Part shown: piece by piece, positions 1 to 64,000 of the stretch
How positions within the stretch are numbered: position 1 is the first letter of the stretch
Layout: each line of letters opens with the position of its first letter
Assembly: GCA_027487835.1 (NCBI GenBank)
Contig: JAIYCU010000013.1
Coordinates: 62,001 to 126,000 of the forward strand
DNA: 64,000 nucleotides
Reading direction: 5' to 3'
Source of the DNA: Bacteroidota bacterium
Lineage (GTDB): Bacteria; Bacteroidota; Bacteroidia; UKL13-3
Notes under the pieces: generated by a model
Told to the model about the DNA's origin: nothing
The model's database searches: none
Seen by the model: only the letters and a program-made list of their open reading frames with translations
Position numbers and translations under genes: made by a program

Positions 1-11
1 TATCTGTAGGT

Positions 12-2528
12 ATGTTATTATTATCACTGCAAAAAGATGGGTTACTAAAACAAGATGACCTTAAAGACAGAGAAACTTTTGACGCCTTTTGCCAAAAAAT
101 AATGGATAATAGTAAGTTGGATAGTATTCCACTTACTTACCCAAAAATTTTCTCCGTTTTAGAGGATAAAATTTCGAAACTTGAAAATAGCCTCCTGCAG
201 CAGATTTCATTTAAGCTGTTTGGGTTAAATGCAATTGATAAAGAAATCTTAACGAAAAATTTTGCCATTGTCTTTGATAAAATATTATATCAATACTTAA
301 AAGCATATAAAAGGCCATTTGGAGAATTTATTCAACCCATTGAATTAACCAGATTGATGCTTGCTTTGCCAAATCTGAAAAAGGATGCAACCATATTTAA
401 TCCCTTTGCCGGATTGGCTTCTTTTGGCATTTCTTTGGATTCACAGCAGGTATATTTTGGACAGGAGATTCATCCAAAAACTTGGGTTATTGGCGCCCTA
501 AGATTATTGGCTTATGGAAAAAAGGACAGTGTAAATTATGTTTGTGATGATTCATTGGTGAATTGGCCAAAGGAGGCTGAAAAGTTCGACTTCATTGTAT
601 CTAATCCTCCTTTTAGAATGAGGGTTGGAAATCTATCAGGAATACCTAACTCCCAGTTTAAAACCGTTGAGCAGTTTATTATATCAAAAGGCCTGCAATC
701 ACTAAATCAATCCGGAAAACTGGTAACGCTACTGCCAACAAGCTTCTTGAATAGCCAAATGTATCAAGAGCATAATTTGCGAAAATCTTTAGTAGATCAG
801 GATTTAATTGATACTATTATTTCATTACCCGGAGGTATTCTTCCTCATACAGGAATTCCAATTATTGTGCTTTTCCTCAATAAAAAGAAAGAAAGGCCCG
901 GCTTGGTACGCTTTATTAAAGCCGATTCCTTTGTTGAATCTGATGGTTCGAAAAGAAAAGTTTTAAATGACCGAAAGTTATCTGCCCTGATCCTTCAACA
1001 TGAAAAGGAGATTTTTGTTGATTCAGACCCTACCATTGTTTCTGAGCCAGCTGCTGAATATCATTCTTCTTATAAAAAACTAAAGAATGAGGATATTGAA
1101 CGAACTGTAAAATTAAAGGAATTAAAGGAATCAAATTACGATATTCATGTTCCTAAGTATTTCCAGAAACCAATTGATTTTTTGGAAAATGAAAAGCTGG
1201 TAAAGCTTGGTGATATTCTCAAGTTAATTGAAGTTCAAAAGGATAGCATAGATACAAGAGGTAAATTTGTTCGGATACGAGATTTAAAGAACGATAAAGT
1301 TGATTACATACTTGAATCTTCCAGACTTGAGGAATCAGAACTTAAAAGACCAGTCGCATTTCAGGTAACCGAATCTTGTTTGTTGCTAACTCTTCGCTGG
1401 CAAACATTAAAACCTACATTTTTTAATTTCAAAGGTGAAAAAATCTATAGAAATCAAGATGTTGTATCTTTCAAGGTAGATGAATCTCGAGTTGAAATCG
1501 CTTATTTAATCAATGCACTGCATGCTGATTATGTAATTGAACAACTTAATTCTATTCGTATAAGTGGATCTGTAATTCCATTTATACGAAAGGATGATTT
1601 GATGAAGGTTCTTATAAAATTACCTTCCATGAATGAACAAAGGGCAAAAATTGCCGGAATTAATGAAGTATACACTGATATAAGATTAAGTGAAAGCAAG
1701 GTAAAGGAAGAGAACCAGATAGTTTTTAATGACGTTACTGAACAAAATAACTTCTTACGTCATTCCATTGCAGGTAACCTGGCCAATCTGAGAGGTTCTT
1801 TTAAAAAAGTGAAACAAATTTTTGAAAGTCAGATAAAACTAACTCATCCTGAAATACTTGATATGAAAGAGAACAATAGATCTCAACTGACACTCGCAAA
1901 TTTATTGCACTCAATGGAGCGAGATATTGAAAAAGTCTCTTTAGACACGCAAAGAAACACCTTAGGTGGTTCATATATACAAAGCGCTATTATGGAATCC
2001 ATTGAAATTATTCCATTCATTTCAGAATTGGTAAATGAAATCATTAGCAACCCAAATCGTAATTTTGAAATTACCTTTACGCCTGCCAAAAATGACTTTG
2101 TAGATGCAGAAGGCAATGAGGTTAGAGTATACATTAATGGTAACAAAAATCTAATAAAGGATATGTTTAATAATATTATCGAGAATGCCATTGAACATGC
2201 TTTTGAATCTGACTTTAGAGAAAATAACTTAATTAGTATAGATTGCTTTGGAAACAATATTTATGAACCAAGGTTTAGTATCAGTATTTCTAATAATGGT
2301 AAAAGACTTCCTGAAGATTTTACACAAGAAATGTTCGTTCGAAAAGGTAGTAAAGCTGGACCTAAAGCTGGTAATGGCTACGGTGGTTGGTTAATTAATC
2401 AGATTATTCATAAACATAATGGCACCCTTGAGATTGATGATGAACAAGGTCCACAAGGAATCGGAGGAATTTGGTCAACCAGTTTTGAAATCAATTTGCC
2501 AGTATTAAACTATGAAAAGTATGAATGA
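12..2528 (+). CDS. N6-adenine DNA methyltransferase / specificity domain / histidine-kinase ATPase fusion
   Basis: Three parts are visible in 838 residues. Residues about 85-300 are a type I HsdM-like methyltransferase: an AdoMet motif I variant NPFAGLASFG (130-139) and catalytic NPPF (198-201). Residues about 390-560 look like a single HsdS-type target recognition half. Residues about 575-835 look like a kinase core: FLRHSIAGNL with a candidate phospho-acceptor His584, an N box NNIIENAIEHA (720-730), SNNGK (760-764) and GNGYGG (787-792). The gene overlaps the receiver-domain gene that follows, which suggests a two-component pair in which the sensor is itself a DNA methyltransferase. There is no in-frame stop between the window edge and the ATG, so the N-terminus may extend upstream. 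Domain calls are family knowledge; a phosphorelay is inference. I know of no described system with this fusion. Confidence 0.85.
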   Translation: MLLLSLQKDGLLKQDDLKDRETFDAFCQKIMDNSKLDSIPLTYPKIFSVLEDKISKLENSLLQQISFKLFGLNAIDKEILTKNFAIVFDKILYQYLKAYKRPFGEFIQPIELTRLMLALPNLKKDATIFNPFAGLASFGISLDSQQVYFGQEIHPKTWVIGALRLLAYGKKDSVNYVCDDSLVNWPKEAEKFDFIVSNPPFRMRVGNLSGIPNSQFKTVEQFIISKGLQSLNQSGKLVTLLPTSFLNSQMYQEHNLRKSLVDQDLIDTIISLPGGILPHTGIPIIVLFLNKKKERPGLVRFIKADSFVESDGSKRKVLNDRKLSALILQHEKEIFVDSDPTIVSEPAAEYHSSYKKLKNEDIERTVKLKELKESNYDIHVPKYFQKPIDFLENEKLVKLGDILKLIEVQKDSIDTRGKFVRIRDLKNDKVDYILESSRLEESELKRPVAFQVTESCLLLTLRWQTLKPTFFNFKGEKIYRNQDVVSFKVDESRVEIAYLINALHADYVIEQLNSIRISGSVIPFIRKDDLMKVLIKLPSMNEQRAKIAGINEVYTDIRLSESKVKEENQIVFNDVTEQNNFLRHSIAGNLANLRGSFKKVKQIFESQIKLTHPEILDMKENNRSQLTLANLLHSMERDIEKVSLDTQRNTLGGSYIQSAIMESIEIIPFISELVNEIISNPNRNFEITFTPAKNDFVDAEGNEVRVYINGNKNLIKDMFNNIIENAIEHAFESDFRENNLISIDCFGNNIYEPRFSISISNNGKRLPEDFTQEMFVRKGSKAGPKAGNGYGGWLINQIIHKHNGTLEIDDEQGPQGIGGIWSTSFEINLPVLNYEKYE

Positions 2529-3678
2529 ATATAAGGTACTTTGGTTTGACGATGAGCATGAATCTTTTGAATCACTCAAGGATGATGCGAATCAGAAAGG
2601 AATAAAACTTATAGGTTATACCAATGCAGAAGAGGGTATTGCCGAACTGGAATCAAACCTGATTTCTTTTGATGCCGTTATAGTGGATGGTAAGTTCTAT
2701 AAAAATGCCAGCGCAACAGGTGATGCTGTGAATGATGGTGCATTATTTAACGTGGCAAGATTTCTGGACAAAAGAGAAGGTATCAAGAAAATCCCCTGGT
2801 TTATTTTTTCTGGTCAGCCAGATTTCCTAAACTCATCAAACCCTATTGCGGCTGAATACAAAGGAAACAAAGTTTATAATAAGAACTTTGATGCAGATAT
2901 TGAACAGTTATGGATGGATATTAAAAAGGAAGCCGACCAACAGCCAGATACGCAAATTCGCCATAAGTACCATCGAGTTTTTGAAGTCTGCACAGAAAAG
3001 TATATTGGTGAACTTGCCTACCACGATTTACTCTCAATGTTAAAAAAAGAAAATTCCGAAAAAGCCTTTACAGATCCTAATCTTTATTTCAATCCATTAA
3101 GAAAAATAATGGATGATTTGTTTATGGCAAGTAATAAATACGGATTAATGCCCGATGTGTTTGTAAAACCATCAGTTGCATTAAATGAATCAAGCAAGTT
3201 TCTTTCAGGTATTGTTGAGAAAGGATATAAATTAGATACTCCTGTTTTTCCAAAAGTTGTTTCCGATCATGTTCGCTGCATATTGGCAGTTTGTCAACCT
3301 GCTTCACACCGCTCCGAATTAGATAGCTTTATATCTCAAGTAAATACTCCTTACCTTTTAATGAGCGTAACCTACCAATTATTGGATGTATTGCTTTGGT
3401 TTAAAGACTTTATAGATGCCAATACCGATATAGTATTCAATAAGACTAAATATATGCTTGTAGACACAAGTAGTTCTTCATGTGCAATTACAGGAACTAT
3501 CGAACAAGATAGAAGTAAAAATTATCACTGTGGCGAAATAATAATTAATTACACTCAATTTAATAAAAACGGATTTAAAATAGGTGACACCATAAGAATT
3601 TTAAAAGTTGCTAATAATACCAACGAAAAAACAATGCATCAATATCCCAAAAATGCAGTGCAAACAGAGAAAATTTAA
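2512..3678 (+). CDS. receiver-domain protein with a C-terminal domain of unknown function
   Basis: The first 135 residues read as a CheY-like receiver: acidic pair D13-D14 in LWFDDE, phospho-acceptor D59 in AVIVDGK, S100 in FIFSGQ and K124 in VYNKN. The remaining 250 residues contain no DNA-binding or enzymatic motif that I recognise. The start overlaps the end of the kinase-methyltransferase gene, and a second ATG three codons later would also give an intact receiver. Only 12 bases separate it from hsdM. The natural reading is that it is the phosphorylation target of the upstream protein and controls or senses something about the restriction system. The output domain is unknown, so transcriptional control, protein-protein control of HsdM/HsdR, or a direct effector role are all open. 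Confidence 0.75.
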   Translation: MKSMNEYKVLWFDDEHESFESLKDDANQKGIKLIGYTNAEEGIAELESNLISFDAVIVDGKFYKNASATGDAVNDGALFNVARFLDKREGIKKIPWFIFSGQPDFLNSSNPIAAEYKGNKVYNKNFDADIEQLWMDIKKEADQQPDTQIRHKYHRVFEVCTEKYIGELAYHDLLSMLKKENSEKAFTDPNLYFNPLRKIMDDLFMASNKYGLMPDVFVKPSVALNESSKFLSGIVEKGYKLDTPVFPKVVSDHVRCILAVCQPASHRSELDSFISQVNTPYLLMSVTYQLLDVLLWFKDFIDANTDIVFNKTKYMLVDTSSSSCAITGTIEQDRSKNYHCGEIIINYTQFNKNGFKIGDTIRILKVANNTNEKTMHQYPKNAVQTEKI

Positions 3679-3690
3679 TTAGATAATATT

Positions 3691-6057
3691 ATGAACCAAG
3701 CAGTACACAATAAATCAATATCCTTCATTTGGTCAATAGCAGATGATTGTTTGCGTGATGTTTATGTGAGAGGAAAATACCGTGATGTAATTTTACCTAT
3801 GGTGGTGCTTCGCAGGCTGGATGCTTTGCTTGAACCAACCAAGGCAGCCGTATTGGAAGAATTGGTTTTTCAAAAAGAAGAAGCCAAGTTTACCGAATGG
3901 GACGAAAACGGACTAAGACAAGCCAGTGGTTATGTGTTTTACAATACCAGCGAATGGACCTTGCAACGCTTACACGATACTGCTACTAATAACCAACAAA
4001 TTCTTCAAGCCAATTTTGAAGATTACTTGAATGGCTTTAGCGGAAACGTAAAAGAGATTATTGAAAAATTCAAACTTAAAAGCCAGGTAAGACACATGGC
4101 ATCGAAAGATGTTTTGTTGAATGTCCTAGAGAAATTCACTTCTCCTTATATCAACCTCACGCCTTTTGAAAAGAACGATCCTGACGGCCGTAAATTACCG
4201 CCTTTAACGAACTTGGGAATGGGTTATGTGTTTGAGGAATTGATTCGCAAATTTAACGAAGACAATAACGAAGAAGCTGGGGAACACTTTACGCCTCGTG
4301 AGGTAATTGACCTCATGACCCACATTATTTTTGAACCAGTAAAAGACAAACTTCCTCCTGTAATGACCATTTACGACCCTGCATGTGGTAGTGGTGGTAT
4401 GCTCACCGAATCTCAGAATTTTGTAAAGGATGAAGAGGGTGAAATAAAAGCAAAAGGCGATGTTTATTTGTATGGTAAAGAAATCAATGATGAAACGTAT
4501 GCCATTTGCAAATCGGATATGATGATAAAGGGTAATAACCCAGAAAATATCAAGGTTGGCTCCACACTTTCAACAAATGAATTTTCTGGACATACTTTCG
4601 ATTTTATGCTCTCCAATCCACCTTATGGTAAGTCATGGGCAAGTGAGCAAAAGTTTATCAAAGATGGCAAAGATATTATTGACCCTCGTTTTCAAATTAA
4701 ACTGAAAAACTATTGGGGTATTGAGGAAGATGCGGACGCAACGCCTCGTTCTTCCGATGGCCAATTGCTGTTCCTGATGGAAATGGCGAACAAAATGAAA
4801 CCATTAACTCAAAGTCCTTTGGGTTCTAGAATAGCTTCGGTGCATAATGGTAGTAGTTTATTTACTGGTGATGCTGGGGGTGGCGAAAGCAATATTCGCA
4901 GGTATATTATTGAAAACGATTGGCTGGAAGCCATTGTGCAAATGCCCAATAACTTGTTTTACAATACCGGTATTACCACCTATATCTGGATATTGAGCAA
5001 CAACAAAGCAGCAAACCGCAAAGGCAAAGTGCAATTAATAGATGCAGGTTTATTGTTCCGTAAACTGCGTAAGAACTTAGGCAATAAAAACTGTGAATTT
5101 GCACCTGAACATATTCGTGAAATTGTTTCGGTATATGAAAAGATGCAATCTGTTGACCGAGTAATTAATAGCGAAACTAAAGAAGAACAAGGAATAGCTT
5201 CAAAACTATTTGACAATACCGATTTTGGTTATTACAAAGTTACCATTGAACGACCTAAGCGATTAAAAGCACAATTTACTGCTGAACGAATTGCTGAATT
5301 ACGTTTTGATAAAACCCTACGTGAACCAATGGCTTGGGCTTACGAAACCTTTGGCGAAAAAGTATATTCTGAAATAGCCAAACATGAAAAAGAAATTACT
5401 GAATGGTGTGAAAAAAACGAGTTAAACCTCAATGCCAAGCTAAGCAAAGCATTGGTAAGCGAAGCCCTTTGGACGAAACAATTGGAATTACTCAAAACCG
5501 CAACTGAATTAATGCAGGCCATTGGCAACGATGAATACAACGATTTTAATTTGTTCAGGGAAAAAGTAGATGAGGTATTGAAAGTTACGAAAACCAAACT
5601 CGCTGCTTCTGAAAAAAATGCCATTTTAAATGCAGTGAGCTGGTACGATGCCTCTGCTGAAAAGGTTATTAAAGGCACAACTAAATTAACCGGCGACAAA
5701 CTGCAGCAACTGCTGGAGCACCTGTCCTGCAAAGAAACTGATTTAGCCAACTATGGCTATTTTGCTACCGATAAAAAGGGCGAATACATTGAATACGAAA
5801 CCGAAAGCGATTTGCGTGATACCGAAAATGTGCCACTCAAAGAAAATATTTACGCTTACTTTTTGCGAGAAGTAAAACCCCATGTAGCCGAAGCCTGGAT
5901 AAACTTAGATGCCACCAAAATTGGTTACGAAATAAGTTTCAATAAATACTTTTACCGCCACAAACCTTTGCGTGCCATTGAAGAAGTAACCAACGATATT
6001 TTGAAACTAGAAGAATTGAGTGATGGTTTAATTCGTGAAATTTTAAATCTAGCTTAA
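3691..6057 (+). CDS. hsdM: type I restriction-modification system methyltransferase subunit HsdM
   Basis: This is the canonical modification subunit, which methylates adenine in the target when complexed with HsdS. An HsdM N-terminal helical domain (IWSIADDCLRDVY, residues about 8-150) precedes the catalytic domain with GEHFTPREV, AdoMet motif I DPACGSGG (229-236) and NPPYG (309-313). At 788 residues it is longer than many HsdM proteins (about 500): the last 250 residues form a charged helical extension of the kind seen in the long M subunits of this subgroup. The stop codon overlaps the hsdS start by one base (TAATG), which implies translational coupling. It is the second methyltransferase of the operon, with intact motifs, unlike the variant motif I of the fused protein upstream. 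Confidence 0.95.
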   Translation: MNQAVHNKSISFIWSIADDCLRDVYVRGKYRDVILPMVVLRRLDALLEPTKAAVLEELVFQKEEAKFTEWDENGLRQASGYVFYNTSEWTLQRLHDTATNNQQILQANFEDYLNGFSGNVKEIIEKFKLKSQVRHMASKDVLLNVLEKFTSPYINLTPFEKNDPDGRKLPPLTNLGMGYVFEELIRKFNEDNNEEAGEHFTPREVIDLMTHIIFEPVKDKLPPVMTIYDPACGSGGMLTESQNFVKDEEGEIKAKGDVYLYGKEINDETYAICKSDMMIKGNNPENIKVGSTLSTNEFSGHTFDFMLSNPPYGKSWASEQKFIKDGKDIIDPRFQIKLKNYWGIEEDADATPRSSDGQLLFLMEMANKMKPLTQSPLGSRIASVHNGSSLFTGDAGGGESNIRRYIIENDWLEAIVQMPNNLFYNTGITTYIWILSNNKAANRKGKVQLIDAGLLFRKLRKNLGNKNCEFAPEHIREIVSVYEKMQSVDRVINSETKEEQGIASKLFDNTDFGYYKVTIERPKRLKAQFTAERIAELRFDKTLREPMAWAYETFGEKVYSEIAKHEKEITEWCEKNELNLNAKLSKALVSEALWTKQLELLKTATELMQAIGNDEYNDFNLFREKVDEVLKVTKTKLAASEKNAILNAVSWYDASAEKVIKGTTKLTGDKLQQLLEHLSCKETDLANYGYFATDKKGEYIEYETESDLRDTENVPLKENIYAYFLREVKPHVAEAWINLDATKIGYEISFNKYFYRHKPLRAIEEVTNDILKLEELSDGLIREILNLA

Positions 6058-7361
6058 TGGGAACGGTAATAGATAATACTACTATTAAAAAATATCCAGC
6101 TTATAAAGATTCAGGAGTGGAATGGATTGAAGATGTTCCTTCTCATTGGGAAGTAAAAAAGTTTAAACGAGTTTTCTATGAAATAAAGAAACGTAGTAAT
6201 CCTGAATTGAATTGCGGTTCGATAAGTTTTGGAAAAGTAGTTTACAAGGATGATGAAAAAATCCCTGAATCAACAAAGAGATCATATCAAGTTGTACAGA
6301 AAGGAGACTTTTTAGTAAACCCACTGAATCTAAATTATGACTTAATAAGCTTGAGAATTGCTTTATCAGATATTGATGTTGTTGTAAGTTCAGGTTATAT
6401 TGTATTGAGCAATAGTGTTAAACTTGATAAAACATTTTATAAGTATTTTCTACATCGATTTGATGTTGCATTTATGAAATTATTGGGTTCAGGTGTTAGG
6501 CAAACACTTAATTGGAATGACATTGCTAATTGTGATTTAATTTTTCCACCCCTTTCTGAACAAACCGCCATTGCAGCCTTTCTCGACCGCAAAACAGCCT
6601 TGATAGATCAAGCCATTGACATCAAACAAAAACAAATAGAACTACTCAAAGAACGTAGGCAAATACTCATTCACAAAGCCGTTACCCGTGGACTAAACCC
6701 CAATGTAAAACTAAAAGATAGCGGAGTGGAATGGATTGGGGAGATACCGGAGGGTTGGGGTATTTGTAAAATTAAACTTTTAATAGAGATTAAAGATGGC
6801 ACACATGATACACCAGCATATGTCAATCCGGGTTTAGACACTTATCCTCTTGCTACAACAAAACATGTCACAACCGGAGTTTTAAATTTAGAAGATGCTT
6901 CACACATAAGCTCAAATGATTATTTTGAAATAATTAAACGGTCAAATGTAGAAAACGGTGATATTGTCATGCCAATGATAGGCACGATTGGCTCTCCTAT
7001 TATTATAGTTACGGCAGATAAATTTGCTATTAAAAACTTAGCATTATTTAAAACGGCTAATTCAGAAAAGCTAAACAATCGTTTTTTGTATTACTTATTG
7101 CAATGTGATTTAATAAAAATACAATTTGAGTTAGTCTCAAATGGCGGAGTACTTGGCTTTATGTCATTAGGACAGCTAAGAAATCTAATTATTCCTAAAC
7201 TTTCCTTAGATGAACAAATCGAAATTGTTAAAGAAATAGATAGTGCTGGCATAAAAATCACCACTGCAATTTCCCTCAAAGAGCAAGAAATAGAAAAGCT
7301 AAAAGAATACAAAGCCACCTTAATTAATAGTGCGGTAACGGGTAAAATAAAAGTTTGTTAG
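6057..7361 (+). CDS. hsdS: type I restriction-modification system specificity subunit HsdS
   Basis: HsdS recognises the bipartite DNA target and bridges HsdM and HsdR. Two target recognition halves are marked by an internal repeat: KDSGVEWI appears near residues 17-24 and again near 220-227, each followed by a WE/WG-K turn typical of TRD starts. The halves end with conserved helices (PPLSEQTAIAAFLDRKTALI near 164-183 and LDEQIEIVKEID near 384-395). Length (434 aa) is normal. The two recognition halves differ strongly, so an asymmetric target is expected; I cannot predict it. It is translationally coupled to hsdM. The break between hsdS and hsdR is unusual: five accessory genes lie between them. 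Confidence 0.95.
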   Translation: MGTVIDNTTIKKYPAYKDSGVEWIEDVPSHWEVKKFKRVFYEIKKRSNPELNCGSISFGKVVYKDDEKIPESTKRSYQVVQKGDFLVNPLNLNYDLISLRIALSDIDVVVSSGYIVLSNSVKLDKTFYKYFLHRFDVAFMKLLGSGVRQTLNWNDIANCDLIFPPLSEQTAIAAFLDRKTALIDQAIDIKQKQIELLKERRQILIHKAVTRGLNPNVKLKDSGVEWIGEIPEGWGICKIKLLIEIKDGTHDTPAYVNPGLDTYPLATTKHVTTGVLNLEDASHISSNDYFEIIKRSNVENGDIVMPMIGTIGSPIIIVTADKFAIKNLALFKTANSEKLNNRFLYYLLQCDLIKIQFELVSNGGVLGFMSLGQLRNLIIPKLSLDEQIEIVKEIDSAGIKITTAISLKEQEIEKLKEYKATLINSAVTGKIKVC

Positions 7362-7363
7362 GT

Positions 7364-7852
7364 ATGAAAGAAAACATGTTAGATAAACTAAAAACAGAAA
7401 TTAAGAGTTTACAAAATTCTGTTTTAAAGCTTAAGGAGCATTTCCCTGCAAAGAAAAGTGGTTTTACCCTTGATGGTAGATTGGTTGGAGATATTGGAGA
7501 AATAGTAGCTCAAGAACTATTTCAAATTAAACTATATGAAAAGGTAGTTAAGTATTATGATGCAGAAACAACCTATGAACCAAAGCTAAAGATTCAAATT
7601 AAAGCTACTTTTAAAGAAAGTTTGACTTATAACCATGAGCCTGATTATTATATTGGAATTAAACTTTTTGAAGATGGAAATTTTAAAGTAATTTATAATG
7701 GCCCAGGAAAATACATTTACCAAAATTATCAACACAGAAAGGGAATTGGAGAGCAGCTTTTGTTATTCCCAATAAAAAAATTGGAGGAAATTTCTTCCCG
7801 GATTAATGATAATGAGCGCATTTTGATAAAAGATGATTTGAATAATGAGTAA
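7364..7852 (+). CDS. DUF6998-like protein, possible PD-(D/E)XK-related
   Basis: The 162-residue product has the pattern I associate with DUF6998 proteins near restriction systems: FTLDGRLVGDIGEIVA, then KIQIKAT, then VIYNGPG. Glu46, Asp66 and the Q78-I-K80 strand are arranged like the E...D...(E/Q)xK of a degenerate PD-(D/E)XK fold, but Gln in place of the acidic residue weakens a claim of nuclease activity. I chose the ATG two bases after the hsdS stop; an in-frame TTG three codons earlier would overlap hsdS, and a further ATG lies four codons in. Its end overlaps the start of the next gene by eight bases. The role is unknown; a DNA-binding or nuclease-like accessory of the restriction complex fits the position. 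Confidence 0.6.
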   Translation: MKENMLDKLKTEIKSLQNSVLKLKEHFPAKKSGFTLDGRLVGDIGEIVAQELFQIKLYEKVVKYYDAETTYEPKLKIQIKATFKESLTYNHEPDYYIGIKLFEDGNFKVIYNGPGKYIYQNYQHRKGIGEQLLLFPIKKLEEISSRINDNERILIKDDLNNE

Positions 7853-8459
7853 TAATTTTAATTGTATGACATCAATAGAAACAATAATCAAAGCAATAAA
7901 TGCAACAACAAAAACTGTAAATCAGCATGAGGCGTATTCAAATAAGCCAGGACTTTATGCTTTTGTATTGGCCCCAAATTCTAATCTTAAAAGTTTTGGA
8001 AGCGGCAATCAAATTATTTATGTGGGTAAAGCAGAAGATAGTTTAAGGCAACGTGACCTAAATACACACTTTAAGGATGGAAGAACTGGGCAATCAACTT
8101 TGAGGCGCTCAATTGGTGCTGTATTAAAAAATGAACTTAAAGCAGTCGCATTTAGCAGAAATGGAACACTAAATAGCCCCAATATTGACAATTATAAATT
8201 TGATTCCAAGGCTGAGAAACAACTTTCTATTTGGATGAAAGATAACTTACTAATTGGGTATTGGGAATATGATACTTCAAAAGAAAATAAGTCTCTGCGT
8301 GAAATTGAGGAACAGTTAATCATACATCTAAAACCAACCTTGGACCTAGATAAAAGAACTAAGGGATTCAATGTTTGTGCTGAGTTATTAACTCAATTGC
8401 GTCAAAAGTGCAAAGATGAAGCAAAGAAAAATGTTTTGGGTTATGTTGGGTATTTTTAA
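7845..8459 (+). CDS. GIY-YIG family protein
   Basis: The two strands that name the family are visible: PGLYAF (residues 35-40) and IIYVGKA (57-63), followed by a Gln/Arg-rich helix SLRQRDLNTHF and a TGQSTLRRSIGAVL segment that recurs in a subgroup of stand-alone GIY-YIG proteins. A second acidic helix, LREIEEQLI, could supply the metal-binding glutamate. These domains cut DNA through a single metal ion. The gene overlaps the DUF6998-like gene, and the two look like a unit inserted between hsdS and the DUF262 gene. A 59-base gap follows. Activity as an extra restriction nuclease is inference from context. Confidence 0.7.
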   Translation: MSNNFNCMTSIETIIKAINATTKTVNQHEAYSNKPGLYAFVLAPNSNLKSFGSGNQIIYVGKAEDSLRQRDLNTHFKDGRTGQSTLRRSIGAVLKNELKAVAFSRNGTLNSPNIDNYKFDSKAEKQLSIWMKDNLLIGYWEYDTSKENKSLREIEEQLIIHLKPTLDLDKRTKGFNVCAELLTQLRQKCKDEAKKNVLGYVGYF

Positions 8460-8518
8460 GCATTAGAATTGTGGCTAATAAATAAAGTTGAACTAATTAT
8501 ATTTGAAAAAAAAAGATA

Positions 8519-9910
8519 ATGATAATTGAATTTAATACAATTGACGGTAAAAATCTGATTTTAGCACCATACAAAGTAGATGGAATTATAAATGGCGAAA
8601 TTAAATATCAGTTGAGAGATGAGTTAGGTAAAATCTGGATGGAAGTTAAATTTGAGAATTCGACCTTTATTGTTGTAGATAAAAACGATACTATTTCAGA
8701 TGATGATGATTTAATACAACTCAAATTAAATAAAGTTGCACTAGAAGTAATAGAGCAAGAGCAATCTGGCACAGGTTATACAGAAAGTATTATTGTAGAA
8801 GAGATAAGTCCTTATGACCCAGAAAAGATAAAAATCCACTCTAAGGCATTCAATTTGCGCTTAATTTCTGATATGATTGATGACGGAGATATTGATTTAG
8901 CTCCAGATTTTCAAAGAAACTTTGTTTGGAATAGTTTACAAAAATCTAGTCTAATAGAATCTATATTGTTAAGAATTCCATTACCAATGTTTTACTTTTC
9001 GGAAGACGAAGAGGGAAGAATTACCGTTGTTGATGGATTACAAAGATTAACAACTATAAAGGATTTTATGGAAAATAAGTTTCCACTTAAAGGCTTAGAA
9101 TATTTAAAAAACTGTGAAGGAAAATTTTATTCTAATGTAGATAAGAATGGAAATTCTAATAGCAAAATTGCTATCGATTCAAAATATCAAAGATGGTTCA
9201 ATCAAACACAATTTTCTGTTAATGTAATTGACCCATCCTCACCTCCTAAAGTAAAGTATGATATATTTAGACGTATTAATACAGGCGGGAAACCACTAAA
9301 TAATCAAGAAATCAGAAATTGCCTAGCTGGTAAAGGATTAAGAGAGTTATTGCAAAAGATGGTAGAATTACAAGAATTTAAAACAGCTACCGACTATAGC
9401 ATAAAGCCAACTAGAATGGATGACCAAGAGGTTGCTTTAAGGTTTGTCCTTTTTAGAAATTTAATTGGAGAAGATAATAACATTTCCAATTACACTGGAT
9501 ATATGGACTCAGAATTGGATGATTTAACTGAAGATTTGGTAAAATCTAGATTTGAAGACCTCGAGTTTCTTTTGGAAGAATTTTCATGGGCAATGGTAAA
9601 TGCTGAATATTTATTTGGAAGGCGCTTCGCCTTTAGAAAAATAATCGTAAAAGATACACTGCCAACTTCCTACAAACAACTTATTAATAAAGCACTATTT
9701 GTGGCCTGTTCAGTTTTACTTTCCAAATTTAACCCTATTGAATTAAGGTCAAAAAATGAAGCAAACAAATTACTTTTACCACTTGCTACTTTAATAGAAA
9801 CAGACAGAACCTTATTAAATTACCTTTCTTATGGAACAAATGGCAAGGCTAACCTTAATTATGTGTTTAAGGCTATTGATAATTTGATTACAGACCAATT
9901 AAACTTATAA
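8519..9910 (+). CDS. DUF262 (GmrSD/ParB-like) domain protein
   Basis: After an N-terminal extension of about 115 residues comes a DUF262 core: DFQRNFVWN, SLIESILLRIPLPMFYF and the hallmark VVDGLQR (D172, G173, Q175, R176), then RRINTGGKPLNNQEIRN. DUF262 is the NTP-dependent N-terminal half of GmrSD type IV restriction enzymes and of many other defence proteins. The HNH-bearing DUF1524 half is absent: the last 200 residues are helical and have no HxxP or HNH pattern. The partner effector may therefore be a neighbour. The next gene, an ATPase, starts one base after this stop, so the two are co-translated in practice. Confidence 0.85.
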   Translation: MIIEFNTIDGKNLILAPYKVDGIINGEIKYQLRDELGKIWMEVKFENSTFIVVDKNDTISDDDDLIQLKLNKVALEVIEQEQSGTGYTESIIVEEISPYDPEKIKIHSKAFNLRLISDMIDDGDIDLAPDFQRNFVWNSLQKSSLIESILLRIPLPMFYFSEDEEGRITVVDGLQRLTTIKDFMENKFPLKGLEYLKNCEGKFYSNVDKNGNSNSKIAIDSKYQRWFNQTQFSVNVIDPSSPPKVKYDIFRRINTGGKPLNNQEIRNCLAGKGLRELLQKMVELQEFKTATDYSIKPTRMDDQEVALRFVLFRNLIGEDNNISNYTGYMDSELDDLTEDLVKSRFEDLEFLLEEFSWAMVNAEYLFGRRFAFRKIIVKDTLPTSYKQLINKALFVACSVLLSKFNPIELRSKNEANKLLLPLATLIETDRTLLNYLSYGTNGKANLNYVFKAIDNLITDQLNL

Positions 9911-9911
9911 A

Positions 9912-11057
9912 ATGAGTCATTTAGAACTTGAAAATTTCAAATGCTTTACGAATAAAACTATTCCTTTAAATAAACTTACCATTTTAGCTGGTGCTAACGG
10001 AGGTGGAAAGAGTACAGTAATTCAAGCACTTCTTTTTTTAAGAAGAACTATTGAGCATTGTGCAAAATGGGAAGGAGATAATAAAAACCGCTATTATTAT
10101 CTTGAAACGAACGGACTTAATGTTGAACTTAATGGTTCTTATTGTTTAGCATTAGGTACTAGTGACTTGATAATACCTAAAGAAAATCCCTCAGCAGACT
10201 TTTGTTCAATTAGTTTTGCGAACTATTCGGAATCTTTTCAGGTAGTTTATGAAATTTCTGAAGAAACAAATCTATGGTTAAAACCCATTGAAGTGCATAA
10301 CATGATGGTTCAAAATGAAATGCTATTTATTCAGGAGTTCTACTATTTAAATGCAGAAAGATTAGGACCACGAATTACACAAAGTGTCAAGTTTTTTGAC
10401 TATCCAAATGCAGGGTATCAAGGGGAGTTTGTAGCACAATTAATTTCAGATACTGAGTCGAATTATAAATTTGAGGTAGATGAAAAAAGAAGAAATGGAA
10501 ACTCAAAAAGTAAAAGGCTTGAACAACAAGTTAATGCTTGGTTAAATGAATTAATGCCTGGAGTTTCAATAACAGCAAATTATGATAAAGCTACTCATTC
10601 TGCACAAATAAGAGTTTACAACTATTATACTAAAGGAGATACTACAATATCCACAAATATTGGCTTTGGAATTAGTTATGTTTTACCAATCATTGTAACA
10701 GGTCTGATAGCAAGGAGGGGTAGCTTAATGATAGTTGAAAATCCAGAGGCGCATTTACATCCATCCGCACAGTCTAAAATTGGACAATTTTTGGCCAAAA
10801 TTGCGAATGCAGGCGTAAACATAATTGTTGAAACTCATAGTGACCATTTTGTAAATGGAATACAAATTACTTGTGCAAAAAAAGAAATATCAAATGAGGA
10901 TGTAACGATTAATTTTTTCAGTCAAAAAGAAGGAAATAAACAGCCAGAGATAGAAACTATTTCAATCACTGAAAAGGGAGAATTAAGTAGTTGGCCAAAG
11001 GGATTTTTTGATCAAAGTCAAAAAGATTTTGCAGAACTATTTAAATTTAGAAAGTAA
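9912..11057 (+). CDS. AAA ATPase (ABC/SMC-like head, DUF3696-type C-terminus)
   Basis: The N-terminal strand LENFKCF and Walker A GANGGGKST (27-35) place this in the AAA_15/RecF-like group of small SMC-head ATPases. A Walker B-like stretch SLMIVENPEAHLHPSAQ (E276, N277, P278, E279 and the HLHP loop) and the switch VETHSDHFVNG follow. The C-terminal part after about residue 300 fits DUF3696. Such ATPases drive several two-gene defence systems such as Septu, Gabija-like and DUF262-linked pairs. It is squeezed between the DUF262 gene (one base gap) and the next gene (TAATG overlap), which argues for a three-gene module. Confidence 0.85.
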   Translation: MSHLELENFKCFTNKTIPLNKLTILAGANGGGKSTVIQALLFLRRTIEHCAKWEGDNKNRYYYLETNGLNVELNGSYCLALGTSDLIIPKENPSADFCSISFANYSESFQVVYEISEETNLWLKPIEVHNMMVQNEMLFIQEFYYLNAERLGPRITQSVKFFDYPNAGYQGEFVAQLISDTESNYKFEVDEKRRNGNSKSKRLEQQVNAWLNELMPGVSITANYDKATHSAQIRVYNYYTKGDTTISTNIGFGISYVLPIIVTGLIARRGSLMIVENPEAHLHPSAQSKIGQFLAKIANAGVNIIVETHSDHFVNGIQITCAKKEISNEDVTINFFSQKEGNKQPEIETISITEKGELSSWPKGFFDQSQKDFAELFKFRK

Positions 11058-11794
11058 TGAGTAAATTATTTTTAGTAAATTCAACTATCGATCTAAAAAA
11101 CTATGATGACTTCAAGCAAGGTATGCAAAATTTAGTTGCTATTGAGCAACGAGAAAATGACACTTTTTATAAAAATGAACGAATTTATGAAGTACCAATA
11201 TTAAGTGATCTATACTCAAATTTCGGATATGCAGAACAAGAAATATCAAGATTTATCGAACAAAATTTACAAAATTGCAAGCAAATTATTGAAGATGTAG
11301 TAACTGCCAAAAATTACTGCGATACAATTAATTTCGCCTTTTTAGGAATAAATTTTTCTAATTCGAATTTAATTGCTAGCTTACAAATAACTAATAATGA
11401 CAGGTATATTTGGTGGTCTAATTCAAATCTAACGAATTTTGAAAAATTTAATATTCTTATACCCAATTCTATTTACCCAAAGAGTTTTGAAGCAGACTTT
11501 GAATTCTTATCGAATGAAACACAAAAAGCAATATTAGAAAAGCTAGAAACTTTAAAATCTCGAAATCTGGAGTCAATTTTTACACCTGGTTTTCAACTAT
11601 TAAAAAACGTTACACAAGATAATTTTCGTTTTCAATTGCATGAGTTTAGACTATCATCTCCAGTTGCTTTGCGTATTTATTTTAGTGTTTTAAAAGGGGT
11701 TGTCTTTTTTGGTTCTATAGAAAATAAATCTAACTCAAACCAAAATCAAGATATAAAATCTGCATATGAAATAATAAAAAAGCTTATTGGATAA
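11057..11794 (+). CDS. unknown protein with RelE/HigB-like C-terminal segment
   Basis: I do not recognise the first 180 of the 245 residues. The last 60 have the spacing of a RelE/HigB-type toxin core: FQLHEFRL, then ALRIYFSVLKGVVFFGSIENKS, then a final helix DIKSAYEIIKKL. In that family the Arg-containing strand and the K-rich hairpin contact the ribosome-bound mRNA. The match is by pattern only and could be chance. It is coupled to the ATPase by a TAATG overlap and ends two bases before hsdR, so it belongs to the operon. It could be the effector of the DUF262/ATPase pair, or a structural partner. Confidence 0.5.
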   Translation: MSKLFLVNSTIDLKNYDDFKQGMQNLVAIEQRENDTFYKNERIYEVPILSDLYSNFGYAEQEISRFIEQNLQNCKQIIEDVVTAKNYCDTINFAFLGINFSNSNLIASLQITNNDRYIWWSNSNLTNFEKFNILIPNSIYPKSFEADFEFLSNETQKAILEKLETLKSRNLESIFTPGFQLLKNVTQDNFRFQLHEFRLSSPVALRIYFSVLKGVVFFGSIENKSNSNQNQDIKSAYEIIKKLIG

Positions 11795-11796
11795 AT

Positions 11797-14700
11797 ATGC
11801 TATCAAAAACTAATGAACAGGCTTTAGAGTCTACCGTAGAAAAACGCCTTACAGGTACATGCCTAGAAGAGTTGAAGGAGCAAAATATTGCTTTAAACAC
11901 CGTAAACGAAAGATCAGAATTGTATCGTTCTGGTAATGGCTATTATATTGGCGTTCCCGAAGATTTTAATGCAAAGTATGCTATAGACGAACATCGCTTT
12001 TGGAGTTTTTTACAAATAACCCAAAAGGATCAACTAGCAAAGATTCAAAAACAAGGTGATTGGAAATTAAAGATTCTTGAACGTTTGGATCGGATGATTA
12101 AAAAATACGGCATCCTGCGTTTGTTCCGTAAAGGTTTAGATGTAGATGATGCCCATTTCACTTTGTTGTATCCGTTGCCACTAGCAAGCAGTAGCGAAAC
12201 GGTGAAGGAAAACTTTGAAAGCAATCAATTTAGCTCTACCCGCCAACTTCGATATTCTTTAACCAATACTGGCGAAGAAATAGATATGGTACTTTTTGTG
12301 AATGGTTTGCCATATGCCACTATGGAATTAAAAAATCATTGGACAGGACAGAACGCAAAATTACATGGCCAAAATCAATACAAATTCAAAAGAGATATTA
12401 CCCAGCCTTTATTAAACTTTGGAAGATGCATTGTGCACTTTGCCGTTGATACTGATGAAGTGTATATGACAACCAAATTGGATGGAAAGGATACTTTCTT
12501 TTTACCTTTTAATTTAGGGCAGCGCGAACCCTTATTTGGCAAAGGAAATCCCCCTAACCCCTTTGGCCATAAAACAGCTTATTTATGGGAAGATATCTTT
12601 AAAAGAAAAAGCATTGCAAATATTATCCAACATTTTGTTCGATTTGATGGAAAAGACACAGTCCCATTAAATAAAAAAGCATTGTATTTTCCGCGCTATC
12701 ACCAACTAGATGTCGTAAGAAAAATCATTGCAGATGCGAGTAAAAAAGGTGTTGGTCAAACTTATTTAATTCAACATTCAGCGGGCTCAGGAAAATCAAA
12801 TTCCATTACTTGGGCTGCCTATCAGCTAATAGAAACCTATCCAGAAAATGATACCATTCCGGGCAGTAAGGGCATTTCTAATCCTTTATTTGATTCAGTG
12901 ATTGTTGTAACTGATAGAAGATTGTTAGACAAACAACTTCGTGAAAATATAAAAGAATTTTCGGAAGTAAAAAATATCGTTGCCCCTGCCCTTTCATCTT
13001 CTGACTTAAAGCTAGCTTTGGAAACTGGTAAAAAAATCATCATTACCACCATCCAAAAATTTCCATTTATTGTGGATGGCATTGCAGATTTAAGCGATAA
13101 AAGATTCGCTGTAATTATTGACGAAGCACACAGTAGTCAAAGTGGAACTGCCGCTGGTAAAATGAATCAGGCCATGGGAAATTCTTTTGAGGAATCAGAA
13201 GAAGAGGAAGACCCACAAGACAAAATATTGGAAGCCATGCGCACTCGCAAAATGCGGGGTAACGCATCCTATTTGGCATTTACGGCTACACCGAAGAACA
13301 ATACACTGGAACGTTTTGGCGTACAACAAGCCGATGGAAAGTTCAAGCCATTTCATTTGTATTCCATGAAACAAGCCATTGAGGAAGGTTTCATATTAGA
13401 TGTACTTGCGAATTACACAACTTATAAAAGTTATTACGAAATTGAAAAGTCAATTCAAGAAAACCCATTGTTTGATACAGTAAAAGCACAGAAGAAATTA
13501 AGGACCTACGTTGAACAGAACAAACAAACCATTGCCACCAAGGCTGACATCATGCTTGAACACTTTGTAACAAAATTGGTAAATACTAAAAAGTTAAAAG
13601 GAAAAGCAAAAGCAATAGTGGCATCACAAAGCATTGAATCTGCCATCAATTACTATTTCGCATTAAAAACATTATTACAAGAAAGAGGCAATCCATTTAG
13701 AATAGCAATTGCTTTTTCGGGTTCAAAAAAAATAAAAGGTATTGAATATACAGAAGACAGCCTTAATGATTTTCCTTCAAATTTAGATACAGCAAAACCA
13801 TCAGACCCAGGCTATATCAGCGACAAAATTGCCCGTTATTTTGATATGGACGAATACCGTATTTTAGTAGTGGCAAATAAATATCTGACAGGTTATGACC
13901 AACCTAAATTAACCGCTATGTATGTTGATAAAAAACTACAAGGTGTAATTGCGGTTCAGGCCCTATCAAGGTTAAATCGTTCATCCGATAAACTCGGGAA
14001 GAAAACCGAAGATTTATTCATTCTTGATTTTTACAACACTACTGAAGACATTAAAAAATCATTCGACCCATTTTATACTGCAACCTCATTAAGCAAAGCT
14101 ACCGACATCAATGTGCTTCATGACTTAAAATCCAATTTGGATGATGCTGGTGTTTATGAATGGAGCGAAGTGGAAGATTTCGTAGAGAAATATTTCAAAG
14201 GTGTAAATGCCCAAGAATTAAGTCCAATTATTGATATTGCTGCTGAACGATTTAATTTGACTTTAGCCTTAGAAGACAAGGCAAAGGCAGACTATAAAAT
14301 TAAAGCAAAGCACTTTGTAAAAATTTACGGTCAGATGGCTTCAATCATGCCTTATGAAGTGGCTGCTTGGGAGAAGTTATTTTGGTTTTTGAAATTCTTA
14401 ATTCCAAAATTAATCATCATAGATAATGAAAAAGATGCTTTAGATGGCTTATTAAATTCCGTTGACCTTTCGACCTATGGTTTAGAAAGAGTTAAACTAA
14501 ATACAAGTATTGCCCTCGATGCCAACGAAACAGAAGTTGATCCTCAGAATCCAAATCCAAGAGGCGCACATGGGGGAGAATCCGAAAAAGACGAGTTAGA
14601 TTTAATTATTAAGAGCTTTAACGAACGCTGGTTTCAAGGATGGGAAGCCACACCTGATGAACAACGAGCAAAATTTGTGAATCTAGCTCAGAAAATGAAA

Positions 14701-14895
14701 GAGCACAGCGACTTTAAAGAAAAGTATGCAGACAATTCCGATATACAAAATAGAGAAATTGCTTTCAGTAAAATATTTGATGAGGTAATGGGAAAACAAC
14801 GTAAGATTGAACTTGACCTTTATAGATTAGTTTCCCAAGATGAAGGATTTAAAATAGCAATGCAGGATACTATTAAAAGAATGTTGAGACCTTAA
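11797..14895 (+). CDS. hsdR: type I restriction enzyme subunit HsdR
   Basis: This is the motor and nuclease subunit. The N-terminal PD-(D/E)XK nuclease is intact: D163 in EEIDMVLF, E177-x-K179 in TMELKNHW, and the QxxxY motif of type I enzymes in HGQNQYKFKR. The SF2 translocase has Walker A SAGSGKS (K333), DEAH (442-445), the TATP motif and a C-terminal helicase lobe (LVVANKYLTGYDQP, LSRLNR). The last 150 residues are the helical part that docks on the methyltransferase. Length (1032) is standard. It is last in the operon, more than 4 kb after hsdS, so restriction would be expressed after modification and after all accessory genes. Confidence 0.97.
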   Translation: MLSKTNEQALESTVEKRLTGTCLEELKEQNIALNTVNERSELYRSGNGYYIGVPEDFNAKYAIDEHRFWSFLQITQKDQLAKIQKQGDWKLKILERLDRMIKKYGILRLFRKGLDVDDAHFTLLYPLPLASSSETVKENFESNQFSSTRQLRYSLTNTGEEIDMVLFVNGLPYATMELKNHWTGQNAKLHGQNQYKFKRDITQPLLNFGRCIVHFAVDTDEVYMTTKLDGKDTFFLPFNLGQREPLFGKGNPPNPFGHKTAYLWEDIFKRKSIANIIQHFVRFDGKDTVPLNKKALYFPRYHQLDVVRKIIADASKKGVGQTYLIQHSAGSGKSNSITWAAYQLIETYPENDTIPGSKGISNPLFDSVIVVTDRRLLDKQLRENIKEFSEVKNIVAPALSSSDLKLALETGKKIIITTIQKFPFIVDGIADLSDKRFAVIIDEAHSSQSGTAAGKMNQAMGNSFEESEEEEDPQDKILEAMRTRKMRGNASYLAFTATPKNNTLERFGVQQADGKFKPFHLYSMKQAIEEGFILDVLANYTTYKSYYEIEKSIQENPLFDTVKAQKKLRTYVEQNKQTIATKADIMLEHFVTKLVNTKKLKGKAKAIVASQSIESAINYYFALKTLLQERGNPFRIAIAFSGSKKIKGIEYTEDSLNDFPSNLDTAKPSDPGYISDKIARYFDMDEYRILVVANKYLTGYDQPKLTAMYVDKKLQGVIAVQALSRLNRSSDKLGKKTEDLFILDFYNTTEDIKKSFDPFYTATSLSKATDINVLHDLKSNLDDAGVYEWSEVEDFVEKYFKGVNAQELSPIIDIAAERFNLTLALEDKAKADYKIKAKHFVKIYGQMASIMPYEVAAWEKLFWFLKFLIPKLIIIDNEKDALDGLLNSVDLSTYGLERVKLNTSIALDANETEVDPQNPNPRGAHGGESEKDELDLIIKSFNERWFQGWEATPDEQRAKFVNLAQKMKEHSDFKEKYADNSDIQNREIAFSKIFDEVMGKQRKIELDLYRLVSQDEGFKIAMQDTIKRMLRP

Positions 14896-15070
14896 ATCCC
14901 AAACTATTCAAACCCAATAGCGAAAATTTCACAACAACTTTTATGAAGCCTTCCGTCAAACGCAGACTATGTATTAAAACCAATTTTAAATCTATGCAGA
15001 TGTTTTGTGAGAGGCTTACATTCTAGTAGCTACCTTACTTTCTCTATTTTAATTTCTTTTTTTATTGATT

Positions 15071-15967
15071 TCAAGTTAGGTTTTTCTGAGAAACAAAAGA
15101 AACAAACCAATCCTTAAAATTCTCGAATTTTCGATTATCACCCAACTCAGAAATAGGAATAGTCCATAATACTCCGTGTCTGGCGAAGTATAACCCTAAA
15201 TTTTCAATTGGCTTGTTTAGTTTATCATTATTAACACCTCCAATTAGTGATAAAATGTAATAGCCTAAAACTTGGTTAAAATACACTCTTTCAAGTTTTA
15301 AATGCTTGGTAGCTTTAATATCAATAAGAGTGTTATCAATAATTAGATCGGCATCTGCACCACCAACTAAAATTGACCCTTTACCAAAAGTTGGATTAAG
15401 GTAACATTTCTCTTTTGCTGTAAATTTTTTACGCTCTACTAAGGATATTAATGAAGTAATATCCTTAACGTCGTTAGGATCATTGTAATCAAATGAGTTA
15501 TCAATAATTCCTTTTCTAAAATATAAATCCAATTTAGCAAGAAATAATGTACTAGAAACTAATTCTTCAGTTATCCTTCCATTTAAAATGTAATTATCGT
15601 AATTGATTTTCGCTTGACTGTATTGTTCAATTAAAAGATAAAGAAGGTTTTTTGTATTAAATATCTTGTCCTTTCGGAATCCTGTTTTTATTTCCTTTTT
15701 TGACGACTGTCCAAGTATCTTAATTAAGGAATCATAAGCAGAATCAGCAATCCAGTCAGATTTTTGATTAATAATAATATTATTATGATACTGCAAATAA
15801 AATCGCATTAAATAGTCAAATGCAGTCCCAACAATTCCAGAATTATTGGTAAGAGGAGGTGCTTGTAAGTCAGAATTCAAATTGAGTTTAGGTATTGGAA
15901 AATCAGTTTTGAACTTATCCCTTAGCTCTTGATTATTTATGTCTGTAATTATTGATGTTAAGCTCAT
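15071..15967 (-). CDS. probable PD-(D/E)XK-fold protein, convergent with the restriction operon
   Basis: I cannot name the family. The segment GGADADLIIDNTLIDIKATK holds D207 and D217-I-K219 in the arrangement of a PD-(D/E)XK active site, followed by NQVLGYYIL (Q232, Y236), a helix often conserved in such nucleases. The first 180 residues are helical. It faces the restriction operon with about 175 bases between the stop codons. It may be an additional nuclease of the island, or a cargo gene. No signal peptide or membrane segment is visible. Confidence 0.55.
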   Translation of the reverse strand: MSLTSIITDINNQELRDKFKTDFPIPKLNLNSDLQAPPLTNNSGIVGTAFDYLMRFYLQYHNNIIINQKSDWIADSAYDSLIKILGQSSKKEIKTGFRKDKIFNTKNLLYLLIEQYSQAKINYDNYILNGRITEELVSSTLFLAKLDLYFRKGIIDNSFDYNDPNDVKDITSLISLVERKKFTAKEKCYLNPTFGKGSILVGGADADLIIDNTLIDIKATKHLKLERVYFNQVLGYYILSLIGGVNNDKLNKPIENLGLYFARHGVLWTIPISELGDNRKFENFKDWFVSFVSQKNLT

Positions 15968-16094
15968 GATTTATCGGGGTTTCTTGAAACTAATTTGTTT
16001 GAGAGGCATTTATTCTTCTACTCCCCCCCACAAACCTCCCACATTCCCACCAATAAAAAAATACCCATAAATAGGTATATTTTGAAATGGTTGA

Positions 16095-16178
16095 AGGTCG
16101 ATAGTCCATAGTCGATGGACGATAGTGTTCGAGGTAAGGCAAAATTCAACTATGGTCGATGGTCCATCGACTATGGTC
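16095..16178. repeat. inverted copies of a CCATAGTCGATGG motif
   Basis: GTCGATAGTCCATAGTCGATGG and nearby words appear in both orientations: CCATAGTCGATGGAC in the first third and its reverse complement GTCCATCGACTATGG in the last third, about 50 bases apart. The same words build the 35-bp array 1.1 kb further on, so the two repeat tracts flank the small gene at 16.7-17.2 kb. The upstream part of this gap (after the PD-(D/E)XK-like gene) has a C-rich run and no gene that I can see. Confidence 0.7.
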
Positions 16179-16186
16179 TAAAAAGA

Positions 16187-16560
16187 AACGCTCCATGTTG
16201 AATCATGCAGCATTCCATGTTGAAGCATGCATCACTCCATGTTCGAGCATGCAGCTCCCCAATATTGAGCATGCAACGTTCCATGTTGAAGCATGCAACG
16301 CTCCATGTTGAAGCATGCAACGCTCCAATGCTGAGGATGCAGCGCCCCAATGTTGAGCATTCAGCGTTCCATGTTGAAGCATGCAGCGCCCCAATGTTGA
16401 GGATGCAGCGCTCAATGTTGGAGGATGCAGCGCCCCAATGTTGAGGATGCAACGTTCCATATTGGAGCATGCAGCGCTGCAATGTTGAGGATGCAACGCT
16501 CCATGTTGGAGGATGGAATGCTCCATGGTTGGGATAGGAACGCTTCTAGGGAACGATAGG
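16187..16560. repeat. strictly phased 22-bp tandem array, about 17 units
   Basis: Reading the tract in steps of 22 bases from 16187 keeps register throughout with no insertion or deletion. The core words are AACGCTCCATGTTG and AAGCATGC, with variant units reading AGCGCCCCAATGTTGAGG. Units decay at the right end (after about 16516). Each unit contains an imperfect dyad (CAAC...GTTG) and often the palindrome GCATGC. Because 22 is not a multiple of three, all frames stay open by repeat structure rather than by coding, and the apparent proteins here are not genes. The tract is directly followed by a terminator that serves the gene on the other strand. Confidence 0.9.
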
Positions 16561-16600
16561 AAGCTTTGCGTGTAAGTATACTGTTAATCAGTTTTTTACA

Positions 16601-16634
16601 AAAAAAAATGGGCGTGCAATTGCACACCCATTTT
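16601..16634 (-). terminator. intrinsic terminator of the small minus-strand gene
   Basis: On the minus strand a hairpin with arms AAAATGGGTGTGCAA and TTGCACGCCCATTTT (one G-T wobble) is followed by a run of T. It lies 43 bases after the stop codon of the 159-residue protein. Confidence 0.85.
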
Positions 16635-16676
16635 GAACCTTGCTTACAGTGCTATGTAATCAACATAGCAATACTT

Positions 16677-17156
16677 TTAGGCTTTTGGCGCTTCGTTAGC
16701 CTTTGGCGCTATGACTTTTCTTTCGAACATGTCCTTTAGCTCGTCATAGGCCGTTTTGGCACCATCAACGCCTTTTTTAGTGCCCCTTTTGGTGCCGCTG
16801 TAAACTTCCAATGCAGCCATGTACGCTTCACTGCCTGCCTGGTCGCGGGTGTCGTGCAGGCGCTTTAAAAGCCTTTCTACTTGGCCAATGATTACATCTA
16901 GGCTTTGGGTAAGACTGATGTCGTTCTCATAATTGACCATCTCAAAAAACATGGGCTGAATTTTGGGATTGCTTTGTGCCAAAAATAAGGCCCTTCGCAC
17001 AAAATCAACCCTTCCGGCATCCATGTTCATGAGGCGCCTCGACTCGGCTGCACTCAATTCAATTAAAAAGGGTAAGTCGGTAAAAATGCTCTGAATGGCA
17101 GCTTCTACCTTGGTTTGCGTGGCAGCATCTATGGCTGCGTTTACTTTATTATCCAT
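16677..17156 (-). CDS. conserved hypothetical protein, all-helical, Bacteroidota type
   Basis: The 159-residue product is predicted helical and soluble, with no signal peptide. The stretch DLPFLIELSAAESRRLMNMD followed by a ...GSEAYMAALEVY motif is one I have seen in small Bacteroidota proteins of unknown function. It ends in an Ala/Pro/Lys-rich tail. It is monocistronic, has its own terminator, and is isolated between two repeat tracts (22-bp array downstream, 35-bp array upstream). Base composition is visibly more GC-rich than its surroundings. The function is unknown. Confidence 0.8.
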   Translation of the reverse strand: MDNKVNAAIDAATQTKVEAAIQSIFTDLPFLIELSAAESRRLMNMDAGRVDFVRRALFLAQSNPKIQPMFFEMVNYENDISLTQSLDVIIGQVERLLKRLHDTRDQAGSEAYMAALEVYSGTKRGTKKGVDGAKTAYDELKDMFERKVIAPKANEAPKA

Positions 17157-17240
17157 AATGAACGCAAACCTATCTATCCGGAAAAAGAAGATTCATAGAA
17201 TTAGTTCGAAAAAATTGAGAATTAGTTGGAAGTCCATGGT

Positions 17241-17415
17241 AAGAAGTCCATGGTCGATAGTCGATGGTCCATGGTAAGAAGTCCATGGTCGATAGTCGAT
17301 GGTCCATAGTAAGAAGTCCATGGTCGATAGACGATGGTCCATGGTAAGAAGTCCATGGTCGATAGTCGATGGTCCATGGTAAGAGGTCCATGGTCGATGG
17401 TCGATGGTCCGTGGT
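17241..17415. repeat. five 35-bp direct repeats, followed by degenerate GTCTATGGACTATGG copies
   Basis: Units begin with AAGA(A/G)GTCCATGG at 17241, 17276, 17311, 17346 and 17381, spaced by exactly 35 bases. Inside each unit TCCATGGTCGATAGTCGATGG and CCATGG give partial dyads. From about 17430 to 17475 shorter 15-base copies of the words TCTATGGACTATGG follow in the opposite sense. The same words occur at 16.1 kb. Apparent short proteins rich in DHGLSTMD-type residues are by-products of the repeat. This fills the gap between the 159-residue protein and the OmpA-family gene; the last 90 bases before that gene hold no other feature that I can identify. Confidence 0.9.
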
Positions 17416-17567
17416 AGCAGTAGTTCAACTATGGTCTATGGACTATCGTCTATGGACTATGGTCTATGGACTATGGAACTTCTAAAGAAATGGAAATAAA
17501 ATTAAAAATAACTAATTTAAAAACACCTTTCCCAAAATTCCTCCAAATTTCTTAACTTGCCAATACC

Positions 17568-19172
17568 ATGAAATTGCAAAGAATCATCCCCCTCCTATTG
17601 TTGTTTTTTATTAGCCTTGGTGCCGCGGCACAAAAAAACACCTTGCAACGCAGCCTCTATTTTGAATCTGGTAGTTATACTTTGCAATCTCAAAACCTTG
17701 CAGTTTTGCAAGGCTTATTAGACAGTCTAAAAAACTATCAAGCTTTTAGCATTCAACTTAAAGGCTATACAGATGATGTTGGGGATAGCGCTTACAACAT
17801 GAGCCTGTCTCAAAAAAGAGTGGAAATTAGCAGGGCATTTTTTATTTCCAATGGCATTGATACTAGCAAAATAATTACTGCCGCTTATGGCAAAAACAAG
17901 CCCCTTGCAGACAACCTTAGCGAGGAAGGAAAACAAAAAAACAGAAGGGTAGATATTCTAATTAAATACAAAAGAAAACCCATCATAGACAGCAGCCTCC
18001 TCTTGCCTTCTATCAAAGAACTCTACAAAAAAATAGAAAGAAAACCACAGGAATTTCTAATTCAATCCGACCGTGATACGGTCATTCGCGGACAAATGGG
18101 AACCGTATTGTACATCAAAGCCAACTCCTTTAAGGGCATCCCTGCCACTGCGAGTGAAATGGTTACCATAAAGTTGAAAGAGGCCTATTTGCTTTCTGAA
18201 ATGATACAGGATAACCTCATTACCACCTCCAACAACCGAATGATTGAAACCCAAGGGATGATTTCCATTGAAGCCTTTACGGCCAAGGGCAAACAAACCG
18301 ACCTACAAGCGGGTAAAAACATAACGGTATTTATGCCAACGGATACGGTGAGAGCAGATGTCCAAGTTTTTAATAGCAGGTCGCCACAACATGATGGGGG
18401 AATGAACTGGATCATCAATAATAACACGGCCTTGTCTGGTTTTAGTTTGGCCGACCTTAATACCTGCGCGTCGCACCTAAGTGGGGGTTCTGGCAATGAT
18501 TGTAAATTGTTTTTTTGCAAGATTAGAAAGGCAGTTAGAAGCGTGTTTAAAAGGAAGTCGAACAATGCCCCAAACAACTTACCCATGCTAAGCAAAAGTC
18601 TGATTCCTACCTGCAAACAACTTCAAGAACTATATGAAAAGTATGGGGTAAAAAACTTAAACGACCTTGCCCTGGCCATCAACAAACCCCTGCTGGATAG
18701 TTTTGGGGTAAAAACCATTGAAGCACTAAGAGATACCCTCGCTAAAGTTAACCTTCAAAGGATAGAGCTGGCGTATCAAAATGGTTCAATATCTTATAAC
18801 GACTTAAAGTACTATGTATTCAATACCACAAAACTTGGGTTTATTAATATTGATGCCTTCGCCAAATTAAAACCTGGTAGTTTGGTAGACCTCACCATTA
18901 AATTTACCCCAGAAAGGAATACTGAATGTAAACTGGTCTTCAAAGAACGACGCGCAGTTTTGCCTGGCGCTAACCTTGGGAAAAACTATGAATTTAATAA
19001 AATCCCCAAGAACGAAACAGTATATATTGTAGCCATAAAATACCTCAATGGGCAAGCCCTATTGGCCATAGAGGAAATTAAAACCGCACAAAAAACCATT
19101 GAACCCAATTTCCAAACCTATACCTTAGAAGAACTAAAGGAGCAATTAAAGAAACTAGACGATAGGGAGTAG
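17568..19172 (+). CDS. secreted/outer-membrane protein with N-terminal OmpA domain
   Basis: A signal peptide (residues 1-21, cut after GAAAQ) is followed directly by an OmpA-like peptidoglycan-binding domain: LYFESGSYTL, then GYTDDVGDSAYNMSLSQKRV and KQKNRRVDILI (about 28-135). Usually this domain is at the C-terminus of barrel proteins; here it is first. Residues about 165-300 resemble the ZU5-like module common in Bacteroidota surface proteins (T..R.QMGTVLYIKANSF, then ETQGMISIEAF). The remaining 230 residues have no recognised domain. Likely it sits in the periplasm, anchored to peptidoglycan. It precedes an unrelated FAD oxidoreductase by 53 bases, so cotranscription is possible but not shown. 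Confidence 0.8.
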   Translation: MKLQRIIPLLLLFFISLGAAAQKNTLQRSLYFESGSYTLQSQNLAVLQGLLDSLKNYQAFSIQLKGYTDDVGDSAYNMSLSQKRVEISRAFFISNGIDTSKIITAAYGKNKPLADNLSEEGKQKNRRVDILIKYKRKPIIDSSLLLPSIKELYKKIERKPQEFLIQSDRDTVIRGQMGTVLYIKANSFKGIPATASEMVTIKLKEAYLLSEMIQDNLITTSNNRMIETQGMISIEAFTAKGKQTDLQAGKNITVFMPTDTVRADVQVFNSRSPQHDGGMNWIINNNTALSGFSLADLNTCASHLSGGSGNDCKLFFCKIRKAVRSVFKRKSNNAPNNLPMLSKSLIPTCKQLQELYEKYGVKNLNDLALAINKPLLDSFGVKTIEALRDTLAKVNLQRIELAYQNGSISYNDLKYYVFNTTKLGFINIDAFAKLKPGSLVDLTIKFTPERNTECKLVFKERRAVLPGANLGKNYEFNKIPKNETVYIVAIKYLNGQALLAIEEIKTAQKTIEPNFQTYTLEELKEQLKKLDDRE

Positions 19173-19225
19173 AAACAATTGCATCTAAATTAATTTATTA
19201 TATATTCCATGTAAATTTAAACTAC

Positions 19226-20974
19226 ATGGAAAAAGTAATTATTCTAGGTGGCGGCATTGCGGGCATGAGTGCTGCACATGAACTTATTGAAAGAGGCTTT
19301 GCAGTTGAAATATTTGAAAGAAACCCAATTTACATGGGTGGAAAAGCCAGAAGCATAGATTATAACCACGACCATGAATACCAAAACCCATTGCCTGGCG
19401 AGCATGGATTTAGGTTCTTCCCCGGGTTTTATAAGCACATTATTGATACCATGAAACGGATTCCGTTTGAGGTGAATGGTAAGAAACAAACGGTTTTTAA
19501 TAACCTTACCGCTACTTCCAGAATCATGTTGGCAAGGCAAGGAAAAGCCCCTATTGTAACGCCGGCTTCCTTTCCAAAAAGTTTATCAGACATTAAACTT
19601 ATCATAAAAGATTTACATGGCATTGATAGTGGCCTAACAAGCGAAGAGGTGCACTTTTTTGCCGAAAGAGTTTGGCAACTGATGACAAGCTCCAAAACCA
19701 GAAGAGAAAATGACTATGAAAGACTGGGTTGGTGGGAATATTTGCAAGCTGATAGGTTTTCTGTTAACTACCAGCATTTGTTGGTGGAAGGCCTCACAAG
19801 AACATTGGTGGCTGCCAAGGCCGAATTAGCCAGCACAAAAACGGGTGGAGATATCTTTTTACAACTCTTTTATTGCTCAACCGACCCAAGCGTAAATACC
19901 GACCGCGTATTAAATGGACCCACGAATGATAAATTCTTAACCGCTTGGAAAGACTATTTAATTTCAAAAAATGTAGTCATCCATCAAGGCACTTCTGCCA
20001 CCCATGTTAACCTAAACAAAGACAATACGGTTAAATCTATCAGCATTTCCCACCACCATGGCGAAACAAAAGAAGTTTCGGGGGATTATTATATCATGGC
20101 CATGCCGGTGGAAAGGGCTGCAAAATTGATCTCTAAGGAATTGATTAATGCCGACTCCACCTTACAATATATTCAACAACTTTCCACCAGTGTTAGTTGG
20201 ATGAATGGGTTGCAATATTACCTTTCGGAAGATGTTATCATCAATAAGGGCCATGTGATTTGCAGTGATTCTGAATGGGCATTAACTTGTATTAGTCAGG
20301 TGCAGTTTTGGGAAGGCTACGACATCACCACCAAAGGCAACCAAAAGGTAAAAGGGGTATTGAGTGTAGATATCAGTGATTGGTTTACCCCTGGCACATA
20401 TACCACAAAAAAACCAGCCAATGAATGTACCCGAGAGGAAGTAGAAAAAGAAGTAAGGGCTCAGCTTAAGGCGAGCTTAAATTTTGAAAAAGAAATCCTT
20501 AGGGATGACATGATTATTGACTTTTACCTAGACCGAGATATAAGGGAAAAGCCCACTTCTGAGTTTAGCAAAAAAGAGTTAGATGACATTGAACCTTTAT
20601 TGGTAAATTCAATTAATACCTGGGGACTAAGGCCAACGGCAGATTGCTATATTCCTAACTTATTTTTTGCAAGTGATTATGTTCGAACCAATACTGACTT
20701 AGCCACCATGGAGGGCGCAAACGAAGCGGCAAGGCGTGCGGTTAATTGTATTTTACAAAAATCTGGAAGCACAGCTGAATCTTGTGAAATCTGGCAACTT
20801 GAAGAGCCTTTTTGCTTTGATTTAATGAAATGGCATGATAAACAAAGGTATAAAAAAGGACTTCCTTGGAGTGCGGATTTTCCCTTTTGGATAAAAGGAC
20901 TTACCGTAATAATGGCCATTGTTTATTTTTTGGGTGCCATGCTTAAAGCCCTCCTATTTGGTAGAAGTAAATAA
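19226..20974 (+). CDS. FAD-dependent amine-oxidase/phytoene-desaturase-like oxidoreductase
   Basis: The N-terminal dinucleotide-binding motif VIILGGGIAGMSAAHELIERG and an acidic strand end (FERN) followed by GGKARS are typical of the flavin amine oxidase/phytoene desaturase superfamily. A C-terminal ATMEGANEAARRAVN-like helix closes the FAD site. A hydrophobic segment near the C-terminus (about residues 553-573) suggests attachment to the inner membrane. At 582 residues it is longer than CrtI (about 490). The substrate is unknown; an isoprenoid or squalene-related lipid would fit the superfamily. Only eight bases separate it from the 7-TM gene, which itself overlaps an adenylate cyclase. Confidence 0.75.
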   Translation: MEKVIILGGGIAGMSAAHELIERGFAVEIFERNPIYMGGKARSIDYNHDHEYQNPLPGEHGFRFFPGFYKHIIDTMKRIPFEVNGKKQTVFNNLTATSRIMLARQGKAPIVTPASFPKSLSDIKLIIKDLHGIDSGLTSEEVHFFAERVWQLMTSSKTRRENDYERLGWWEYLQADRFSVNYQHLLVEGLTRTLVAAKAELASTKTGGDIFLQLFYCSTDPSVNTDRVLNGPTNDKFLTAWKDYLISKNVVIHQGTSATHVNLNKDNTVKSISISHHHGETKEVSGDYYIMAMPVERAAKLISKELINADSTLQYIQQLSTSVSWMNGLQYYLSEDVIINKGHVICSDSEWALTCISQVQFWEGYDITTKGNQKVKGVLSVDISDWFTPGTYTTKKPANECTREEVEKEVRAQLKASLNFEKEILRDDMIIDFYLDRDIREKPTSEFSKKELDDIEPLLVNSINTWGLRPTADCYIPNLFFASDYVRTNTDLATMEGANEAARRAVNCILQKSGSTAESCEIWQLEEPFCFDLMKWHDKQRYKKGLPWSADFPFWIKGLTVIMAIVYFLGAMLKALLFGRSK

Positions 20975-20982
20975 GTTATACT

Positions 20983-21663
20983 ATGACAATCTGGGAATAC
21001 ATACAAGAACCGCATCCGTGGTTTGATACCACCAATTATACGCCTTTGCAAATTGGCCTCTTTACCACCGGCGCCTTGCTTTGGATTTTGGCCTATGTGG
21101 TGGTTATCCGCTATGCGATTAAGTACAAAACAGTCCTTATACCCGCAGTAGCAGTGGTGTGCAATTATGGGAACGAGGTTGGCGGTGCCATTTTTTGGGT
21201 ACCCGATATGGGTAAAGCGCTGGTGCTTGCCTATTGGGGATGGTTTGTGCTCGATACGTTTATCGTTTACAAACTCTTAAAATATGGATACAAACAATAT
21301 ACAACGCCCTTTTTTAAAGACAACCTAAAATGGCTGGTATTGGCGGGCCTTTGCGGCAGCATACCCCTCTCCTGTTTATTTATGGTGCAATATGATTTAC
21401 CCATGGGTGTGATTGATGCCTATATTGTCAATATTGTAATGAGTGTGGCGTTTTTAAGCCTGCTATTTGTTCCAAACTTTCCAGAGCACAGCACACTTTT
21501 GGCTTGGAGTAAATTTTTGGGCACAGGCATTATTAGCGTAATGTTTAGCACCAAATACCCAGAAAATAATTTTCTATGGTTCATTTACTTTGTAGTAGCC
21601 GCTATTGATATTGCCTTTATAATTTTAATGTACCGTAAACGCAAGCAACTACAAACAGCATGA
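20983..21663 (+). CDS. seven-helix integral membrane protein, possibly a membrane terpene-cyclase relative
   Basis: About seven hydrophobic helices fill 226 residues. Charged residues inside helices stand out: Glu in CNYGNEVGGAIFW and Asp in WGWFVLDTFIVYKLLKYGY. Small seven-helix membrane terpene cyclases of the PaxB/AusL type have this size and an intramembrane Glu and Asp at comparable places, and the gene sits beside an isoprenoid-oxidase-like flavoprotein. That similarity is from memory of the family pattern and is not proven. Alternatively it is a membrane sensor partnered with the cyclase, whose start codon overlaps its stop (ATGA). Confidence 0.55.
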   Translation: MTIWEYIQEPHPWFDTTNYTPLQIGLFTTGALLWILAYVVVIRYAIKYKTVLIPAVAVVCNYGNEVGGAIFWVPDMGKALVLAYWGWFVLDTFIVYKLLKYGYKQYTTPFFKDNLKWLVLAGLCGSIPLSCLFMVQYDLPMGVIDAYIVNIVMSVAFLSLLFVPNFPEHSTLLAWSKFLGTGIISVMFSTKYPENNFLWFIYFVVAAIDIAFIILMYRKRKQLQTA

Positions 21664-22895
21664 ACAAAGTCTTCAGGAAAATTTACGACCTAAGCCTTCC
21701 TGCCCTGCCAGAAAGCGATGTTGATTTGCTGAGAAAGCATAAACTATTCATAAACACCTGCCTTTTTACCTCCATTTTTGGCGCAGGGTATGGTGTAATG
21801 AGCTACTTTATTGGGTTTAGCACAGGGGTATGGACAATGGCCGTAAGTGTTGCATTTTTTGTTTCCTGCATTTGCCTGCTTCGTTTTATAAACATTAAAG
21901 TGTTGGGCTTTGTGGTAGGCATTTATACCATATGGCTAAATGCGGTATTGGTGTATTATTCTGGAGGATTATTTACCTCTCCAACTTCACCTTGGATAAC
22001 CCTAACCACCCCAATTGTATTATTGTTAACGAATAGAAAAACAGCCTATGTCATATTAGCCATTTGTGTAGCCTTTGTAATTGGGTATACTTTGGTAATT
22101 AGCAGTGGCTATGTTTTTCCTTTTACCTATGACAAAGAACAGTATCACTTACCTTTTTTAACCTTATCCTTTGGTGGTTTGGTGGTGATTTTCTTTTTGA
22201 TCACAAACGCCTTTGAAAGCTTAAAACAGCAGGCCTTAGACAGTTTGATGCTAAAGCAAGCAGAACTAGAAGCTGAGCAAAAACGCTCGCAAGACTTGCT
22301 ATTAAATATGTTGCCAGCAGATATTGCCGAAGAGTTAAAAGTTACGGGTGGAGCCATTGCCAAACAATACAAAAATGTATCTGTCCTGTTTACCGATTTT
22401 GTGAATTTTACGGGCATCAGCGAAAGCTTAACACCAACTGAATTGGTAGAAGAAATCCATCAAAACTTTACCGCCTTTGATGCCATCATGGAAAAGCATG
22501 GCATAGAGAAAATTAAGACCATTGGCGATGCCTATTTAGCGGTGTGTGGCTTGCCCAATGAAGTTGCTGATCATGCGCAGCGCATCACCAAAGCAGCCTT
22601 AGAAATTCAAGCATTCATGCTCACAAATGGTGGTAAATTTCAAGTAAGAATTGGCATACATTCTGGCCAGGTAGTGGCTGGCATCGTAGGGGTAAAAAAG
22701 TTTGCCTATGATATTTGGGGCGATACCGTAAACATGGCAAACCGCATGGAATCTAATAGCGAACCAGGAAAAATAAATATTAGTCAGGCTACTTATGAAC
22801 TAATCAAAGAGGAGTTTGCGTGTGAGCATAGAGGAAAGATTAATGCCAAAGGGAAAGGGGAGATTGATATGTGGTTTGTGAATAGAAAATTGTAA
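21660..22895 (+). CDS. membrane-bound class III adenylate cyclase (cyclase 1)
   Basis: Six hydrophobic segments in residues about 30-190 form a membrane sensor of the type found on bacterial cyclases and kinases (SGGLFTSPTSPW loop). A short coiled coil leads to a class III catalytic domain. Metal-binding Asp are D246 (LFTDFVNFT) and D290 (IGDAYLAV). Adenine selectivity residues K286 and D351 (AYDIWGD) are those of adenylate, not guanylate, cyclases. The transition-state pair N358 and R362 is present. The domain is therefore expected to be active as a homodimer making cAMP from ATP. Its catalytic domain is almost identical to the GAF-cyclase 19 kb downstream, and it opens the paralogous array that lies between them. 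Confidence 0.95.
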   Translation: MNKVFRKIYDLSLPALPESDVDLLRKHKLFINTCLFTSIFGAGYGVMSYFIGFSTGVWTMAVSVAFFVSCICLLRFINIKVLGFVVGIYTIWLNAVLVYYSGGLFTSPTSPWITLTTPIVLLLTNRKTAYVILAICVAFVIGYTLVISSGYVFPFTYDKEQYHLPFLTLSFGGLVVIFFLITNAFESLKQQALDSLMLKQAELEAEQKRSQDLLLNMLPADIAEELKVTGGAIAKQYKNVSVLFTDFVNFTGISESLTPTELVEEIHQNFTAFDAIMEKHGIEKIKTIGDAYLAVCGLPNEVADHAQRITKAALEIQAFMLTNGGKFQVRIGIHSGQVVAGIVGVKKFAYDIWGDTVNMANRMESNSEPGKINISQATYELIKEEFACEHRGKINAKGKGEIDMWFVNRKL

Positions 22896-22979
22896 ACTCA
22901 CACTTATCTTCATTGGGGTACCTTCTTTATTTATCCTATTGTGAAGATATAATTCTAAATTATTAAATTGTATCAGATT

Positions 22980-22987
22980 TACCTTTG
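22980..22987 (+). promoter_or_regulatory. TAnnTTTG-type minus-7 box (possible)
   Basis: TACCTTTG matches the Bacteroidota minus-7 consensus exactly, but it ends only two bases before the ATG of the first array gene, so a transcript would be leaderless or nearly so. No well-spaced minus-33 TTG is evident. It may be chance. Confidence 0.3.
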
Positions 22988-22989
22988 AA

Positions 22990-24009
22990 ATGAAAAACGA
23001 ACTTTTATTACTTTGTCTAACAATTTTCTCCTTCATTAATATAAAGGCCCAGAACAATTGTAACAATTATATGGATCAAGCCAAATCCTTCTATCAAGTC
23101 GGAAAATTTGATCAAGTTATAAATACTATAAAAACATGCTCAAACACTGAATCCGACCCTGTGAATCAATGGCAATCTTCACGTCTTTTAGCTCAAGCTT
23201 ATTTAGGTCTTAATGATTCAAAAAATGCAAAATCCGCTGCAGAAGATATGTTGGAAAAGAACCCATTGTACAAAACCAGCTTGATTGAAGACAGCAAGGA
23301 GTTTGTGGCTTTAATCAATTCAGTTTCCGTAGTTCCGCGTTTTTCGCTTAGCCTCTCTGCAGCTGCCGGGGTAAATATTAGTTATCCGAATGTGATTAAC
23401 AGTTACGGAATTACTGCTAATAAAAAATACTATGAGAAAGGCAAAGCTAAACAATTCGGACTCTATACCGGATATAGCTTTTCCAAGAGATTAAGTGCCC
23501 ATACAGGTGTAATCTATGCCGAAAATAATTATTCTTTAATCTATGCTGTTCAAAATTTGAATTTTAAGTACAATGAAACTTTAAACTATCTCCAGGTGCC
23601 ATTGTTTGCGAGGTTTCAAATAAAACCTAAAGGAAACTTTAAAGTTTTTGCTCAGGCTGGCGGCATAGCCGGTTTTTTAACAAAAGCAATATATGATATG
23701 GAAAAAACATCCTCCTCCATGGAAGTTACCAAGCTAAAAAGTTTCGATGTAACCGACAGTAGAACGAAAGCAATTTACGGAGCTATCATGGGGATTGGTG
23801 CCAGTTATAAATTGAAAGAAGGCCATGTGTTTGGAGAAATTAATTATCAATATTCTTTTACAAATATTAACAAGGAGAACACACGCTTAAACAATGACAA
23901 TTTGGTTAATAATTATTTCTATATTGATGATGATTTGCGGTTGAATAACCTCATTTTCTCCATAGGTTATACTTTTTATCTTAGTTATTTTGTTCAACGC
24001 GGTAAATAG
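22990..24009 (+). CDS. TPR plus outer-membrane beta-barrel protein, array family A (copy 1)
   Basis: A signal peptide (about 1-20, INIKAQ) is followed by a periplasmic helical-repeat region (about 25-100): MDQAKSFYQVGKFDQVINTI and a second TPR-like pair with ARxLAQAYLGL. From about residue 115 alternating aromatic/small residues and repeated Tyr/Phe strand ends indicate a PF13568-like barrel of roughly ten strands, closing with an IDDDLRLNNLIFSIGYTF strand. Family A has one other copy about 10 kb on, with the same ending (FIDDDIQLSNL). It is followed after eight bases by a family B relative. The tandem A-B arrangement recurs. An outer-membrane channel or receptor with a periplasmic protein-binding module is inferred. 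Confidence 0.8.
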   Translation: MKNELLLLCLTIFSFINIKAQNNCNNYMDQAKSFYQVGKFDQVINTIKTCSNTESDPVNQWQSSRLLAQAYLGLNDSKNAKSAAEDMLEKNPLYKTSLIEDSKEFVALINSVSVVPRFSLSLSAAAGVNISYPNVINSYGITANKKYYEKGKAKQFGLYTGYSFSKRLSAHTGVIYAENNYSLIYAVQNLNFKYNETLNYLQVPLFARFQIKPKGNFKVFAQAGGIAGFLTKAIYDMEKTSSSMEVTKLKSFDVTDSRTKAIYGAIMGIGASYKLKEGHVFGEINYQYSFTNINKENTRLNNDNLVNNYFYIDDDLRLNNLIFSIGYTFYLSYFVQRGK

Positions 24010-24017
24010 AACATTTG

Positions 24018-25052
24018 ATGAAAACTAAAATTCTCACAATTTTTGTAATTTACCTTCTCATTTTTTCAAAAGGATGGGCGCAGACTGCTGATAAAACGGC
24101 TTGCATAAATAATCTAACAGCTGCAAACACCCTTTATGAGAAAGCTCAATTTGCTGAAGCTATTTCTCTTTTGGAGCCCTGCATACAATCCGGTCAAATG
24201 AAAAAAAACGAAGCTGATGCCTACCGTATTTTAGGCTTATGTTATCTTCAAATGAATAATGAAGCGAAAACAAACGACGCTATTGCTCACCTGTTAAAGG
24301 CTAATAACAATTACCAACAATTCCCATTCAATGATCCAAAAGAATTTACCAAAATTGTAAATTCATTTACCGTTCAATCAAAACTTACCCTTGGCATAAA
24401 AACAGGATTCAACTTCAGTTTTCCCAATATCACTCAAGCATACAGTATTAAACCAGCCACCCTCGAAACTCAAAGTGGAAGAGGCCAGTTTCTTGGAATA
24501 ACTGGAGATTATTTTTTTAAGCAGAAAACTTTTGGTATCAATGCTTGGACTGCGGCAAGCACCTTGGTGTTTACCGAAAATGTTATTTTTAATGATATTG
24601 AAAAAATTAACTTCAAAGAGGAATTGAAATATGTAGATATAGGTTTAGAATTCAAGTATTTTCCAATGAAAAAGGCAAGAATACAGCCATACCTCGGACT
24701 TGGAGTTAATATGTTAATCCTCAGAAGCGCCATATCCAATGTTGTTTATACCAATAGTTACCTCGGCACCAAAAATGAAAGTAGTCGAGATATGGAGGTA
24801 GAGGGCTTTGTTAGTTCAATAGTTTATAATGGCATTGTAGATTTTGGAATCAATGCAAAAGCGGGAAAAGGTGTTTTGGGACTCGGTTTACAACACGGGT
24901 ATGCATTTTCTTTAAGCAATAACCCAGAAGCACGCTATGATAACCTTGAATATACCCTTTCCAATCAATGGGTTGATTGTGATGTAAAGTTAAACTACTT
25001 AAATGTGTATGTCACGTATTCATTTCCTTTGTTGTGGAGGGTTTATAAATAA
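24018..25052 (+). CDS. TPR plus outer-membrane beta-barrel protein, array family B (copy 1)
   Basis: The layout is that of the preceding gene: signal peptide ending SKGWAQ, a TPR region with ANTLYEKAQFAEAISLLEPC and YRILGLCYLQMN, an FNDPKEFTKIVN linker, and a barrel from about residue 118 to the end. I use the ATG; a TTG codon immediately before it would add one residue. B differs from A in its strand sequence and ends with a segment of the type LSNQWVDCDVKLNYLNVYVTY shared with the second B copy. The pair A-B looks like an ancient duplication kept together, perhaps as a hetero-oligomeric outer-membrane complex. Confidence 0.8.
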   Translation: MKTKILTIFVIYLLIFSKGWAQTADKTACINNLTAANTLYEKAQFAEAISLLEPCIQSGQMKKNEADAYRILGLCYLQMNNEAKTNDAIAHLLKANNNYQQFPFNDPKEFTKIVNSFTVQSKLTLGIKTGFNFSFPNITQAYSIKPATLETQSGRGQFLGITGDYFFKQKTFGINAWTAASTLVFTENVIFNDIEKINFKEELKYVDIGLEFKYFPMKKARIQPYLGLGVNMLILRSAISNVVYTNSYLGTKNESSRDMEVEGFVSSIVYNGIVDFGINAKAGKGVLGLGLQHGYAFSLSNNPEARYDNLEYTLSNQWVDCDVKLNYLNVYVTYSFPLLWRVYK

Positions 25053-25059
25053 CTTGAGA

Positions 25060-26349
25060 ATGAAAAAAGTAATACAAATATTAACTCTTTTGTGCTCGTT
25101 GATTTTCGCGTCTTCTTGTAAAAAAGAATATAAGGTCATTTCAAATGAAAATCCCTTTGGCACCCTAATTGGCGATGGTAATCCCCATACCATTGGTGAA
25201 GTTATTCAAACTAATGATGACCAATATTTAATTTGTGGGACTGCTGCTAGAGGGGAGAATGGGATGTGTGATGGTTATCTTATGAAATTGGATGACAAAT
25301 TCAATGTGTTGTGGTACAAAAATTTTGGAGGAACCAACCAAGACTTTTTTGAAAATTTAGCAGTTGATGAAAGCGGCAACATCCTAGCGGCTGGAAACAG
25401 TTTTAGTTATGGCATATCATTAGATTCATCAGTTGCTGAGAGAAACAATTTGATTTATATGGTATATGTTGATAGATCCGGTAAGAAATTATGGGAAAAA
25501 ACACATCAGGCAAGAGATACAATTGGTGTTATTAATTATAGAAATGAAGCGTATAAGGTACTTTACCTAAAAAACAACAAGTTCTGTTTAGGCGGTATTA
25601 CTTCAAATTACAATTCCGACCTTAGTTTTGATGGTTACGTTTTTGGACTTGACAATAAAGGGGAAATAGAATGGAGCAGTAATTATTTTGATGACCCATT
25701 GCCGCCATCAGGGGGAGATTACGAATTTATAGATGATATGGTATTGAACGATGATGGAACTATTGCTTTAATGTTTCAATCACCTAATAGCACAGGAACA
25801 CAAAATGGCAAAATCATAACGATTCCTTCCGACCCAAGGGGCTATCAAAAAAACCGGACATTAAGTAAAGGGTTACCGCTATTGAATATGTCGGGAAATC
25901 CTTTTGACCAAAAAGGCAAGATTCCAATGAAATCTTTACCTGGAGAGAAATATGCAATCGTTTCAGTTTATAACCCAAACTTTGATTTAAGAGATACCGT
26001 TATGGAGCAACTGTTTGTTACAGATAAAAAAGGTAGTATCCTATTCAAAACAACCTTTCAACATTTTATCAATGAGCCAAAGATAACTGTAATTGGCGAA
26101 CATATTATGTTAGCAGGTTTTTATGTCAGTAACCTTAAAAAGTTCCCATGTTGGGTAATGACCGATTTAACAGGTAAAATATTAAGTGAAGTTTATTATG
26201 GTTTGGAACTGTGTAATCCTGATAAACTGAAATTTAGTTCGACCTTTATAAATAAAAAGGGAGAGGTAATTACTTTTGGCATATTAACTGATGCCTATAA
26301 ATCCTTTTTATTGGTGTTAAAATCAGATACAAAAGGTGTTATAAAGTAA
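25060..26349 (+). CDS. propeller-like lipoprotein, array family C (copy 1, most divergent)
   Basis: The start is the ATG that gives a lipoprotein signal: MKKVIQILTLLCSLIFASSC with Cys lipidation followed by KKE. The mature protein has blade-like repeats of the form (D)GYLMKLDDKFNVLWYKNFGG and DESGNILAAGNSF, spaced about 45-50 residues apart, as in beta-propellers. Compared with the other three C copies it lacks the KAPDGGYLLWG signature and has QTNDDQYLICG in its place. It begins seven bases after the B gene, and an 18-base gap leads to a family D lipoprotein. Attachment to the outer membrane is expected; whether it faces the surface or the periplasm is unknown. Confidence 0.75.
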   Translation: MKKVIQILTLLCSLIFASSCKKEYKVISNENPFGTLIGDGNPHTIGEVIQTNDDQYLICGTAARGENGMCDGYLMKLDDKFNVLWYKNFGGTNQDFFENLAVDESGNILAAGNSFSYGISLDSSVAERNNLIYMVYVDRSGKKLWEKTHQARDTIGVINYRNEAYKVLYLKNNKFCLGGITSNYNSDLSFDGYVFGLDNKGEIEWSSNYFDDPLPPSGGDYEFIDDMVLNDDGTIALMFQSPNSTGTQNGKIITIPSDPRGYQKNRTLSKGLPLLNMSGNPFDQKGKIPMKSLPGEKYAIVSVYNPNFDLRDTVMEQLFVTDKKGSILFKTTFQHFINEPKITVIGEHIMLAGFYVSNLKKFPCWVMTDLTGKILSEVYYGLELCNPDKLKFSSTFINKKGEVITFGILTDAYKSFLLVLKSDTKGVIK

Positions 26350-26367
26350 TAAAAATTCATTTTTAAA

Positions 26368-27561
26368 ATGCAACGAATAATACTCATTATCCTACTTATT
26401 ATTTCAATTACTATTGAAGGGTGTAGGAAAGAGCCCGCAGAAATAAACAATAACAAAATTAATTTCTATCCAACCAAATTTAATTTTTTCTCAAATGTAG
26501 TTAATACAAACCTAGATGTGTCGAGAGGTGAGTATATAATATTTGGTGTACAAGATTATCGTGGCGCTAATCTTTATAACAATATCCTGAGGTTACCCAT
26601 GATATCAGTTGATTTAAATAATAACAGTAAGCTTGAAGGTACTATTGATTACCATTTTACAAATGGCAGTATTCATGAAAACCTAAAGCAGTTGAATGAT
26701 TCGGATCAGGTTAACGACATTGTATCCAGCAATGAAAGCAATTATATTACTACCATGCCTCCTCAGATTAATAAAAATGGAAGAAAAATTGCTTTGATGA
26801 ATGGTAATCTGAACATTCTTAGTCAGGCCTTTCCTAAACAAGCACAAGATATAGGAAATTTTTTTCACTCGGCTGTTCTGCAAAATGGAGACTATATTAT
26901 TTCACATACCCTATTATCCAGCAATACAGAATACTTTACGTGTTTTGATCAGAATTTTAATTTTAAATGGAGAAGTGCTATGTCAAATCCTACCTTTTTA
27001 TGTGTTGGATCAAACTCTATTCTTTTGGCCTATCCGAGCGAAATAAAGCAATATGATTATCTAGGTAAAAGAATAAATACGCTACCTATGGAATCAAATT
27101 ATTCAATTCAAAATTTGATTGCTGTTCCCGAGGGTTTTATAGTCATAGGGCGATATTTAAGGTCGGATAAATTTGATAATATGTTTATTCGGCTCTACGA
27201 TAATAATTTGAAATTAGTAAAATCCAATATTATTGAAACTAAAACCTTTTCGGCCAACCCAAATTACAAGTTTTATTTAAGATCGAATATCTTGGTTGAA
27301 AAGGAGGGTATTTATTTTGTTGTAAACATGCGAAATCCCAAAGACCCCTTTTACCCAATTGAAGATGCTGTATTGATTAGACTAAACAACAATTTTAATC
27401 CTGAAATTATTGAATTAGTTGATAATAGAAGAAAGGCGTTCTCAAATAGTCTACTTACCCGATATAAGAATGAAATTCTATGTGTTGGTCCAAGCACATG
27501 GAATGAACAAAATGGGTTTAGTTTTATTAAAATGAATATGGATGGGAATACAAAATACTAA
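26368..27561 (+). CDS. lipoprotein, array family D (copy 1)
   Basis: A lipoprotein signal (IISITIEGC, then RKE) precedes about 380 residues of mostly beta structure. Motifs such as YIIFGVQDYRGANLYNN, FICFD-like and GFIVIGRYLRSDKFDNMFIRLYD suggest degenerate propeller blades. It lacks the KGFFFYRMDQNGDFK-type ending of the later D copies but has the related SFIKMNMDGNTKY. Each D gene directly follows a C gene, so C and D probably work as a pair. The function is not recognised. A gap of 135 bases without a gene separates it from the next C-D pair. Confidence 0.7.
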   Translation: MQRIILIILLIISITIEGCRKEPAEINNNKINFYPTKFNFFSNVVNTNLDVSRGEYIIFGVQDYRGANLYNNILRLPMISVDLNNNSKLEGTIDYHFTNGSIHENLKQLNDSDQVNDIVSSNESNYITTMPPQINKNGRKIALMNGNLNILSQAFPKQAQDIGNFFHSAVLQNGDYIISHTLLSSNTEYFTCFDQNFNFKWRSAMSNPTFLCVGSNSILLAYPSEIKQYDYLGKRINTLPMESNYSIQNLIAVPEGFIVIGRYLRSDKFDNMFIRLYDNNLKLVKSNIIETKTFSANPNYKFYLRSNILVEKEGIYFVVNMRNPKDPFYPIEDAVLIRLNNNFNPEIIELVDNRRKAFSNSLLTRYKNEILCVGPSTWNEQNGFSFIKMNMDGNTKY

Positions 27562-27696
27562 AAATTAGTATTCGGCTTGTTTTAATTAGTATTTCGATAT
27601 TGTATATTTATTGTATAGCTTAAATTGCTTATATAAATACGAATAAGCTATTTTGAAAATTTTATGGACAATTCATATTTATTAGGACCATTCAAA

Positions 27697-29019
27697 ATGA
27701 AACTTGAAATAAAACAATTTATCTTTTTTTTAGTAGCGGTTTTTCTTTTTATTTCAGGTTGTAAAAGAGAAATACCTGATCAAGCACCTAACGCCTCTAT
27801 TGGGATTACTTATTCTTTACCTGGAAATCAAGTAATATTTGGGTCATTAAAAGCCCCTGATGGAGGTTATTTACTTTGGGGATACACCAAAGATATTACA
27901 GGGGCTCAAGATGCTTTTTTAATGAAATTGGATCAAAACCAACAATTGGTTTGGCATAAAGCATTCGGTGGAGTTAGCGCTGATGAATTCCGTTCAGCAT
28001 GTTATGATAAGGAAGGAAACATATTGGCAACAGGCATGTCTATAAGCTATGACAAGGATAACCGTAGAGGGGATTTTCCTACTATGTATACGGTTTATTT
28101 AACAGGAACAAGTGACATTATTTGGGAGAAATACTTCAGTGCACCCTCCACTGCACCCAATCTTTCTACAATGGCCAATAAGGTTTTAAATTTACCTAAT
28201 GGCAATTTTGCTTTGGTTGGCTCTTCTCAAAATTATGAATCGAAAATACCCTTTGATACTTCGATTGCCTATATAGTTTATCGTTCTTTTATTTTGTATA
28301 TAGATTCTAAAGGTGATTTTTTAGGAAGCGGGAGCTATGATGTTTTTGATGACAAAACTTTTGAAAAAAAGATATATACAAATGTTTTTGGTGTCAATGC
28401 AGTGCTCACACCAGATAACCATATCCTTCTAATGCAACTTAAAGTTAATTTTTGTGTTGACACAATATTATCCTTTGGAGATTTTGGACATTTTGAAACT
28501 AATTTTATTGGTGGTTTATCCTTTTGTAAAATAGATCCCGATAAACCAGCAGGTTATAATTCATATGTTTGGAAAAAAAACATACTTCAACTGAATATTC
28601 ATTACGATATCGAGCAAACTAATACCAAATATACATTACCACTCGTCAAACTTTCATCTGCTAGTGCAGGTTATGGTATGGTTTATCCATCAAAAAATGG
28701 GCTAGTTCCAAATTTTGTTCGCATTAGTGAAAATATAGAATTATTAAGTGAGTCAGTTGCCTCTTTACCTCTTTTAGGATCTTCCTCAATTCAAGAAGAA
28801 GGTAACTTTGTATGGATTGCATCTGATGGAATTATTTCGAAATTAATTAAAAATGGGGATTATATATGGACCAAAAAGTACAACAAAATAAATGATGTGT
28901 CAGGAATTTATCCGCAAGCAGATGAATCCTTAGTGGTTTTTTGTTTTACCATCAACAACCAATCTGAATCTGATATTACATGTATCAGGTTGGATAAAAA
29001 TGGGGAATTATTAAAATGA
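27697..29019 (+). CDS. propeller-like lipoprotein, array family C (copy 2)
   Basis: I start at the second ATG (eleven codons inside the longest frame) because it gives the lipoprotein signal MKLEIKQFIFFLVAVFLFISGC followed by KRE. The mature protein shows the C-family signature GNQVIFGSLKAPDGGYLLWG, then DAFLMKLDQNQQLVWHKAFGG and YDKEGNILATGMS, i.e. successive propeller blades ending in D-x-G turns. A conserved C-terminal block reads SGIYPQADESLVVFCFTIN. The stop overlaps the start of the following D gene by four bases (ATGA), which points to coupled translation of the pair. Confidence 0.8.
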   Translation: MKLEIKQFIFFLVAVFLFISGCKREIPDQAPNASIGITYSLPGNQVIFGSLKAPDGGYLLWGYTKDITGAQDAFLMKLDQNQQLVWHKAFGGVSADEFRSACYDKEGNILATGMSISYDKDNRRGDFPTMYTVYLTGTSDIIWEKYFSAPSTAPNLSTMANKVLNLPNGNFALVGSSQNYESKIPFDTSIAYIVYRSFILYIDSKGDFLGSGSYDVFDDKTFEKKIYTNVFGVNAVLTPDNHILLMQLKVNFCVDTILSFGDFGHFETNFIGGLSFCKIDPDKPAGYNSYVWKKNILQLNIHYDIEQTNTKYTLPLVKLSSASAGYGMVYPSKNGLVPNFVRISENIELLSESVASLPLLGSSSIQEEGNFVWIASDGIISKLIKNGDYIWTKKYNKINDVSGIYPQADESLVVFCFTINNQSESDITCIRLDKNGELLK

Positions 29020-30284
29020 GGAGAATGAAAACAAATAATTTAAATGTAATTAACAAATTTGTATTAGGTTTTTTGATTGCCTTCACCTTTGCTTGTGCAA
29101 AACCTAATGGAGAAGTGTCAATAAGTGCACAAAATATTTATCAGCTACCCTCTGGCAATTGGTGGAATTTAAAATGGTATTTGGCCAATCAAGAATTTGG
29201 GGCTTTTACATTAGGTCTAGACAAATCCATTTTCTTTAATTTGAATAAATTTGGATTTGATTTTTCCAAGAAGAAATTCACTAATCAGCTAGTTGAACAA
29301 TATTTTCGTGATTCACAAACAACAAAACTTCCTTTTGTATTCGAATCCAAAGTTTTACAATTGGATGAAATTCGTTTTTTACATATTAAAATAGTAAGTG
29401 ATAAGTTTTCACCATCTTCATCAATTGACTTTTATTACAAAGTATACCTTACTAATAGTACCTTAAATAGTGCTGTTTTGCTATCAGATTTGGACAGTTC
29501 TTATGATGTTTCTTCGGCATCGGTAAATTCTGATAATAAAATTATTTTAGTAGGCCAAAAAAACGATTATAGTCGAACTAAAGTAACTTGTATTAATGGC
29601 CTAAAAACTGAATGGGTTAGATTTATTGCATTAGATTTTCAGAATTCAAATCTTAAGGTGACTGATCAAAATATTTACATGCTAATTCACAGTTTAAGTT
29701 ATAATGATTTAAGTTATCCAGATAATAGAATTGTTTGCTATGATTTTACCGGGAAATTAATTAAAACCAACTTTTTGTCTACATATAATGGTAGTTATAC
29801 TTTTCATTCTATTTCATTCATTAATAGTAATATTGTATTACTAGGAGAAAAATACAACGAATTAAATAGAAGCGCAGATTTATGTTTTTTAACTATGGAT
29901 AAATCTTTCAATATTCTTAAAGAAAAAGTATTGCCATATAAGACGTTTATTGAGGATTATGATAATTCATCAAATAAATATGGAAGTTCAAAGGTTGTTT
30001 TAGACCCTATTGTTTTAGGACTTAATTTTTGGCTACCTGTGCGTTATTTTGACACCAAATTTGGTGAAAGTTTAAAATTGATAAAAATGGGTTCAACTTT
30101 CAACATTGAATTTGTTAAACCAATATTTACTAATATTAATCCAAACTTAAATAATGTTAATGGCACTAACTTCAATATAAGGTATGTAGGTTTCAAAACA
30201 GATAATCAATACTTATATCTTGGAGGCTTAAATTACAAGGGATACTTCTTTTATAGACTTAACCAAAATGGAGACTTTAAATAA
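29016..30284 (+). CDS. lipoprotein, array family D (copy 2)
   Basis: The signal ends LIAFTFAC followed by AKP. The D-family start EVSISAQNIYQLPSGNW and WYLANQEFG blocks and the end GGLNYKGYFFYRLNQNGDFK are clear. Internal repeats such as IRFLHIKIV and ICYDFTGKLIKTNFL resemble blades. The first ATG overlaps the C gene; an ATG three codons later would work as well. A small hairpin (ATCCCC/GGGGAT) lies in the 94-base gap after it, but has no T run and is at best a weak processing or attenuation site. Confidence 0.75.
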   Translation: MRRMKTNNLNVINKFVLGFLIAFTFACAKPNGEVSISAQNIYQLPSGNWWNLKWYLANQEFGAFTLGLDKSIFFNLNKFGFDFSKKKFTNQLVEQYFRDSQTTKLPFVFESKVLQLDEIRFLHIKIVSDKFSPSSSIDFYYKVYLTNSTLNSAVLLSDLDSSYDVSSASVNSDNKIILVGQKNDYSRTKVTCINGLKTEWVRFIALDFQNSNLKVTDQNIYMLIHSLSYNDLSYPDNRIVCYDFTGKLIKTNFLSTYNGSYTFHSISFINSNIVLLGEKYNELNRSADLCFLTMDKSFNILKEKVLPYKTFIEDYDNSSNKYGSSKVVLDPIVLGLNFWLPVRYFDTKFGESLKLIKMGSTFNIEFVKPIFTNINPNLNNVNGTNFNIRYVGFKTDNQYLYLGGLNYKGYFFYRLNQNGDFK

Positions 30285-30378
30285 GTTATTTGTTGTTTAC
30301 TTGTTATTTAAAAATCCCCCTAATTGGGGATATTAATAAAGAAAAAATAATTTAAGTTTATTTCAAATTAAATAATGT

Positions 30379-31719
30379 ATGAAATACTATTTATTACTTT
30401 TAATTGGATTCGTGCTCTTGTTGGGTGGGTGTAAAAAAGAAGTACCCAAGCAAGCGCCTAATCCCCTATTTGCACAAACATATCCAATAGACGGTAACCA
30501 AGTATTATTGGGCTCAACAAAAGCACCTGATGGTGGATATTTATTATGGGGAAGTACTGACGATAACACAACAAAGAGCCCTAATGGTTTTTTGATGAAA
30601 CTAGATGCGAATCAGAATTTAGTATGGTATAAAATGGTTGGCGGAAATAGAAATGATGAAATTCGTTCGGCTTGTTATGATAAAGATGGGAATATTATGG
30701 CTACGGGAATGTCTCTTAGTTTTGATGATGCTAACCGTATAGGTGAATTTCAAAGCATGTATACCGTATATTTAAATGGAAACGGGGATGTTATTTGGGA
30801 AAAGTACTATACCGCCCCATCTGATAAGCCCAATCTTTCAACCGTGGGCAATAAAATACTTTACCTACCTAATGGCAATTTTGCACTAATAGGGAGTACC
30901 CTCAATTATGAATCAGAGATATTGTTTATAAATAAAGTCGAAAACGTTTATCGCGCGTTTATTCTTACTATCAATAATCAAGGAGATACTATAGGATCGG
31001 CTAGTTATGATGTTTTATTAGATGATCGAGATAATGGTCTATGCTATTTTCACGCAAAAGGAATAAGTGCCACACTAACCCAAGATGGAAGTATTCTCTT
31101 ACTTGTTGTCAGAGATGTAAATTGCTACTTTAGTGATGGACAATTTGGTTTTCCTACAGAAGATGGTATTAATATGTTCCATGCAGGTGGGTCGACACTT
31201 TTCAAAATAAATCCAAGCATTCATTTTGGGTACAACAATTACATATGGAAAACAACTGTTGTTGATGTGAAGCTTTATGGAAATTCTTTTGAACAGGAAG
31301 ATACTTATTTTTGTCCTGTACAATTTAAAACAGTGAATGCTCCCCTTGAGCAATACATGATTAGTTATTACACCTATACAGGCATAGGAGTGAACTACTC
31401 CATTTTCAATAAAGATGGACAACTGATAAAAAATTTAATTGAAACTACCCCCTTACTAAAAAATTTCACTACTGATTTAGAATCTATTGATGGTTCTGTT
31501 TTTTTACTTTCTCCCAATAGTTTCTCTAAAATGAATCAAGATGGACAATTAGAGTGGACCCGTAATATTGAATCCTTGTTTTCCTCAAAATTTGTTTCTG
31601 GTATTTACCCCCAAGAGGACAATTCATTGTTGATTTTTTGTGCATCGACAAATAGCAAATTAGATACTGATATTGGGTGCATCAAATTTAATGCACTTGG
31701 AGAAATTTCAACCCCATAA
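30379..31719 (+). CDS. propeller-like lipoprotein, array family C (copy 3)
   Basis: Lipoprotein signal LLIGFVLLLGGC then KKE. The family signature is intact: GNQVLLGSTKAPDGGYLLWG, GFLMKLDANQNLVWYKMVGG, YDKDGNIMATGMSLSF, and the C-terminal GIYPQEDNSLLIFC. It is closest to copy 2; the two share stretches such as EKYY/F.APS..PNLST...K.L.LPNGNFAL.GS, which suggests duplication of a C-D pair. Differences cluster in the middle third (about residues 200-330), the part that would form variable loops of the propeller. It is followed five bases later by a D gene. Confidence 0.8.
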   Translation: MKYYLLLLIGFVLLLGGCKKEVPKQAPNPLFAQTYPIDGNQVLLGSTKAPDGGYLLWGSTDDNTTKSPNGFLMKLDANQNLVWYKMVGGNRNDEIRSACYDKDGNIMATGMSLSFDDANRIGEFQSMYTVYLNGNGDVIWEKYYTAPSDKPNLSTVGNKILYLPNGNFALIGSTLNYESEILFINKVENVYRAFILTINNQGDTIGSASYDVLLDDRDNGLCYFHAKGISATLTQDGSILLLVVRDVNCYFSDGQFGFPTEDGINMFHAGGSTLFKINPSIHFGYNNYIWKTTVVDVKLYGNSFEQEDTYFCPVQFKTVNAPLEQYMISYYTYTGIGVNYSIFNKDGQLIKNLIETTPLLKNFTTDLESIDGSVFLLSPNSFSKMNQDGQLEWTRNIESLFSSKFVSGIYPQEDNSLLIFCASTNSKLDTDIGCIKFNALGEISTP

Positions 31720-31724
31720 CGAAA

Positions 31725-32957
31725 ATGAAAAAACATACCACTTATACAACTTTATTGCTCATATTTTTATGGACTTTATTATTTATTACCTGCAAAAGGC
31801 CGGAAGAAGAATTGCACGTTAGTGCTCAATATTTTCATCCTGCGGACAGTTATCTCTATCCAACGTATCATCAGAAATCTTGGTATTTAGTGAATAATGA
31901 ATTTGGGGTTCTACCTTTAGTAACCAAATGGCATAAAGTATCCAGAATTGCGATAAATTATAATACCAACAGCATCTATCAAGATTTCATAGATACTTTA
32001 CCATCCATATGGAAACACAATCAATGGTTGAAAATAAACAATCAACGTTTAATTCAATTAGATAAAAATCGTTTTCTTTTATCTCAATCGTTAGAATCCG
32101 CAACATCACAATATAATAATCAACTTTATTTAACGGATGAACAACGTAAAAATAAAATATTGATTACAGGTAGGGATAGTTCTCGTGCTATAGTGAATAA
32201 TACTATTCTACCTGATAATAAAATCCTATTTCATGAATATATGTCTATTGGTAATACACATTTTTTGACCTGTATCAATACTGAGGGTAAACAAGAATGG
32301 ACAACTCCAATTGCCTATTCGCCTGCTCCTAACTCTAACACAAGAACTACTGGTATAGCGGCTTCCAATAACACCATCCTTGTATTACAAAATGAGATAC
32401 GTGGTGTTGATCTATCCAATGTTGTTAGAAGGTATGATTTTTCGGGGAACCTCATCCAATCAAATTTTATGGCGGGATATGAAAATACACATTACTTTAG
32501 CCATGTATTGCCGCATCAGGATGGCTTTATGTTAATTGGGATTAAATACAATAAAGTAAGTCATCACTTTGAGCTTTGTTTTTTAAGTATGGATGCCAGT
32601 TTAAATCCAATTAAGGAAAAAGCCATTCCTTTTGATGATATTTTTTCGGATTGGGATTTTTCATTAAATACTCCTAAACTCATTGACGCTTATGAAATGA
32701 TATTGAAACCCACCATTCATAATGGCTTTATTTTGTTACCCATACCATACTATTCTAAAAATTCAGGATCAAGCTTAAAACTTATTAAATTGAATCAATC
32801 ATTCGAAGTAGAATTTGTTAAACCAATTTTCAACAATATTCCAAAAGATATAGAAAATGTGGGTGTAAAAGCAAACGATGATTATATTTATGTAGGCGGT
32901 TTAAATTACAAAGGTTTCTTTTTTTATAGAATGGATCAAAATGGAGATTTTAAATAA
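31725..32957 (+). CDS. lipoprotein, array family D (copy 3)
   Basis: Lipoprotein signal LLFITC then KRP. The D start is present as LHVSAQYFHPADS and SWYLVNNEFGVLPL, and the end as GGLNYKGFFFYRMDQNGDFK. Blade-like parts include LTCINTEGKQEWTTPI and HFELCFLSMDASLNPIKEKA. It resembles copy 2 over its whole length. The next gene, a family A barrel, follows after six bases, so the second A-B-C-D block is continuous with this pair. Confidence 0.75.
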   Translation: MKKHTTYTTLLLIFLWTLLFITCKRPEEELHVSAQYFHPADSYLYPTYHQKSWYLVNNEFGVLPLVTKWHKVSRIAINYNTNSIYQDFIDTLPSIWKHNQWLKINNQRLIQLDKNRFLLSQSLESATSQYNNQLYLTDEQRKNKILITGRDSSRAIVNNTILPDNKILFHEYMSIGNTHFLTCINTEGKQEWTTPIAYSPAPNSNTRTTGIAASNNTILVLQNEIRGVDLSNVVRRYDFSGNLIQSNFMAGYENTHYFSHVLPHQDGFMLIGIKYNKVSHHFELCFLSMDASLNPIKEKAIPFDDIFSDWDFSLNTPKLIDAYEMILKPTIHNGFILLPIPYYSKNSGSSLKLIKLNQSFEVEFVKPIFNNIPKDIENVGVKANDDYIYVGGLNYKGFFFYRMDQNGDFK

Positions 32958-32963
32958 ATAAAA

Positions 32964-33992
32964 ATGAAAACAATAAAATCAATATTAATTATCCTTCTGC
33001 TTCTTTTTACACAGGAGATGTTAGCTCAAGAGAGCTGCACAGAAAAATTATATATGGCAAATAAGCTATATGAAAAGGGGAAGCTAGATGATGCCATCAA
33101 TACTGCCCAAGAATGTGCTAAAACTGCAAAAAATACGAGTGAAAAATGGCAGGCGTATAGGTTATTAGCCATGTGTTATTTAGGTAACGGACAACAAAAG
33201 GAGGCAAGAATTGCAGCAGAAAATATGCTTGAGTTAAATCCCAAATACATACCGAGTAAGGCTAAAGACCCTTTGGAATTGACCAAGTTACTCAATGAAG
33301 TAAAGGTTATTCCTAAATTTTCTCTAGGCATCGCTGCTACTGCAGGCGGTAATTTAACCAAGGTAGGCGTTTTAAACACGTTTAATGCCTCCGGTTACAC
33401 AAAGGAGTACTCTTCTTCTGGAAGCTGGCAATTTGGTTTAAATGCAGGCTATCACCTCAACGAATGGCTTAGTTTTCATACAGGGCTTCTTGCCATCTCC
33501 AAAAAATATGAGGTTAATTATTCTGTTGGTGGAGATGATTACGCCATTAAAGAAAATTTGGCTTATTTAGATATACCACTTTATGCCAGGTTTTCATCTA
33601 AGCCTTATAAAAAGTTCAGGTTATTTGTAGAAGGAGGTTGTTATGGTGGACTTTTATTGAGCTCAAGAAGCGATTTTTCTGCAACATTGAATGCTACTTC
33701 AGGCGAAGTACAACAAGAAAACAATCTAAATTCAATGTCTCGCAGAAATAAATATGAATATGGTATATTATATGGTGGCGGTTTGATGTATAAAATTAAG
33801 CAGGTAGATATGGCAATAGATGTAAAATATTATCAATCGTATGCCAATATTACCAATGAAGATGTTAGGTACAACAATCAATCTTTGTTGTATAATTATT
33901 ATTTTATTGATGATGATATTCAATTAAGCAATTTAACCATCTCTCTCAGCTTATTTTATAATCTCAATTACCAAGTTTTAAAAAGTAAATAA
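32964..33992 (+). CDS. TPR plus outer-membrane beta-barrel protein, array family A (copy 2)
   Basis: Signal peptide ending TQEMLAQ; TPR part with MANKLYEKGKLDDAINTAQEC and WQAYRLLAMCYLGN; a linker DPLELTKLLNEVKVIPKFS; then a barrel with LGIAATAGGN, FHTGLLAISKKY and the closing FIDDDIQLSNLTISLSLF. The correspondence with copy 1 runs from the signal peptide to the last strand, so this is a true paralogue and not a chance barrel. A 29-base gap leads to the B partner. Confidence 0.8.
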   Translation: MKTIKSILIILLLLFTQEMLAQESCTEKLYMANKLYEKGKLDDAINTAQECAKTAKNTSEKWQAYRLLAMCYLGNGQQKEARIAAENMLELNPKYIPSKAKDPLELTKLLNEVKVIPKFSLGIAATAGGNLTKVGVLNTFNASGYTKEYSSSGSWQFGLNAGYHLNEWLSFHTGLLAISKKYEVNYSVGGDDYAIKENLAYLDIPLYARFSSKPYKKFRLFVEGGCYGGLLLSSRSDFSATLNATSGEVQQENNLNSMSRRNKYEYGILYGGGLMYKIKQVDMAIDVKYYQSYANITNEDVRYNNQSLLYNYYFIDDDIQLSNLTISLSLFYNLNYQVLKSK

Positions 33993-34021
33993 CGTTCAGT
34001 TATACCGTAATAAACCATCGT

Positions 34022-35047
34022 ATGAAAGCAAGTATATTTTTTTCGCTCCTTCTTTTAGTTTGCTTTTGCGCAAACGCACAATCCACTCAAACAGATTGTA
34101 GCAACGTGCTTATTGCCGCTGATAAAGATTATGAGGCGGGTAGGTTCTCAAATTGTATAGAGAAGCTAAACAATTGCATGAGCTCATTAGCCAAACAAGA
34201 TCGCTATGAGGCTTACCGACTTTTGGCCTTGTGCTATATGGTTACAAATGAAGACCAAAAGGCAAACGAAAGCATGGTTCAGTTATTAGAACACAAACCA
34301 GATTACAGAGATTATCCTTATTTTGATCCACTTGAGTTTACAAAACTTGCTGTAAAGTACACTGTGTGGTCGCAACTTGAACTAGGTTTAAAAACAGGTG
34401 TTAATATTAATTCAATTCGGGTAATAGAAAATTATTCTATAACTGGATTAGGTGGGGTGTATAATCCAGAACTTGGATTTCAAGTGGGTATCTTAGGAGA
34501 GTATTTTTTTAAAAAGAATATTTCTGTTGGGCTCGACCTAAGTTATGAAGGACTCAATTATTCTAAAACTACCATAGAACCTTCTGAATGGACACAAGAA
34601 TTTACTGAAAACTTAAGGTATTTCTCTATACCTGTAACTGGTAAATATTACTTTTTGAACAAAAAAGGATTCAGGATGTCGGCCGAATTGGGTTTGCAAG
34701 TACAGTTGCTTTCTCAAACAAATTCTACCATAGAATTTAGTAACCAAAAAACCAATGAAATCATACAAAAAACTGCTGAGCAAAAAAGCCAGAGAACAAA
34801 TACGCTTTTATACGGGTTGGGAGGGATAGCAGTATACAAAAAGTTAGGAGGAGGTAATGTGTTTATGGATATAAGGTATGCTTATGGATTTAGCAATGTG
34901 GTAAATGCAGAAAAGCGTAACGATAACCCCGAATTTAGCTTTACCAATCAATATATCGACAGTGATATTGCCTTTAATCCTTTATATATTTCATTTGGCT
35001 ACCAATTTCCAATACCTCAATTTTATAAAGCAAAGTTGGCGCAATAA
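34022..35047 (+). CDS. TPR plus outer-membrane beta-barrel protein, array family B (copy 2)
   Basis: Signal peptide ending CANAQ; TPR region AADKDYEAGRFSNCIEKLNNC and YRLLALCYMVTN; linker FDPLEFTKLAVKYTVWSQLELG; then a barrel with GLKTGVNIN, ISVGLDLSYEGLNYS and YISFGYQFP at the end. The linker matches copy 1 of B closely. Cysteines near the start of the TPR region (TDCSN, LNNC) are kept in all four A/B proteins and may form a disulphide in the periplasm. The downstream gap holds one exact GGTTTGAACC. Confidence 0.8.
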   Translation: MKASIFFSLLLLVCFCANAQSTQTDCSNVLIAADKDYEAGRFSNCIEKLNNCMSSLAKQDRYEAYRLLALCYMVTNEDQKANESMVQLLEHKPDYRDYPYFDPLEFTKLAVKYTVWSQLELGLKTGVNINSIRVIENYSITGLGGVYNPELGFQVGILGEYFFKKNISVGLDLSYEGLNYSKTTIEPSEWTQEFTENLRYFSIPVTGKYYFLNKKGFRMSAELGLQVQLLSQTNSTIEFSNQKTNEIIQKTAEQKSQRTNTLLYGLGGIAVYKKLGGGNVFMDIRYAYGFSNVVNAEKRNDNPEFSFTNQYIDSDIAFNPLYISFGYQFPIPQFYKAKLAQ

Positions 35048-35129
35048 CCAGTAAACCCCTTTTAAATTATTACTTAGTTTTAGGTAAAACAACTAAATGG
35101 CGGTTTGAACCCAAAAAATTAAAAATCAA

Positions 35130-36446
35130 TTGAAAAACAAGATCAATATAATCCGTTTATTACTTCCTCTAGTCTTGCTCGTTTTTTTTACGAGCTGCAA
35201 AAAGGAAATTGATAAGCAAAATCCAAATACCAGTTTTGGAAAGGTTTATCCTATAGCAGGAAACCAAAATTTATTAGGCTCATGCAAAGCACCAGATGGA
35301 GGTTACTTATTATGGGGATATACCGATGGCAATGCCATGGGAGGCCAAGATGGGTTTTTAATGCGCTTAGATAGTGCGAATAATTTAATTTGGTATAAAC
35401 AATTAGGTGGCAGTAGAAACGACATCATTTGCAAAGCCGCTTACGACAAGCAAGGTAATATTGTAGCTGGAGGTGAATCAAATAGTTTTAACGACATTTC
35501 TGATACTACTAAATTGGGAATTTATAATCGCATGTATGTTGTTTATGTTACAGATAAGGGAGAAATCATTTGGGAAAAAACATATACCGATAACTCAGGT
35601 GGAAAAAATGTATTAAATAGATTATTTTTAAATAGCCTATTGGTTTTACCAAATGGTAATATTGCATTGGTAGGTTCCACAATAAACTTTGACCCCAAAG
35701 ATTTTGCTTTAGTTACTTACCAAAGTAATAAAGCTTTTATACAGTGTATTAACAATATGGGAGATACGCTTTGGAATTGCAAATATCATTTATTAGATAT
35801 TGATACATTTGGAGTAAGTTATAATGGTTATCATGGAGTAAATGCAACACTAACTAATGATGGAAACATATTGATGCTTCTTTGTAAAGGTATTTCAAAT
35901 GCATATGTAGATGGGTCATTAGATAAAACAGATTATTCGTTGACTTTATTAAAAATATCTCCAAATATTACAACTGGAGAAAATAAATATATATGGAGAA
36001 AGCACATAAAAAATTTATCAACTTACTTATTGAATTACCAAAATGAATTTATTCCCTTTAAAATGATTGATACCCTTTCTGAAAAATATATGATGGCTTT
36101 TGGAAATGGAGGTCTATTTAATTTTGGCACTTTTGATAAAGAAGCAAATAGTATTGCAAGTTTTAATAATCATAAATTTAATAACATTGAGAGTTCATTA
36201 GATTTTGAAGTTTACAATAATTCAATTTATTTTTTTGCTCCTAATTATTTTTATAAGGTATCATTAAATGGGGTGGTAGAATGGGAAAAGAAAATGATAG
36301 GAAGCGATATCAAAACTGGATTTGGCATTTATTTTAAACCCGATAAAAGCATCACTACTTTTTGCACTTATTTTAATGCACAAAGCGAACTCGATATTGG
36401 GGCATTGATATTAAAAGAAAATGGAGAAATAAAAACTAAACCATGA
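35130..36446 (+). CDS. propeller-like lipoprotein, array family C (copy 4), TTG start
   Basis: No suitable ATG exists: the lipoprotein signal (LLPLVLLVFFTSC then KKE) begins at a TTG, so I accept TTG as the start codon. The family signature follows: GNQNLLGSCKAPDGGYLLWG, DGFLMRLDSANNLIWYKQLGG, YDKQGNIVAGGESNSF. The end reads FGIYFKPDKSITTFCTYFN. The last codons overlap the D gene by four bases. A weak start codon on an otherwise tightly packed pair might lower translation of this copy. Confidence 0.75.
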   Translation: MKNKINIIRLLLPLVLLVFFTSCKKEIDKQNPNTSFGKVYPIAGNQNLLGSCKAPDGGYLLWGYTDGNAMGGQDGFLMRLDSANNLIWYKQLGGSRNDIICKAAYDKQGNIVAGGESNSFNDISDTTKLGIYNRMYVVYVTDKGEIIWEKTYTDNSGGKNVLNRLFLNSLLVLPNGNIALVGSTINFDPKDFALVTYQSNKAFIQCINNMGDTLWNCKYHLLDIDTFGVSYNGYHGVNATLTNDGNILMLLCKGISNAYVDGSLDKTDYSLTLLKISPNITTGENKYIWRKHIKNLSTYLLNYQNEFIPFKMIDTLSEKYMMAFGNGGLFNFGTFDKEANSIASFNNHKFNNIESSLDFEVYNNSIYFFAPNYFYKVSLNGVVEWEKKMIGSDIKTGFGIYFKPDKSITTFCTYFNAQSELDIGALILKENGEIKTKP

Positions 36447-37687
36447 AACCAATAAATATATATTTCAAATTAGCTTACTTATTATCTTTAATGCTTTGCA
36501 TTGTTTTTATTTCATGCGAAAAAGAAAAAGGGATAATTAAGCCAAGTGCCCAAAATGTATATTCTTTTTCAGTTGTAAAAAACCAAAACTATAATTGGAT
36601 TTTGACTAATGAAGAAATAAGTTTTTATTATGAAAATTTTAAAATTTTACCTAACAATAATGTTTCAATTATTAATTTAAACAGGGTTGGTTTCAATTCA
36701 ATAACAGGACAGTTTTCTACATCTTTAAGCAACAGTGAAAATAAACTAGATTCATTTGATTTTATTAATAATGTTAAGATTATTCAATTAAATGAAAGTA
36801 AATTTTTAAAGATAAATAAAGTTTTATACCAGATAGATACACCATACTTTAATTCTAAAACTAATTTATTTATAACAGACAAAAATTTAAATGTTCAAAA
36901 TAAGTTAACTTGGGATAGCAGTGAAACTATCTTAACTGCAGGAATGCTTCCTGATGAAAGAATAATTATTGTTTCTCAAAAAGGAGTTTCCACTAATGTA
37001 ACTTGTTTAAAAACAGATTACAGTATAGATTGGAAGAAAACAATAGGAAATATTAATGTAATAGGTAATGAAATAAATGATTTAGTTATTACAAATGAGT
37101 CTATTTTTCTTCAAACAAATGATTTGTTTAGTAGAAATGATATTAATCATCTAATAAAATTAAATTTTTCTGGAATGAATCAAATAAGCAGACAAATAAA
37201 AGATCAAGGTAAATATGAGTTTAATAATATGGAAGAAAGTGAAAATGGAATGGTCCTTTCGGGACAAAAGTACAATCCTTTTACTGGTTTAATTGATCTT
37301 TGCTTTCTTACCTATGATAACAATTTAGCAATAGCAAATGAAACCATAATTAATATAACTGATTATTTTCCTGATTGGGATATTAACAATAATACTTCCT
37401 ATTGGATTATATCCAAATACTTTACTCCCTTAGTAAAAGATGAAACCGGTTATTGGATTGCAGCTACTTATCCTAATAAAAAAAATACGTATAGTATAAA
37501 GTTAATAAAATTTAACAAGCAAATGCAATTAGAAAAAATTATACCAATTATTACCAATATGGATGATAACTATACTAGCACTCAGCTTAAAATGGATGCT
37601 AACCATATTTACATTACATATGCCAATGTGCAAAAGGGCATTTACTTTTTTTTATTAAACAAAAGCGGAGATTTAATTGAAAATTGA
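36443..37687 (+). CDS. lipoprotein, array family D (copy 4)
   Basis: Lipoprotein signal LMLCIVFISC then EKE. D-family blocks: IIKPSAQNVYSFS, NYNWILTNEEISFYYENF, and a shortened ending VQKGIYFFLLNKSGDLIEN. It is the most AT-rich and Asn/Ile-rich of the D copies and is diverged in the middle. The STAND NTPase gene starts 15 bases later, so the last pair of the array is probably on the same transcript as the signalling genes. Confidence 0.75.
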   Translation: MKPINIYFKLAYLLSLMLCIVFISCEKEKGIIKPSAQNVYSFSVVKNQNYNWILTNEEISFYYENFKILPNNNVSIINLNRVGFNSITGQFSTSLSNSENKLDSFDFINNVKIIQLNESKFLKINKVLYQIDTPYFNSKTNLFITDKNLNVQNKLTWDSSETILTAGMLPDERIIIVSQKGVSTNVTCLKTDYSIDWKKTIGNINVIGNEINDLVITNESIFLQTNDLFSRNDINHLIKLNFSGMNQISRQIKDQGKYEFNNMEESENGMVLSGQKYNPFTGLIDLCFLTYDNNLAIANETIINITDYFPDWDINNNTSYWIISKYFTPLVKDETGYWIAATYPNKKNTYSIKLIKFNKQMQLEKIIPIITNMDDNYTSTQLKMDANHIYITYANVQKGIYFFLLNKSGDLIEN

Positions 37688-37702
37688 TATCATAATAAAT
37701 AA

Positions 37703-40681
37703 ATGAACGCAATAAATCCATTTCCAGGTTTACGACCATTTCAAGCACATGAAGCTCACCTGTTTTTTGGAAGGGAGCGATACATTGATACCATTATTGA
37801 AAAGTTAAATTTACATCATTTTGTTTCAATTGTAGGGAATTCGGGAAGTGGAAAATCATCTTTACTAAGGGCTGGAGTAATTCCAAAACTCATTAAAAGT
37901 AATGATTGGATTGTGTTAACCATGCGCCCGGGAAAACATCCTGTAGAAGAACTTTATCATGTATTGAATAGCAATTCAGCCCTACAGTTAAATACAAATG
38001 CGGAGCAGCAATTAACTATTTTGCAAAATAATGAGTTAGGTTTGGTTCAAATAGTAAGAAATAGTCTTCCCTCAGGCAAACGACTTTTATTAGTAGTAGA
38101 TCAATTTGAGGAGCTGTTTCGCTTTCAAAAAACCCAAGAGGACATTGCCATACAATTTGTTAATTTACTTTTAAAGGCTATCGGTCAAAGGGATATACCC
38201 ATTCATATTATTATTACACTTAGGAGTGATTTTATAGGTGATTGTGAACAATTTATTGGTTTACCTGAAGCCATTAATAATGGACAGTTTTTGATTCCAC
38301 GAATGAAAAAGGATGAATTGCAACTAAGCATTACTGGTCCGGTTGAATACGTTGGAAATAGAATTTCGCCCAGATTGGTTCAACAACTATTAAATGCAGT
38401 GGGTACAAATCCAGATCAATTACCCGTGCTCCAGCATGTGTTAATGCGCACATGGGAAGTATGGAAAAATGCAAATGATATTGATGGCCAAATAGATTTA
38501 GTTCATTACGAAGCTACAGGAGGAATTGAAAAAGCCTTGTCTAATCACGCGGAGGAGGCAATGGATGAAATAAATACAGAGGATAAGAAACAAATTACTG
38601 CCATTTTATTTAAAACATTAACCCTCAAAGAAGCTGATAACAGAGGTGTTAGAAGGCCAACTTCTGTTCAAAAAATTGCCGAAATAGCGAATACATCTGT
38701 TGAAAATTTGATTCCTATTATAAACGTATTTAGAAAAGAAGATAAGGGATTTCTAACACCATCTTTTCCAACAAGTATCAATGAAAAAACCATGATTGAT
38801 ATATCGCATGAAAGTTTAATGCGTGTATGGGAACGATTATCAAATTGGGTAGAGGAAGAATATGATTCGGCTCAAATCTACCAACGCATTACCGCTAGTG
38901 CTTTGTTGTATGAAAAAGGTTTATCTGGCTTGTGGCGAGACCCCGATTTGCAGATTGCAATAGATTGGAATGCTAAGTATAATGTAAACCAAAAATGGAC
39001 TGAACAATACAATGGTTTTTTTGAATTGTCGAAACGATTTATTGATGCCAGTCATCAGCAAAAGATGTTTTTGCTAGCGGATCAAAGGCGTAAGAGAAAA
39101 CTAACCAACATGCTTACCATTGCAGTGCTCATTACTTTAAGTGCATTGAGTATTTGGGCATTTACTGAGCGAAATAAGTCTGGTAAAAATGAGGAGCTTG
39201 CTGTTAACGAAAAGAAGAAAGCACAACAACAAGAAATACTAGCGCAAGAGCAAAAGTTAGTAGCTGAAGCGAATGCAAGCAAGGCAGAAAAAGAGAAAAA
39301 AAATGCTGAGGTTCAAAAGCAATTGGCCATAAAAAACGAATCGGAAGCCAAGTTGCAAAAGCAAAATGCTGAGCAATCATCTTTACTAGCCAACAAGGCC
39401 AGAAAATTAGCTGAGATGGAGAAACAAACTGCAATTGAAGAACGCACCAAAGCAGATAGCTTAAGAAAAGTAGCTATTCTGTCTGAGAAAAATGCCTATC
39501 GCCTAAGCATTCTCTCTATTGCTCAAGCTTTGGCCATAAAATCTACAGCACTTAAAGTTGGGTCGAATGAGGATGAAGTTAAAAAGTTATTGGCTTTGCA
39601 AGCCTATAAATTTAACAGAGAATACCAAGGTAAAACTACTGATGTAGATATCTATACAGCCCTATATTCCGCTTATAAAGAAAGTCGTACTGAAGATGAT
39701 TTTCAAAATGCGAGTCATATAGACATGGTGCGTTCAGTTGCTTTTAATCCTAAAACAAATGAGTTAGCAAGCGTTGGATCAGACGGATTATTGCTTATTC
39801 ATGATGGGGTCAAAATCAATAAAATTCTAAAACAATATCCCAGGCAAAATGCCATTTTGGATAATATAGCTTACAATGCTCTTGGCGATAAAATTGCTTG
39901 CTTGGCGGATGGAGTTAGCGTAATTATTTTTAATTCCAATAACCAAAATGAAGGTGTTAAAATGCCAATTATTCATACCGATAAATTGACTGGAATAGCT
40001 TGGGGTGGCGAGCACATCATTACCATTTCAAATGACAATACACTTAAAATTACCCATTCTATCACCCAAAAATTGCAGGCAAGTATACCTTTAACAGCTA
40101 AACCAACCTGTTTGGTAATTTCCGCTGATAAGCGTTTTGCATTTGTTGGTCATGAAAATGGATTGGTAAGTAAGGTAAATCTAGAAAGCAATTCAATTTC
40201 AACAATTGTCCAACTAAAAGAAAAAATCACTGCCATTGATTGCGCTCTAGAAAAATTAGCATTGGGCACTTATAGCGGAAAAATAGAATTAATTGATTTA
40301 AAAACAAATCAATCAGTAATTGGTGGCAACCTAAACAGACATATATCTACCGTCACTAGTTTGGCATTTTCAGAAAACGGAAAAAACTTGATTTCTGGTA
40401 GTTTAGATGGTATAGTTTATAAATGGCAGTTTAGCCAAAAGGAGGCAATAGCTATACCTTTCAAAGACCATAGTTCTTGGGTTTGGAGTGTTGCATTTAA
40501 TAAAAAGGAAGATCGTTTTTGCTCTGGAGGCAAAGATAAAAAAGTGATTTTATATGTTAACAAGGAGGAGGATTTGGTAGAAGAAATAATGCAAACTTGT
40601 AAACGTAATTTAACGTTATCGGAATGGATTCAATATATAGGAGAAGATATCCCTTATCAAAAAACAATTGCCAAATTTTAG
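37703..40681 (+). CDS. STAND NTPase with transmembrane segment, coiled coil and WD40 repeats
   Basis: The N-terminus NPFPGLRPFQAHEAHLFFGR and Walker A GNSGSGKS (45-52) with Walker B LLLVVDQFEELF (D133) define a novel STAND (nSTAND1-type) NTPase, a signal-transducing switch with a winged-helix region to about residue 430. One hydrophobic helix (about 470-488), a long Lys/Glu/Gln-rich coiled coil (490-600) and WD40 repeats (about 655-960; GSDGLLLIHDG, GSLDGIVYKWQFS, GGKDKKVILY) follow. If the NTPase is cytoplasmic, the WD40 part lies in the periplasm, where it could meet the array's TPR and propeller proteins. It is followed 44 bases later by an adenylate cyclase, an obvious output. Confidence 0.9.
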   Translation: MNAINPFPGLRPFQAHEAHLFFGRERYIDTIIEKLNLHHFVSIVGNSGSGKSSLLRAGVIPKLIKSNDWIVLTMRPGKHPVEELYHVLNSNSALQLNTNAEQQLTILQNNELGLVQIVRNSLPSGKRLLLVVDQFEELFRFQKTQEDIAIQFVNLLLKAIGQRDIPIHIIITLRSDFIGDCEQFIGLPEAINNGQFLIPRMKKDELQLSITGPVEYVGNRISPRLVQQLLNAVGTNPDQLPVLQHVLMRTWEVWKNANDIDGQIDLVHYEATGGIEKALSNHAEEAMDEINTEDKKQITAILFKTLTLKEADNRGVRRPTSVQKIAEIANTSVENLIPIINVFRKEDKGFLTPSFPTSINEKTMIDISHESLMRVWERLSNWVEEEYDSAQIYQRITASALLYEKGLSGLWRDPDLQIAIDWNAKYNVNQKWTEQYNGFFELSKRFIDASHQQKMFLLADQRRKRKLTNMLTIAVLITLSALSIWAFTERNKSGKNEELAVNEKKKAQQQEILAQEQKLVAEANASKAEKEKKNAEVQKQLAIKNESEAKLQKQNAEQSSLLANKARKLAEMEKQTAIEERTKADSLRKVAILSEKNAYRLSILSIAQALAIKSTALKVGSNEDEVKKLLALQAYKFNREYQGKTTDVDIYTALYSAYKESRTEDDFQNASHIDMVRSVAFNPKTNELASVGSDGLLLIHDGVKINKILKQYPRQNAILDNIAYNALGDKIACLADGVSVIIFNSNNQNEGVKMPIIHTDKLTGIAWGGEHIITISNDNTLKITHSITQKLQASIPLTAKPTCLVISADKRFAFVGHENGLVSKVNLESNSISTIVQLKEKITAIDCALEKLALGTYSGKIELIDLKTNQSVIGGNLNRHISTVTSLAFSENGKNLISGSLDGIVYKWQFSQKEAIAIPFKDHSSWVWSVAFNKKEDRFCSGGKDKKVILYVNKEEDLVEEIMQTCKRNLTLSEWIQYIGEDIPYQKTIAKF

Positions 40682-40725
40682 AAAATGAATCTCTCATTAA
40701 CAACACTTAAACAAGCTATATCTTT

Positions 40726-42153
40726 ATGATCTTAACATTACTAGTAATGGGCATTTCCCTTATAGCAGCGATGTTTATATTTTGGAAATTTTTTATTCTA
40801 AATAAGCAAGTATCTGAGCTACGCGCCAAAACAGATTTCGCTTTACAATCTGATACATTAATCAAGATTGAATATACGATAGAAAACGATCTTGGTAAAA
40901 TTGCCGATAACTTTAATTCATTAGGATCCCGTTATACTGGCCAACTTAGTCAATTGGGTGAGTATGCCAATATGCACAAAGAACACAGCGAGCTTAGCGG
41001 TAAAATGCAAAATATTGAAACCTCATTTTCGCAAATATCATTAATTACAGACATTGGAAAAGATATTACCTCTAGCTTAGGTTTGAACCAAATTTTGAGC
41101 AAAGTATTTAAGTATATCTATTCAAGCATGACAATTGATGAAGTTCACTTGTTGGTTGAAAAAAATGAAAATCGGTATTATTATGTTATTAGAGATAAGA
41201 ACGTTCAATTGGTTACTAAAACAGAATGGATAAATAACCCTGACAATGTATTGAATTGGACTTTTGTAAACAACAAGGAGCTTTTCTTAAGCGACGCAAA
41301 GGCTAATTATGAGCAATATGTTTTTAATCCAATAACCTTGTTTGATAATAGAGAAGCTGGTTCCGTGTTAAGTATTCCTTTTGGGTTTAATACCAAGCAA
41401 ACTGGTAGCATTGCCATATTGAGCAAAAAGGAAGGTGCGTTTGATCCATATCAATTAGATTTTGTGCGCTCTATTGCCTCCTATATTGCAGTGGCTATTG
41501 ACAATTCTAATTTATTTGAAGCGTTAGACGGTGAACGACTTAAATCAGAATCTCTTTTGCTAAATATTTTGCCATCAGATGTGGCCACAGAGCTAAAACA
41601 GACAGGAAAGTCGGAAGCCAAATTGTATGGCAATGTAAGCGTTTTGTTCACCGATTTTGTAAACTTTACAGGCATTAGCGAACAAATGAGTCCTACAGAA
41701 TTGGTTCAAGAAATACACAAGAATTTTACTGCTTTCGACGCCATCATGGAAAAACATGGCATAGAGAAAATAAAAACCATTGGCGATGCCTATTTAGCGG
41801 TATGTGGTTTGCCTAACGAAGTGGAAGACCATGCCCAATGCATTACTAAAGCAGCATTGGATATTCAGGAGTTTATGCAAAGCAATGATGGTAAGTTCAA
41901 AATAAGAATAGGCATTCATTCTGGCCCAGTAGTAGCAGGCATCGTAGGAGTAAAAAAGTTTGCTTACGATATTTGGGGCGATACGGTAAACATGGCAAGT
42001 CGCATGGAAAGCAATAGTGAGGCCGGTAAGATTAATATTAGTGCAGCCACTTACGAGTTAATTAAAGGGGAGTTTGTATGTGAGCATAGGGGGAAAATAA
42101 ATGCCAAGAACAAAGGCGAAGTAGATATGTACTTTGTATCTGCAAAAAAATAA
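40726..42153 (+). CDS. GAF-domain class III adenylate cyclase (cyclase 2)
   Basis: One N-terminal membrane helix (about 2-22), a helical linker, a GAF domain (about 105-265: DIGKDITSSLGLNQIL to YIAVAIDNSNLFEAL), then a class III cyclase. Catalytic residues are complete: D310 and D354 for metals, K350 and D415 for adenine, N422 and R426 for catalysis. The catalytic domain is nearly identical to cyclase 1, even at the DNA level over stretches such as CATGGCATAGAGAAAAT. The sensors differ entirely (six helices versus GAF). It ends the array and its stop codon lies inside the stem of a strong terminator. Confidence 0.95.
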   Translation: MILTLLVMGISLIAAMFIFWKFFILNKQVSELRAKTDFALQSDTLIKIEYTIENDLGKIADNFNSLGSRYTGQLSQLGEYANMHKEHSELSGKMQNIETSFSQISLITDIGKDITSSLGLNQILSKVFKYIYSSMTIDEVHLLVEKNENRYYYVIRDKNVQLVTKTEWINNPDNVLNWTFVNNKELFLSDAKANYEQYVFNPITLFDNREAGSVLSIPFGFNTKQTGSIAILSKKEGAFDPYQLDFVRSIASYIAVAIDNSNLFEALDGERLKSESLLLNILPSDVATELKQTGKSEAKLYGNVSVLFTDFVNFTGISEQMSPTELVQEIHKNFTAFDAIMEKHGIEKIKTIGDAYLAVCGLPNEVEDHAQCITKAALDIQEFMQSNDGKFKIRIGIHSGPVVAGIVGVKKFAYDIWGDTVNMASRMESNSEAGKINISAATYELIKGEFVCEHRGKINAKNKGEVDMYFVSAKK

Positions 42154-42189
42154 GCTATTAATACTTTTTATATATTAATAGCTTATTTT
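42147..42189. terminator. bidirectional terminator between cyclase 2 and the convergent PKD gene
   Basis: Perfect arms AAAATAAGCTATTAATA and TATTAATAGCTTATTTT enclose a nine-base loop, with A and T runs on either side. It closes the plus-strand transcript of the array and could also serve the minus-strand gene ending at 42214. Confidence 0.85.
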
Positions 42190-42213
42190 AACTTTTGGGC
42201 CTTAACTCCACCC

Positions 42214-44340
42214 CTACTTCATAATCTTTCTAATGATTTGCTCTTGGCCACTTTGAATGTTTAAAAGGTATAAGCCAGGATTGCAGTTGCCCAAATCAAG
42301 TTGAATGGCATTATGTCCTTTTAGTAAAGTTGCCTCAGTTTCTAAGATCAATCTACCAGAAAGGTCGATTAAACGGATGGTGGCAGTTTGTAAAATCTTA
42401 GCATTCAATTCAACATGCAACATCTTATCTACAGGATTTGGGTAAACACCACTTAACTCCATTTGGTTCAAACCTAAACCAGTAGAGATATTGCTTACTT
42501 CAACATCTTCACAATGCATGTCTGAGCATGAATCGGTGCTATTTATCACACTTAAACAAACACTATATTTTCCATTCTGCATAAAGGTATGTTGCCCACT
42601 CCCATCCTGACTAAAAGTACCATCTCCAAAATTCCAATAAGATACTAAATTAGCTCCTGAGACACTGCTGAATTCGAATTTCCCTGGCGTTGTATTATCG
42701 GGTGTAAAAGAAAAGTCTGCCGCACATTGCTGCTGGGTAATGTTTCCTGGGAATAACACACTTACGCAAAACATACTTTTGCAATTGGTGTCTAAGGTAT
42801 TTACCACATATAAACAGGCTGTGTGCCAACCCGGACTCATAAAATTATGTTCTACATTGGTGCTAGTTACAGGTGTACCACCATCAAATACCCAACGGTA
42901 TTGCAATGGACTACCTGCAGAGCGGTTAATAAAGCGATAGCTGCTGGTATTGCCAATTCTTTCGTAATCAAAAGAGGCCACACAAGCAATAGGATTGCTG
43001 TTTCCTGTATTAAAAGTTTTGCAGGTAGTGCTTTTGCAAAGCGTGTCATTGCCAGCGCTAATATTATAAATGGTTAAGCAAACTGTTTTTGACCCAAGCG
43101 TTGCAAAATTGTGAAGTGGATTGCAGTTATCTGAAGAGGTTCCATCGCCAAAATTGTAAACACAACGGGTATGGGTGCCTGTAGAAGAATTGGTAAACCT
43201 AACATAATGCGGGTTTGAACCAATGCTATCACTTTTGATGATATTAAAATTTGCATTGCAATTTCCTGTTGACCCAACCAAGATGCTATCGCAAATGGTT
43301 TGAGTACAAGTAGAGTCTTTCTTAGTTACTTTTAAGCAAACCTTGTACTTACCATTGTTTAAATAGGTTCTAAAGGTGAGTCGGCTATCAGAAGAAGTTC
43401 CATCCCCAAAAGTCCATAAGTACCTATAATTGGTATCATTCAAAGCAGCTGAAAAATATACTTTCTTACTGTTTGTAGGGTCATTTTGCTTGGTCCAATT
43501 GGCATTGCAAGGATTAGCCGATTCTATGGTGATGGAATCACAAATGGTTTGAGTACAAGTAGAGTCTTTCTTTGTTACTTTTAAGCAAACCTTGTATTTA
43601 CCATTGTTTAAATAGGTTCTAAAGGTGAGTCGGCTATCAGAAGAAGTTCCATCCCCAAAGGTCCAAAAGTACCTGAAATTGGTATCATTTAAAGTGGCTG
43701 TGAAATATTTTTTCTTGCTATTAACTGGGTCATTTTGCTTGGTCCAATTGGCATTGCAAGGAGTAGAAGACGATTCTACAGTTATAGAATCACAAATGGT
43801 TTGAGTACAAGTTGAGTCTTTCTTTGTTACCTTTAAGCAAACCTTGTATTTACCATTGTTTAAATAGGTTTTAAAGGTAAGTCGGCTATCAGAGGAAGTT
43901 CCATCCCCAAAGGTCCATAAGTACCTGAAATTGGTATCATTTAAAGTGGCCGTGAAATATTTTTTCTTGCTATTAACTGGGTCATTTTGCTTGGTCCAAT
44001 TGGCATTGCAAGGATTAGGCATTTCTACGTTAACCGTATCACATATGGTTTGGGTGCAAGATGAATCCTTTTTGGTCACCTTTAAGCAAACCCTATATTT
44101 ACCAACATTTGAATAAGCATGAAAAGTTACTCGGCTATCAGACGAGGTACTATCACCAAAAGTCCACAAATACCTATAATTGGTATCATTTAAGGCGGCT
44201 GAGAAATAATACTTTTTGAAATTGTTTGGATCTTTTTGTTTGGTCCAATTGGCATTACAAGGACCTTGGGCGCTGATTTCACTAAATGAAAGGAGGGCTA
44301 AAAGAAAAAAAATCGCGTTGAGTAGTGAGTGTTTTTTCAT
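42214..44340 (-). CDS. secreted PKD-repeat protein with type IX secretion sorting domain
   Basis: Signal peptide ending SEISAQ. Four nearly identical repeats of about 83 residues each start (P)CNANWTKQ(K/N)DP and contain the PKD core YLWTFGD(G/S)TSSDSR. Three diverged PKD domains follow (CVYNFGDGTSSDN, YRWVFDGG, SYWNFGDGTF). The last 75 residues are a type A T9SS sorting domain: GVYPNPVDKMLHVEL, IRLIDLSGR, LNPGLYLLNI-like, then IRKIMK. The product is expected on the cell surface or released, with the sorting domain removed. Pairs of Cys in every repeat (CLKVTKKDSTCTQTICD) probably form disulphides. Recent amplification is evident. Confidence 0.9.
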   Translation of the reverse strand: MKKHSLLNAIFFLLALLSFSEISAQGPCNANWTKQKDPNNFKKYYFSAALNDTNYRYLWTFGDSTSSDSRVTFHAYSNVGKYRVCLKVTKKDSSCTQTICDTVNVEMPNPCNANWTKQNDPVNSKKKYFTATLNDTNFRYLWTFGDGTSSDSRLTFKTYLNNGKYKVCLKVTKKDSTCTQTICDSITVESSSTPCNANWTKQNDPVNSKKKYFTATLNDTNFRYFWTFGDGTSSDSRLTFRTYLNNGKYKVCLKVTKKDSTCTQTICDSITIESANPCNANWTKQNDPTNSKKVYFSAALNDTNYRYLWTFGDGTSSDSRLTFRTYLNNGKYKVCLKVTKKDSTCTQTICDSILVGSTGNCNANFNIIKSDSIGSNPHYVRFTNSSTGTHTRCVYNFGDGTSSDNCNPLHNFATLGSKTVCLTIYNISAGNDTLCKSTTCKTFNTGNSNPIACVASFDYERIGNTSSYRFINRSAGSPLQYRWVFDGGTPVTSTNVEHNFMSPGWHTACLYVVNTLDTNCKSMFCVSVLFPGNITQQQCAADFSFTPDNTTPGKFEFSSVSGANLVSYWNFGDGTFSQDGSGQHTFMQNGKYSVCLSVINSTDSCSDMHCEDVEVSNISTGLGLNQMELSGVYPNPVDKMLHVELNAKILQTATIRLIDLSGRLILETEATLLKGHNAIQLDLGNCNPGLYLLNIQSGQEQIIRKIMK

Positions 44341-44482
44341 AGAGTTTAAACTTAAAGGTTATACATAATCCCCTAAAAATCAAATCGAAGTTAGTTGAAC
44401 TATTTAATAAAACAAATTTTAAACATCCCTTTTTATTATTTAAGGAGACTTTAAGTTCTCTAAACCGTGCAATTTCAGGTTG

Positions 44483-44497
44483 GGTTCAAATTGAACC
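44483..44497. repeat. 15-base palindrome GGTTCAAATTGAACC
   Basis: Perfect inverted repeat GGTTCAA-A-TTGAACC between two minus-strand genes. It extends the GGTT(TG/CA)AACC element that recurs across the right half of the window. Confidence 0.6.
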
Positions 44498-44515
44498 AAA
44501 AAACCTTACTGTTAA

Positions 44516-45688
44516 TTAATCTTTAAATGGACTTCTCTCCTGCCAAACAAGCTTTGGCTCTAGGTAATTGTAGGCATGCTCAAAAAGGTAATTAATAATA
44601 ATATTGCTATGTTTAGCAAAGCCATACATTTCTTGTGGCTTGGCACCAATAGAGCTTTTTATTTCTAGGGCAGTTCTTCCAAAGACAATTGTTTTAAAAC
44701 CAGCATTTATGGCATGCATTAGCATATCATAAAGCATATTTAAGTATAACATTTTTTCACGCTGAACCGTCTCATCATAGCCTAAAAAGTAAGTATCTAC
44801 TACATTTCCATTATGGAATAGGGTATAAAAGCCAATCAGCTTTCCCTCTAAATAATAACAATATAAATGAAACTTATCTTTCATTAGCTCTTTGATAACC
44901 CTAAAGTGATTTTTAGCAAGAAAAAAGGTATTGAAGTGTGCATTGTTGGCCACATGCAGGTATAAATCATAGATATCATCCTCATAATAAATGATGTCTT
45001 CTAGGTTTAATATTCTTTTCTCTATGCCCTCTAATTTCTTTCGAGCGCGCTTGTATTGATCGCGGTATTTTTTGGCCAAAGCCTGAATATAATCTTGCTC
45101 TGTATTCCATGGGAGGGGAATTTCAAATACCATATTGGGTTGAGCCGTAAATTGAAAATACTGCTGAAATCCGGCTTTTATGAAGGTATTAGTATCTGCT
45201 TTATCAAAATCTTTGAAGGTGGTACAATGTACTTTAAATCCTTTGTGCTTAAAGATTTCTTTCAGCTTTTCAGATGCCAATTTAAGTATTCTGACCGCTT
45301 CAATTTCATCTAGGCTGTCAGAAAAAACAAAGGCATTTTGCCCTGAAAACATATTATTGCCAATGATAAGAATATGGGCATTGAGATTTTTAAAAACTAG
45401 GTTTCTAACAGCAGTTACTAATAAGTTATCTCGCGTTCCAAAAGAATCTAATTGGTTTAGGTTTAGAAACTGTGAAAGTGCAATTCCCGCTAATGCTTCA
45501 TTTTGGTAAATCCCAATATAATGACAAATCATATTTGGGGGAGCCGATTGCTCTAATACTTGAAGGTAATCCTTTGTTAAAAATACGTTTTCGGTACTTA
45601 ATAAATGCCATTCTAAAGGGAGTTCCGGAACCTTATTAAATATTTTGAAAGAGTAGGTTGTTTTCAATTGTGGCGCAAACTTAAGCAA
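44516..45688 (-). CDS. GNAT-fold acyltransferase (BioF2/FemAB-like)
   Basis: Two halves of a GNAT/FemAB fold are suggested; the C-terminal half is recognisable: FHLYCYYLEGKLIGFYTLFHNGNVVDTYFLGYDE, then LYLNMLYDMLMHAINAGFKTIVFGRTALEIKSSIGA. This pattern is that of the acetyltransferase GNAT_6 (PF13480) group, which acylates cell-envelope or exopolysaccharide intermediates. The N-terminal half has an aromatic-rich donor-site-like region. No signal peptide, so cytoplasmic. It is not obviously part of an operon. The 175-base gap upstream toward the PKD gene holds a 15-base palindrome but no gene. Confidence 0.65.
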   Translation of the reverse strand: MLKFAPQLKTTYSFKIFNKVPELPLEWHLLSTENVFLTKDYLQVLEQSAPPNMICHYIGIYQNEALAGIALSQFLNLNQLDSFGTRDNLLVTAVRNLVFKNLNAHILIIGNNMFSGQNAFVFSDSLDEIEAVRILKLASEKLKEIFKHKGFKVHCTTFKDFDKADTNTFIKAGFQQYFQFTAQPNMVFEIPLPWNTEQDYIQALAKKYRDQYKRARKKLEGIEKRILNLEDIIYYEDDIYDLYLHVANNAHFNTFFLAKNHFRVIKELMKDKFHLYCYYLEGKLIGFYTLFHNGNVVDTYFLGYDETVQREKMLYLNMLYDMLMHAINAGFKTIVFGRTALEIKSSIGAKPQEMYGFAKHSNIIINYLFEHAYNYLEPKLVWQERSPFKD

Positions 45689-45765
45689 AAGTTGAGTGTA
45701 GCCAAGGCGATATTCAATTAAATCCTGCTAAGCTTTTGGGTTGCGCATCTGAAGGTGAGAAAATT

Positions 45766-46218
45766 CTAATCCCAAACATACTTTTCATCATATTCTACAT
45801 TATACTTTTTAAGAAAAGCTCTGTATTCATCTTTAAATGCTTTTTTACCATGGTGTTCGTGTTGGTTTGCTATATAAGCAATTACTTTTTCAACTTGTGC
45901 TGGATTTACCGAAAACGCTCCATAGCCATCTTGCCAATAGAAGTTTTCATATCCTTTGCCCTTTGTTTTTATCCACTTTGAAGAATGTGATTTTAATTCT
46001 TCCATCAACTTCATTAAAGCGATTTTTTTTGAAAGCATACATAGGATATGTATATGGTCGGTATAACCACCAACTTTTAAAACAGAGCATCCAAGTTTGT
46101 TACAGATACCACCAAGGTAAGCATGCAGTTCAGCTTCTACTGGTGGGTAAATTAAAGGTTCACGATGCTTGGTACTAAATACAAGATGAACATAGTTTTT
46201 TACTAATGACTGTCCCAT
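45766..46218 (-). CDS. REP-associated/IS200-type tyrosine (HUH, Y1) transposase
   Basis: The 150-residue product has the HUH motif DHIHIL (H55, H57) and the catalytic tyrosine Y115 in KVIAYIANQHEHH. Size and motifs fit the Y1_Tnp family that includes IS200 TnpA and the RAYT proteins. No tnpB and no clear IS ends are visible. The region directly upstream contains arrays of short hairpins (see the two repeat entries), which is the arrangement expected for a RAYT with its REP substrates. It appears intact and could be active. Confidence 0.9.
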   Translation of the reverse strand: MGQSLVKNYVHLVFSTKHREPLIYPPVEAELHAYLGGICNKLGCSVLKVGGYTDHIHILCMLSKKIALMKLMEELKSHSSKWIKTKGKGYENFYWQDGYGAFSVNPAQVEKVIAYIANQHEHHGKKAFKDEYRAFLKKYNVEYDEKYVWD

Positions 46219-46254
46219 AGATTATAAAATTAATATTTTATTTATCTAAAATCA

Positions 46255-46424
46255 AGCCCTGAAGGGGCGCTATACTTTAACATAGGGTATCGCCCTATGA
46301 TATACACTAACATAGGGTATCGCCCTATGATATGCACTAACATAGGGTATCGCCCTATGATATACACTAACATAGGGTATCGCCCTATGATATACCTCCC
46401 TATGAGCCCTGAAGGGGCGCCATA
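46255..46424. repeat. four 30-bp hairpin units framed by a direct repeat
   Basis: The hairpin CATAGGGTATCGCCCTATG occurs at 46281, 46311, 46341 and 46371, exactly 30 bases apart. The group is framed by GCCCTGAAGGGGCGC at about 46256 and 46406. A short apparent protein with YIIGRYPML repeats is only a translation of the array. These have the form of REP-like elements next to a Y1 transposase. Confidence 0.85.
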
Positions 46425-46485
46425 CCTTACCTCAACGCGATATATCATATAGCGAATTGGGTGTTTTAATCTACATATTGTATTC

Positions 46486-46645
46486 CACCCCTTCGGGGCT
46501 GTGTATGTAGTTATAGATGTGACTCTCGATGGGCTTAACCCATCGTTGGTGGTATAACGCCCCTTCGGGGCTATGATAAGCAGTTATAGATGTGACTTTC
46601 GATGGTCTAAACCCATCGTTGGTGGTATTACGCCCCTTCGGGGCT
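46486..46645. repeat. three copies of a CCCCTTCGGGG hairpin repeat of about 72 bp
   Basis: CGCCCCTTCGGGGCT-type hairpins occur near 46488, 46559 and 46632. Between them a second dyad, GATGGG...CCCATC, followed by GTTGGTGGTAT, is repeated. The two families of hairpin fill the gap between the transposase gene and the gene fragment that follows; I see no gene in it. Confidence 0.8.
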
Positions 46646-46699
46646 GTGTTATGTAGTTATAGATGTACAATCCTTATTATGGGTCGATGCATGGGGTTA

Positions 46700-46966
46700 C
46701 TATAGCTTCGACTGGCAATAATTACTAAAATTACAAGCATATGGTTTATTGCATTGTGGTCCCATTTCAATGTTTGGAATGGTTTTGAGGTTTACCAGCT
46801 TTTTAAGGTCGAAAATATGATTGCAGATAAAATCTTGTTGAAGCAATACTTCCTCCAATACAGATGAAGGTTTAAAAAGCTTTCCCACTTCAAGTTCGCC
46901 TGTGGGCAAATATTCATTGTCGAAATGAATGATTGAAAAATTTGAACCAAAATATCCACTGGGCAC
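46700..46966 (-). pseudogene. C-terminal fragment of a DUF2779-like protein
   Basis: The 88 residues contain IIHFDNEYLPTGELEVGKLFKPSSV and end with MGPQCNKPYACNFSNYC, the cysteine-rich end of DUF2779 proteins, which resemble Cas4/AddB-type iron-sulphur nucleases. The normal protein is several hundred residues; the rest is missing, and the upstream 90 bases before the DUF1826-like gene cannot hold it. An overlapping frame in the next phase has further hydrophobic residues and could mark a frameshift. I treat it as a remnant left beside the hairpin repeats. Confidence 0.6.
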
Positions 46967-47059
46967 AAGACATCATTATACATAAAAGCCGCTTCGTAGA
47001 TTACGCGGTATTTGAATAATTATCCGGGTGGAAACATAGCTATAGCAAATGGTGGTGTA

Positions 47060-47758
47060 TTAGCAAATCAATAACAAGCGAAATTCCCCTTCATTTTCTA
47101 TGGGGGCTCTATGAATGCAAGGGAGCACTGTTTGTTTTGGATGATCCACCGCCAAACGCCAGAGATGTCCTACTCCTAGATTGGTGGCACTTGCCCCAGG
47201 TAGGGCTTGATAATGTAAATCAAAATAATTGTCCTTCAAAAAATCTTCAAATTCCTCAGTTGGCCCCCCATGTAAATCTTTAAGTTTCATTCGAATTTCA
47301 GGAACTAGAATTTTTTGAGAGGCTTGGCTATTAGCAATGATATCACTTGCAGCCCCATAATACGTGCATAAAAAAGTGTCTGTTGCAATAGGCGAGCGAT
47401 CTACATGGTAGGAGTATACATCAGTGGAAATAAAATCTAATTCATCATCTCTTTCATAACATTTTAGCAAATTTAAGGTGGGTGAAGCTCCGAAATCGGC
47501 TAATAACTTAAAATCATTTAAGATACTATTTCTGGCAATATTCCCCATTTCTGATAGTTCGAGTGCTAATAAGTCATTAAGAGTAACTTCCGTTACATTT
47601 TCTTTGAGTTGCAGTTTCCTTACAATGGCTTCAAAATCCCCTTCCAAGTTCCTAAACCAACACTGTGCATTCATTTCTCCCTTGAAGTCTGTATTTACAA
47701 GTTCCGGAAAAGTAGATGCGATTCCAATTTGAGGATTATCAAAAAATGTTTGGCTCAT
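47060..47758 (-). CDS. DUF1826-like protein
   Basis: The C-terminal half matches my memory of DUF1826: FISTDVYSYHVDRSP, DTFLCTYYGAASDII, then GHLWRL, and CIHRAPIENEGEFRLLLIC near the end, with conserved His and Arg residues that suggest a cupin-like metal site. DUF1826 genes are often beside zinc-response genes, but nothing of that kind is nearby. No signal peptide. The N-terminal 100 residues are not recognised. Confidence is moderate because the match is by pattern. Confidence 0.55.
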   Translation of the reverse strand: MSQTFFDNPQIGIASTFPELVNTDFKGEMNAQCWFRNLEGDFEAIVRKLQLKENVTEVTLNDLLALELSEMGNIARNSILNDFKLLADFGASPTLNLLKCYERDDELDFISTDVYSYHVDRSPIATDTFLCTYYGAASDIIANSQASQKILVPEIRMKLKDLHGGPTEEFEDFLKDNYFDLHYQALPGASATNLGVGHLWRLAVDHPKQTVLPCIHRAPIENEGEFRLLLIC

Positions 47759-47848
47759 TAATGGTTTAGCAAGTATAAATTCGGTTTAATTAATAATTAA
47801 ACAATATCGCATTTTTTCAATTATAATGCAATTGAAATTGGATTATAA

Positions 47849-49129
47849 TTGAAAGAAGTACTATATAAATTCTGTTATCTCCTGGCTTGTATGTTATTAG
47901 TAGGATGTTACCAATATCCTATTAACCCTAAAGGGTTCAAAAACTACAAAGCCACCAGAATGGAAGGCTTACCACTAAAATCTGGCTTAAAATATGGTTT
48001 GCCATATATAAGGAAATATTGGAATAAAAGTGATGAAACCCATGGATTAGGAAAGGAAGCGTTTTTTCCAAAGCCAGTTGATTTACAAACCTTAATGGCT
48101 AAAGATACTAACTGTTTGCAGCTTGCTTTTGTGGGAGACATCATGTGGATGCGCGGAAAACAAAAGCATTTAGTATCGAAAGAAATAAAAGACTTTTTAG
48201 CAAGTAATAACTTAGTATTTGGAAACCTAGAAACACCAATTTCAAATAAACATCCTGTAAGAAATTTTTTTCCAGATTATGCTATTTACAATGACGATAC
48301 AAGTTTAATTAATGGTTTCTTAAAAGACCCCCAACACTGTCTATTTAACGGAGTAAGCTTGGCCAATAATCATGCGATGGATTTAGGCTTAGAAGGTTTG
48401 GCCAGCACAATTGAATTCCTAAAAGCGAAAGGTGTAGTTCCAATGGGTGCTTCGGCAAGCCCCTTGTTGCCCCTTTATGAAAAGTTTCAAGCAAAAGGGT
48501 TAAGCATTGGAATACATGCTGCTGCGTGGGGATTAAACAATCCTGAATTGCTAAATAATGAAGGCTTAGGCTTTCATCAAGTTAAATCATTATCCTACCC
48601 ATATGTTTATGATATAAGCAACCAAGTTCCCATAAACGCTTTAGCTAAAATGGAACAGGATAGCATTGATTTAAAAATTGTATTTATGCATTGGGGATTT
48701 GAATTTGAATTCTATCCTGATAGCCTCATACAAAACTATGCTAAAACACTTTCTGAAGCTGGTGCAGATATCATTATTGGCGCTCACCCACATGTTATAC
48801 AACCGGTGGTTTATTTAAGCAGAGCCCATCAAAATAAACCTCCCACCTTGGTATATTATTCGCTAGGAAATTTTTGTAGTCAGATGTACACAACAGCCTG
48901 CAAAACAGGAATGATTGCACATATTGCTGTCAATAGAAATGGTTTGAACCAACTTAGCGCAAATGCCTTAGAACCAGTTTTTGTGTACACCCATAAAAAA
49001 GGTTGGGCAGCTAATAGAACCAAATTACACTTGATTAGAACACCAATACTTGAAATGCCTCAGGGTTTGTCTTCCCATAAATGGAAGAAAATCAAAAAAA
49101 CGCTTAAGTTGTTTGAAAGCCATTCATAG
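47849..49129 (+). CDS. CapA-family metallophosphatase-fold lipoprotein, TTG start
   Basis: The CapA/PgsA superfamily signature is clear: LQLAFVGDIMW, FGNLETPIS, LANNHAMDLG, VFMHWGFEFE and IIIGAHPHVIQP carry the Asp, Asn and His ligands of a calcineurin-like site. Family members act in poly-gamma-glutamate or other capsule synthesis and as envelope hydrolases; the substrate here is unknown. The frame starts at TTG, which gives a lipoprotein signal ending LLVGC; the first in-frame ATG would remove most of it. It has a strong terminator 15 bases after the stop. Confidence 0.8.
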   Translation: MKEVLYKFCYLLACMLLVGCYQYPINPKGFKNYKATRMEGLPLKSGLKYGLPYIRKYWNKSDETHGLGKEAFFPKPVDLQTLMAKDTNCLQLAFVGDIMWMRGKQKHLVSKEIKDFLASNNLVFGNLETPISNKHPVRNFFPDYAIYNDDTSLINGFLKDPQHCLFNGVSLANNHAMDLGLEGLASTIEFLKAKGVVPMGASASPLLPLYEKFQAKGLSIGIHAAAWGLNNPELLNNEGLGFHQVKSLSYPYVYDISNQVPINALAKMEQDSIDLKIVFMHWGFEFEFYPDSLIQNYAKTLSEAGADIIIGAHPHVIQPVVYLSRAHQNKPPTLVYYSLGNFCSQMYTTACKTGMIAHIAVNRNGLNQLSANALEPVFVYTHKKGWAANRTKLHLIRTPILEMPQGLSSHKWKKIKKTLKLFESHS

Positions 49130-49614
49130 GGAAGTATAATTAAAAAAAGAAAGACCCCTTGAGGGGCCTTTCTTTTCACTACAAATGCCAAAGCATACTC
49201 ACGAGTGGCCAGTGTAATATTGGACTTTTGGGTCCAAGCATCTGTGGTTGGGTTGTATTGCCATAAATCATTCATTTGCCCGGGACTGGTGCCATAACTG
49301 CGCCCGCATGTAATATATCCATAAGGCTCAATGGCAAAACTACAAGCATTAACCCTTAAGCCTGGCGGGAAAACTGCTTTGCGTGTCCAATTGGAAGTTA
49401 AAGTATTGTAACACCAAAGTCGAGCGGTATCTGCAGGTAAGTAATATATGTTTGAACCAATTACAAAGCCACACCCATATTTTGAATTCCACGCGGTATC
49501 TACCACAGTTTGGAAGGGCAAATTGGGAAGTTGTGTCCAAGTTTGGGTATTACCCTTGCTAGGTGGAAAGAAAAACAGCAAGGATAAAAAAAGGAATTTA
49601 AGGATCATATCCAA
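49060..49614 (-). pseudogene. truncated Kelch-like secreted protein
   Basis: Signal peptide ending SKGNTQ, then Kelch-like repeats: TWTQLPNLPF, YNTLTSNWTRKAVFPPG, DLWQYNPTTDAWTQKSNI. After LATREYALAFVV (about residue 146) the Kelch pattern stops exactly where the terminator of the convergent CapA-like gene begins, and the last 38 residues are a translation of that terminator and of capA-like antisense DNA. A full Kelch propeller needs about 300 residues, so this is the 5' part of a gene that was cut by a deletion or rearrangement. Confidence 0.7.
49145..49176. terminator. terminator of the CapA-like gene
   Basis: Arms AAAAGAAAGACCCC and GGGGCCTTTCTTTT with a TTGA loop, T-rich on both strands. 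The Kelch-like frame on the opposite strand is read through it. Confidence 0.8.
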
Positions 49615-49675
49615 TTAATTATAAACCAAAGCTAATCGCAATAAGCGGATTATTATATGTTTAAAGTCAGTAAAA

Positions 49676-50320
49676 CTAAAAACTAACCAAGCGATACTTA
49701 ACTGCGTTTAGGGTCAAACCAACCCTTGATTTAACGCTAAACTTTTCGAATAAAGCAGCTCTATAGGAATCAATAGACTTAACGCTTACATGCATTAAAT
49801 CTGCAATCTCCTTGTAGGTTAAGTCTGAACAAGCAAGTTTTAAAAAATCCTTTTCTCGATCGCTAAGTTGCAACATGGGGTATTCTGGCGAATCAGAAGA
49901 AACAATGCGAATGAGTTTGCCAGTAACTTTATCGGTATAATGAAAACCTTTATTGAGTATATCTTTAACCGCAACCTCTAAATCACCTATTTCAATGTCT
50001 TTAGGCAAATATCCTTTCACACCTAGCTTTAACATCCTTAAAATAGAAATTTCTTCCTCCACCATAGATAATACAAGAATTGGAATTTGAGGATAATTTT
50101 TTTGAAGGTAAGCAGCAACTTCAAAGCCATTAATACCTTTTAGTTCAATGTCTAAAATGAGCAAATCGGGCAATTTCCCAGATGCTAAAACGGGTAGCAA
50201 CTCCTCTCCAGAAGCAAAATCTTTCACAATTTTAAATTCTTGGCAATACAACTCCACTAATTGTTTCAATCCATTTCTAAAAATCTTATGGTCGTCTACA
50301 ATATACACTTCACAATTCAT
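49676..50320 (-). CDS. NarL/FixJ-family response regulator
   Basis: Receiver with DD (9-10), phospho-acceptor D57 (LLILDIEL), and a LuxR-type helix-turn-helix (LSDREKDFLKLACSDLTYKEIADLMHVSVKSIDSYR) near residues 150-210. It overlaps the kinase gene upstream on the same strand (ATGA-type), so the pair is co-translated. It should bind DNA as a dimer after phosphorylation. The targets are unknown. Confidence 0.95.
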   Translation of the reverse strand: MNCEVYIVDDHKIFRNGLKQLVELYCQEFKIVKDFASGEELLPVLASGKLPDLLILDIELKGINGFEVAAYLQKNYPQIPILVLSMVEEEISILRMLKLGVKGYLPKDIEIGDLEVAVKDILNKGFHYTDKVTGKLIRIVSSDSPEYPMLQLSDREKDFLKLACSDLTYKEIADLMHVSVKSIDSYRAALFEKFSVKSRVGLTLNAVKYRLVSF

Positions 50321-51126
50321 GATGATTTTATTAGAGGAATTTTTAAAGTAAAAGAAAATCCAGTATTATCTAAGTTATTCATTTGTGCAGAAGCATGCAA
50401 AATTTCTGCACGTTCACGAATAATTTTTAATCCTGACCCACCTGTATGCGTTTTTATTGATTTGTTAATCCCCAGTCCATTATCTTGATAGGTGAGCATA
50501 ATTTCATCGTTCAAACAATCTATAGTAAGGTTGGCTTGACTTGCCTGAGCATGTTGCAAGGTATTATTAATGAGTTCTTGTATGATTCTGAAAGTATGAA
50601 AGCAAACATTGGCAGGCAAGTTTTCTATTTCATTAGACAATTTCACTTCAATCATTAAGGTATTGGTTTCATTGATAGAGGTAACCAAGCGGTCTATGGA
50701 TTGACCCAAATCGTATTCTAATAAACTATCCTGCTTAATGGTTGCAGCCAACTGTTTCACTTGGGCAATGAGTTCTTCGGCAAGAAAAACAGAGCGATTG
50801 ACAATATCCGAATCCAAACTAAGGTTGTTTCTTTCCAAGGTTTTAAGGTTCATTTTTAGAATGGCAAGGGTAGCGCCAAGGCTATCATGAAGCTCTCGCC
50901 TAACATTCTCGCTTATTTCTGTCCGAATACTTTGTTCAAGTTTTAGGTGTTCTTCTTTGGCACTAATTTTATTACGCCATAGTATTTGCTGGGCCTTGGT
51001 ATATTTAATGATAAAGTAAATAGTGAAACCAGTAGACAACACAAATAGAAGTGTACCAGAAATGAGCACAAATGACAAATCTTCTAAATCAAATTGTTGA
51101 GGTAGTTTAAATTGATAAATTTCCAT
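50317..51126 (-). CDS. sensor histidine kinase, HisKA_3 type
   Basis: One membrane helix (about 18-42), a short cytoplasmic coil, then the HisKA_3 motif RRELHDSLGATLA (phospho-His H80) and an HATPase with ELINNTLQHA, DNGLGI and GSGLKIIRERA. There is almost no periplasmic sensor region, so sensing must come from another protein; the membrane protein encoded just upstream, overlapping by 20 bases, is the likely sensor. Confidence 0.95.
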   Translation of the reverse strand: MEIYQFKLPQQFDLEDLSFVLISGTLLFVLSTGFTIYFIIKYTKAQQILWRNKISAKEEHLKLEQSIRTEISENVRRELHDSLGATLAILKMNLKTLERNNLSLDSDIVNRSVFLAEELIAQVKQLAATIKQDSLLEYDLGQSIDRLVTSINETNTLMIEVKLSNEIENLPANVCFHTFRIIQELINNTLQHAQASQANLTIDCLNDEIMLTYQDNGLGINKSIKTHTGGSGLKIIRERAEILHASAQMNNLDNTGFSFTLKIPLIKSS

Positions 51127-51745
51127 CTACACGGATACAATAAAAGTAAAAGTAATACAAAATGATGTTTGATACGAATAAAAACGTATCAAACATCCTA
51201 AGTCCTCCATAATTAATATTGGCTGTTATTGCATAAAAGCCAAAAAAGAAATAATTGAAGGTATAAAAGAATAGGGTAGTTAATAAGAATATCAAGGTGA
51301 TCATTCGCGGCAAAGGAATTAAACTTGGTTTCTCCAGAGATATGTTGATGCCAATTAAAGAGAACACCACCAAATAAATGCTCAAAAGCATGGTATGGAG
51401 TGAAGGAAAAACGGCAAAACCAAATTTAAAGGAAGCATATACCTCCGTAGCTAATAGCAAAGGGGTAATTAAGTATAAAACGAACTTCCATTTAGATTGC
51501 GAGAGTATATCATGCAAAACGATGGCATACCAAAAAGTGGCTAGAATCAAATATACATGATATACGGGATAGTTTGTACCATGAGCAAAACTCATCCACC
51601 TACTAACAGTTTGTGATAAAAATGCCAATGCACCCAATCCCATGATTAGCTTTTGACGTTTGCTAAGGTGTTTAAACTTAACCAATCCATAGGCTAGGCA
51701 AAGAAAAGGGAAAAGTTGATAGGCTATAAAACGGAAGGTTATCAT
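51107..51745 (-). CDS. multi-helix membrane protein, probable separate sensor for the kinase
   Basis: Six or seven hydrophobic helices fill 212 residues; loops are short. A Tyr/His cluster (NYPVYHVYLILATFWYAIVLHDI) in the third and fourth helices is unusual. Its 3' end overlaps the kinase start, so expression is tightly linked. It is not a transporter family that I recognise. A role as the detached sensor module of a kinase lacking one is inference from the arrangement. Confidence 0.7.
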   Translation of the reverse strand: MITFRFIAYQLFPFLCLAYGLVKFKHLSKRQKLIMGLGALAFLSQTVSRWMSFAHGTNYPVYHVYLILATFWYAIVLHDILSQSKWKFVLYLITPLLLATEVYASFKFGFAVFPSLHTMLLSIYLVVFSLIGINISLEKPSLIPLPRMITLIFLLTTLFFYTFNYFFFGFYAITANINYGGLRMFDTFLFVSNIILYYFYFYCIRVDGNLSI

Positions 51746-51826
51746 ATCAAATTAAATAGATAATACTTTATAATCCCTTTTAAAAAGCATTTTGATTGTT
51801 CTGTTAACACTTGCCTCCAAACTAAA

Positions 51827-52231
51827 CTACCTTTCGTCAAAAATATCAATATTAGTTGAGCACCTGGCAGGACATGGGTCACAAAGGTCATACATTTTAT
51901 CTGTAAGGATGGCGCCATTGTCTGCATTATTACCATTTTCTACCCCGCAAGTTATTACTTGGAAATTGCCTACAGTATTTTGCCCAAACATTAAAAAGAG
52001 GTGCGTTACATTCTTACCATCAGTTCTATTTAGAATTTCTATAATATCTTCCTTATCAAACCATAGGCCTTTTAAGGTCTCTACAGTTCCATTCTCTTGC
52101 GTAACTTGAATGGCATCGGGGTTAGATAAGTAGGCTGTGTGCATGTCTTTAGCCTCTTGAAGGGTGATTTTTGAACTGGCAAATGCTTTTGTTGCCTTAT
52201 CAGCTCTTGTAAAAGAAAATGTTGCTTTCAT
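51827..52231 (-). CDS. small conserved hypothetical protein with a Cys-rich end
   Basis: The 134-residue protein has no signal peptide. It holds a central ETLKGLWFDKEDIIEILNRTD segment and ends DLCDPCPARCSTNI, with three closely spaced cysteines (a possible metal site). I do not recognise the family. It lies 82 bases upstream of the membrane-sensor gene on the same strand and could be its first cistron, or stand alone. Confidence 0.7.
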   Translation of the reverse strand: MKATFSFTRADKATKAFASSKITLQEAKDMHTAYLSNPDAIQVTQENGTVETLKGLWFDKEDIIEILNRTDGKNVTHLFLMFGQNTVGNFQVITCGVENGNNADNGAILTDKMYDLCDPCPARCSTNIDIFDER

Positions 52232-52386
52232 ATTGATTTTATATAAGGTTCAAATATGCAGCACAGCATACAATTAAAATATAGGAAATTTCCTATTTTA
52301 AATTTAGGGCAATCCCTACTAAAATTAAATTCACCTATCAGCACCTTTGATGAAACAATTTAAAAAACCTTTTAAACTTAAAATTA

Positions 52387-53984
52387 TGAAAACGAGATTA
52401 TTTATTTTAACAATCTTACTTTGCTTTACCATGCATAGTTGGGGACAAAATTCTATTAAAATTATTAAACTTGATTTTAAAGAAAAACGATTTACAAATT
52501 TAGACTCACTTGAGGATTTAAAGCAAGGAGATTTCTATCAACTACAAATAGATAACATCAATTTGAACCATTACAAAGTAAGTATTGGAAAAACAGATTC
52601 GATTGTGGTATCGGAGGTAGAATTTCCAACATTTAATGCAATTGGACTTGGTTCTATTACAGATATATTGAGTAGTTTAAACAATGCAACATTTAGCGCG
52701 CCTTTGGTTACCGTAGAAGATCCAATTTCTTTAGCTAAATCAAAGGAAGTACTTAAACTTAAAAGTGATCTAAATAGAATAAATGTCAATAAAAGTGGTT
52801 ACACTTCTGAGGAGCAGGCAATAATAAATATGAAAAATGAATCTATTAATAAATTACAATATGAAATTAACCTATTAGAAATAGATAACTTGGCCAGGTT
52901 AAGTTTTAAAGACCAAATATTATATGAAACTAAGCTTGCTAGTGATTCTTTAGTAGAAATGGCTAAAACCTTAAAGGAACACATAAGAATAATAAACAAC
53001 TCTGTTATTGCACAATTAGAATTGGTTGCTCTTACTTATAAAGAGTCGATTTACGATAAACCAACTGAATCAACATCAATATTTGAAACATTACAGCCTA
53101 AAGGTATAAAAACCATATTAGAAGCTACTAAAATTGAGCAAATGGCATTATTTGAAATTGAAAATAAAATAAATACTATAGAGCGTAACTATCGTAACTT
53201 CATAGACAAGAATAAAAATAGCACCAAATTCATGGCTTTATTTGAAAAAGATGAAGACATAAAAAATAAACATAAACAATTGCTAGCTGCCATAGAAAAA
53301 CTTAAAATCGAAACTATGGATTCTGTTTATTCAAAAATTAATACTATAAATATAATTAAGTATTTAAACGCCATAATAGATTTAGATAACAACAAGGAAA
53401 GATCAATTTTAACATTACCAATGCAGCATAATGGTGATGTAAGCAAATTATCGATTAATATTACGCCTAAAAAAGAAGAATTTGGAAATCATTTTCATAC
53501 TGAAATTAGTTTTCCCAAAAATAATAAATTCTATGTTGGTGTTGGTACATCATTTTATTATGGAAACTTCAAGAATGAGGTTTATAGTATTAAGGCTAAT
53601 ATTATTAATGACACCACAACAAATTATCAAATAGTTGATGAAAAAAATAAGAATGGGGAAATAGGCATAGCCACGTTAATTCATTTTGGATATAGACCAT
53701 TTTCTAAAAATAGAGATTGGGATATTTTTGCTGTAAATTTGGTAACAGGACCCGCATTATCTTTAACCAATACTGTTAAGGCTCGACTCGCTATTGGGGG
53801 TGGAATTGCTTTAGGCAGAAAAAATATGTTAACCATAAATGGTTTGTACATGGGTGGCTTTGTTGACCAGAAAAGTGAGGTATTCGATACTGCAGCAACA
53901 TATAGCGAAAGGCCTGATAAGATTACTGTGTCGAAATTACAAGGCGCATTTGCTATTTCACTAGGTTATATCTATAAATTTTAA
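52387..53984 (+). CDS. secreted hypothetical protein with long coiled coil and barrel-like end
   Basis: I start at the ATG giving a signal peptide (MKTRLFILTILLCFTMHSWG|QN); the frame is open 40 bases upstream. Residues about 120-330 are charged helices rich in Lys, Glu and Ile (coiled coil). The last 150 residues have strand patterns (FYVGVGTSFYYG, GEIGIATLIHFGYRPF, LAIGGGIALG, FAISLGYIYKF) that suggest a small outer-membrane barrel ending in Phe. The function is unknown. It is monocistronic, with its own terminator. Confidence 0.75.
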
Positions 53985-54002
53985 TAAGCTTTTAAAACTT
54001 AC

Positions 54003-54042
54003 AAAAACAACACCAATACTAATAGTATTTGGTGTTGTTTTT
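54003..54042 (+). terminator. terminator of the coiled-coil/barrel gene
   Basis: Arms AAAAACAACACCAATACT and AGTATTTGGTGTTGTTTTT (one bulged base) with a three-base loop and T run, about 20 bases past the stop. Confidence 0.85.
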
Positions 54043-54130
54043 ATGTTTATTACTGGTTATTTACAACTCTTTTATCAAGTAAAGTTCTTTTATTAAATTT
54101 TTAAAATAAAAACCACTTGAAATAATCATT

Positions 54131-54504
54131 CCAATCTAAAATAGTTGAGTTTAAGAACATAACCAGTTATATTCGGAAGTATACCTAGTTATATACACAG
54201 CAATACTCAGTTATGTAACCAGGTGTAGTCCGTTTTACACGGAGAAATACTCAGGTATGGTTGGAAGTATAACCAGTTATACACAGAGTCATACTTATTT
54301 AAATATGGAGGTAAACTCATTTATGTATAAAGGTAAACTCATTTATATACAAAGGTAAACTCATTTATGTATAAAGGTAAACTCATTTATGTGTAAAGGT
54401 AAACTCATTTATGTGTAAAGGTAAACCCAGTTATGTATGGAAGAGTACCAAGCTATGTGCAAACCATACCAAGCTATGCAGAAAAGTACAATAAGGTATC
54501 ATGC
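54131..54504. repeat. strictly phased 22-bp tandem array, 16-17 units
   Basis: Stepping by 22 bases from 54153 the register holds through 54504 with no insertion or deletion, and one further unit to the left fits weakly. The central units share GGTAAACTCATTTATGTAT; outer units drift to GGAAGTATACC(T/C)AGTTAT and ATAACCAGTTAT. Most have a dyad of the form ATAAC-NN-GTTAT. Period and copy number equal those of the array near 16 kb, although the sequence is unrelated. The bases from 54043 to 54130 show nothing else. A short plus-strand frame crossing the end of the array is not a gene. Confidence 0.9.
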
Positions 54505-54524
54505 TACCTTAAAAAAAATAATAA

Positions 54525-54992
54525 TTATCTCTTTTCTGCTTTTAAGTTTATGATAACCTGCTGTAGGTTATCGCTGGCTTTTTTTAGGAAGATCACACGC
54601 TTTCTTGCCCTGCGAAAAAAACGAGACAAAACAAATAGCAAGATAGCGAGGGTTGCCACAGCAATATAGGCAAGAGATTCGGCATGACTAATAATCACCT
54701 TCATTTCAAAAAAATCTTTACTGGCATTTGGCAAATTATTAGACAAGCTATCTAATCTACCCACAAAGTAGGTTACATAATATAAGCCCGACAAAAGAAC
54801 CCCTAAACTTAATAAGACCAATCCAAAGTCGAAGGCATACAAGAGACCAATTCTAAAATACCTTATCAAGAAATTGGATTCGAGACTAAGTTTGGTCTCT
54901 TCTAGCAATAAGATGCTAGCGGAGAAACCATTGGCCGCGCGGTTTGTATAATCATAACTCGATTGGTGCTTATGACTGTTTTCAGTATTCAT
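54525..54992 (-). CDS. small membrane protein, two helices
   Basis: Two hydrophobic segments (about 46-72 and 96-120 counted from the second ATG) with a short periplasmic loop SLSNNLPNASKDFFEMKVI. The cytoplasmic tail is basic (RFFRRARKRVIFLKK). I prefer the second ATG because it starts the hydrophilic NTENSHKHQSS segment; an upstream ATG six codons earlier is equally open. I do not recognise a family. It lies between the 22-bp array and the leucine-rich-repeat gene. Confidence 0.7.
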   Translation of the reverse strand: MNTENSHKHQSSYDYTNRAANGFSASILLLEETKLSLESNFLIRYFRIGLLYAFDFGLVLLSLGVLLSGLYYVTYFVGRLDSLSNNLPNASKDFFEMKVIISHAESLAYIAVATLAILLFVLSRFFRRARKRVIFLKKASDNLQQVIINLKAEKR

Positions 54993-55046
54993 AGTTTTGG
55001 TTTTTAGCAAGATACCCTAAATCCATTGCATAAAATCATTTATAAT

Positions 55047-55979
55047 TTAAAACCTAATATCGGTTTCGGGCAATGCTTTTTTTAAACGCGCTTTACTTTC
55101 TTCGTTAAAGTTATTTCCTTTCAATACCAACAGCTCCAATTTCTTCATCATAAACAAGGCTTCAGGTATTTCATATAATTGGTTATCGGTTAATACAAGT
55201 GTCTCTAATAATATCAACTTCTCAAAACCAGGGGGCAAGCCGCTTAATTGATTGTTAGTTAATATCAAAACTTTTAACCTTTTCATATTTCCAAAAGCGC
55301 CGGGCAACTCACTTAATTGATTGTTCTCAAGCAACAACACTTCTAAATTCTGTAATTTACAAATGGCATCAGGCAATACCTGAATTTGATTGTTCCCCAA
55401 ATCAAGATTTTTGATTAAGGTTAAATTACCTATGCCTTCTGGCAAATTACGCAATAAGTTATACGACATATTTAACGATTTAAGGTTAAGCATTTCGCTT
55501 GTGGCCTCTGGAAATTCCACAAATTGGTTATTAGACAATTCTAGCGTTTCTAATGCTTTTAAATTAGAAAAGCTACTTGGCAATTGGGTCAATTTATTCT
55601 TCTTTAGTTGCAGTTCTTTTAGGTTTTTTAACTCGCCCAACTCAGGACTCAAATTTTGCAGGAGGTTTTGGTCGGCAATAAGGATCCGTAATTGCTGCAA
55701 TTGTTGCATAGAAGCAGGTAAAGTTGTAAGCTGATTCTTCATGATATTGAGCATGTTTAGATTTTTAAACAGCTCAATACTATCGGTAAGGAAACTCAGA
55801 TTCTGTTGGCGCAGGTTGAGAATACTTACTTGGCTTGGTTGTGTATAGGCTTCGGCAAGACTTAAAAACACCTTTGCTTGGTTTCCGCGTTTTGGCGTTG
55901 GACCCGTAGCTTTAGGTTTTTGCGCAGAAATAGAAAAAGATAATAATACTGAAAAGATACACAAGAGGGAATTTTTCAT
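55047..55979 (-). CDS. secreted leucine-rich-repeat protein
   Basis: Signal peptide ending SFSISAQ, then a stretch of about 40 residues and roughly ten leucine-rich repeats of 23 residues each of the type LxxLxLxxNxLxxLPxxxxxL (L..L.LSNNQFVEFPE, L..LILTNNQLSGLPP). The protein ends in a short cap. Such proteins bind other proteins; this one should be in the periplasm or outside. I start at the ATG beginning the signal peptide; an upstream ATG nineteen codons earlier gives a non-secretory N-terminus reading through the terminator sequence. Confidence 0.9.
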   Translation of the reverse strand: MKNSLLCIFSVLLSFSISAQKPKATGPTPKRGNQAKVFLSLAEAYTQPSQVSILNLRQQNLSFLTDSIELFKNLNMLNIMKNQLTTLPASMQQLQQLRILIADQNLLQNLSPELGELKNLKELQLKKNKLTQLPSSFSNLKALETLELSNNQFVEFPEATSEMLNLKSLNMSYNLLRNLPEGIGNLTLIKNLDLGNNQIQVLPDAICKLQNLEVLLLENNQLSELPGAFGNMKRLKVLILTNNQLSGLPPGFEKLILLETLVLTDNQLYEIPEALFMMKKLELLVLKGNNFNEESKARLKKALPETDIRF

Positions 55980-55991
55980 ATAAACAAAATT

Positions 55992-56018
55992 AAGGGGGCG
56001 GCCTTCGGCCGCCCCCTT
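55992..56018 (-). terminator. GC-rich terminator, of a vanished minus-strand gene
   Basis: GGGGGCGGCC-TTCG-GCCGCCCCC hairpin flanked by AA/TT. On the minus strand it is followed by TTAATTTTG. It lies between the LRR gene start and the short remnant coding tail described next. Confidence 0.8.
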
Positions 56019-56038
56019 CAAAATAAACAATAACAATC

Positions 56039-56112
56039 TTATTTTACAATGACTTCCGAGACTTTCTCGTCGCCATTGACTACTTCTATCACATCCTCAC
56101 GAGAACTGGAGC
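56039..56112 (-). pseudogene. 3' remnant of a small minus-strand gene
   Basis: The 24 codons before a TAA read CSSSREDVIEVVNGDEKVSEVIVK on the minus strand. This looks like a protein end (acidic/basic alternation, no stop), is followed by a real terminator, and has no start and a stop just upstream. It may be all that is left of a gene. Evidence is slight. Confidence 0.35.
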
Positions 56113-56203
56113 TGCATTAATTTGGTTCAAAAATGACCTTCCAAGATTAAGGAATTAGCACCTGAATTTTATGTAAATGTGAGGCTTGTGTTAAGTTAAT
56201 TAA

Positions 56204-57412
56204 TTAGGCAGTCCTAATCATTCTTGCCATAAAAAACCCATCAAATCCGCTTTCGCTTGGCAATACCACTTTCTCTTCTTCTAAGGTATAGTTTGTATTC
56301 GCGTCAAGAAACTTTTGCACTTGTGTTTGGTTTTCGGAAGGCAAAATACTACAAGTAGCATAGACCAACTTACCACCCACTTTTACAATTTTTGCGTAAT
56401 CAGTTAAGATTTCTTGTTGTTTTTCTTTGATATGATCAATAAATATCTGGCTCAATTTCCATTTAGCATCTGGGTTTCTTTTAAGCACCCCTAAACCAGA
56501 GCAAGGAACATCTAATAAAAGCCTATCGGCGGTATCATATAATTTCTTGATGGTTTTAGGCCCTTCAATTAAGCGCGTTTCTAAGTTGCTAACCCCTGCC
56601 CTTCTTGCGCGCTTTTTGGTTTCATCCAATTTCCATTGTTCGGTATCTAGGCTCAGCAAGCGACCTTTATTTTGGAGTATGGCTGCTAAATGTAAGCTCT
56701 TGCCACCTGCACCTGCGCAAGCATCAATTACCCGCATGCCGGGTTCTGGTTGCAAAAATTCTGCTACCAACTGAGAGGAGGCATCCTGCACTTCAAACAA
56801 ACCTTCTTGAAACTCGGGCAAAGTAAATAAGTTCTGGCGCTCCTTTAAAAACAAGCCATCCTTACAGCCTTTAACCGGTTCCGTTTCTATTTTCTTTTCC
56901 TTAAGGGCAGTAATTAAATCTTGCTTCGTTGTTTTTAAAGTATTGGTTCTAATAATTACTTGGGCTTGTAGGTTCAAGGCTTCTGCCTCTACATTCCATT
57001 GCTTCCCAAGTTCTTTATAGAGTAGGTCGTCCATCCAATCTGGATATGAAAAAATTATCTTACGCTGGGTTTTAAGCACCTTGTAATTGCGCTCTATCTT
57101 TTTAGTGTCTACATTTTTAAATTCCTCCCAATTAGGAATTTCAAGGCCTTTCAGTAATTGCCAGGTACCAAAAAGGGTATATAAATTGGTTTCATTTAAG
57201 TCGTGCTTTTCCAACTCAGAAACTGTTTTAATTAAGCGCCAGTAGCGCACCATGTCGTAGGTATTCTCTGCAATAAATGCGCGGTCGCGCGCGCCCCAAA
57301 GTTTGTTTGAACGCAATACACGTTCTAGTACTTTATCCGCATAACGGTTCTCCGCAAAAATCTGGTAAATAGATTCGTTAACAGCCTTAATAAGGTTTAA
57401 GTGAAATTTCAT
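56204..57412 (-). CDS. RsmB-like rRNA cytosine-C5 methyltransferase
   Basis: NOL1/NOP2/Sun family: an NusB-like helical N-terminus (VNESIYQIFAENRYADKVLERVLRSNK), AdoMet motif DACAGAGGKSLHLA, and the two catalytic cysteines in LLDVPCSGLGVL and YATCSILPSEN. These enzymes methylate a cytosine of 16S rRNA (m5C967 in E. coli). It is 402 residues, close to RsmB. Its start overlaps the preceding gene's stop (ATGA), another rRNA methyltransferase of the same superfamily, so the two are coupled. Confidence 0.9.
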   Translation of the reverse strand: MKFHLNLIKAVNESIYQIFAENRYADKVLERVLRSNKLWGARDRAFIAENTYDMVRYWRLIKTVSELEKHDLNETNLYTLFGTWQLLKGLEIPNWEEFKNVDTKKIERNYKVLKTQRKIIFSYPDWMDDLLYKELGKQWNVEAEALNLQAQVIIRTNTLKTTKQDLITALKEKKIETEPVKGCKDGLFLKERQNLFTLPEFQEGLFEVQDASSQLVAEFLQPEPGMRVIDACAGAGGKSLHLAAILQNKGRLLSLDTEQWKLDETKKRARRAGVSNLETRLIEGPKTIKKLYDTADRLLLDVPCSGLGVLKRNPDAKWKLSQIFIDHIKEKQQEILTDYAKIVKVGGKLVYATCSILPSENQTQVQKFLDANTNYTLEEEKVVLPSESGFDGFFMARMIRTA

Positions 57413-58770
57413 TCAGTAGTATCTTTAATAATTCGAAGCTCCGAAGGTAGGTAATTATTCATTCGGCCGGGCATCACTTTCGCAAATCCTAAAGCCAGCC
57501 CTTTATGGGTAATTAGGTTCCAACCTATTGAAACACCTGTTGAAACTGAGATTGCGGCCTTTTTTAAATAATTAATTGCTGTTTCATGGTCGATTTCCCA
57601 AACAGCAATATGGGTATTCATGAAGCAGCTAAGGCCGAGTTCATGCTCTGGAATTAGCGTTCCATGTTTATCTACACTGCCCATTTTTATTCCAGATTTA
57701 ATAATATTCAAATGAAATAAGGCATCCTCCAACACAGGAACGCAGGCCAATGGCAGCGCATAAATAGTGGTACCAAAAGTTAAAAATTCAAATTGGGTAG
57801 GGCCTTTAAGCCACTCTTGCAAAAACGCAGTTTTCTTAGGGGGTATAAAAGGCAATTTACTTTTCTTTTGGTTTCGGGTTGAACCAAAAGTTTCATGTAA
57901 GGAAGGCTTTTGCAATACGGCCATGAATAATCCTTCACCAGGCACTAAGTGAGGTAAAAAACGAAACATGAAGTTTTGTTCTTGTTTAATGTGCCAATCT
58001 GGGTTAATAGCAATGGGATGCGCTTCCAGGCCCATTTCTTTGGTTAACCAATTTACGTTTTCTTCATTCTCTTGCACATTAAAGGTACAAGTTGCGTAAA
58101 TGAGAATTCCACCCGGTTTTAAGGCAGGTATAGCATCCGCTAAAATTCTCTGTTGCCTCCCCACACATAATGTCACAGCGCTTTCACTCCATTCGTTTGC
58201 CGCTTGAGGTTCTCTTCTAAAAAGGCCTTCACCACTGCAAGGCGCATCAATTACTATTACATCGAAGAATTCATTTAGTTTGCTAAAATCAGCAGGGTCG
58301 TTATTAGATATTAACACATTGGCTGCCCCTTTTCGAAGTAGATTTTCTTCTAAGATTCGTACCCTAGATTTAATAATTTCATTGGCAATTAAAGTCCCAG
58401 ATCCCTTTAAGGCATCAACCAAATGCATGGTTTTACCGCCAGGAGCCGCGCATAAATCCAACACAACAGGATTATTTTGTTTCCATACAATTTGCTTGAG
58501 TACATCTGCCAAAAACTGACTCGAAGATTCTTGCACGTAATAGGCACCTGCATGGAATAGAGGATCTAAAATAAAGGAAGGTCGTTGGCCCAACAAACGT
58601 CCTTGCGGGTTCCAAGGAACAAGCTGTTCTGATTTAAAAGCCTCAGAAGGCTTCAATTCATTGAGGTGCACAGCGCTGATAGGAGCCCGCTGCAAGGCTT
58701 CAAAAAAATATCCTGCATCCTCGGGAAGAAGTTGCAGGATATTCTCTTCAAATTTTTTGGGCCAAGTCAT
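57409..58770 (-). CDS. RsmF-like rRNA cytosine-C5 methyltransferase
   Basis: NOL1/NOP2/Sun catalytic domain: YYVQESSSQFL, DLCAAPGGKTMHL, VIDAPCSGEGLFRR and YATCTFNVQENEENV carry the AdoMet site and both cysteines. The 130-residue C-terminal part (HLNIIKSGIKMGSV ...) corresponds to the PUA-like RNA-binding end of RsmF/YebU. In E. coli the enzyme makes m5C1407 of 16S rRNA. Coupled with the RsmB-like gene downstream; a small coiled-coil gene precedes it by 16 bases. Confidence 0.9.
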   Translation of the reverse strand: MTWPKKFEENILQLLPEDAGYFFEALQRAPISAVHLNELKPSEAFKSEQLVPWNPQGRLLGQRPSFILDPLFHAGAYYVQESSSQFLADVLKQIVWKQNNPVVLDLCAAPGGKTMHLVDALKGSGTLIANEIIKSRVRILEENLLRKGAANVLISNNDPADFSKLNEFFDVIVIDAPCSGEGLFRREPQAANEWSESAVTLCVGRQQRILADAIPALKPGGILIYATCTFNVQENEENVNWLTKEMGLEAHPIAINPDWHIKQEQNFMFRFLPHLVPGEGLFMAVLQKPSLHETFGSTRNQKKSKLPFIPPKKTAFLQEWLKGPTQFEFLTFGTTIYALPLACVPVLEDALFHLNIIKSGIKMGSVDKHGTLIPEHELGLSCFMNTHIAVWEIDHETAINYLKKAAISVSTGVSIGWNLITHKGLALGFAKVMPGRMNNYLPSELRIIKDTTE

Positions 58771-58786
58771 TGGCTCAAAGGTACAA

Positions 58787-59170
58787 TTATAAAACGGGGC
58801 TTAAAAACTTCTCAAAATCTGCTTTTAACTCAGCATAAATTTTCTCAAACGTTTCAACTTGGTCTTGCAAGCCAACTGGCTGTTCAAACAATCTACGGTC
58901 GCTAGCAATAGGATTTTCGGCAGCATTTTGAGCCAATGCTGCATCCGCAAGCTTTAAATCGTGGTTCAATAAATCCATTACCTCACGTTGGCGAATAAAC
59001 TGATTTTGAAAATGCTCAACTTGCTTCAATACTTCAGTGTTGTTATTTTTTGTAACAACCTCGTCTAATCTATTTTGCCAGATTGCTACTTCATCTTTAC
59101 AAAAAGCTAAATTTTTCATCCAGGTGGTAACATCTTGATGGATCTCACCCATGTGTGCTCTCTTTTCCAT
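58787..59170 (-). CDS. small coiled-coil hypothetical protein
   Basis: The 127 residues are almost wholly helical and charged (VTTWMKNLAFCKDEVAIWQNRLDEVV, LKQVEHFQNQFIRQREVMDLL), with no signal peptide. It reads like a DUF-type cytoplasmic coiled-coil protein of Bacteroidota and is the first gene of the run toward rsmF and rsmB. No function can be given. An ATG six codons in is an alternative start. Confidence 0.7.
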   Translation of the reverse strand: MEKRAHMGEIHQDVTTWMKNLAFCKDEVAIWQNRLDEVVTKNNNTEVLKQVEHFQNQFIRQREVMDLLNHDLKLADAALAQNAAENPIASDRRLFEQPVGLQDQVETFEKIYAELKADFEKFLSPVL

Positions 59171-59370
59171 ATATTTTTTGATTTAATTTTTGAATTGTTG
59201 GTCAAAGATAGCGCTAAGCCAATGGCTGAAAAATGACATCTATCATGACTTAACCCTATAAAGGTAGACTTTTTAAATAAGAGTTATATGTCATTGAAAA
59301 ACAAAATCTTAAAAAATTTCTTTTTACACTTAAGCAACCATTTTTATTTCTATCGTCTAATAAACGGAAA

Positions 59371-59940
59371 ATGAAACAAGACATCGCCGAAAATACCTTA
59401 ATTCGAGACTGCATTAAAGGCAAATCGGCGGCGCAAGAAGCTTTGTTTAAAAAATATTATGGTGCGATGATGCAAATTTGCAGGCGTTATGCAGCAAATG
59501 CAGAGGAAGCCAAAGATCTATTACAAGAAGGTTTCTTAAAAATTTTCCAAAACTTAGAGAGGTTTAATGGTAATAGTAGTCTACAAACTTGGATGAGCCG
59601 GATTATGATAAACTTAGCCATTGATGCTTTCCACAAAGGGAAAAAGCAATTGGGAGAAAGCTTAGATGAAACATTCTCTGTGGAAGACGAAGTAGAAGGG
59701 ATAGACAATCCGCTAATGCACTTAGAACCAGAAAAAGTGCTAGCCCTTTTACAAAAGATGCCCCTAGGATATAGAACTGTACTTAACTTATATGCAATTG
59801 AGGGATATTCGCACAAAGAAATTGCGGCAACCTTAGGCATCAGTGAAGGCACTTCTAAATCTCAATTGGCAAAGGCTAGAGCCTTGTTATTACAAATGGT
59901 TGAACCAATGTTAAACGCAATCGTACATGAATTTGAATAA
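59371..59940 (+). CDS. ECF-type RNA polymerase sigma factor
   Basis: Region 2 (DLLQEGFLKIFQNLERFNGNSSLQTWMSRIMINLAIDAF) and region 4 (LPLGYRTVLNLYAIEGYSHKEIAATLGISEGTSKSQLAKARALL) are both complete, in 189 residues. There is no region 3, as expected for ECF sigmas. The start of the next gene overlaps the end by 14 bases, an arrangement usual for a sigma and its membrane regulator. About 200 bases of upstream DNA hold no gene. Confidence 0.95.
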   Translation: MKQDIAENTLIRDCIKGKSAAQEALFKKYYGAMMQICRRYAANAEEAKDLLQEGFLKIFQNLERFNGNSSLQTWMSRIMINLAIDAFHKGKKQLGESLDETFSVEDEVEGIDNPLMHLEPEKVLALLQKMPLGYRTVLNLYAIEGYSHKEIAATLGISEGTSKSQLAKARALLLQMVEPMLNAIVHEFE

Positions 59941-61168
59941 GGAAGACATATACAAAACACTTAAAGATAGCTTAGAAGAGCTTCCAATGCCTGAGGCAAC
60001 AGAAGCCGATTGGCAGAGCTTTAAGTCGTTTAGTGGAAGTAAAGAAAAGAAGAAAAAACCTTTAGTTTGGTATATTTTACCAAGTAGTTTCCTCCTTGGA
60101 ATTTTATTAATTGGGTCATTATCGTTGGTTCAAACCGAAAAAAATAGTAGTAAAAGTGCAGAAACCTCAGTAGCTAGTAGGAATGGCTTTATAGCCAAAG
60201 CCATTCCTGCAGAAGCTCAAAAGCAAGTTAAAACAAGTAAACAAATTGAAGCTAAACAGAAAGAGTCTGCGATTCTACCTTTTGAAGTAACCCAAAAAAA
60301 TGAGGAAACTCAATCCATTGAGCCAAACCAGAAAGTTGAATCAAACCAGGAAGTTGAATCCAAGGATGAAACCTTTGAAGTAACACAAATACAAAGTTCT
60401 ATTCCTAGCAATATGAACAGCCCAATTTGGTTGTTTCCTTTCCAAGCACAAGCCATCAAAACCAATCAGTTTTATGCTGTTCCAGACAAACTAACTTTGG
60501 GTTCAAACCGAAAAATAAAAATGCCATTGCAAGCAGATTGGATTGGCCTTTGGGGAATAACAAGTCTTAGCAATGAAAGTACTAAAGGCTTTGGTGCTGG
60601 CTTTCAACTTGGAAAAGAGTTTGGCAAAGGTTGGCATGTGGCAGCGGGACTTGAATATGCTTATACCACACAAACTAAAACCAAGTTTTGGAACCATGAA
60701 TTTAAAAGCCATGATTTAATTAAAATTGACACCAACTTAAGAATGGATGTTAGTCTTACAAAAATTATAATGGTTATGGATTCTGTTTTTGAGTATAGAG
60801 ATCATACCGAAGCTGTTAAACATAAAACCCAAACCAACACAAACTACATTGATATTCCGCTTGAAATTGGTTACACATTAAACATAGGTAAACTTGGGAT
60901 TGGCAGCAACTTGGGGATTTATAATAGATTTAGACAAACACAAACAAATACTATAGAAACTTATCCATTGAGTAATGCCATGATAAGTGACTCACAACAA
61001 AAATATTCTTTTGAACTGTTAAGTAGCATTGGCGTTTCACTTGCTTATCCGCTAAGCAAACGCCTATGGGTGCAGGCCTCACCTAACTTGTTATTTAACC
61101 CCATTGAAAGAAAAACTAGTTATACAGAAACCCGTTTAAGAATGGGAATTAAATATTATTTAAATTAG
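59927..61168 (+). CDS. sigma-factor partner: membrane anchor plus outer-membrane barrel-like domain
   Basis: A cytoplasmic N-terminus of about 45 residues (KEDIYKTLKDSLEELPMPEATEADW), one helix (46-66), a long Lys/Glu/Gln linker rich in low-complexity repeats (KVESNQEVESKDE), then a barrel-like part from about residue 195 (GLWGITSLSN, GAGFQLGKEF, IDIPLEIGYTLNIGKLG, LRMGIKYYLN). The barrel matches PF13568-type domains. Such fusions behind ECF sigmas in Bacteroidota could let an outer-membrane domain and a cytoplasmic anti-sigma part act as one protein; here I infer that from position. Two GGTTCAAACC elements lie within it. Confidence 0.75.
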   Translation: MNLNKEDIYKTLKDSLEELPMPEATEADWQSFKSFSGSKEKKKKPLVWYILPSSFLLGILLIGSLSLVQTEKNSSKSAETSVASRNGFIAKAIPAEAQKQVKTSKQIEAKQKESAILPFEVTQKNEETQSIEPNQKVESNQEVESKDETFEVTQIQSSIPSNMNSPIWLFPFQAQAIKTNQFYAVPDKLTLGSNRKIKMPLQADWIGLWGITSLSNESTKGFGAGFQLGKEFGKGWHVAAGLEYAYTTQTKTKFWNHEFKSHDLIKIDTNLRMDVSLTKIIMVMDSVFEYRDHTEAVKHKTQTNTNYIDIPLEIGYTLNIGKLGIGSNLGIYNRFRQTQTNTIETYPLSNAMISDSQQKYSFELLSSIGVSLAYPLSKRLWVQASPNLLFNPIERKTSYTETRLRMGIKYYLN

Positions 61169-61176
61169 AATCAATC

Positions 61177-63408
61177 ATGAAAAAAACCTTAAACCTTTTG
61201 CTTTTTTTATGCCTCTTGCTGCCAGACGTAGTTTGGTCGCAGGCTTGCCAACCTAACTTTGATTACTACAAACGTGGTAAAGACGTGGTGTTTTATAACA
61301 ACTCAACTGGCCCAATTTCTCCATGGTATTTATGGAATTTTGGAGAGGGTGGAGGATGGGAATTTGCCCAAGAAGACTATGTAATAAAATCTTACACAAA
61401 CCCAGGCACCTATTTAGTTTGCCTTAGAGACAGTTTTTGCACCAATAGTCAATTGTTTTGCGACAGTGTTCAAATAAGCAACAGCATTCCGGTTTTTGCC
61501 GATTTCTCATATACCCTAGAAAGTACTGGAAAAATAACGCTCTACAATGATGCAACTTCTAGCAGTGCAATTACTCATCATTACTGGGACCTTGGCGATG
61601 GCGTTGCCTTAGATGGTGAAGGAGATTCTTTGGTTTATAATTATAAACAAAGCGGCACTTACACCGTTTGCTTGTATGCCTTTGATGCGCAAAAGAATTA
61701 TAATTATCAATGTTCATCAGTTGTGGTGATAGCGCCAGACCCATGCTATGCTGCATTTTCTGCAACCATAGCCAATGGTGAATACTACTTTTTAAACCAA
61801 AGTGTTTTTTCTGGAGATAGCGCAACATGGCTTTGGGATTTTGGAGACAGCACCACCAGTAACTTAAGTAACCCGAAGCATACTTATGCAAATCCAGGAA
61901 ACTACAATGTGAGTTTAACGCTAAACGGCCCATGCACCAGCACCTATTCAGCTCCAGTTTTTTTTCCAGGACCAGGTATTTGCGACATGTCTGTTAATGG
62001 AACAGCAATTATGCAAAGAGCCACCATTACAATCACAGATTCAACTAATTTCCCATCTATCTATTATATAGAATTTGGAGATGGCCAAACAACTTCCACT
62101 ACTGAAAAAACAATCGAACACATATACCCAGATACAGGAAACTACGTAATTTTGGTTCACACCTATCATCCAATTTGTGGCGAAGTGTATGCCTTTAATT
62201 ATTTAAGAATAAACAGTGTTGAACCTATTTGCAGGTCGGGCTTCTTTGCATACCCAGGCGACACAGATGGGAATAAAGTATTTGTGTATAGTGATTCAAG
62301 AATTGTGTCCAATGGAAACAATAAATCTTATATAACCTTGAATTGGGGTGATGGAAATTTTGAAATAGATAGCCTTAACAAAATGTACTACGAACACGAA
62401 TACGATTCGGCAGGCATTTATACTATCACAATGATTGTATCAAATCAAGTAAATTGCGCAGATACCAGCTTTAAATCAGTAGGTGTTGGACCCGCATACC
62501 TAGTTTCTGGAATTGTTAAACAGGGCAATAATAGAGCGGCCTATAATATTGTAAATGCGTATATGTTCGAGCCACAATCTGGCATGCTTTCTTATAGCTT
62601 CACCACGCTTACCAACGATACAGGTTATTATGAAATGTTCTTGAGAAAAGGATATTACATCATTCAAACCGATTTTGCTTTTGACCCTAGTTTGCAAGAG
62701 TTTTACTTACCAACCTATTATGGCGACAAACTCAATTGGACAGGTAGTGACGTGCTCACTATTATAGGAAACAGAAGTAATTTAGACATCAACCAAATTG
62801 CATTTAATCCAATAAATCAAAACGGAGGTAAAATATCTGGATCGGCAGTATTTGGCAAAAATGTAAAATTAGACGGACAAGCAATTCCGGCTGGAAAGCC
62901 TGCTGAAAAAATGCTCATCTTCTTGTTAGATGGCAATGGAAAACCAGTAGCCTTCACCCATACCGATCATTCAGGAGGTTTTGAATTTAGCAATGTAGGC
63001 TCAGGTAACTTTACAGTATGGGCAGAAATGCCAGGTAAAATGACCGTTCCACCTTACATCTCACTTGCCAACAATACTTCAACCGCAGAAAACATTAAGA
63101 TTATCATCGGCCAAAATAGTGTCACAGCCTTGTTTGATACGAAACCAACGGTAGAAAACCTAAACTTTGAAATGTATCCAAATCCAAGTGCAGGAAAAGT
63201 TAGCCTTCAATTGGTAAATGCTGGAAGTGATATTGAAAGCATTGAAGTTTACGACTTATTAGGCAAACAATTTTCGCTAGAATTTACGGCAGATAAAAAT
63301 GCTGCCTCGTTAGATGTTTCTAGTCTAAACGAAGGAATGTATTTTGTAAAAGTAATCGATAGCAATGGCGCAAGCATCAGCAAGAAGTTGATGAAATCTG
63401 CGAATTAA
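61177..63408 (+). CDS. secreted PKD-domain protein with type IX secretion sorting domain
   Basis: Signal peptide ending VVWSQ. Five PKD domains (WYLWNFGEGG, HHYWDLGDGVA, WLWDFGDSTTS, YYIEFGDGQTT, LNWGDGNFE) occupy about residues 25-430. Two carboxypeptidase-regulatory-like domains follow (SGIVKQGNNRAAYNIVNAY; GKISGSAVFGKNVKLDGQ), then a T9SS type A sorting domain (FEMYPNPSAGKVSLQL, VYDLLGKQF, GMYFVKVID, ISKKLMKSAN). It should be exported and processed at the cell surface. It lies nine bases after the sigma partner, so it may be in that operon and under that sigma. Confidence 0.9.
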   Translation: MKKTLNLLLFLCLLLPDVVWSQACQPNFDYYKRGKDVVFYNNSTGPISPWYLWNFGEGGGWEFAQEDYVIKSYTNPGTYLVCLRDSFCTNSQLFCDSVQISNSIPVFADFSYTLESTGKITLYNDATSSSAITHHYWDLGDGVALDGEGDSLVYNYKQSGTYTVCLYAFDAQKNYNYQCSSVVVIAPDPCYAAFSATIANGEYYFLNQSVFSGDSATWLWDFGDSTTSNLSNPKHTYANPGNYNVSLTLNGPCTSTYSAPVFFPGPGICDMSVNGTAIMQRATITITDSTNFPSIYYIEFGDGQTTSTTEKTIEHIYPDTGNYVILVHTYHPICGEVYAFNYLRINSVEPICRSGFFAYPGDTDGNKVFVYSDSRIVSNGNNKSYITLNWGDGNFEIDSLNKMYYEHEYDSAGIYTITMIVSNQVNCADTSFKSVGVGPAYLVSGIVKQGNNRAAYNIVNAYMFEPQSGMLSYSFTTLTNDTGYYEMFLRKGYYIIQTDFAFDPSLQEFYLPTYYGDKLNWTGSDVLTIIGNRSNLDINQIAFNPINQNGGKISGSAVFGKNVKLDGQAIPAGKPAEKMLIFLLDGNGKPVAFTHTDHSGGFEFSNVGSGNFTVWAEMPGKMTVPPYISLANNTSTAENIKIIIGQNSVTALFDTKPTVENLNFEMYPNPSAGKVSLQLVNAGSDIESIEVYDLLGKQFSLEFTADKNAASLDVSSLNEGMYFVKVIDSNGASISKKLMKSAN

Positions 63409-63438
63409 ACTATTCGTCGTATAAAAATAGCGTTGACA

Positions 63439-63480
63439 AAAAACAGTAAGGACAGGCAATTGCCTGTCCTTACTGTTTTT
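63439..63480 (+). terminator. perfect 42-base palindromic terminator
   Basis: AAAAACAGTAAGGACAGGCA and its exact complement meet with no loop; T run at the end. It lies 30 bases after the PKD gene. Confidence 0.85.
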
Positions 63481-63586
63481 ATAGGCCGTAGTTATGTCTC
63501 AGCACCTCTTAAAAAACCGTTAAATCTGGTAATACTTGCAAGCATTCTATGTTTTTATGTAATTTCACGGCGTTATAGAGAACATT

Positions 63587-64000
63587 ATGCTAAAGAAAAT
63601 TATTTTAAGCACCTTGCTATTAGCTGGTTTCGGTTTGAACCTATTGGCGCAGAAAAAGGATAAAGCAGTTGAAAAAAGTCCGAAATCTGAGACCCCAAGT
63701 CCAAAGACCAAAGATGCCTATCAAATTAATATTACTTTAAAAGGCTTTCCCAACCAAAAATTTTATTTAGGGAATTACTTTGGCGACAAGCAATATTTAA
63801 GAGATAGTGGCAGCACAGATGCCGCAGGAAAAATAGTATTCAGAGGCGTAGAACCTCTGGAGGGTGGAATTTACCTAATCGCCACCGCGCAAAAGTCGTT
63901 AATGTTTGATTTTGTAATTACAGAACAGTTTTTCACTTTAGAAACAGATTCTGCCGACCTAATTCAAAACATGAAGGTGAAAGGCTCTACAGAAAATGAA
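63587..64000 (+). CDS. start of a secreted thioredoxin/AhpC-TSA-type protein with DUF4369-like N-terminus (cut by window end)
   Basis: The frame begins at an ATG with a signal peptide (MLKKIILSTLLLAGFGLNLLAQ) and is open to the window edge (138 codons seen). After a Lys/Pro-rich linker comes INITLKGFPNQKFYLGNYFGD, YLRDSGSTDAAGKIVFRG and GIYLIATAQKSLMFDFVI, the layout of DUF4369 or a related N-terminal domain that precedes TlpA-type redoxin domains in Bacteroidota. The catalytic CxxC would lie outside the window. It is a likely periplasmic disulphide or peroxide enzyme. The signal peptide region contains a GGTTTGAACC element. Confidence 0.7.
   Translation, partial: MLKKIILSTLLLAGFGLNLLAQKKDKAVEKSPKSETPSPKTKDAYQINITLKGFPNQKFYLGNYFGDKQYLRDSGSTDAAGKIVFRGVEPLEGGIYLIATAQKSLMFDFVITEQFFTLETDSADLIQNMKVKGSTENE

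Follow-up and report, generated by a model that had tools for sequence, protein, structure and literature searches.

Minisatellites are usually described via the sequence of their unit. Among other short repeats, the cyanobacterial STRRs are short intergenic tandem repeats with a 7-base unit, plasmid iterons have one sequence per replicon and are located beside a Rep gene, and REP palindromes are not known to form spacer-free arrays with a fixed period. The system most resembling the one analyzed here is BrickBuilt, a MITE of Porphyromonas gingivalis which, in the part of the published account available to us, carries a 23-nt minisatellite between a leader and a tail, is strictly intergenic and multi-copy, varies in number by whole units, and has inverted ends matching an IS (PMC4596501); long stem-loop pairing has been proposed for it in the same text (PMC4596501). 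The excerpts available on two other classes describe heptamer direct repeats, such as TAACTGA, as short intergenic tandem repeats reported in Bacteroidetes too (PMC4679880), and REP palindromes as intergenic, multi-copy, and dyad-bearing (PMC3733652).

The locus studied here is a tandem array of 22-bp units (family F1) in a 64,000-nucleotide stretch of DNA from a Bacteroidota bacterium, the whole of which is referred to below as the window. Like BrickBuilt, as far as the available text describes it, the 22-bp arrays consist of spacer-free tandem units, close in length to its own, are intergenic, occur in many copies, and vary in unit number by whole units; a leader and a tail with inverted ends are present in family F3, and the window array lies past a terminator, as in the example described for BrickBuilt. 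Unlike BrickBuilt, with which they were compared by description and not by sequence, they have a period of 22 instead of 23, and several unrelated unit families occur per genome, and even per element, in several species. The window array itself is intergenic and spacer-free but has neither the 23-nt period nor a leader or tail. Heptamer repeats and STRRs are likewise short, intergenic, and tandem; the 22-base arrays differ in being longer and diverged and in having a unit of 22 instead of 7 bases. Plasmid iterons share the 22-bp phased direct repeats, but many unrelated sequences at many loci are involved here, and REP palindromes are also intergenic, dyad-bearing, and multi-copy, but the 22-bp arrays show no covariation. 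Our search of the literature on 22-bp bacterial arrays yielded no account of these families.

We regard the 22-bp arrays as BrickBuilt-like minisatellite elements, the unusual part of which is a single period across unrelated unit sequences. It is well supported that they are dispersed minisatellites of 22 bp which keep their spacing and, in part, sit in shells of the IS256 type. The best explanation as a whole, to which we assign a probability of roughly 0.55, sees in the window array a non-coding minisatellite that belongs to this dispersed set and depends on its register.

The Window Array and Its Gene Neighborhood

The features around the array are as follows (window positions):

16187 to 16516, minus strand: core of the F1 array, 15 clear units (TRF, 22-base rows, and unit profiles), minus-strand consensus GCATGCTCCAACATGGAGCGYT
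16517 to 16560, minus strand: two degenerate units in which the 22-bp register is kept (row cutting)
16253, 16319, 16341, 16385, 16429, and 16473: F1 rows with an internal one-base shift (gapped alignment)
16605 to 16634, minus strand: terminator-like hairpin and T run serving the upstream gene
16677 to 17156, minus strand: upstream gene, 159 aa, no family above the curated cut-off
15071 to 15967, minus strand: downstream gene, 298 aa, no family
16097 to 16180, no strand assigned: heptamer-like repeats of the CCATAGTCGATGG type, on the opposite side of the array from the terminator

When the tract from 16187 to 16560 is cut every 22 bases, 17 rows in register are obtained (15 clear and 2 degenerate), and the 17-unit array near 16 kb reported in a preliminary description of this DNA is therefore real. 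The autocorrelation proposed there as a check gave, in the first 340 bases, self-identities of 72% at lag 22, 76% at lag 44, 73% at lag 66, and 82% at lag 88, as against 39% at the best lag other than a multiple of 22. Periods of 22, 44, and 88 were detected by TRF with a score climbing from the first to the last, which indicates that four-unit blocks have been copied. The units diverge at up to a third of their positions, as had been stated and as was found to be correct by eye. The statement that there is not a single indel holds for the net spacing, which is always 22, but not literally: TRF counts 6% indels at period 22, and the units occur in two forms, the middle of about six rows being displaced by one base and then restored, so that the gapped alignment shows a one-base shift opened and closed within each of them. 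These shifted units are compensated insertions and deletions (+1/-1) which keep the net length constant at 22. The units abut without any unique spacers between them, as CRISPR repeats do not, and the array gave three Rfam matches, all far below the gathering threshold.

The array is intergenic and flanked by two minus-strand genes. It starts 45 bases past the terminator-like hairpin of the upstream gene, and the downstream gene starts 220 bases past the array. In neither neighbor was a Pfam family found above the cut-off, and neither was thus recognized as a replication initiator. These data bear on the idea that the array is iteron-like, i.e., a set of phased direct repeats to which a replication or partition protein would bind, as in plasmid origins. 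The spacing is close to two helical turns, and some plasmid papers, in the portions available, mention 22-bp tandem repeats; but since the loci are numerous and their unit sequences unrelated, and the neighboring genes match no family, this reading is highly improbable. Still less credible is a coding repeat read in frames of 103–107 aa: minus-strand frames are open over most of the F1 tract, but they match no family, an open frame is lacking in most of the remaining arrays, and a period of 22 is not divisible by 3; the coding reading was therefore rejected.

The upstream gene has an orthologue in genome G007 (80% identity), directly downstream of which there is a 22-bp array of a different sequence (family F5); the upstream gene is the only part common to the two sites. 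A paralogue of this gene, 70% identical (L023, G000 C40:77355-77798), has no 22-bp array downstream.

Several other repeats were noted in the window. A heptamer-based array of the CCATGGTCGATAGTCGATGG type, with periods of 7, 14, and 35, is located at 17232-17477, and tracts resembling it border the F1 array and are also present at C27:49159-49247. TRF also detected arrays of 30 and 73 bp at 46271-46395 and 46488-46666, and a 249-bp tandem repeat in four copies at 43288-44263. An HsdR-like type I restriction gene lies at 11797-14895 (TIGR00348 below the cut-off, several Pfam domains above it).

Distribution of the 22-bp Families

The F1 sequence recovered only one further locus in its own genome, C22, which is 76% identical and consists of 17 F1-type units in the same register, fused in line to 13-14 units of another family, F2. 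Among 97 other genomes only a single weak match of 29 bases was obtained, so that F1 is confined in this set to two loci of its own genome. The exact F1 unit pattern gave no match in the genome_contigs and viral_contigs collections, from which records of or near its own genome may have been excluded.

F2 is present in 4 of 98 genomes, each within the same genus, and F3 in 4 of 19 genomes of that genus. The length of the unit is nearly constant in both: 210 of 217 full F2 units are 22 long and the other seven 21 long (18 loci, remaining from 29 given after 2 had fallen under the score threshold and 9 of the 27 listed had been dropped as duplicates), and 123 of 127 full F3 units are 22 long. The window also carries a second 22-bp array:

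54130 to 54500, plus strand: array of family F4, unit ATACTCAGTTATGTATAAAGGT, between convergent genes

F4 is related in sequence to F5, the array beside the G007 orthologue of the 159-aa gene. When unit profiles were compared in all rotations and on both strands with column-shuffled profiles, F1, F2, F3, and F4/F5 resembled each other no more than the shuffled profiles did, while clear kinship was found between the two F1 loci and between F4 and F5 (p < 0.001 each), and a value of p = 0.010 was obtained for F5 and a further array, F6. The genus thus has four or more 22-base families that are unrelated to each other, and these are found between genes in as many as four of its species. The arrays are intergenic and mostly close to the 3' end of a neighboring gene; the orientation of F2 relative to that gene is inconsistent among loci.

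Five 22-bp arrays (L070, L071, L087, L138, and L141) are located at the ends of contigs; with arrays placed in this way, draft assemblies probably undercount them.

Leaders, Tails, and IS256-Type Ends

At most loci the F2 arrays end in one common leader (reverse complement TATAGAGCAAGAGTGAAGAGAAAGAG), the tail being less clear. The same leader, which starts with GAGTTTACACACTTAATGRGACRCTACC, precedes the F3 arrays, and on their far side lies a tail that closes with the inverted form of the leader start, the inverted ends being imperfect. With the leader as query, matches were obtained in 5 of 60 genomes, each of them a member of the same genus. In G017, roughly the first 25 bases of the leader were matched some 100 bases away from the gene for a complete IS256-type transposase (PF00872, E 4e-114), the comparison being made with the leader-side end of the IS only. 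In searches of the four genomes that bear arrays (G000, G007, G009, and G013), the sole trace of PF00872 was a fragment in G009. The flanks of the F3 elements do not match each other, and no target-site duplication was seen. On the basis of these sequence comparisons, F2 and F3 appear to be borne, in the fashion of a BrickBuilt-like MITE, with a leader ending like an IS256-type transposon, which suggests that IS256-type ends might spread 22-bp arrays of this kind.

The region of the window array (15960-16680) has no shared leader, tail, or long-range inverted ends, and its connection with the MITE shell is therefore indirect, via the copy at C22, where the F1-type units, the F2 units, and the leader follow each other continuously. 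The window array would then be a descendant whose shell was lost or never present.

Turnover at Shared Sites

At three pairs of sites, the flanks match on both sides while the arrays differ. At L162/L136, an F3 array plus two F2 units (G000 C45) corresponds to F2 in G007; at L167/L137, F3 in G007 corresponds to F2 in G009; and at L132/L058, F2 in G009 corresponds to a 42/63-bp array in G000. F2 and F3 have the leader in common and are found side by side within a single element; unequal growth of adjacent tracts may therefore account for the exchanges of F2 and F3 better than a replacement of the entire array would. A further candidate swap, between F2 at G007 C15 and F3 at G000 C27, was dropped, since L139 proved to be a paralogue, and at L159, the true orthologue, F3 has been kept. 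Arrays of the same family at the same site in two species (L126/L142 and L158/L159) differ in unit number, and the length differences between orthologous arrays amount to whole units.

These observations are of the kind expected of a neutral minisatellite, in which slippage or unequal recombination copies in-register units only, and units of another length disappear with no selected function involved. The whole-unit differences, the four-unit blocks scoring highest in both F1 and a G007 array, the fact that the site of the same gene may carry arrays of other sequence, and the inconsistent orientation of F2 all speak in its favor. By itself, however, neutrality leaves unexplained why a period of 22 is common to unrelated families and why other non-coding arrays cluster at 21, 42, and 63, and we consider it possible but somewhat unlikely.

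Apparent Constraint on Spacing and the Period Spectrum

The arrays were aligned between loci, and the leaders and flanking intergenic DNA, aligned in the same manner, served as the control, leaving out leader pairs aligning over less than 40 bases (3 of 8 pairs). The result varies with the gap cost: at the first cost, indels and substitutions numbered 4:497 in the arrays and 15:121 in the neighboring non-coding DNA (p = 8e-8), indels per substitution being about 15 times rarer in the arrays, and at a stricter cost 1:495 and 3:103 (p = 0.019); since unit variants are copied, the counts are not independent events. The 22-base spacing is shown statistically to be kept far better than the sequence. 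The earlier proposal that selection or a copying mechanism acts on spacing agrees with this indel deficit and with the fact that unrelated families all have units of 22, which make the spacing look constrained.

The TRF survey of periods covered 1.16 Mb of the array's own genome and yielded 16 non-coding arrays, with periods of 22/44 in seven, of 21, 42, or 63 in five, and of 6, 7, 14, or 30 in four. The preliminary description had named equally common arrays of other periods as one finding that would speak against it, and the outcome is divided: 22/44 is the commonest period in the sample as a whole (7/16), but two of the surveyed contigs had been picked for holding F1, and without them 22/44 accounts for 2 of 6 arrays as against 4 of 6 for 42 or 63. 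Four arrays with periods that are multiples of 21 were noted in other parts of the genome:

L064, 2841 to 3178: 42- or 63-bp array
L058, 6590 to 6867: 42- or 63-bp array
L040, 2029 to 2336: 42- or 63-bp array
L183, 7552 to 7853: 42- or 63-bp array

They possibly form a second class at the scale of the helix, and some of them may be coding. The pieces of G007 that were sampled are the beginnings of contigs, which are probably rich in repeats; in them, four of five arrays have a period of 22 and one a period of 23. Period 22 occurs in one of two arrays in the G013 sample, and no period-22 arrays were found in the samples of G004 and G038 or in 100 kb of G009.

Helical Phasing and Hairpins

The helical repeat of DNA is 10.5 bp, and consecutive 22-bp units therefore drift by about 34 degrees each. 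This drift does not fit the view that each dyad faces the same side of the DNA, nor was any excess of the 11-bp harmonic found in AT content or roll, a result that lends a protein platform no support. The protein-bound or architectural role put forward at the outset is thus not supported, and tests of hairpins by column-pair covariation gave weak or absent signals. Pairing within the units of the window array was not above that of column shuffles (p = 0.98 and 0.66), and results elsewhere were mostly null, the two lowest values of 12 tests being p = 0.033 and 0.037.

Folding of the whole array gave, relative to dinucleotide shuffles, z values of -5.4 (RNA) and -3.8 (DNA) for the minus strand and -3.4 for the plus strand. 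Together with mismatches which, judged by eye, are compatible with wobble and favor the minus strand, these values could be taken to mean that self-complementary units pair along an RNA or single-stranded DNA strand into a long stem-loop, the register of which is held by the equal length of the units. But strong z values are to be expected of any partly palindromic repeated unit, since shuffling destroys the repeats; the within-unit pairing is no better than that of the shuffles, and no Rfam family was recognized. The inconsistent orientation of F2 also argues against a function as a one-strand RNA. Altogether, a stem-loop origin of the constraint seems unlikely.

Possible Significance of the Register

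If the window array is indeed a register-dependent minisatellite of the dispersed set, the arrays would expand and contract as blocks of one, two, and four units are duplicated or lost, and off-length units would be purged, the array functioning, or amplifying, only with its units in register. As a first guess, a DNA-binding or nucleoid protein might require the register, using the array as an evenly spaced platform on which each unit spans about two helical turns.

A bolder proposal, which we find rather unlikely, takes the period as such to be what is conserved: intergenic sites near gene ends would keep an array with units of about two turns while its letters change wholesale, whether through divergence, differential amplification, or exchange between transposon shells of modular build. 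If the proposal were true, the cell or the element would read spacing and not sequence.

The BrickBuilt kind of element is extended by these arrays to another genus. The fact that 22-bp arrays often terminate contigs in these assemblies makes them relevant to assembly, and the shared period, together with the three pairs of sites carrying differing arrays, makes the purpose of a short bacterial minisatellite testable.

Follow-up and report, generated by a model that had tools for sequence, protein, structure and literature searches.

A STAND-centred gene array as the probable cyclase-output branch of a modular system for trans-envelope signalling in Bacteroidota

We analyzed a 64,000-nucleotide stretch of a Bacteroidota genome (the window) and propose that one of its loci is probably the cyclase-output branch of a modular Bacteroidota system that signals across the envelope and has a STAND switch as its transducer. 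The support from sequence comprises gene content, linkage, predicted topology, domain identities, exchange of barrels and outputs, and cyclase active-site residues; from these we infer WD40-TPR contact, STAND oligomerisation, cyclase activation and the nature of the ligand. STAND switches are known chiefly as cytosolic immune sensors. The locus points to an undescribed route of signalling across both bacterial membranes, and no earlier description of such a system was found in the open-access literature.

The locus consists of 15 ORFs on the forward strand at 21660-42153, with intergenic distances of -4 to 102 bp (Table 1). The initial annotation had described two cyclases enclosing the order A-B-C-D-C-D-C-D-A-B-C-D and a STAND gene, all on one strand with short gaps; the ORFs and pairwise comparison confirmed this order and spacing. 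The genes B1 and C1 probably start at 24018 and 25060, respectively, and not at the first start codon of their ORFs. A terpene-cyclase-like gene lies directly upstream and is overlapped by cyc1 by 4 bp, and a type I restriction-modification system with GmrSD occupies positions 12-14895. The same components recur together in two congeneric genomes and in two named MAGs from Bacteroidota, so that the array is no random succession of genes. In the related loci G015/L073 and L082, a single A and a single B accompany a pair of propeller lipoproteins; the large paralogue array is thus not essential. Of the envelope signalling system first suggested, the grouping of STAND, barrel and propeller lipoprotein into one conserved unit was supported.

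Table 1. Genes of the locus, with positions in the window
Gene	Position	Strand	Features
cyc1	21660..22895	+	Class III adenylate cyclase, several N-terminal membrane helices; Guanylate_cyc PF00211 1.2e-57
A1	22990..24009	+	Signal peptide, two-Cys TPR adaptor, OMP_b-brl_2 barrel; PF13568 2.8e-12; TPR-CC match 5.6e-21
B1	24018..25052	+	Divergent; signal peptide, TPR adaptor, barrel; TPR-CC match 1.0e-22
C1	25060..26349	+	Propeller lipoprotein, divergent C; lipobox before Cys; 30-32% to C2-C4 over ~240 aa
D1	26368..27561	+	Propeller lipoprotein, very divergent D; lipobox-like IEGC; E ~1e-3 to D3/D4, marginally alignable
C2	27664..29019	+	Propeller lipoprotein; 43% to C3
D2	29016..30284	+	Propeller lipoprotein; 4 bp overlap with C2; 31% to D3
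C3	30379..31719	+	Propeller lipoprotein; 97% to G007 counterpart
D3	31725..32957	+	Propeller lipoprotein; AF2 model, PDB propeller matches
A2	32964..33992	+	TPR adaptor, barrel; PF13568 1.9e-14, TPR_2 7e-6
B2	34022..35047	+	TPR adaptor, barrel; PF13568 1.9e-18
C4	35130..36446	+	Propeller lipoprotein; AF2 model, PDB propeller matches E 2e-16
D4	36443..37687	+	Propeller lipoprotein; 4 bp overlap with C4; 27% to D2/D3
STAND transducer	37703..40681	+	nSTAND1 NTPase (res. 6-405), TM helix (470-488), coiled coil, WD40 propeller (~670-965)
cyc2	40726..42153	+	TM, GAF, adenylate cyclase; PF00211 3.4e-58, GAF_2 2.4e-6

The STAND protein, the only full nSTAND1 protein of the genome, matched PF20703 at 1.5e-94 (318 bits against a curated cut-off of 27.1). 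Its P-loop GNSGSGKSS and Walker B motif LLLVVDQFEEL were intact and largely invariant in alignments (A4, A10), and its WD40 region matched Apaf-1 structures (E 1e-41 to 1e-46). In published STAND conflict systems (Kaur et al. 2020, 2021), an effector or effector-associated domain is part of the STAND protein or encoded next to it; here, an N-terminal effector domain was absent, the NTPase beginning at residue 6, and many loci had an adjacent TIR-DUF4062 protein or cyclase. The motif RRKRK immediately precedes the membrane helix. One such helix separates NTPase and WD40 in 84 of 85 homologues. All 84 single-helix homologues followed the positive-inside pattern, which predicts a cytosolic NTPase and a periplasmic WD40, in line with the topology of the initial annotation; a cytoplasmic WD40, named beforehand as an arrangement that would refute the model, was not seen in these predictions.

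To survey the cassette, 80 loci were fetched with the STAND protein as the only query, and these were combined with the window, G007, G015 and two G049 loci into a set of 85. The next gene encoded a TPR-barrel in roughly nine tenths of the 80 fetched loci; in the full set it did so on the same strand in 73, with a contig edge in four more; a propeller stood at +2 in 51 and a giant secreted protein at +3 in 45. TIR-DUF4062 was found at -1 in 49 loci, and a gene family of the NTT-HEAT-cNMP-binding type in 65, the cNMP-binding match being near or under the Pfam cut-off in some members. The outputs differed by locus: TIR-DUF4062, SpoIIE/STAS/HATPase or, in a five-member clade to which the window belongs, adenylate cyclase. 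Loci of the TonB-receptor type had neighbours different from those of other loci. The adaptor Cys pair, the TonB-receptor barrels, the giant partner and the alternative outputs were beyond what the window alone, as first annotated, could show.

The cyclase-linked STAND proteins formed one clade with full support, and STAND proteins of this clade were rare (3 of 64 genomes of the order). A TM-cyclase of the cyc2 length class adjoined STAND in all five members, a linkage kept despite inversions and reordering. The cyc2 protein appears to be this clade's constant output, in the role that TIR-DUF4062 has elsewhere. A counterpart of cyc1 was present in G007 only, and L082 has a different second cyclase; cyc1 is a variable member of the system. 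Of the proposal that the cyclase reports as cAMP, the link between STAND and cyclase was supported within the clade, whereas a cyclase occurs in no more than 5 of the 85 loci overall: we read cAMP as a variant of this clade and not the defining trait of the system. Among the nine CRP/FNR-type (cNMP-binding) proteins found in the genome, one of which was not recovered as an ORF, no canonical cAMP phosphate cassette was seen. The catalytic domains of cyc1 and cyc2 were 77.6% identical over 219 aa, in agreement with the near-identity noted initially; however, a third, unlinked cyclase (contig C17) was 68-78% identical to both, and the similarity was rejected as evidence of a bracketed unit.

Both cyclases carry the motifs FTDF, KIKTIGDAY, YDIWGDTVN and YDIWGDTVNMANR/ASR, which were conserved in relatives and also in the L083 cyclase. 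The metal aspartates, the adenine-specifying Lys and Asp, and the catalytic Asn/Arg were all present; judged from these motifs, cyc1 and cyc2 keep the residues of true class III adenylate cyclases. PADLOC gave PycC matches of 1e-15 to 1e-16, which the class III fold in general would be expected to give. An assignment to Pycsar or to a known defence system was rejected, given the adenine-type residues and nothing convincing in PADLOC for the other parts. These results bear on an immune or abortive-infection role, in which the same wiring would serve death or defence: a barrel or giant protein would sense a phage or attacker, and STAND would fire a suicidal effector (a TIR NADase, here the cyclase). 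STAND and TIR are classical parts of conflict systems, the window also encodes restriction-modification (type I, with GmrSD) upstream of the locus, and TIR, caspase and cNMP-cyclase domains are interchanged in published conflict systems (PMC7159879, PMC8195603). However, no effector-associated domain was seen, the cyclases are of the adenine type with unremarkable PycC matches, PADLOC lacked a convincing match for the other parts, and the outputs include SpoIIE, STAS and HATPase regulators, which are typical of regulation. We consider such a role unlikely, although it survives best among the alternatives.

On the envelope side, A and B were paralogues (24-27% identity, E 1e-23 to 1e-31) and are, on sequence comparison, a single family of TPR and outer-membrane-barrel proteins. 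Identity was 37% between A1 and A2 and 30% between B1 and B2 (4e-45); the Pfam scan of B1 gave nothing but a sub-threshold OmpW match. A2 was 56% and B2 54-55% identical to the A and B, respectively, of G015 and of L082. We defined the two-Cys TPR adaptor (alignment A6) as about 90 aa following the signal peptide, with a Cys pair about 25 residues apart. The two Cys were kept in 75 and 74 of 82 TPR modules, and the pair probably forms a disulfide. The aligned receptors consist of signal peptide, two-Cys TPR and barrel, and the adaptor was common to small barrels and TonB-receptor barrels among them.

Foldseek searches with the AF2 models of C4 (pLDDT 83, pTM 0.84) and, more weakly modelled, D3 (pLDDT 68, pTM 0.68) returned propellers, consistent with the propeller-like fold first assigned to C and D. 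Although both are predicted to fold as propellers, their profiles align at the signal peptide only, and the idea that they are two branches of one sequence family was rejected. D homologues in L073, L082 and L083 were also rejected; because the profile match was weak (probability 51%), these proteins are named second propeller lipoproteins. C-family matches in distant genomes were left out of the counts because most of them covered just one or two repeats of a generic propeller kind. No surface-export signal was evident on C and D.

In 47 loci the cassette is followed by a giant protein, and those examined carry Por_Secre_tail (type IX secretion). The cassette might serve to export or assemble giant type IX cargo or a surface complex, with STAND and cyclase working as an energy-driven factor for assembly or quality control rather than as a receptor pathway. 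The OMP_b-brl_2 barrels are PorT-like (weak T9SS_PorT_SprT match), and TPR plus propeller is reminiscent of PorE/PG1058. On the other hand, the giant gene is absent beside the window locus and its cyclase clade, TonB-type loci have other neighbours, the adaptor pairs with kinases too, and nSTAND1 and TIR/cyclase proteins are not known to act in assembly. This explanation is improbable.

In a reverse test, 393 evenly drawn genomes were searched with the TPR-CC profile, and 18 matches were strong (E <= 1e-20). In fourteen cases the neighbour was nSTAND1 (genome-level Fisher p 1e-7), in one a frame-split STAND, and in three a PEGA-domain transmembrane Ser/Thr kinase, so that all 18 adjoin an intact or broken nSTAND1 or a TM kinase. 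For the TPR module this is the opposite of homologues commonly occurring without STAND (14 of 18, or 15 of 18 with the broken copy). True exceptions were G003 and G013 of the same genus, which have TPR-barrels with weaker TPR matches and propeller lipoproteins, and neither STAND nor cyclase. Mirror-tree analysis of 35 loci, in which distances were partly saturated, gave r 0.94 for NTPase versus TIR. After removal of the NTPase distance, values were 0.40 for WD40-TPR and 0.38 for WD40-propeller (0 of 2000 permutations), and neither TPR-TIR (0.13, 192 of 2000) nor TIR-propeller (0.06) stood out. By this measure, the envelope parts co-vary with WD40, not with the cytosolic output. Adjacency could also arise from co-regulation. 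A mere co-inherited, co-expressed envelope gene set flanked by independent cyclases by chance is the least probable explanation: cyc1 may belong with the overlapping terpene-cyclase-like gene, but the cyc2-type linkage outlasts rearrangement, the high-scoring TPR module occurs only beside transmembrane signal proteins, and the covariation is with WD40 rather than the cytosolic output.

In the signalling system that we favour, a surface condition would be registered by the barrels (A, B) and propeller lipoproteins (C, D), together with the giant type IX-secreted surface protein in most relatives. The barrel's N-terminal periplasmic TPR module would pass the signal to the periplasmic WD40 of the inner-membrane STAND. 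By analogy with other STAND proteins, WD40 autoinhibition would be relieved, and the cytosolic nSTAND1 would exchange nucleotide and cluster. Clustering would switch on the adjacent output, the TIR-DUF4062 protein in most relatives; in the window, it would activate the TM-GAF cyclase cyc2 and produce a cAMP pulse. More tentatively, these loci may represent a new class of trans-envelope signalling, in which an inner-membrane STAND of the NLR/Apaf-1 kind is gated on its periplasmic side by a TPR adaptor on interchangeable outer-membrane receptors and has interchangeable cytosolic outputs, and in which the adaptor also gates transmembrane Ser/Thr kinases. If so, signals would have a new route over the two-membrane envelope, by way of a STAND branch that reads the outer membrane with its own receptor adaptor. 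A cassette repeated across Bacteroidota would gain a function, TIR- or cAMP-coupled surface sensing would become testable, and the adaptor domain would offer a simple handle to discover further such systems.

The nSTAND1 NTPase systems (PF20703) named in PMC8195603 share with this locus the NTPase family, a C-terminal sensor (here WD40) and nearby TIR/cyclase outputs. The described members are regarded as sensors in conflict systems and have effector-associated domains. In the present locus, the TM helix is predicted to leave the sensor on the periplasmic side, and its partner is a receptor of the outer membrane that has its own adaptor. The order of NTPase and WD40 propeller is as in Apaf-1; unlike Apaf-1/NLR switches, the protein spans the membrane, its sensor is predicted to lie outside the cytoplasm, and it has no CARD. 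The class III cyclase fold is shared with Pycsar, in which a pyrimidine-specific cyclase has a cognate effector gene, but the residues here are adenine-type, the architecture is GAF/TM, and no Pycsar effector was present among the scanned neighbouring proteins. The type IX secretion component PorE (PG1058) likewise combines TPR and propeller parts in the Bacteroidota periplasm; it is a single OmpA-anchored lipoprotein with no STAND, unlike the system here. In FecA-FecR-FecI-type systems, the periplasmic STN domain of a TonB barrel signals to a single-pass inner-membrane anti-sigma factor. The resemblance lies in a barrel whose N-terminal periplasmic signalling module addresses a single-pass inner-membrane protein, and in the TonB receptor that serves as barrel in one branch here. 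No Pfam match to an STN domain or FecR-type partner was found in A-D, the scanned TonB-type receptors or the scanned neighbours. In the present system, a two-Cys TPR takes the place of STN and STAND-WD40 that of the anti-sigma factor, and the outputs are TIR, cyclase or partner-switching proteins.

The initial annotation had proposed paired barrel and lipoprotein genes and a STAND NTPase between two adenylate cyclases in the window (positions 62001-126000 of contig 27; whole genome, 3.38 Mb), and this array was borne out in order, strand and spacing, with -4 to 102 bp between genes (see table). Judged by its relatives, the genome belongs to the Bacteroidota. A and B formed one paralogous family with a signal peptide, a TPR-like module and an OMP_b-brl_2 barrel. 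C and D carried lipobox-like signal peptides, and AlphaFold predicted all-beta folds that Foldseek matched to propellers; the C4 model was of good confidence (pLDDT 83), the D3 model of moderate confidence (68). The 992-aa STAND protein, the only full nSTAND1 copy in the genome, comprised nSTAND1 (PF20703, 1.5e-94), one transmembrane helix, a coiled coil and WD40 repeats.

Coordinates of the array, its window neighbours and loci fetched from other genomes (L-numbers)
Sequence	Position	Strand	Feature
window	12-14895		extended type I restriction-modification locus: HsdM, HsdS, HsdR-like, GmrSD-type endonuclease
window	12-2528		unusual N6-methylase fused with histidine-kinase-like ATPase domain, in the same locus
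window	19226-21663		amine-oxidase/phytoene-desaturase-like gene, then Pyr4-like transmembrane terpene cyclase; 4-bp overlap with cyc1
window	21660-42153	+	cyc1, A1 B1 C1 D1 C2 D2 C3 D3 A2 B2 C4 D4, STAND, cyc2
window	42214-44340 and 61177-63408		PKD-repeat proteins, type IX sorting tails; one directly downstream of cyc2, opposite strand
L072 (G007)	14966-17377		803-aa protein combining both part types of window 19226-21663, at the counterpart site
L074	4228-7416		~1050-aa family consistently near STAND cassette: NTT/MFS-like transporter, HEAT repeats, weak cyclic-nucleotide-binding domain (65-locus cluster)
L075	4981-8133		same ~1050-aa family
L077	6901-12571		orphan TPR-barrel and propeller lipoproteins, STAND absent nearby; 724-731 aa C-terminally membrane-anchored protein, no Pfam match
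L078	9483-14536		as L077
L079 (G049)	3264-15541		two tandem 1351-aa nSTAND1 proteins, TIR-DUF4062, TPR-S proteins; without barrel
L172	9268-13064		TPR adaptor beside PEGA-domain transmembrane Ser/Thr kinase and PP2C phosphatase
L173	1476-7468		as L172
L174	2906-9716		as L172

Two genomes of the same genus carried related loci, ordered cyc1-C-D-C-D-A-B-STAND-cyc2 in G007 and cyc2-STAND-C-D-A-B in G015 (STAND identity, 47%). Loci from two named MAGs (L082 and L083) encoded a STAND protein, a membrane-anchored cyclase, A and B barrels (two A-B pairs in L083) and propeller proteins in differing orders and orientations. The five STAND proteins formed a single clade with full support. Gene content was kept despite rearrangement, and this speaks for a functional unit. 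Its constant cyclase was cyc2 (TM-GAF-cyclase); cyc1 was not constant.

With the STAND alignment alone, 80 loci were retrieved from a collection covering 84,980 species, and the window, G007, G015 and two G049 loci completed a set of 85. The next same-strand gene after STAND encoded a TPR-barrel in 73 of these, and a contig edge lay there in four others. Neighbours were clustered by single linkage, which may have drawn in a few fragments or unrelated proteins. This placed a TPR-barrel in 79/85 loci, a propeller protein in 53 (position +2 in 51), a giant protein in 47 (+3 in 45) and TIR-DUF4062 in 49 (-1); members of an NTT/HEAT/cNMP-type family were placed in 65. Each of the three complete giants examined had the type IX sorting domain Por_Secre_tail at its end. 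A second branch had this same TPR module joined to a full TonB-dependent receptor (Plug and barrel), with STAS and HATPase_c_2 among the genes upstream; SpoIIE-HAMP proteins were found in other loci. The tandem nSTAND1 set of L079 is a separate STAND system within G049.

A single helix separated NTPase from WD40 in 84/85 STAND proteins, and the 15 residues preceding it held more K+R than the 15 following in 84/84 (means 6.0 and 2.6). From this the positive-inside rule predicts a cytosolic NTPase and a periplasmic WD40 domain. The TPR modules followed a signal peptide and had a Cys pair in about 75/82 sequences, as expected for a periplasmic domain. Distances were compared in 35 TIR-type loci with 2000 permutations, and NTPase distances followed TIR distances (r 0.94). 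After NTPase distance was removed, WD40 co-varied with TPR (0.40), propeller (0.38) and barrel (0.31), each 0/2000 permutations, and with TIR at 0.22 (14/2000); neither TIR-TPR (0.13) nor TIR-propeller (0.06) was prominent. This pattern matches a cytosolic half and an envelope half; the distances were partly saturated, and the co-variation therefore serves as supporting evidence only.

TPR alignment A6 and nSTAND1 were each searched in the same 393 genomes, evenly sampled across the phylum. TPR matches at E <= 1e-20 numbered 18, in 12 genomes, and 14 adjoined nSTAND1, which at E <= 1e-30 occurred in only 28/393 genomes (Fisher p 1e-7, shared ancestry ignored). Of the other four, one (G183) lay beside a frame-split STAND, and those in G379, G274 and G389 had as neighbours PP2C and a PEGA-domain transmembrane Ser/Thr kinase. 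Since the strong matches adjoin STANDs or transmembrane kinases, the module appears to serve transmembrane signal proteins as their adaptor in the periplasm. True exceptions, with weaker scores (8e-18 and 2e-17), were G013 and G003, where no STAND accompanied the TPR-barrel and propeller lipoproteins. Loci L172, L173 and L174 possibly represent a parallel, kinase-based trans-envelope system.

The most economical model is a chain in which a surface event would act on the barrel with its propeller lipoproteins, the barrel would signal through the periplasmic TPR module to periplasmic WD40, and WD40 would set the STAND switch and a cytosolic output. Linkage, domains and predicted topology are evident from the sequences; contact, switching and output activation we infer. 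Both cyclases of the window retained the pair of metal aspartates as well as the Lys and Asp that specify adenine, so their predicted product is cAMP. The genome encoded nine proteins with cNMP-binding domains, and on inspection the usual cAMP phosphate cassette was seen in none of them. A defence role would fit the type I restriction system upstream in the window, but several outputs are regulators and the cyclase is of the adenine type; we therefore favour regulation, with defence as the less likely role.

In the parts consulted, nSTAND1 is named in PMC8195603, conflict systems with STAND and cyclase or TIR are described in PMC7159879, PMC8195603 and PMC10907252, and some DGR-diversified STAND-system proteins have predicted periplasmic sensor domains (PMC10907252); those parts of the three papers describe no outer-membrane receptor partner for STAND. 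Literature searches confined to an open-access library turned up no account of the STAND-barrel cassette. We take the cassette to be a variant form of STAND signalling not previously described in that literature, and there is a fair chance that it constitutes a new class of trans-envelope system.
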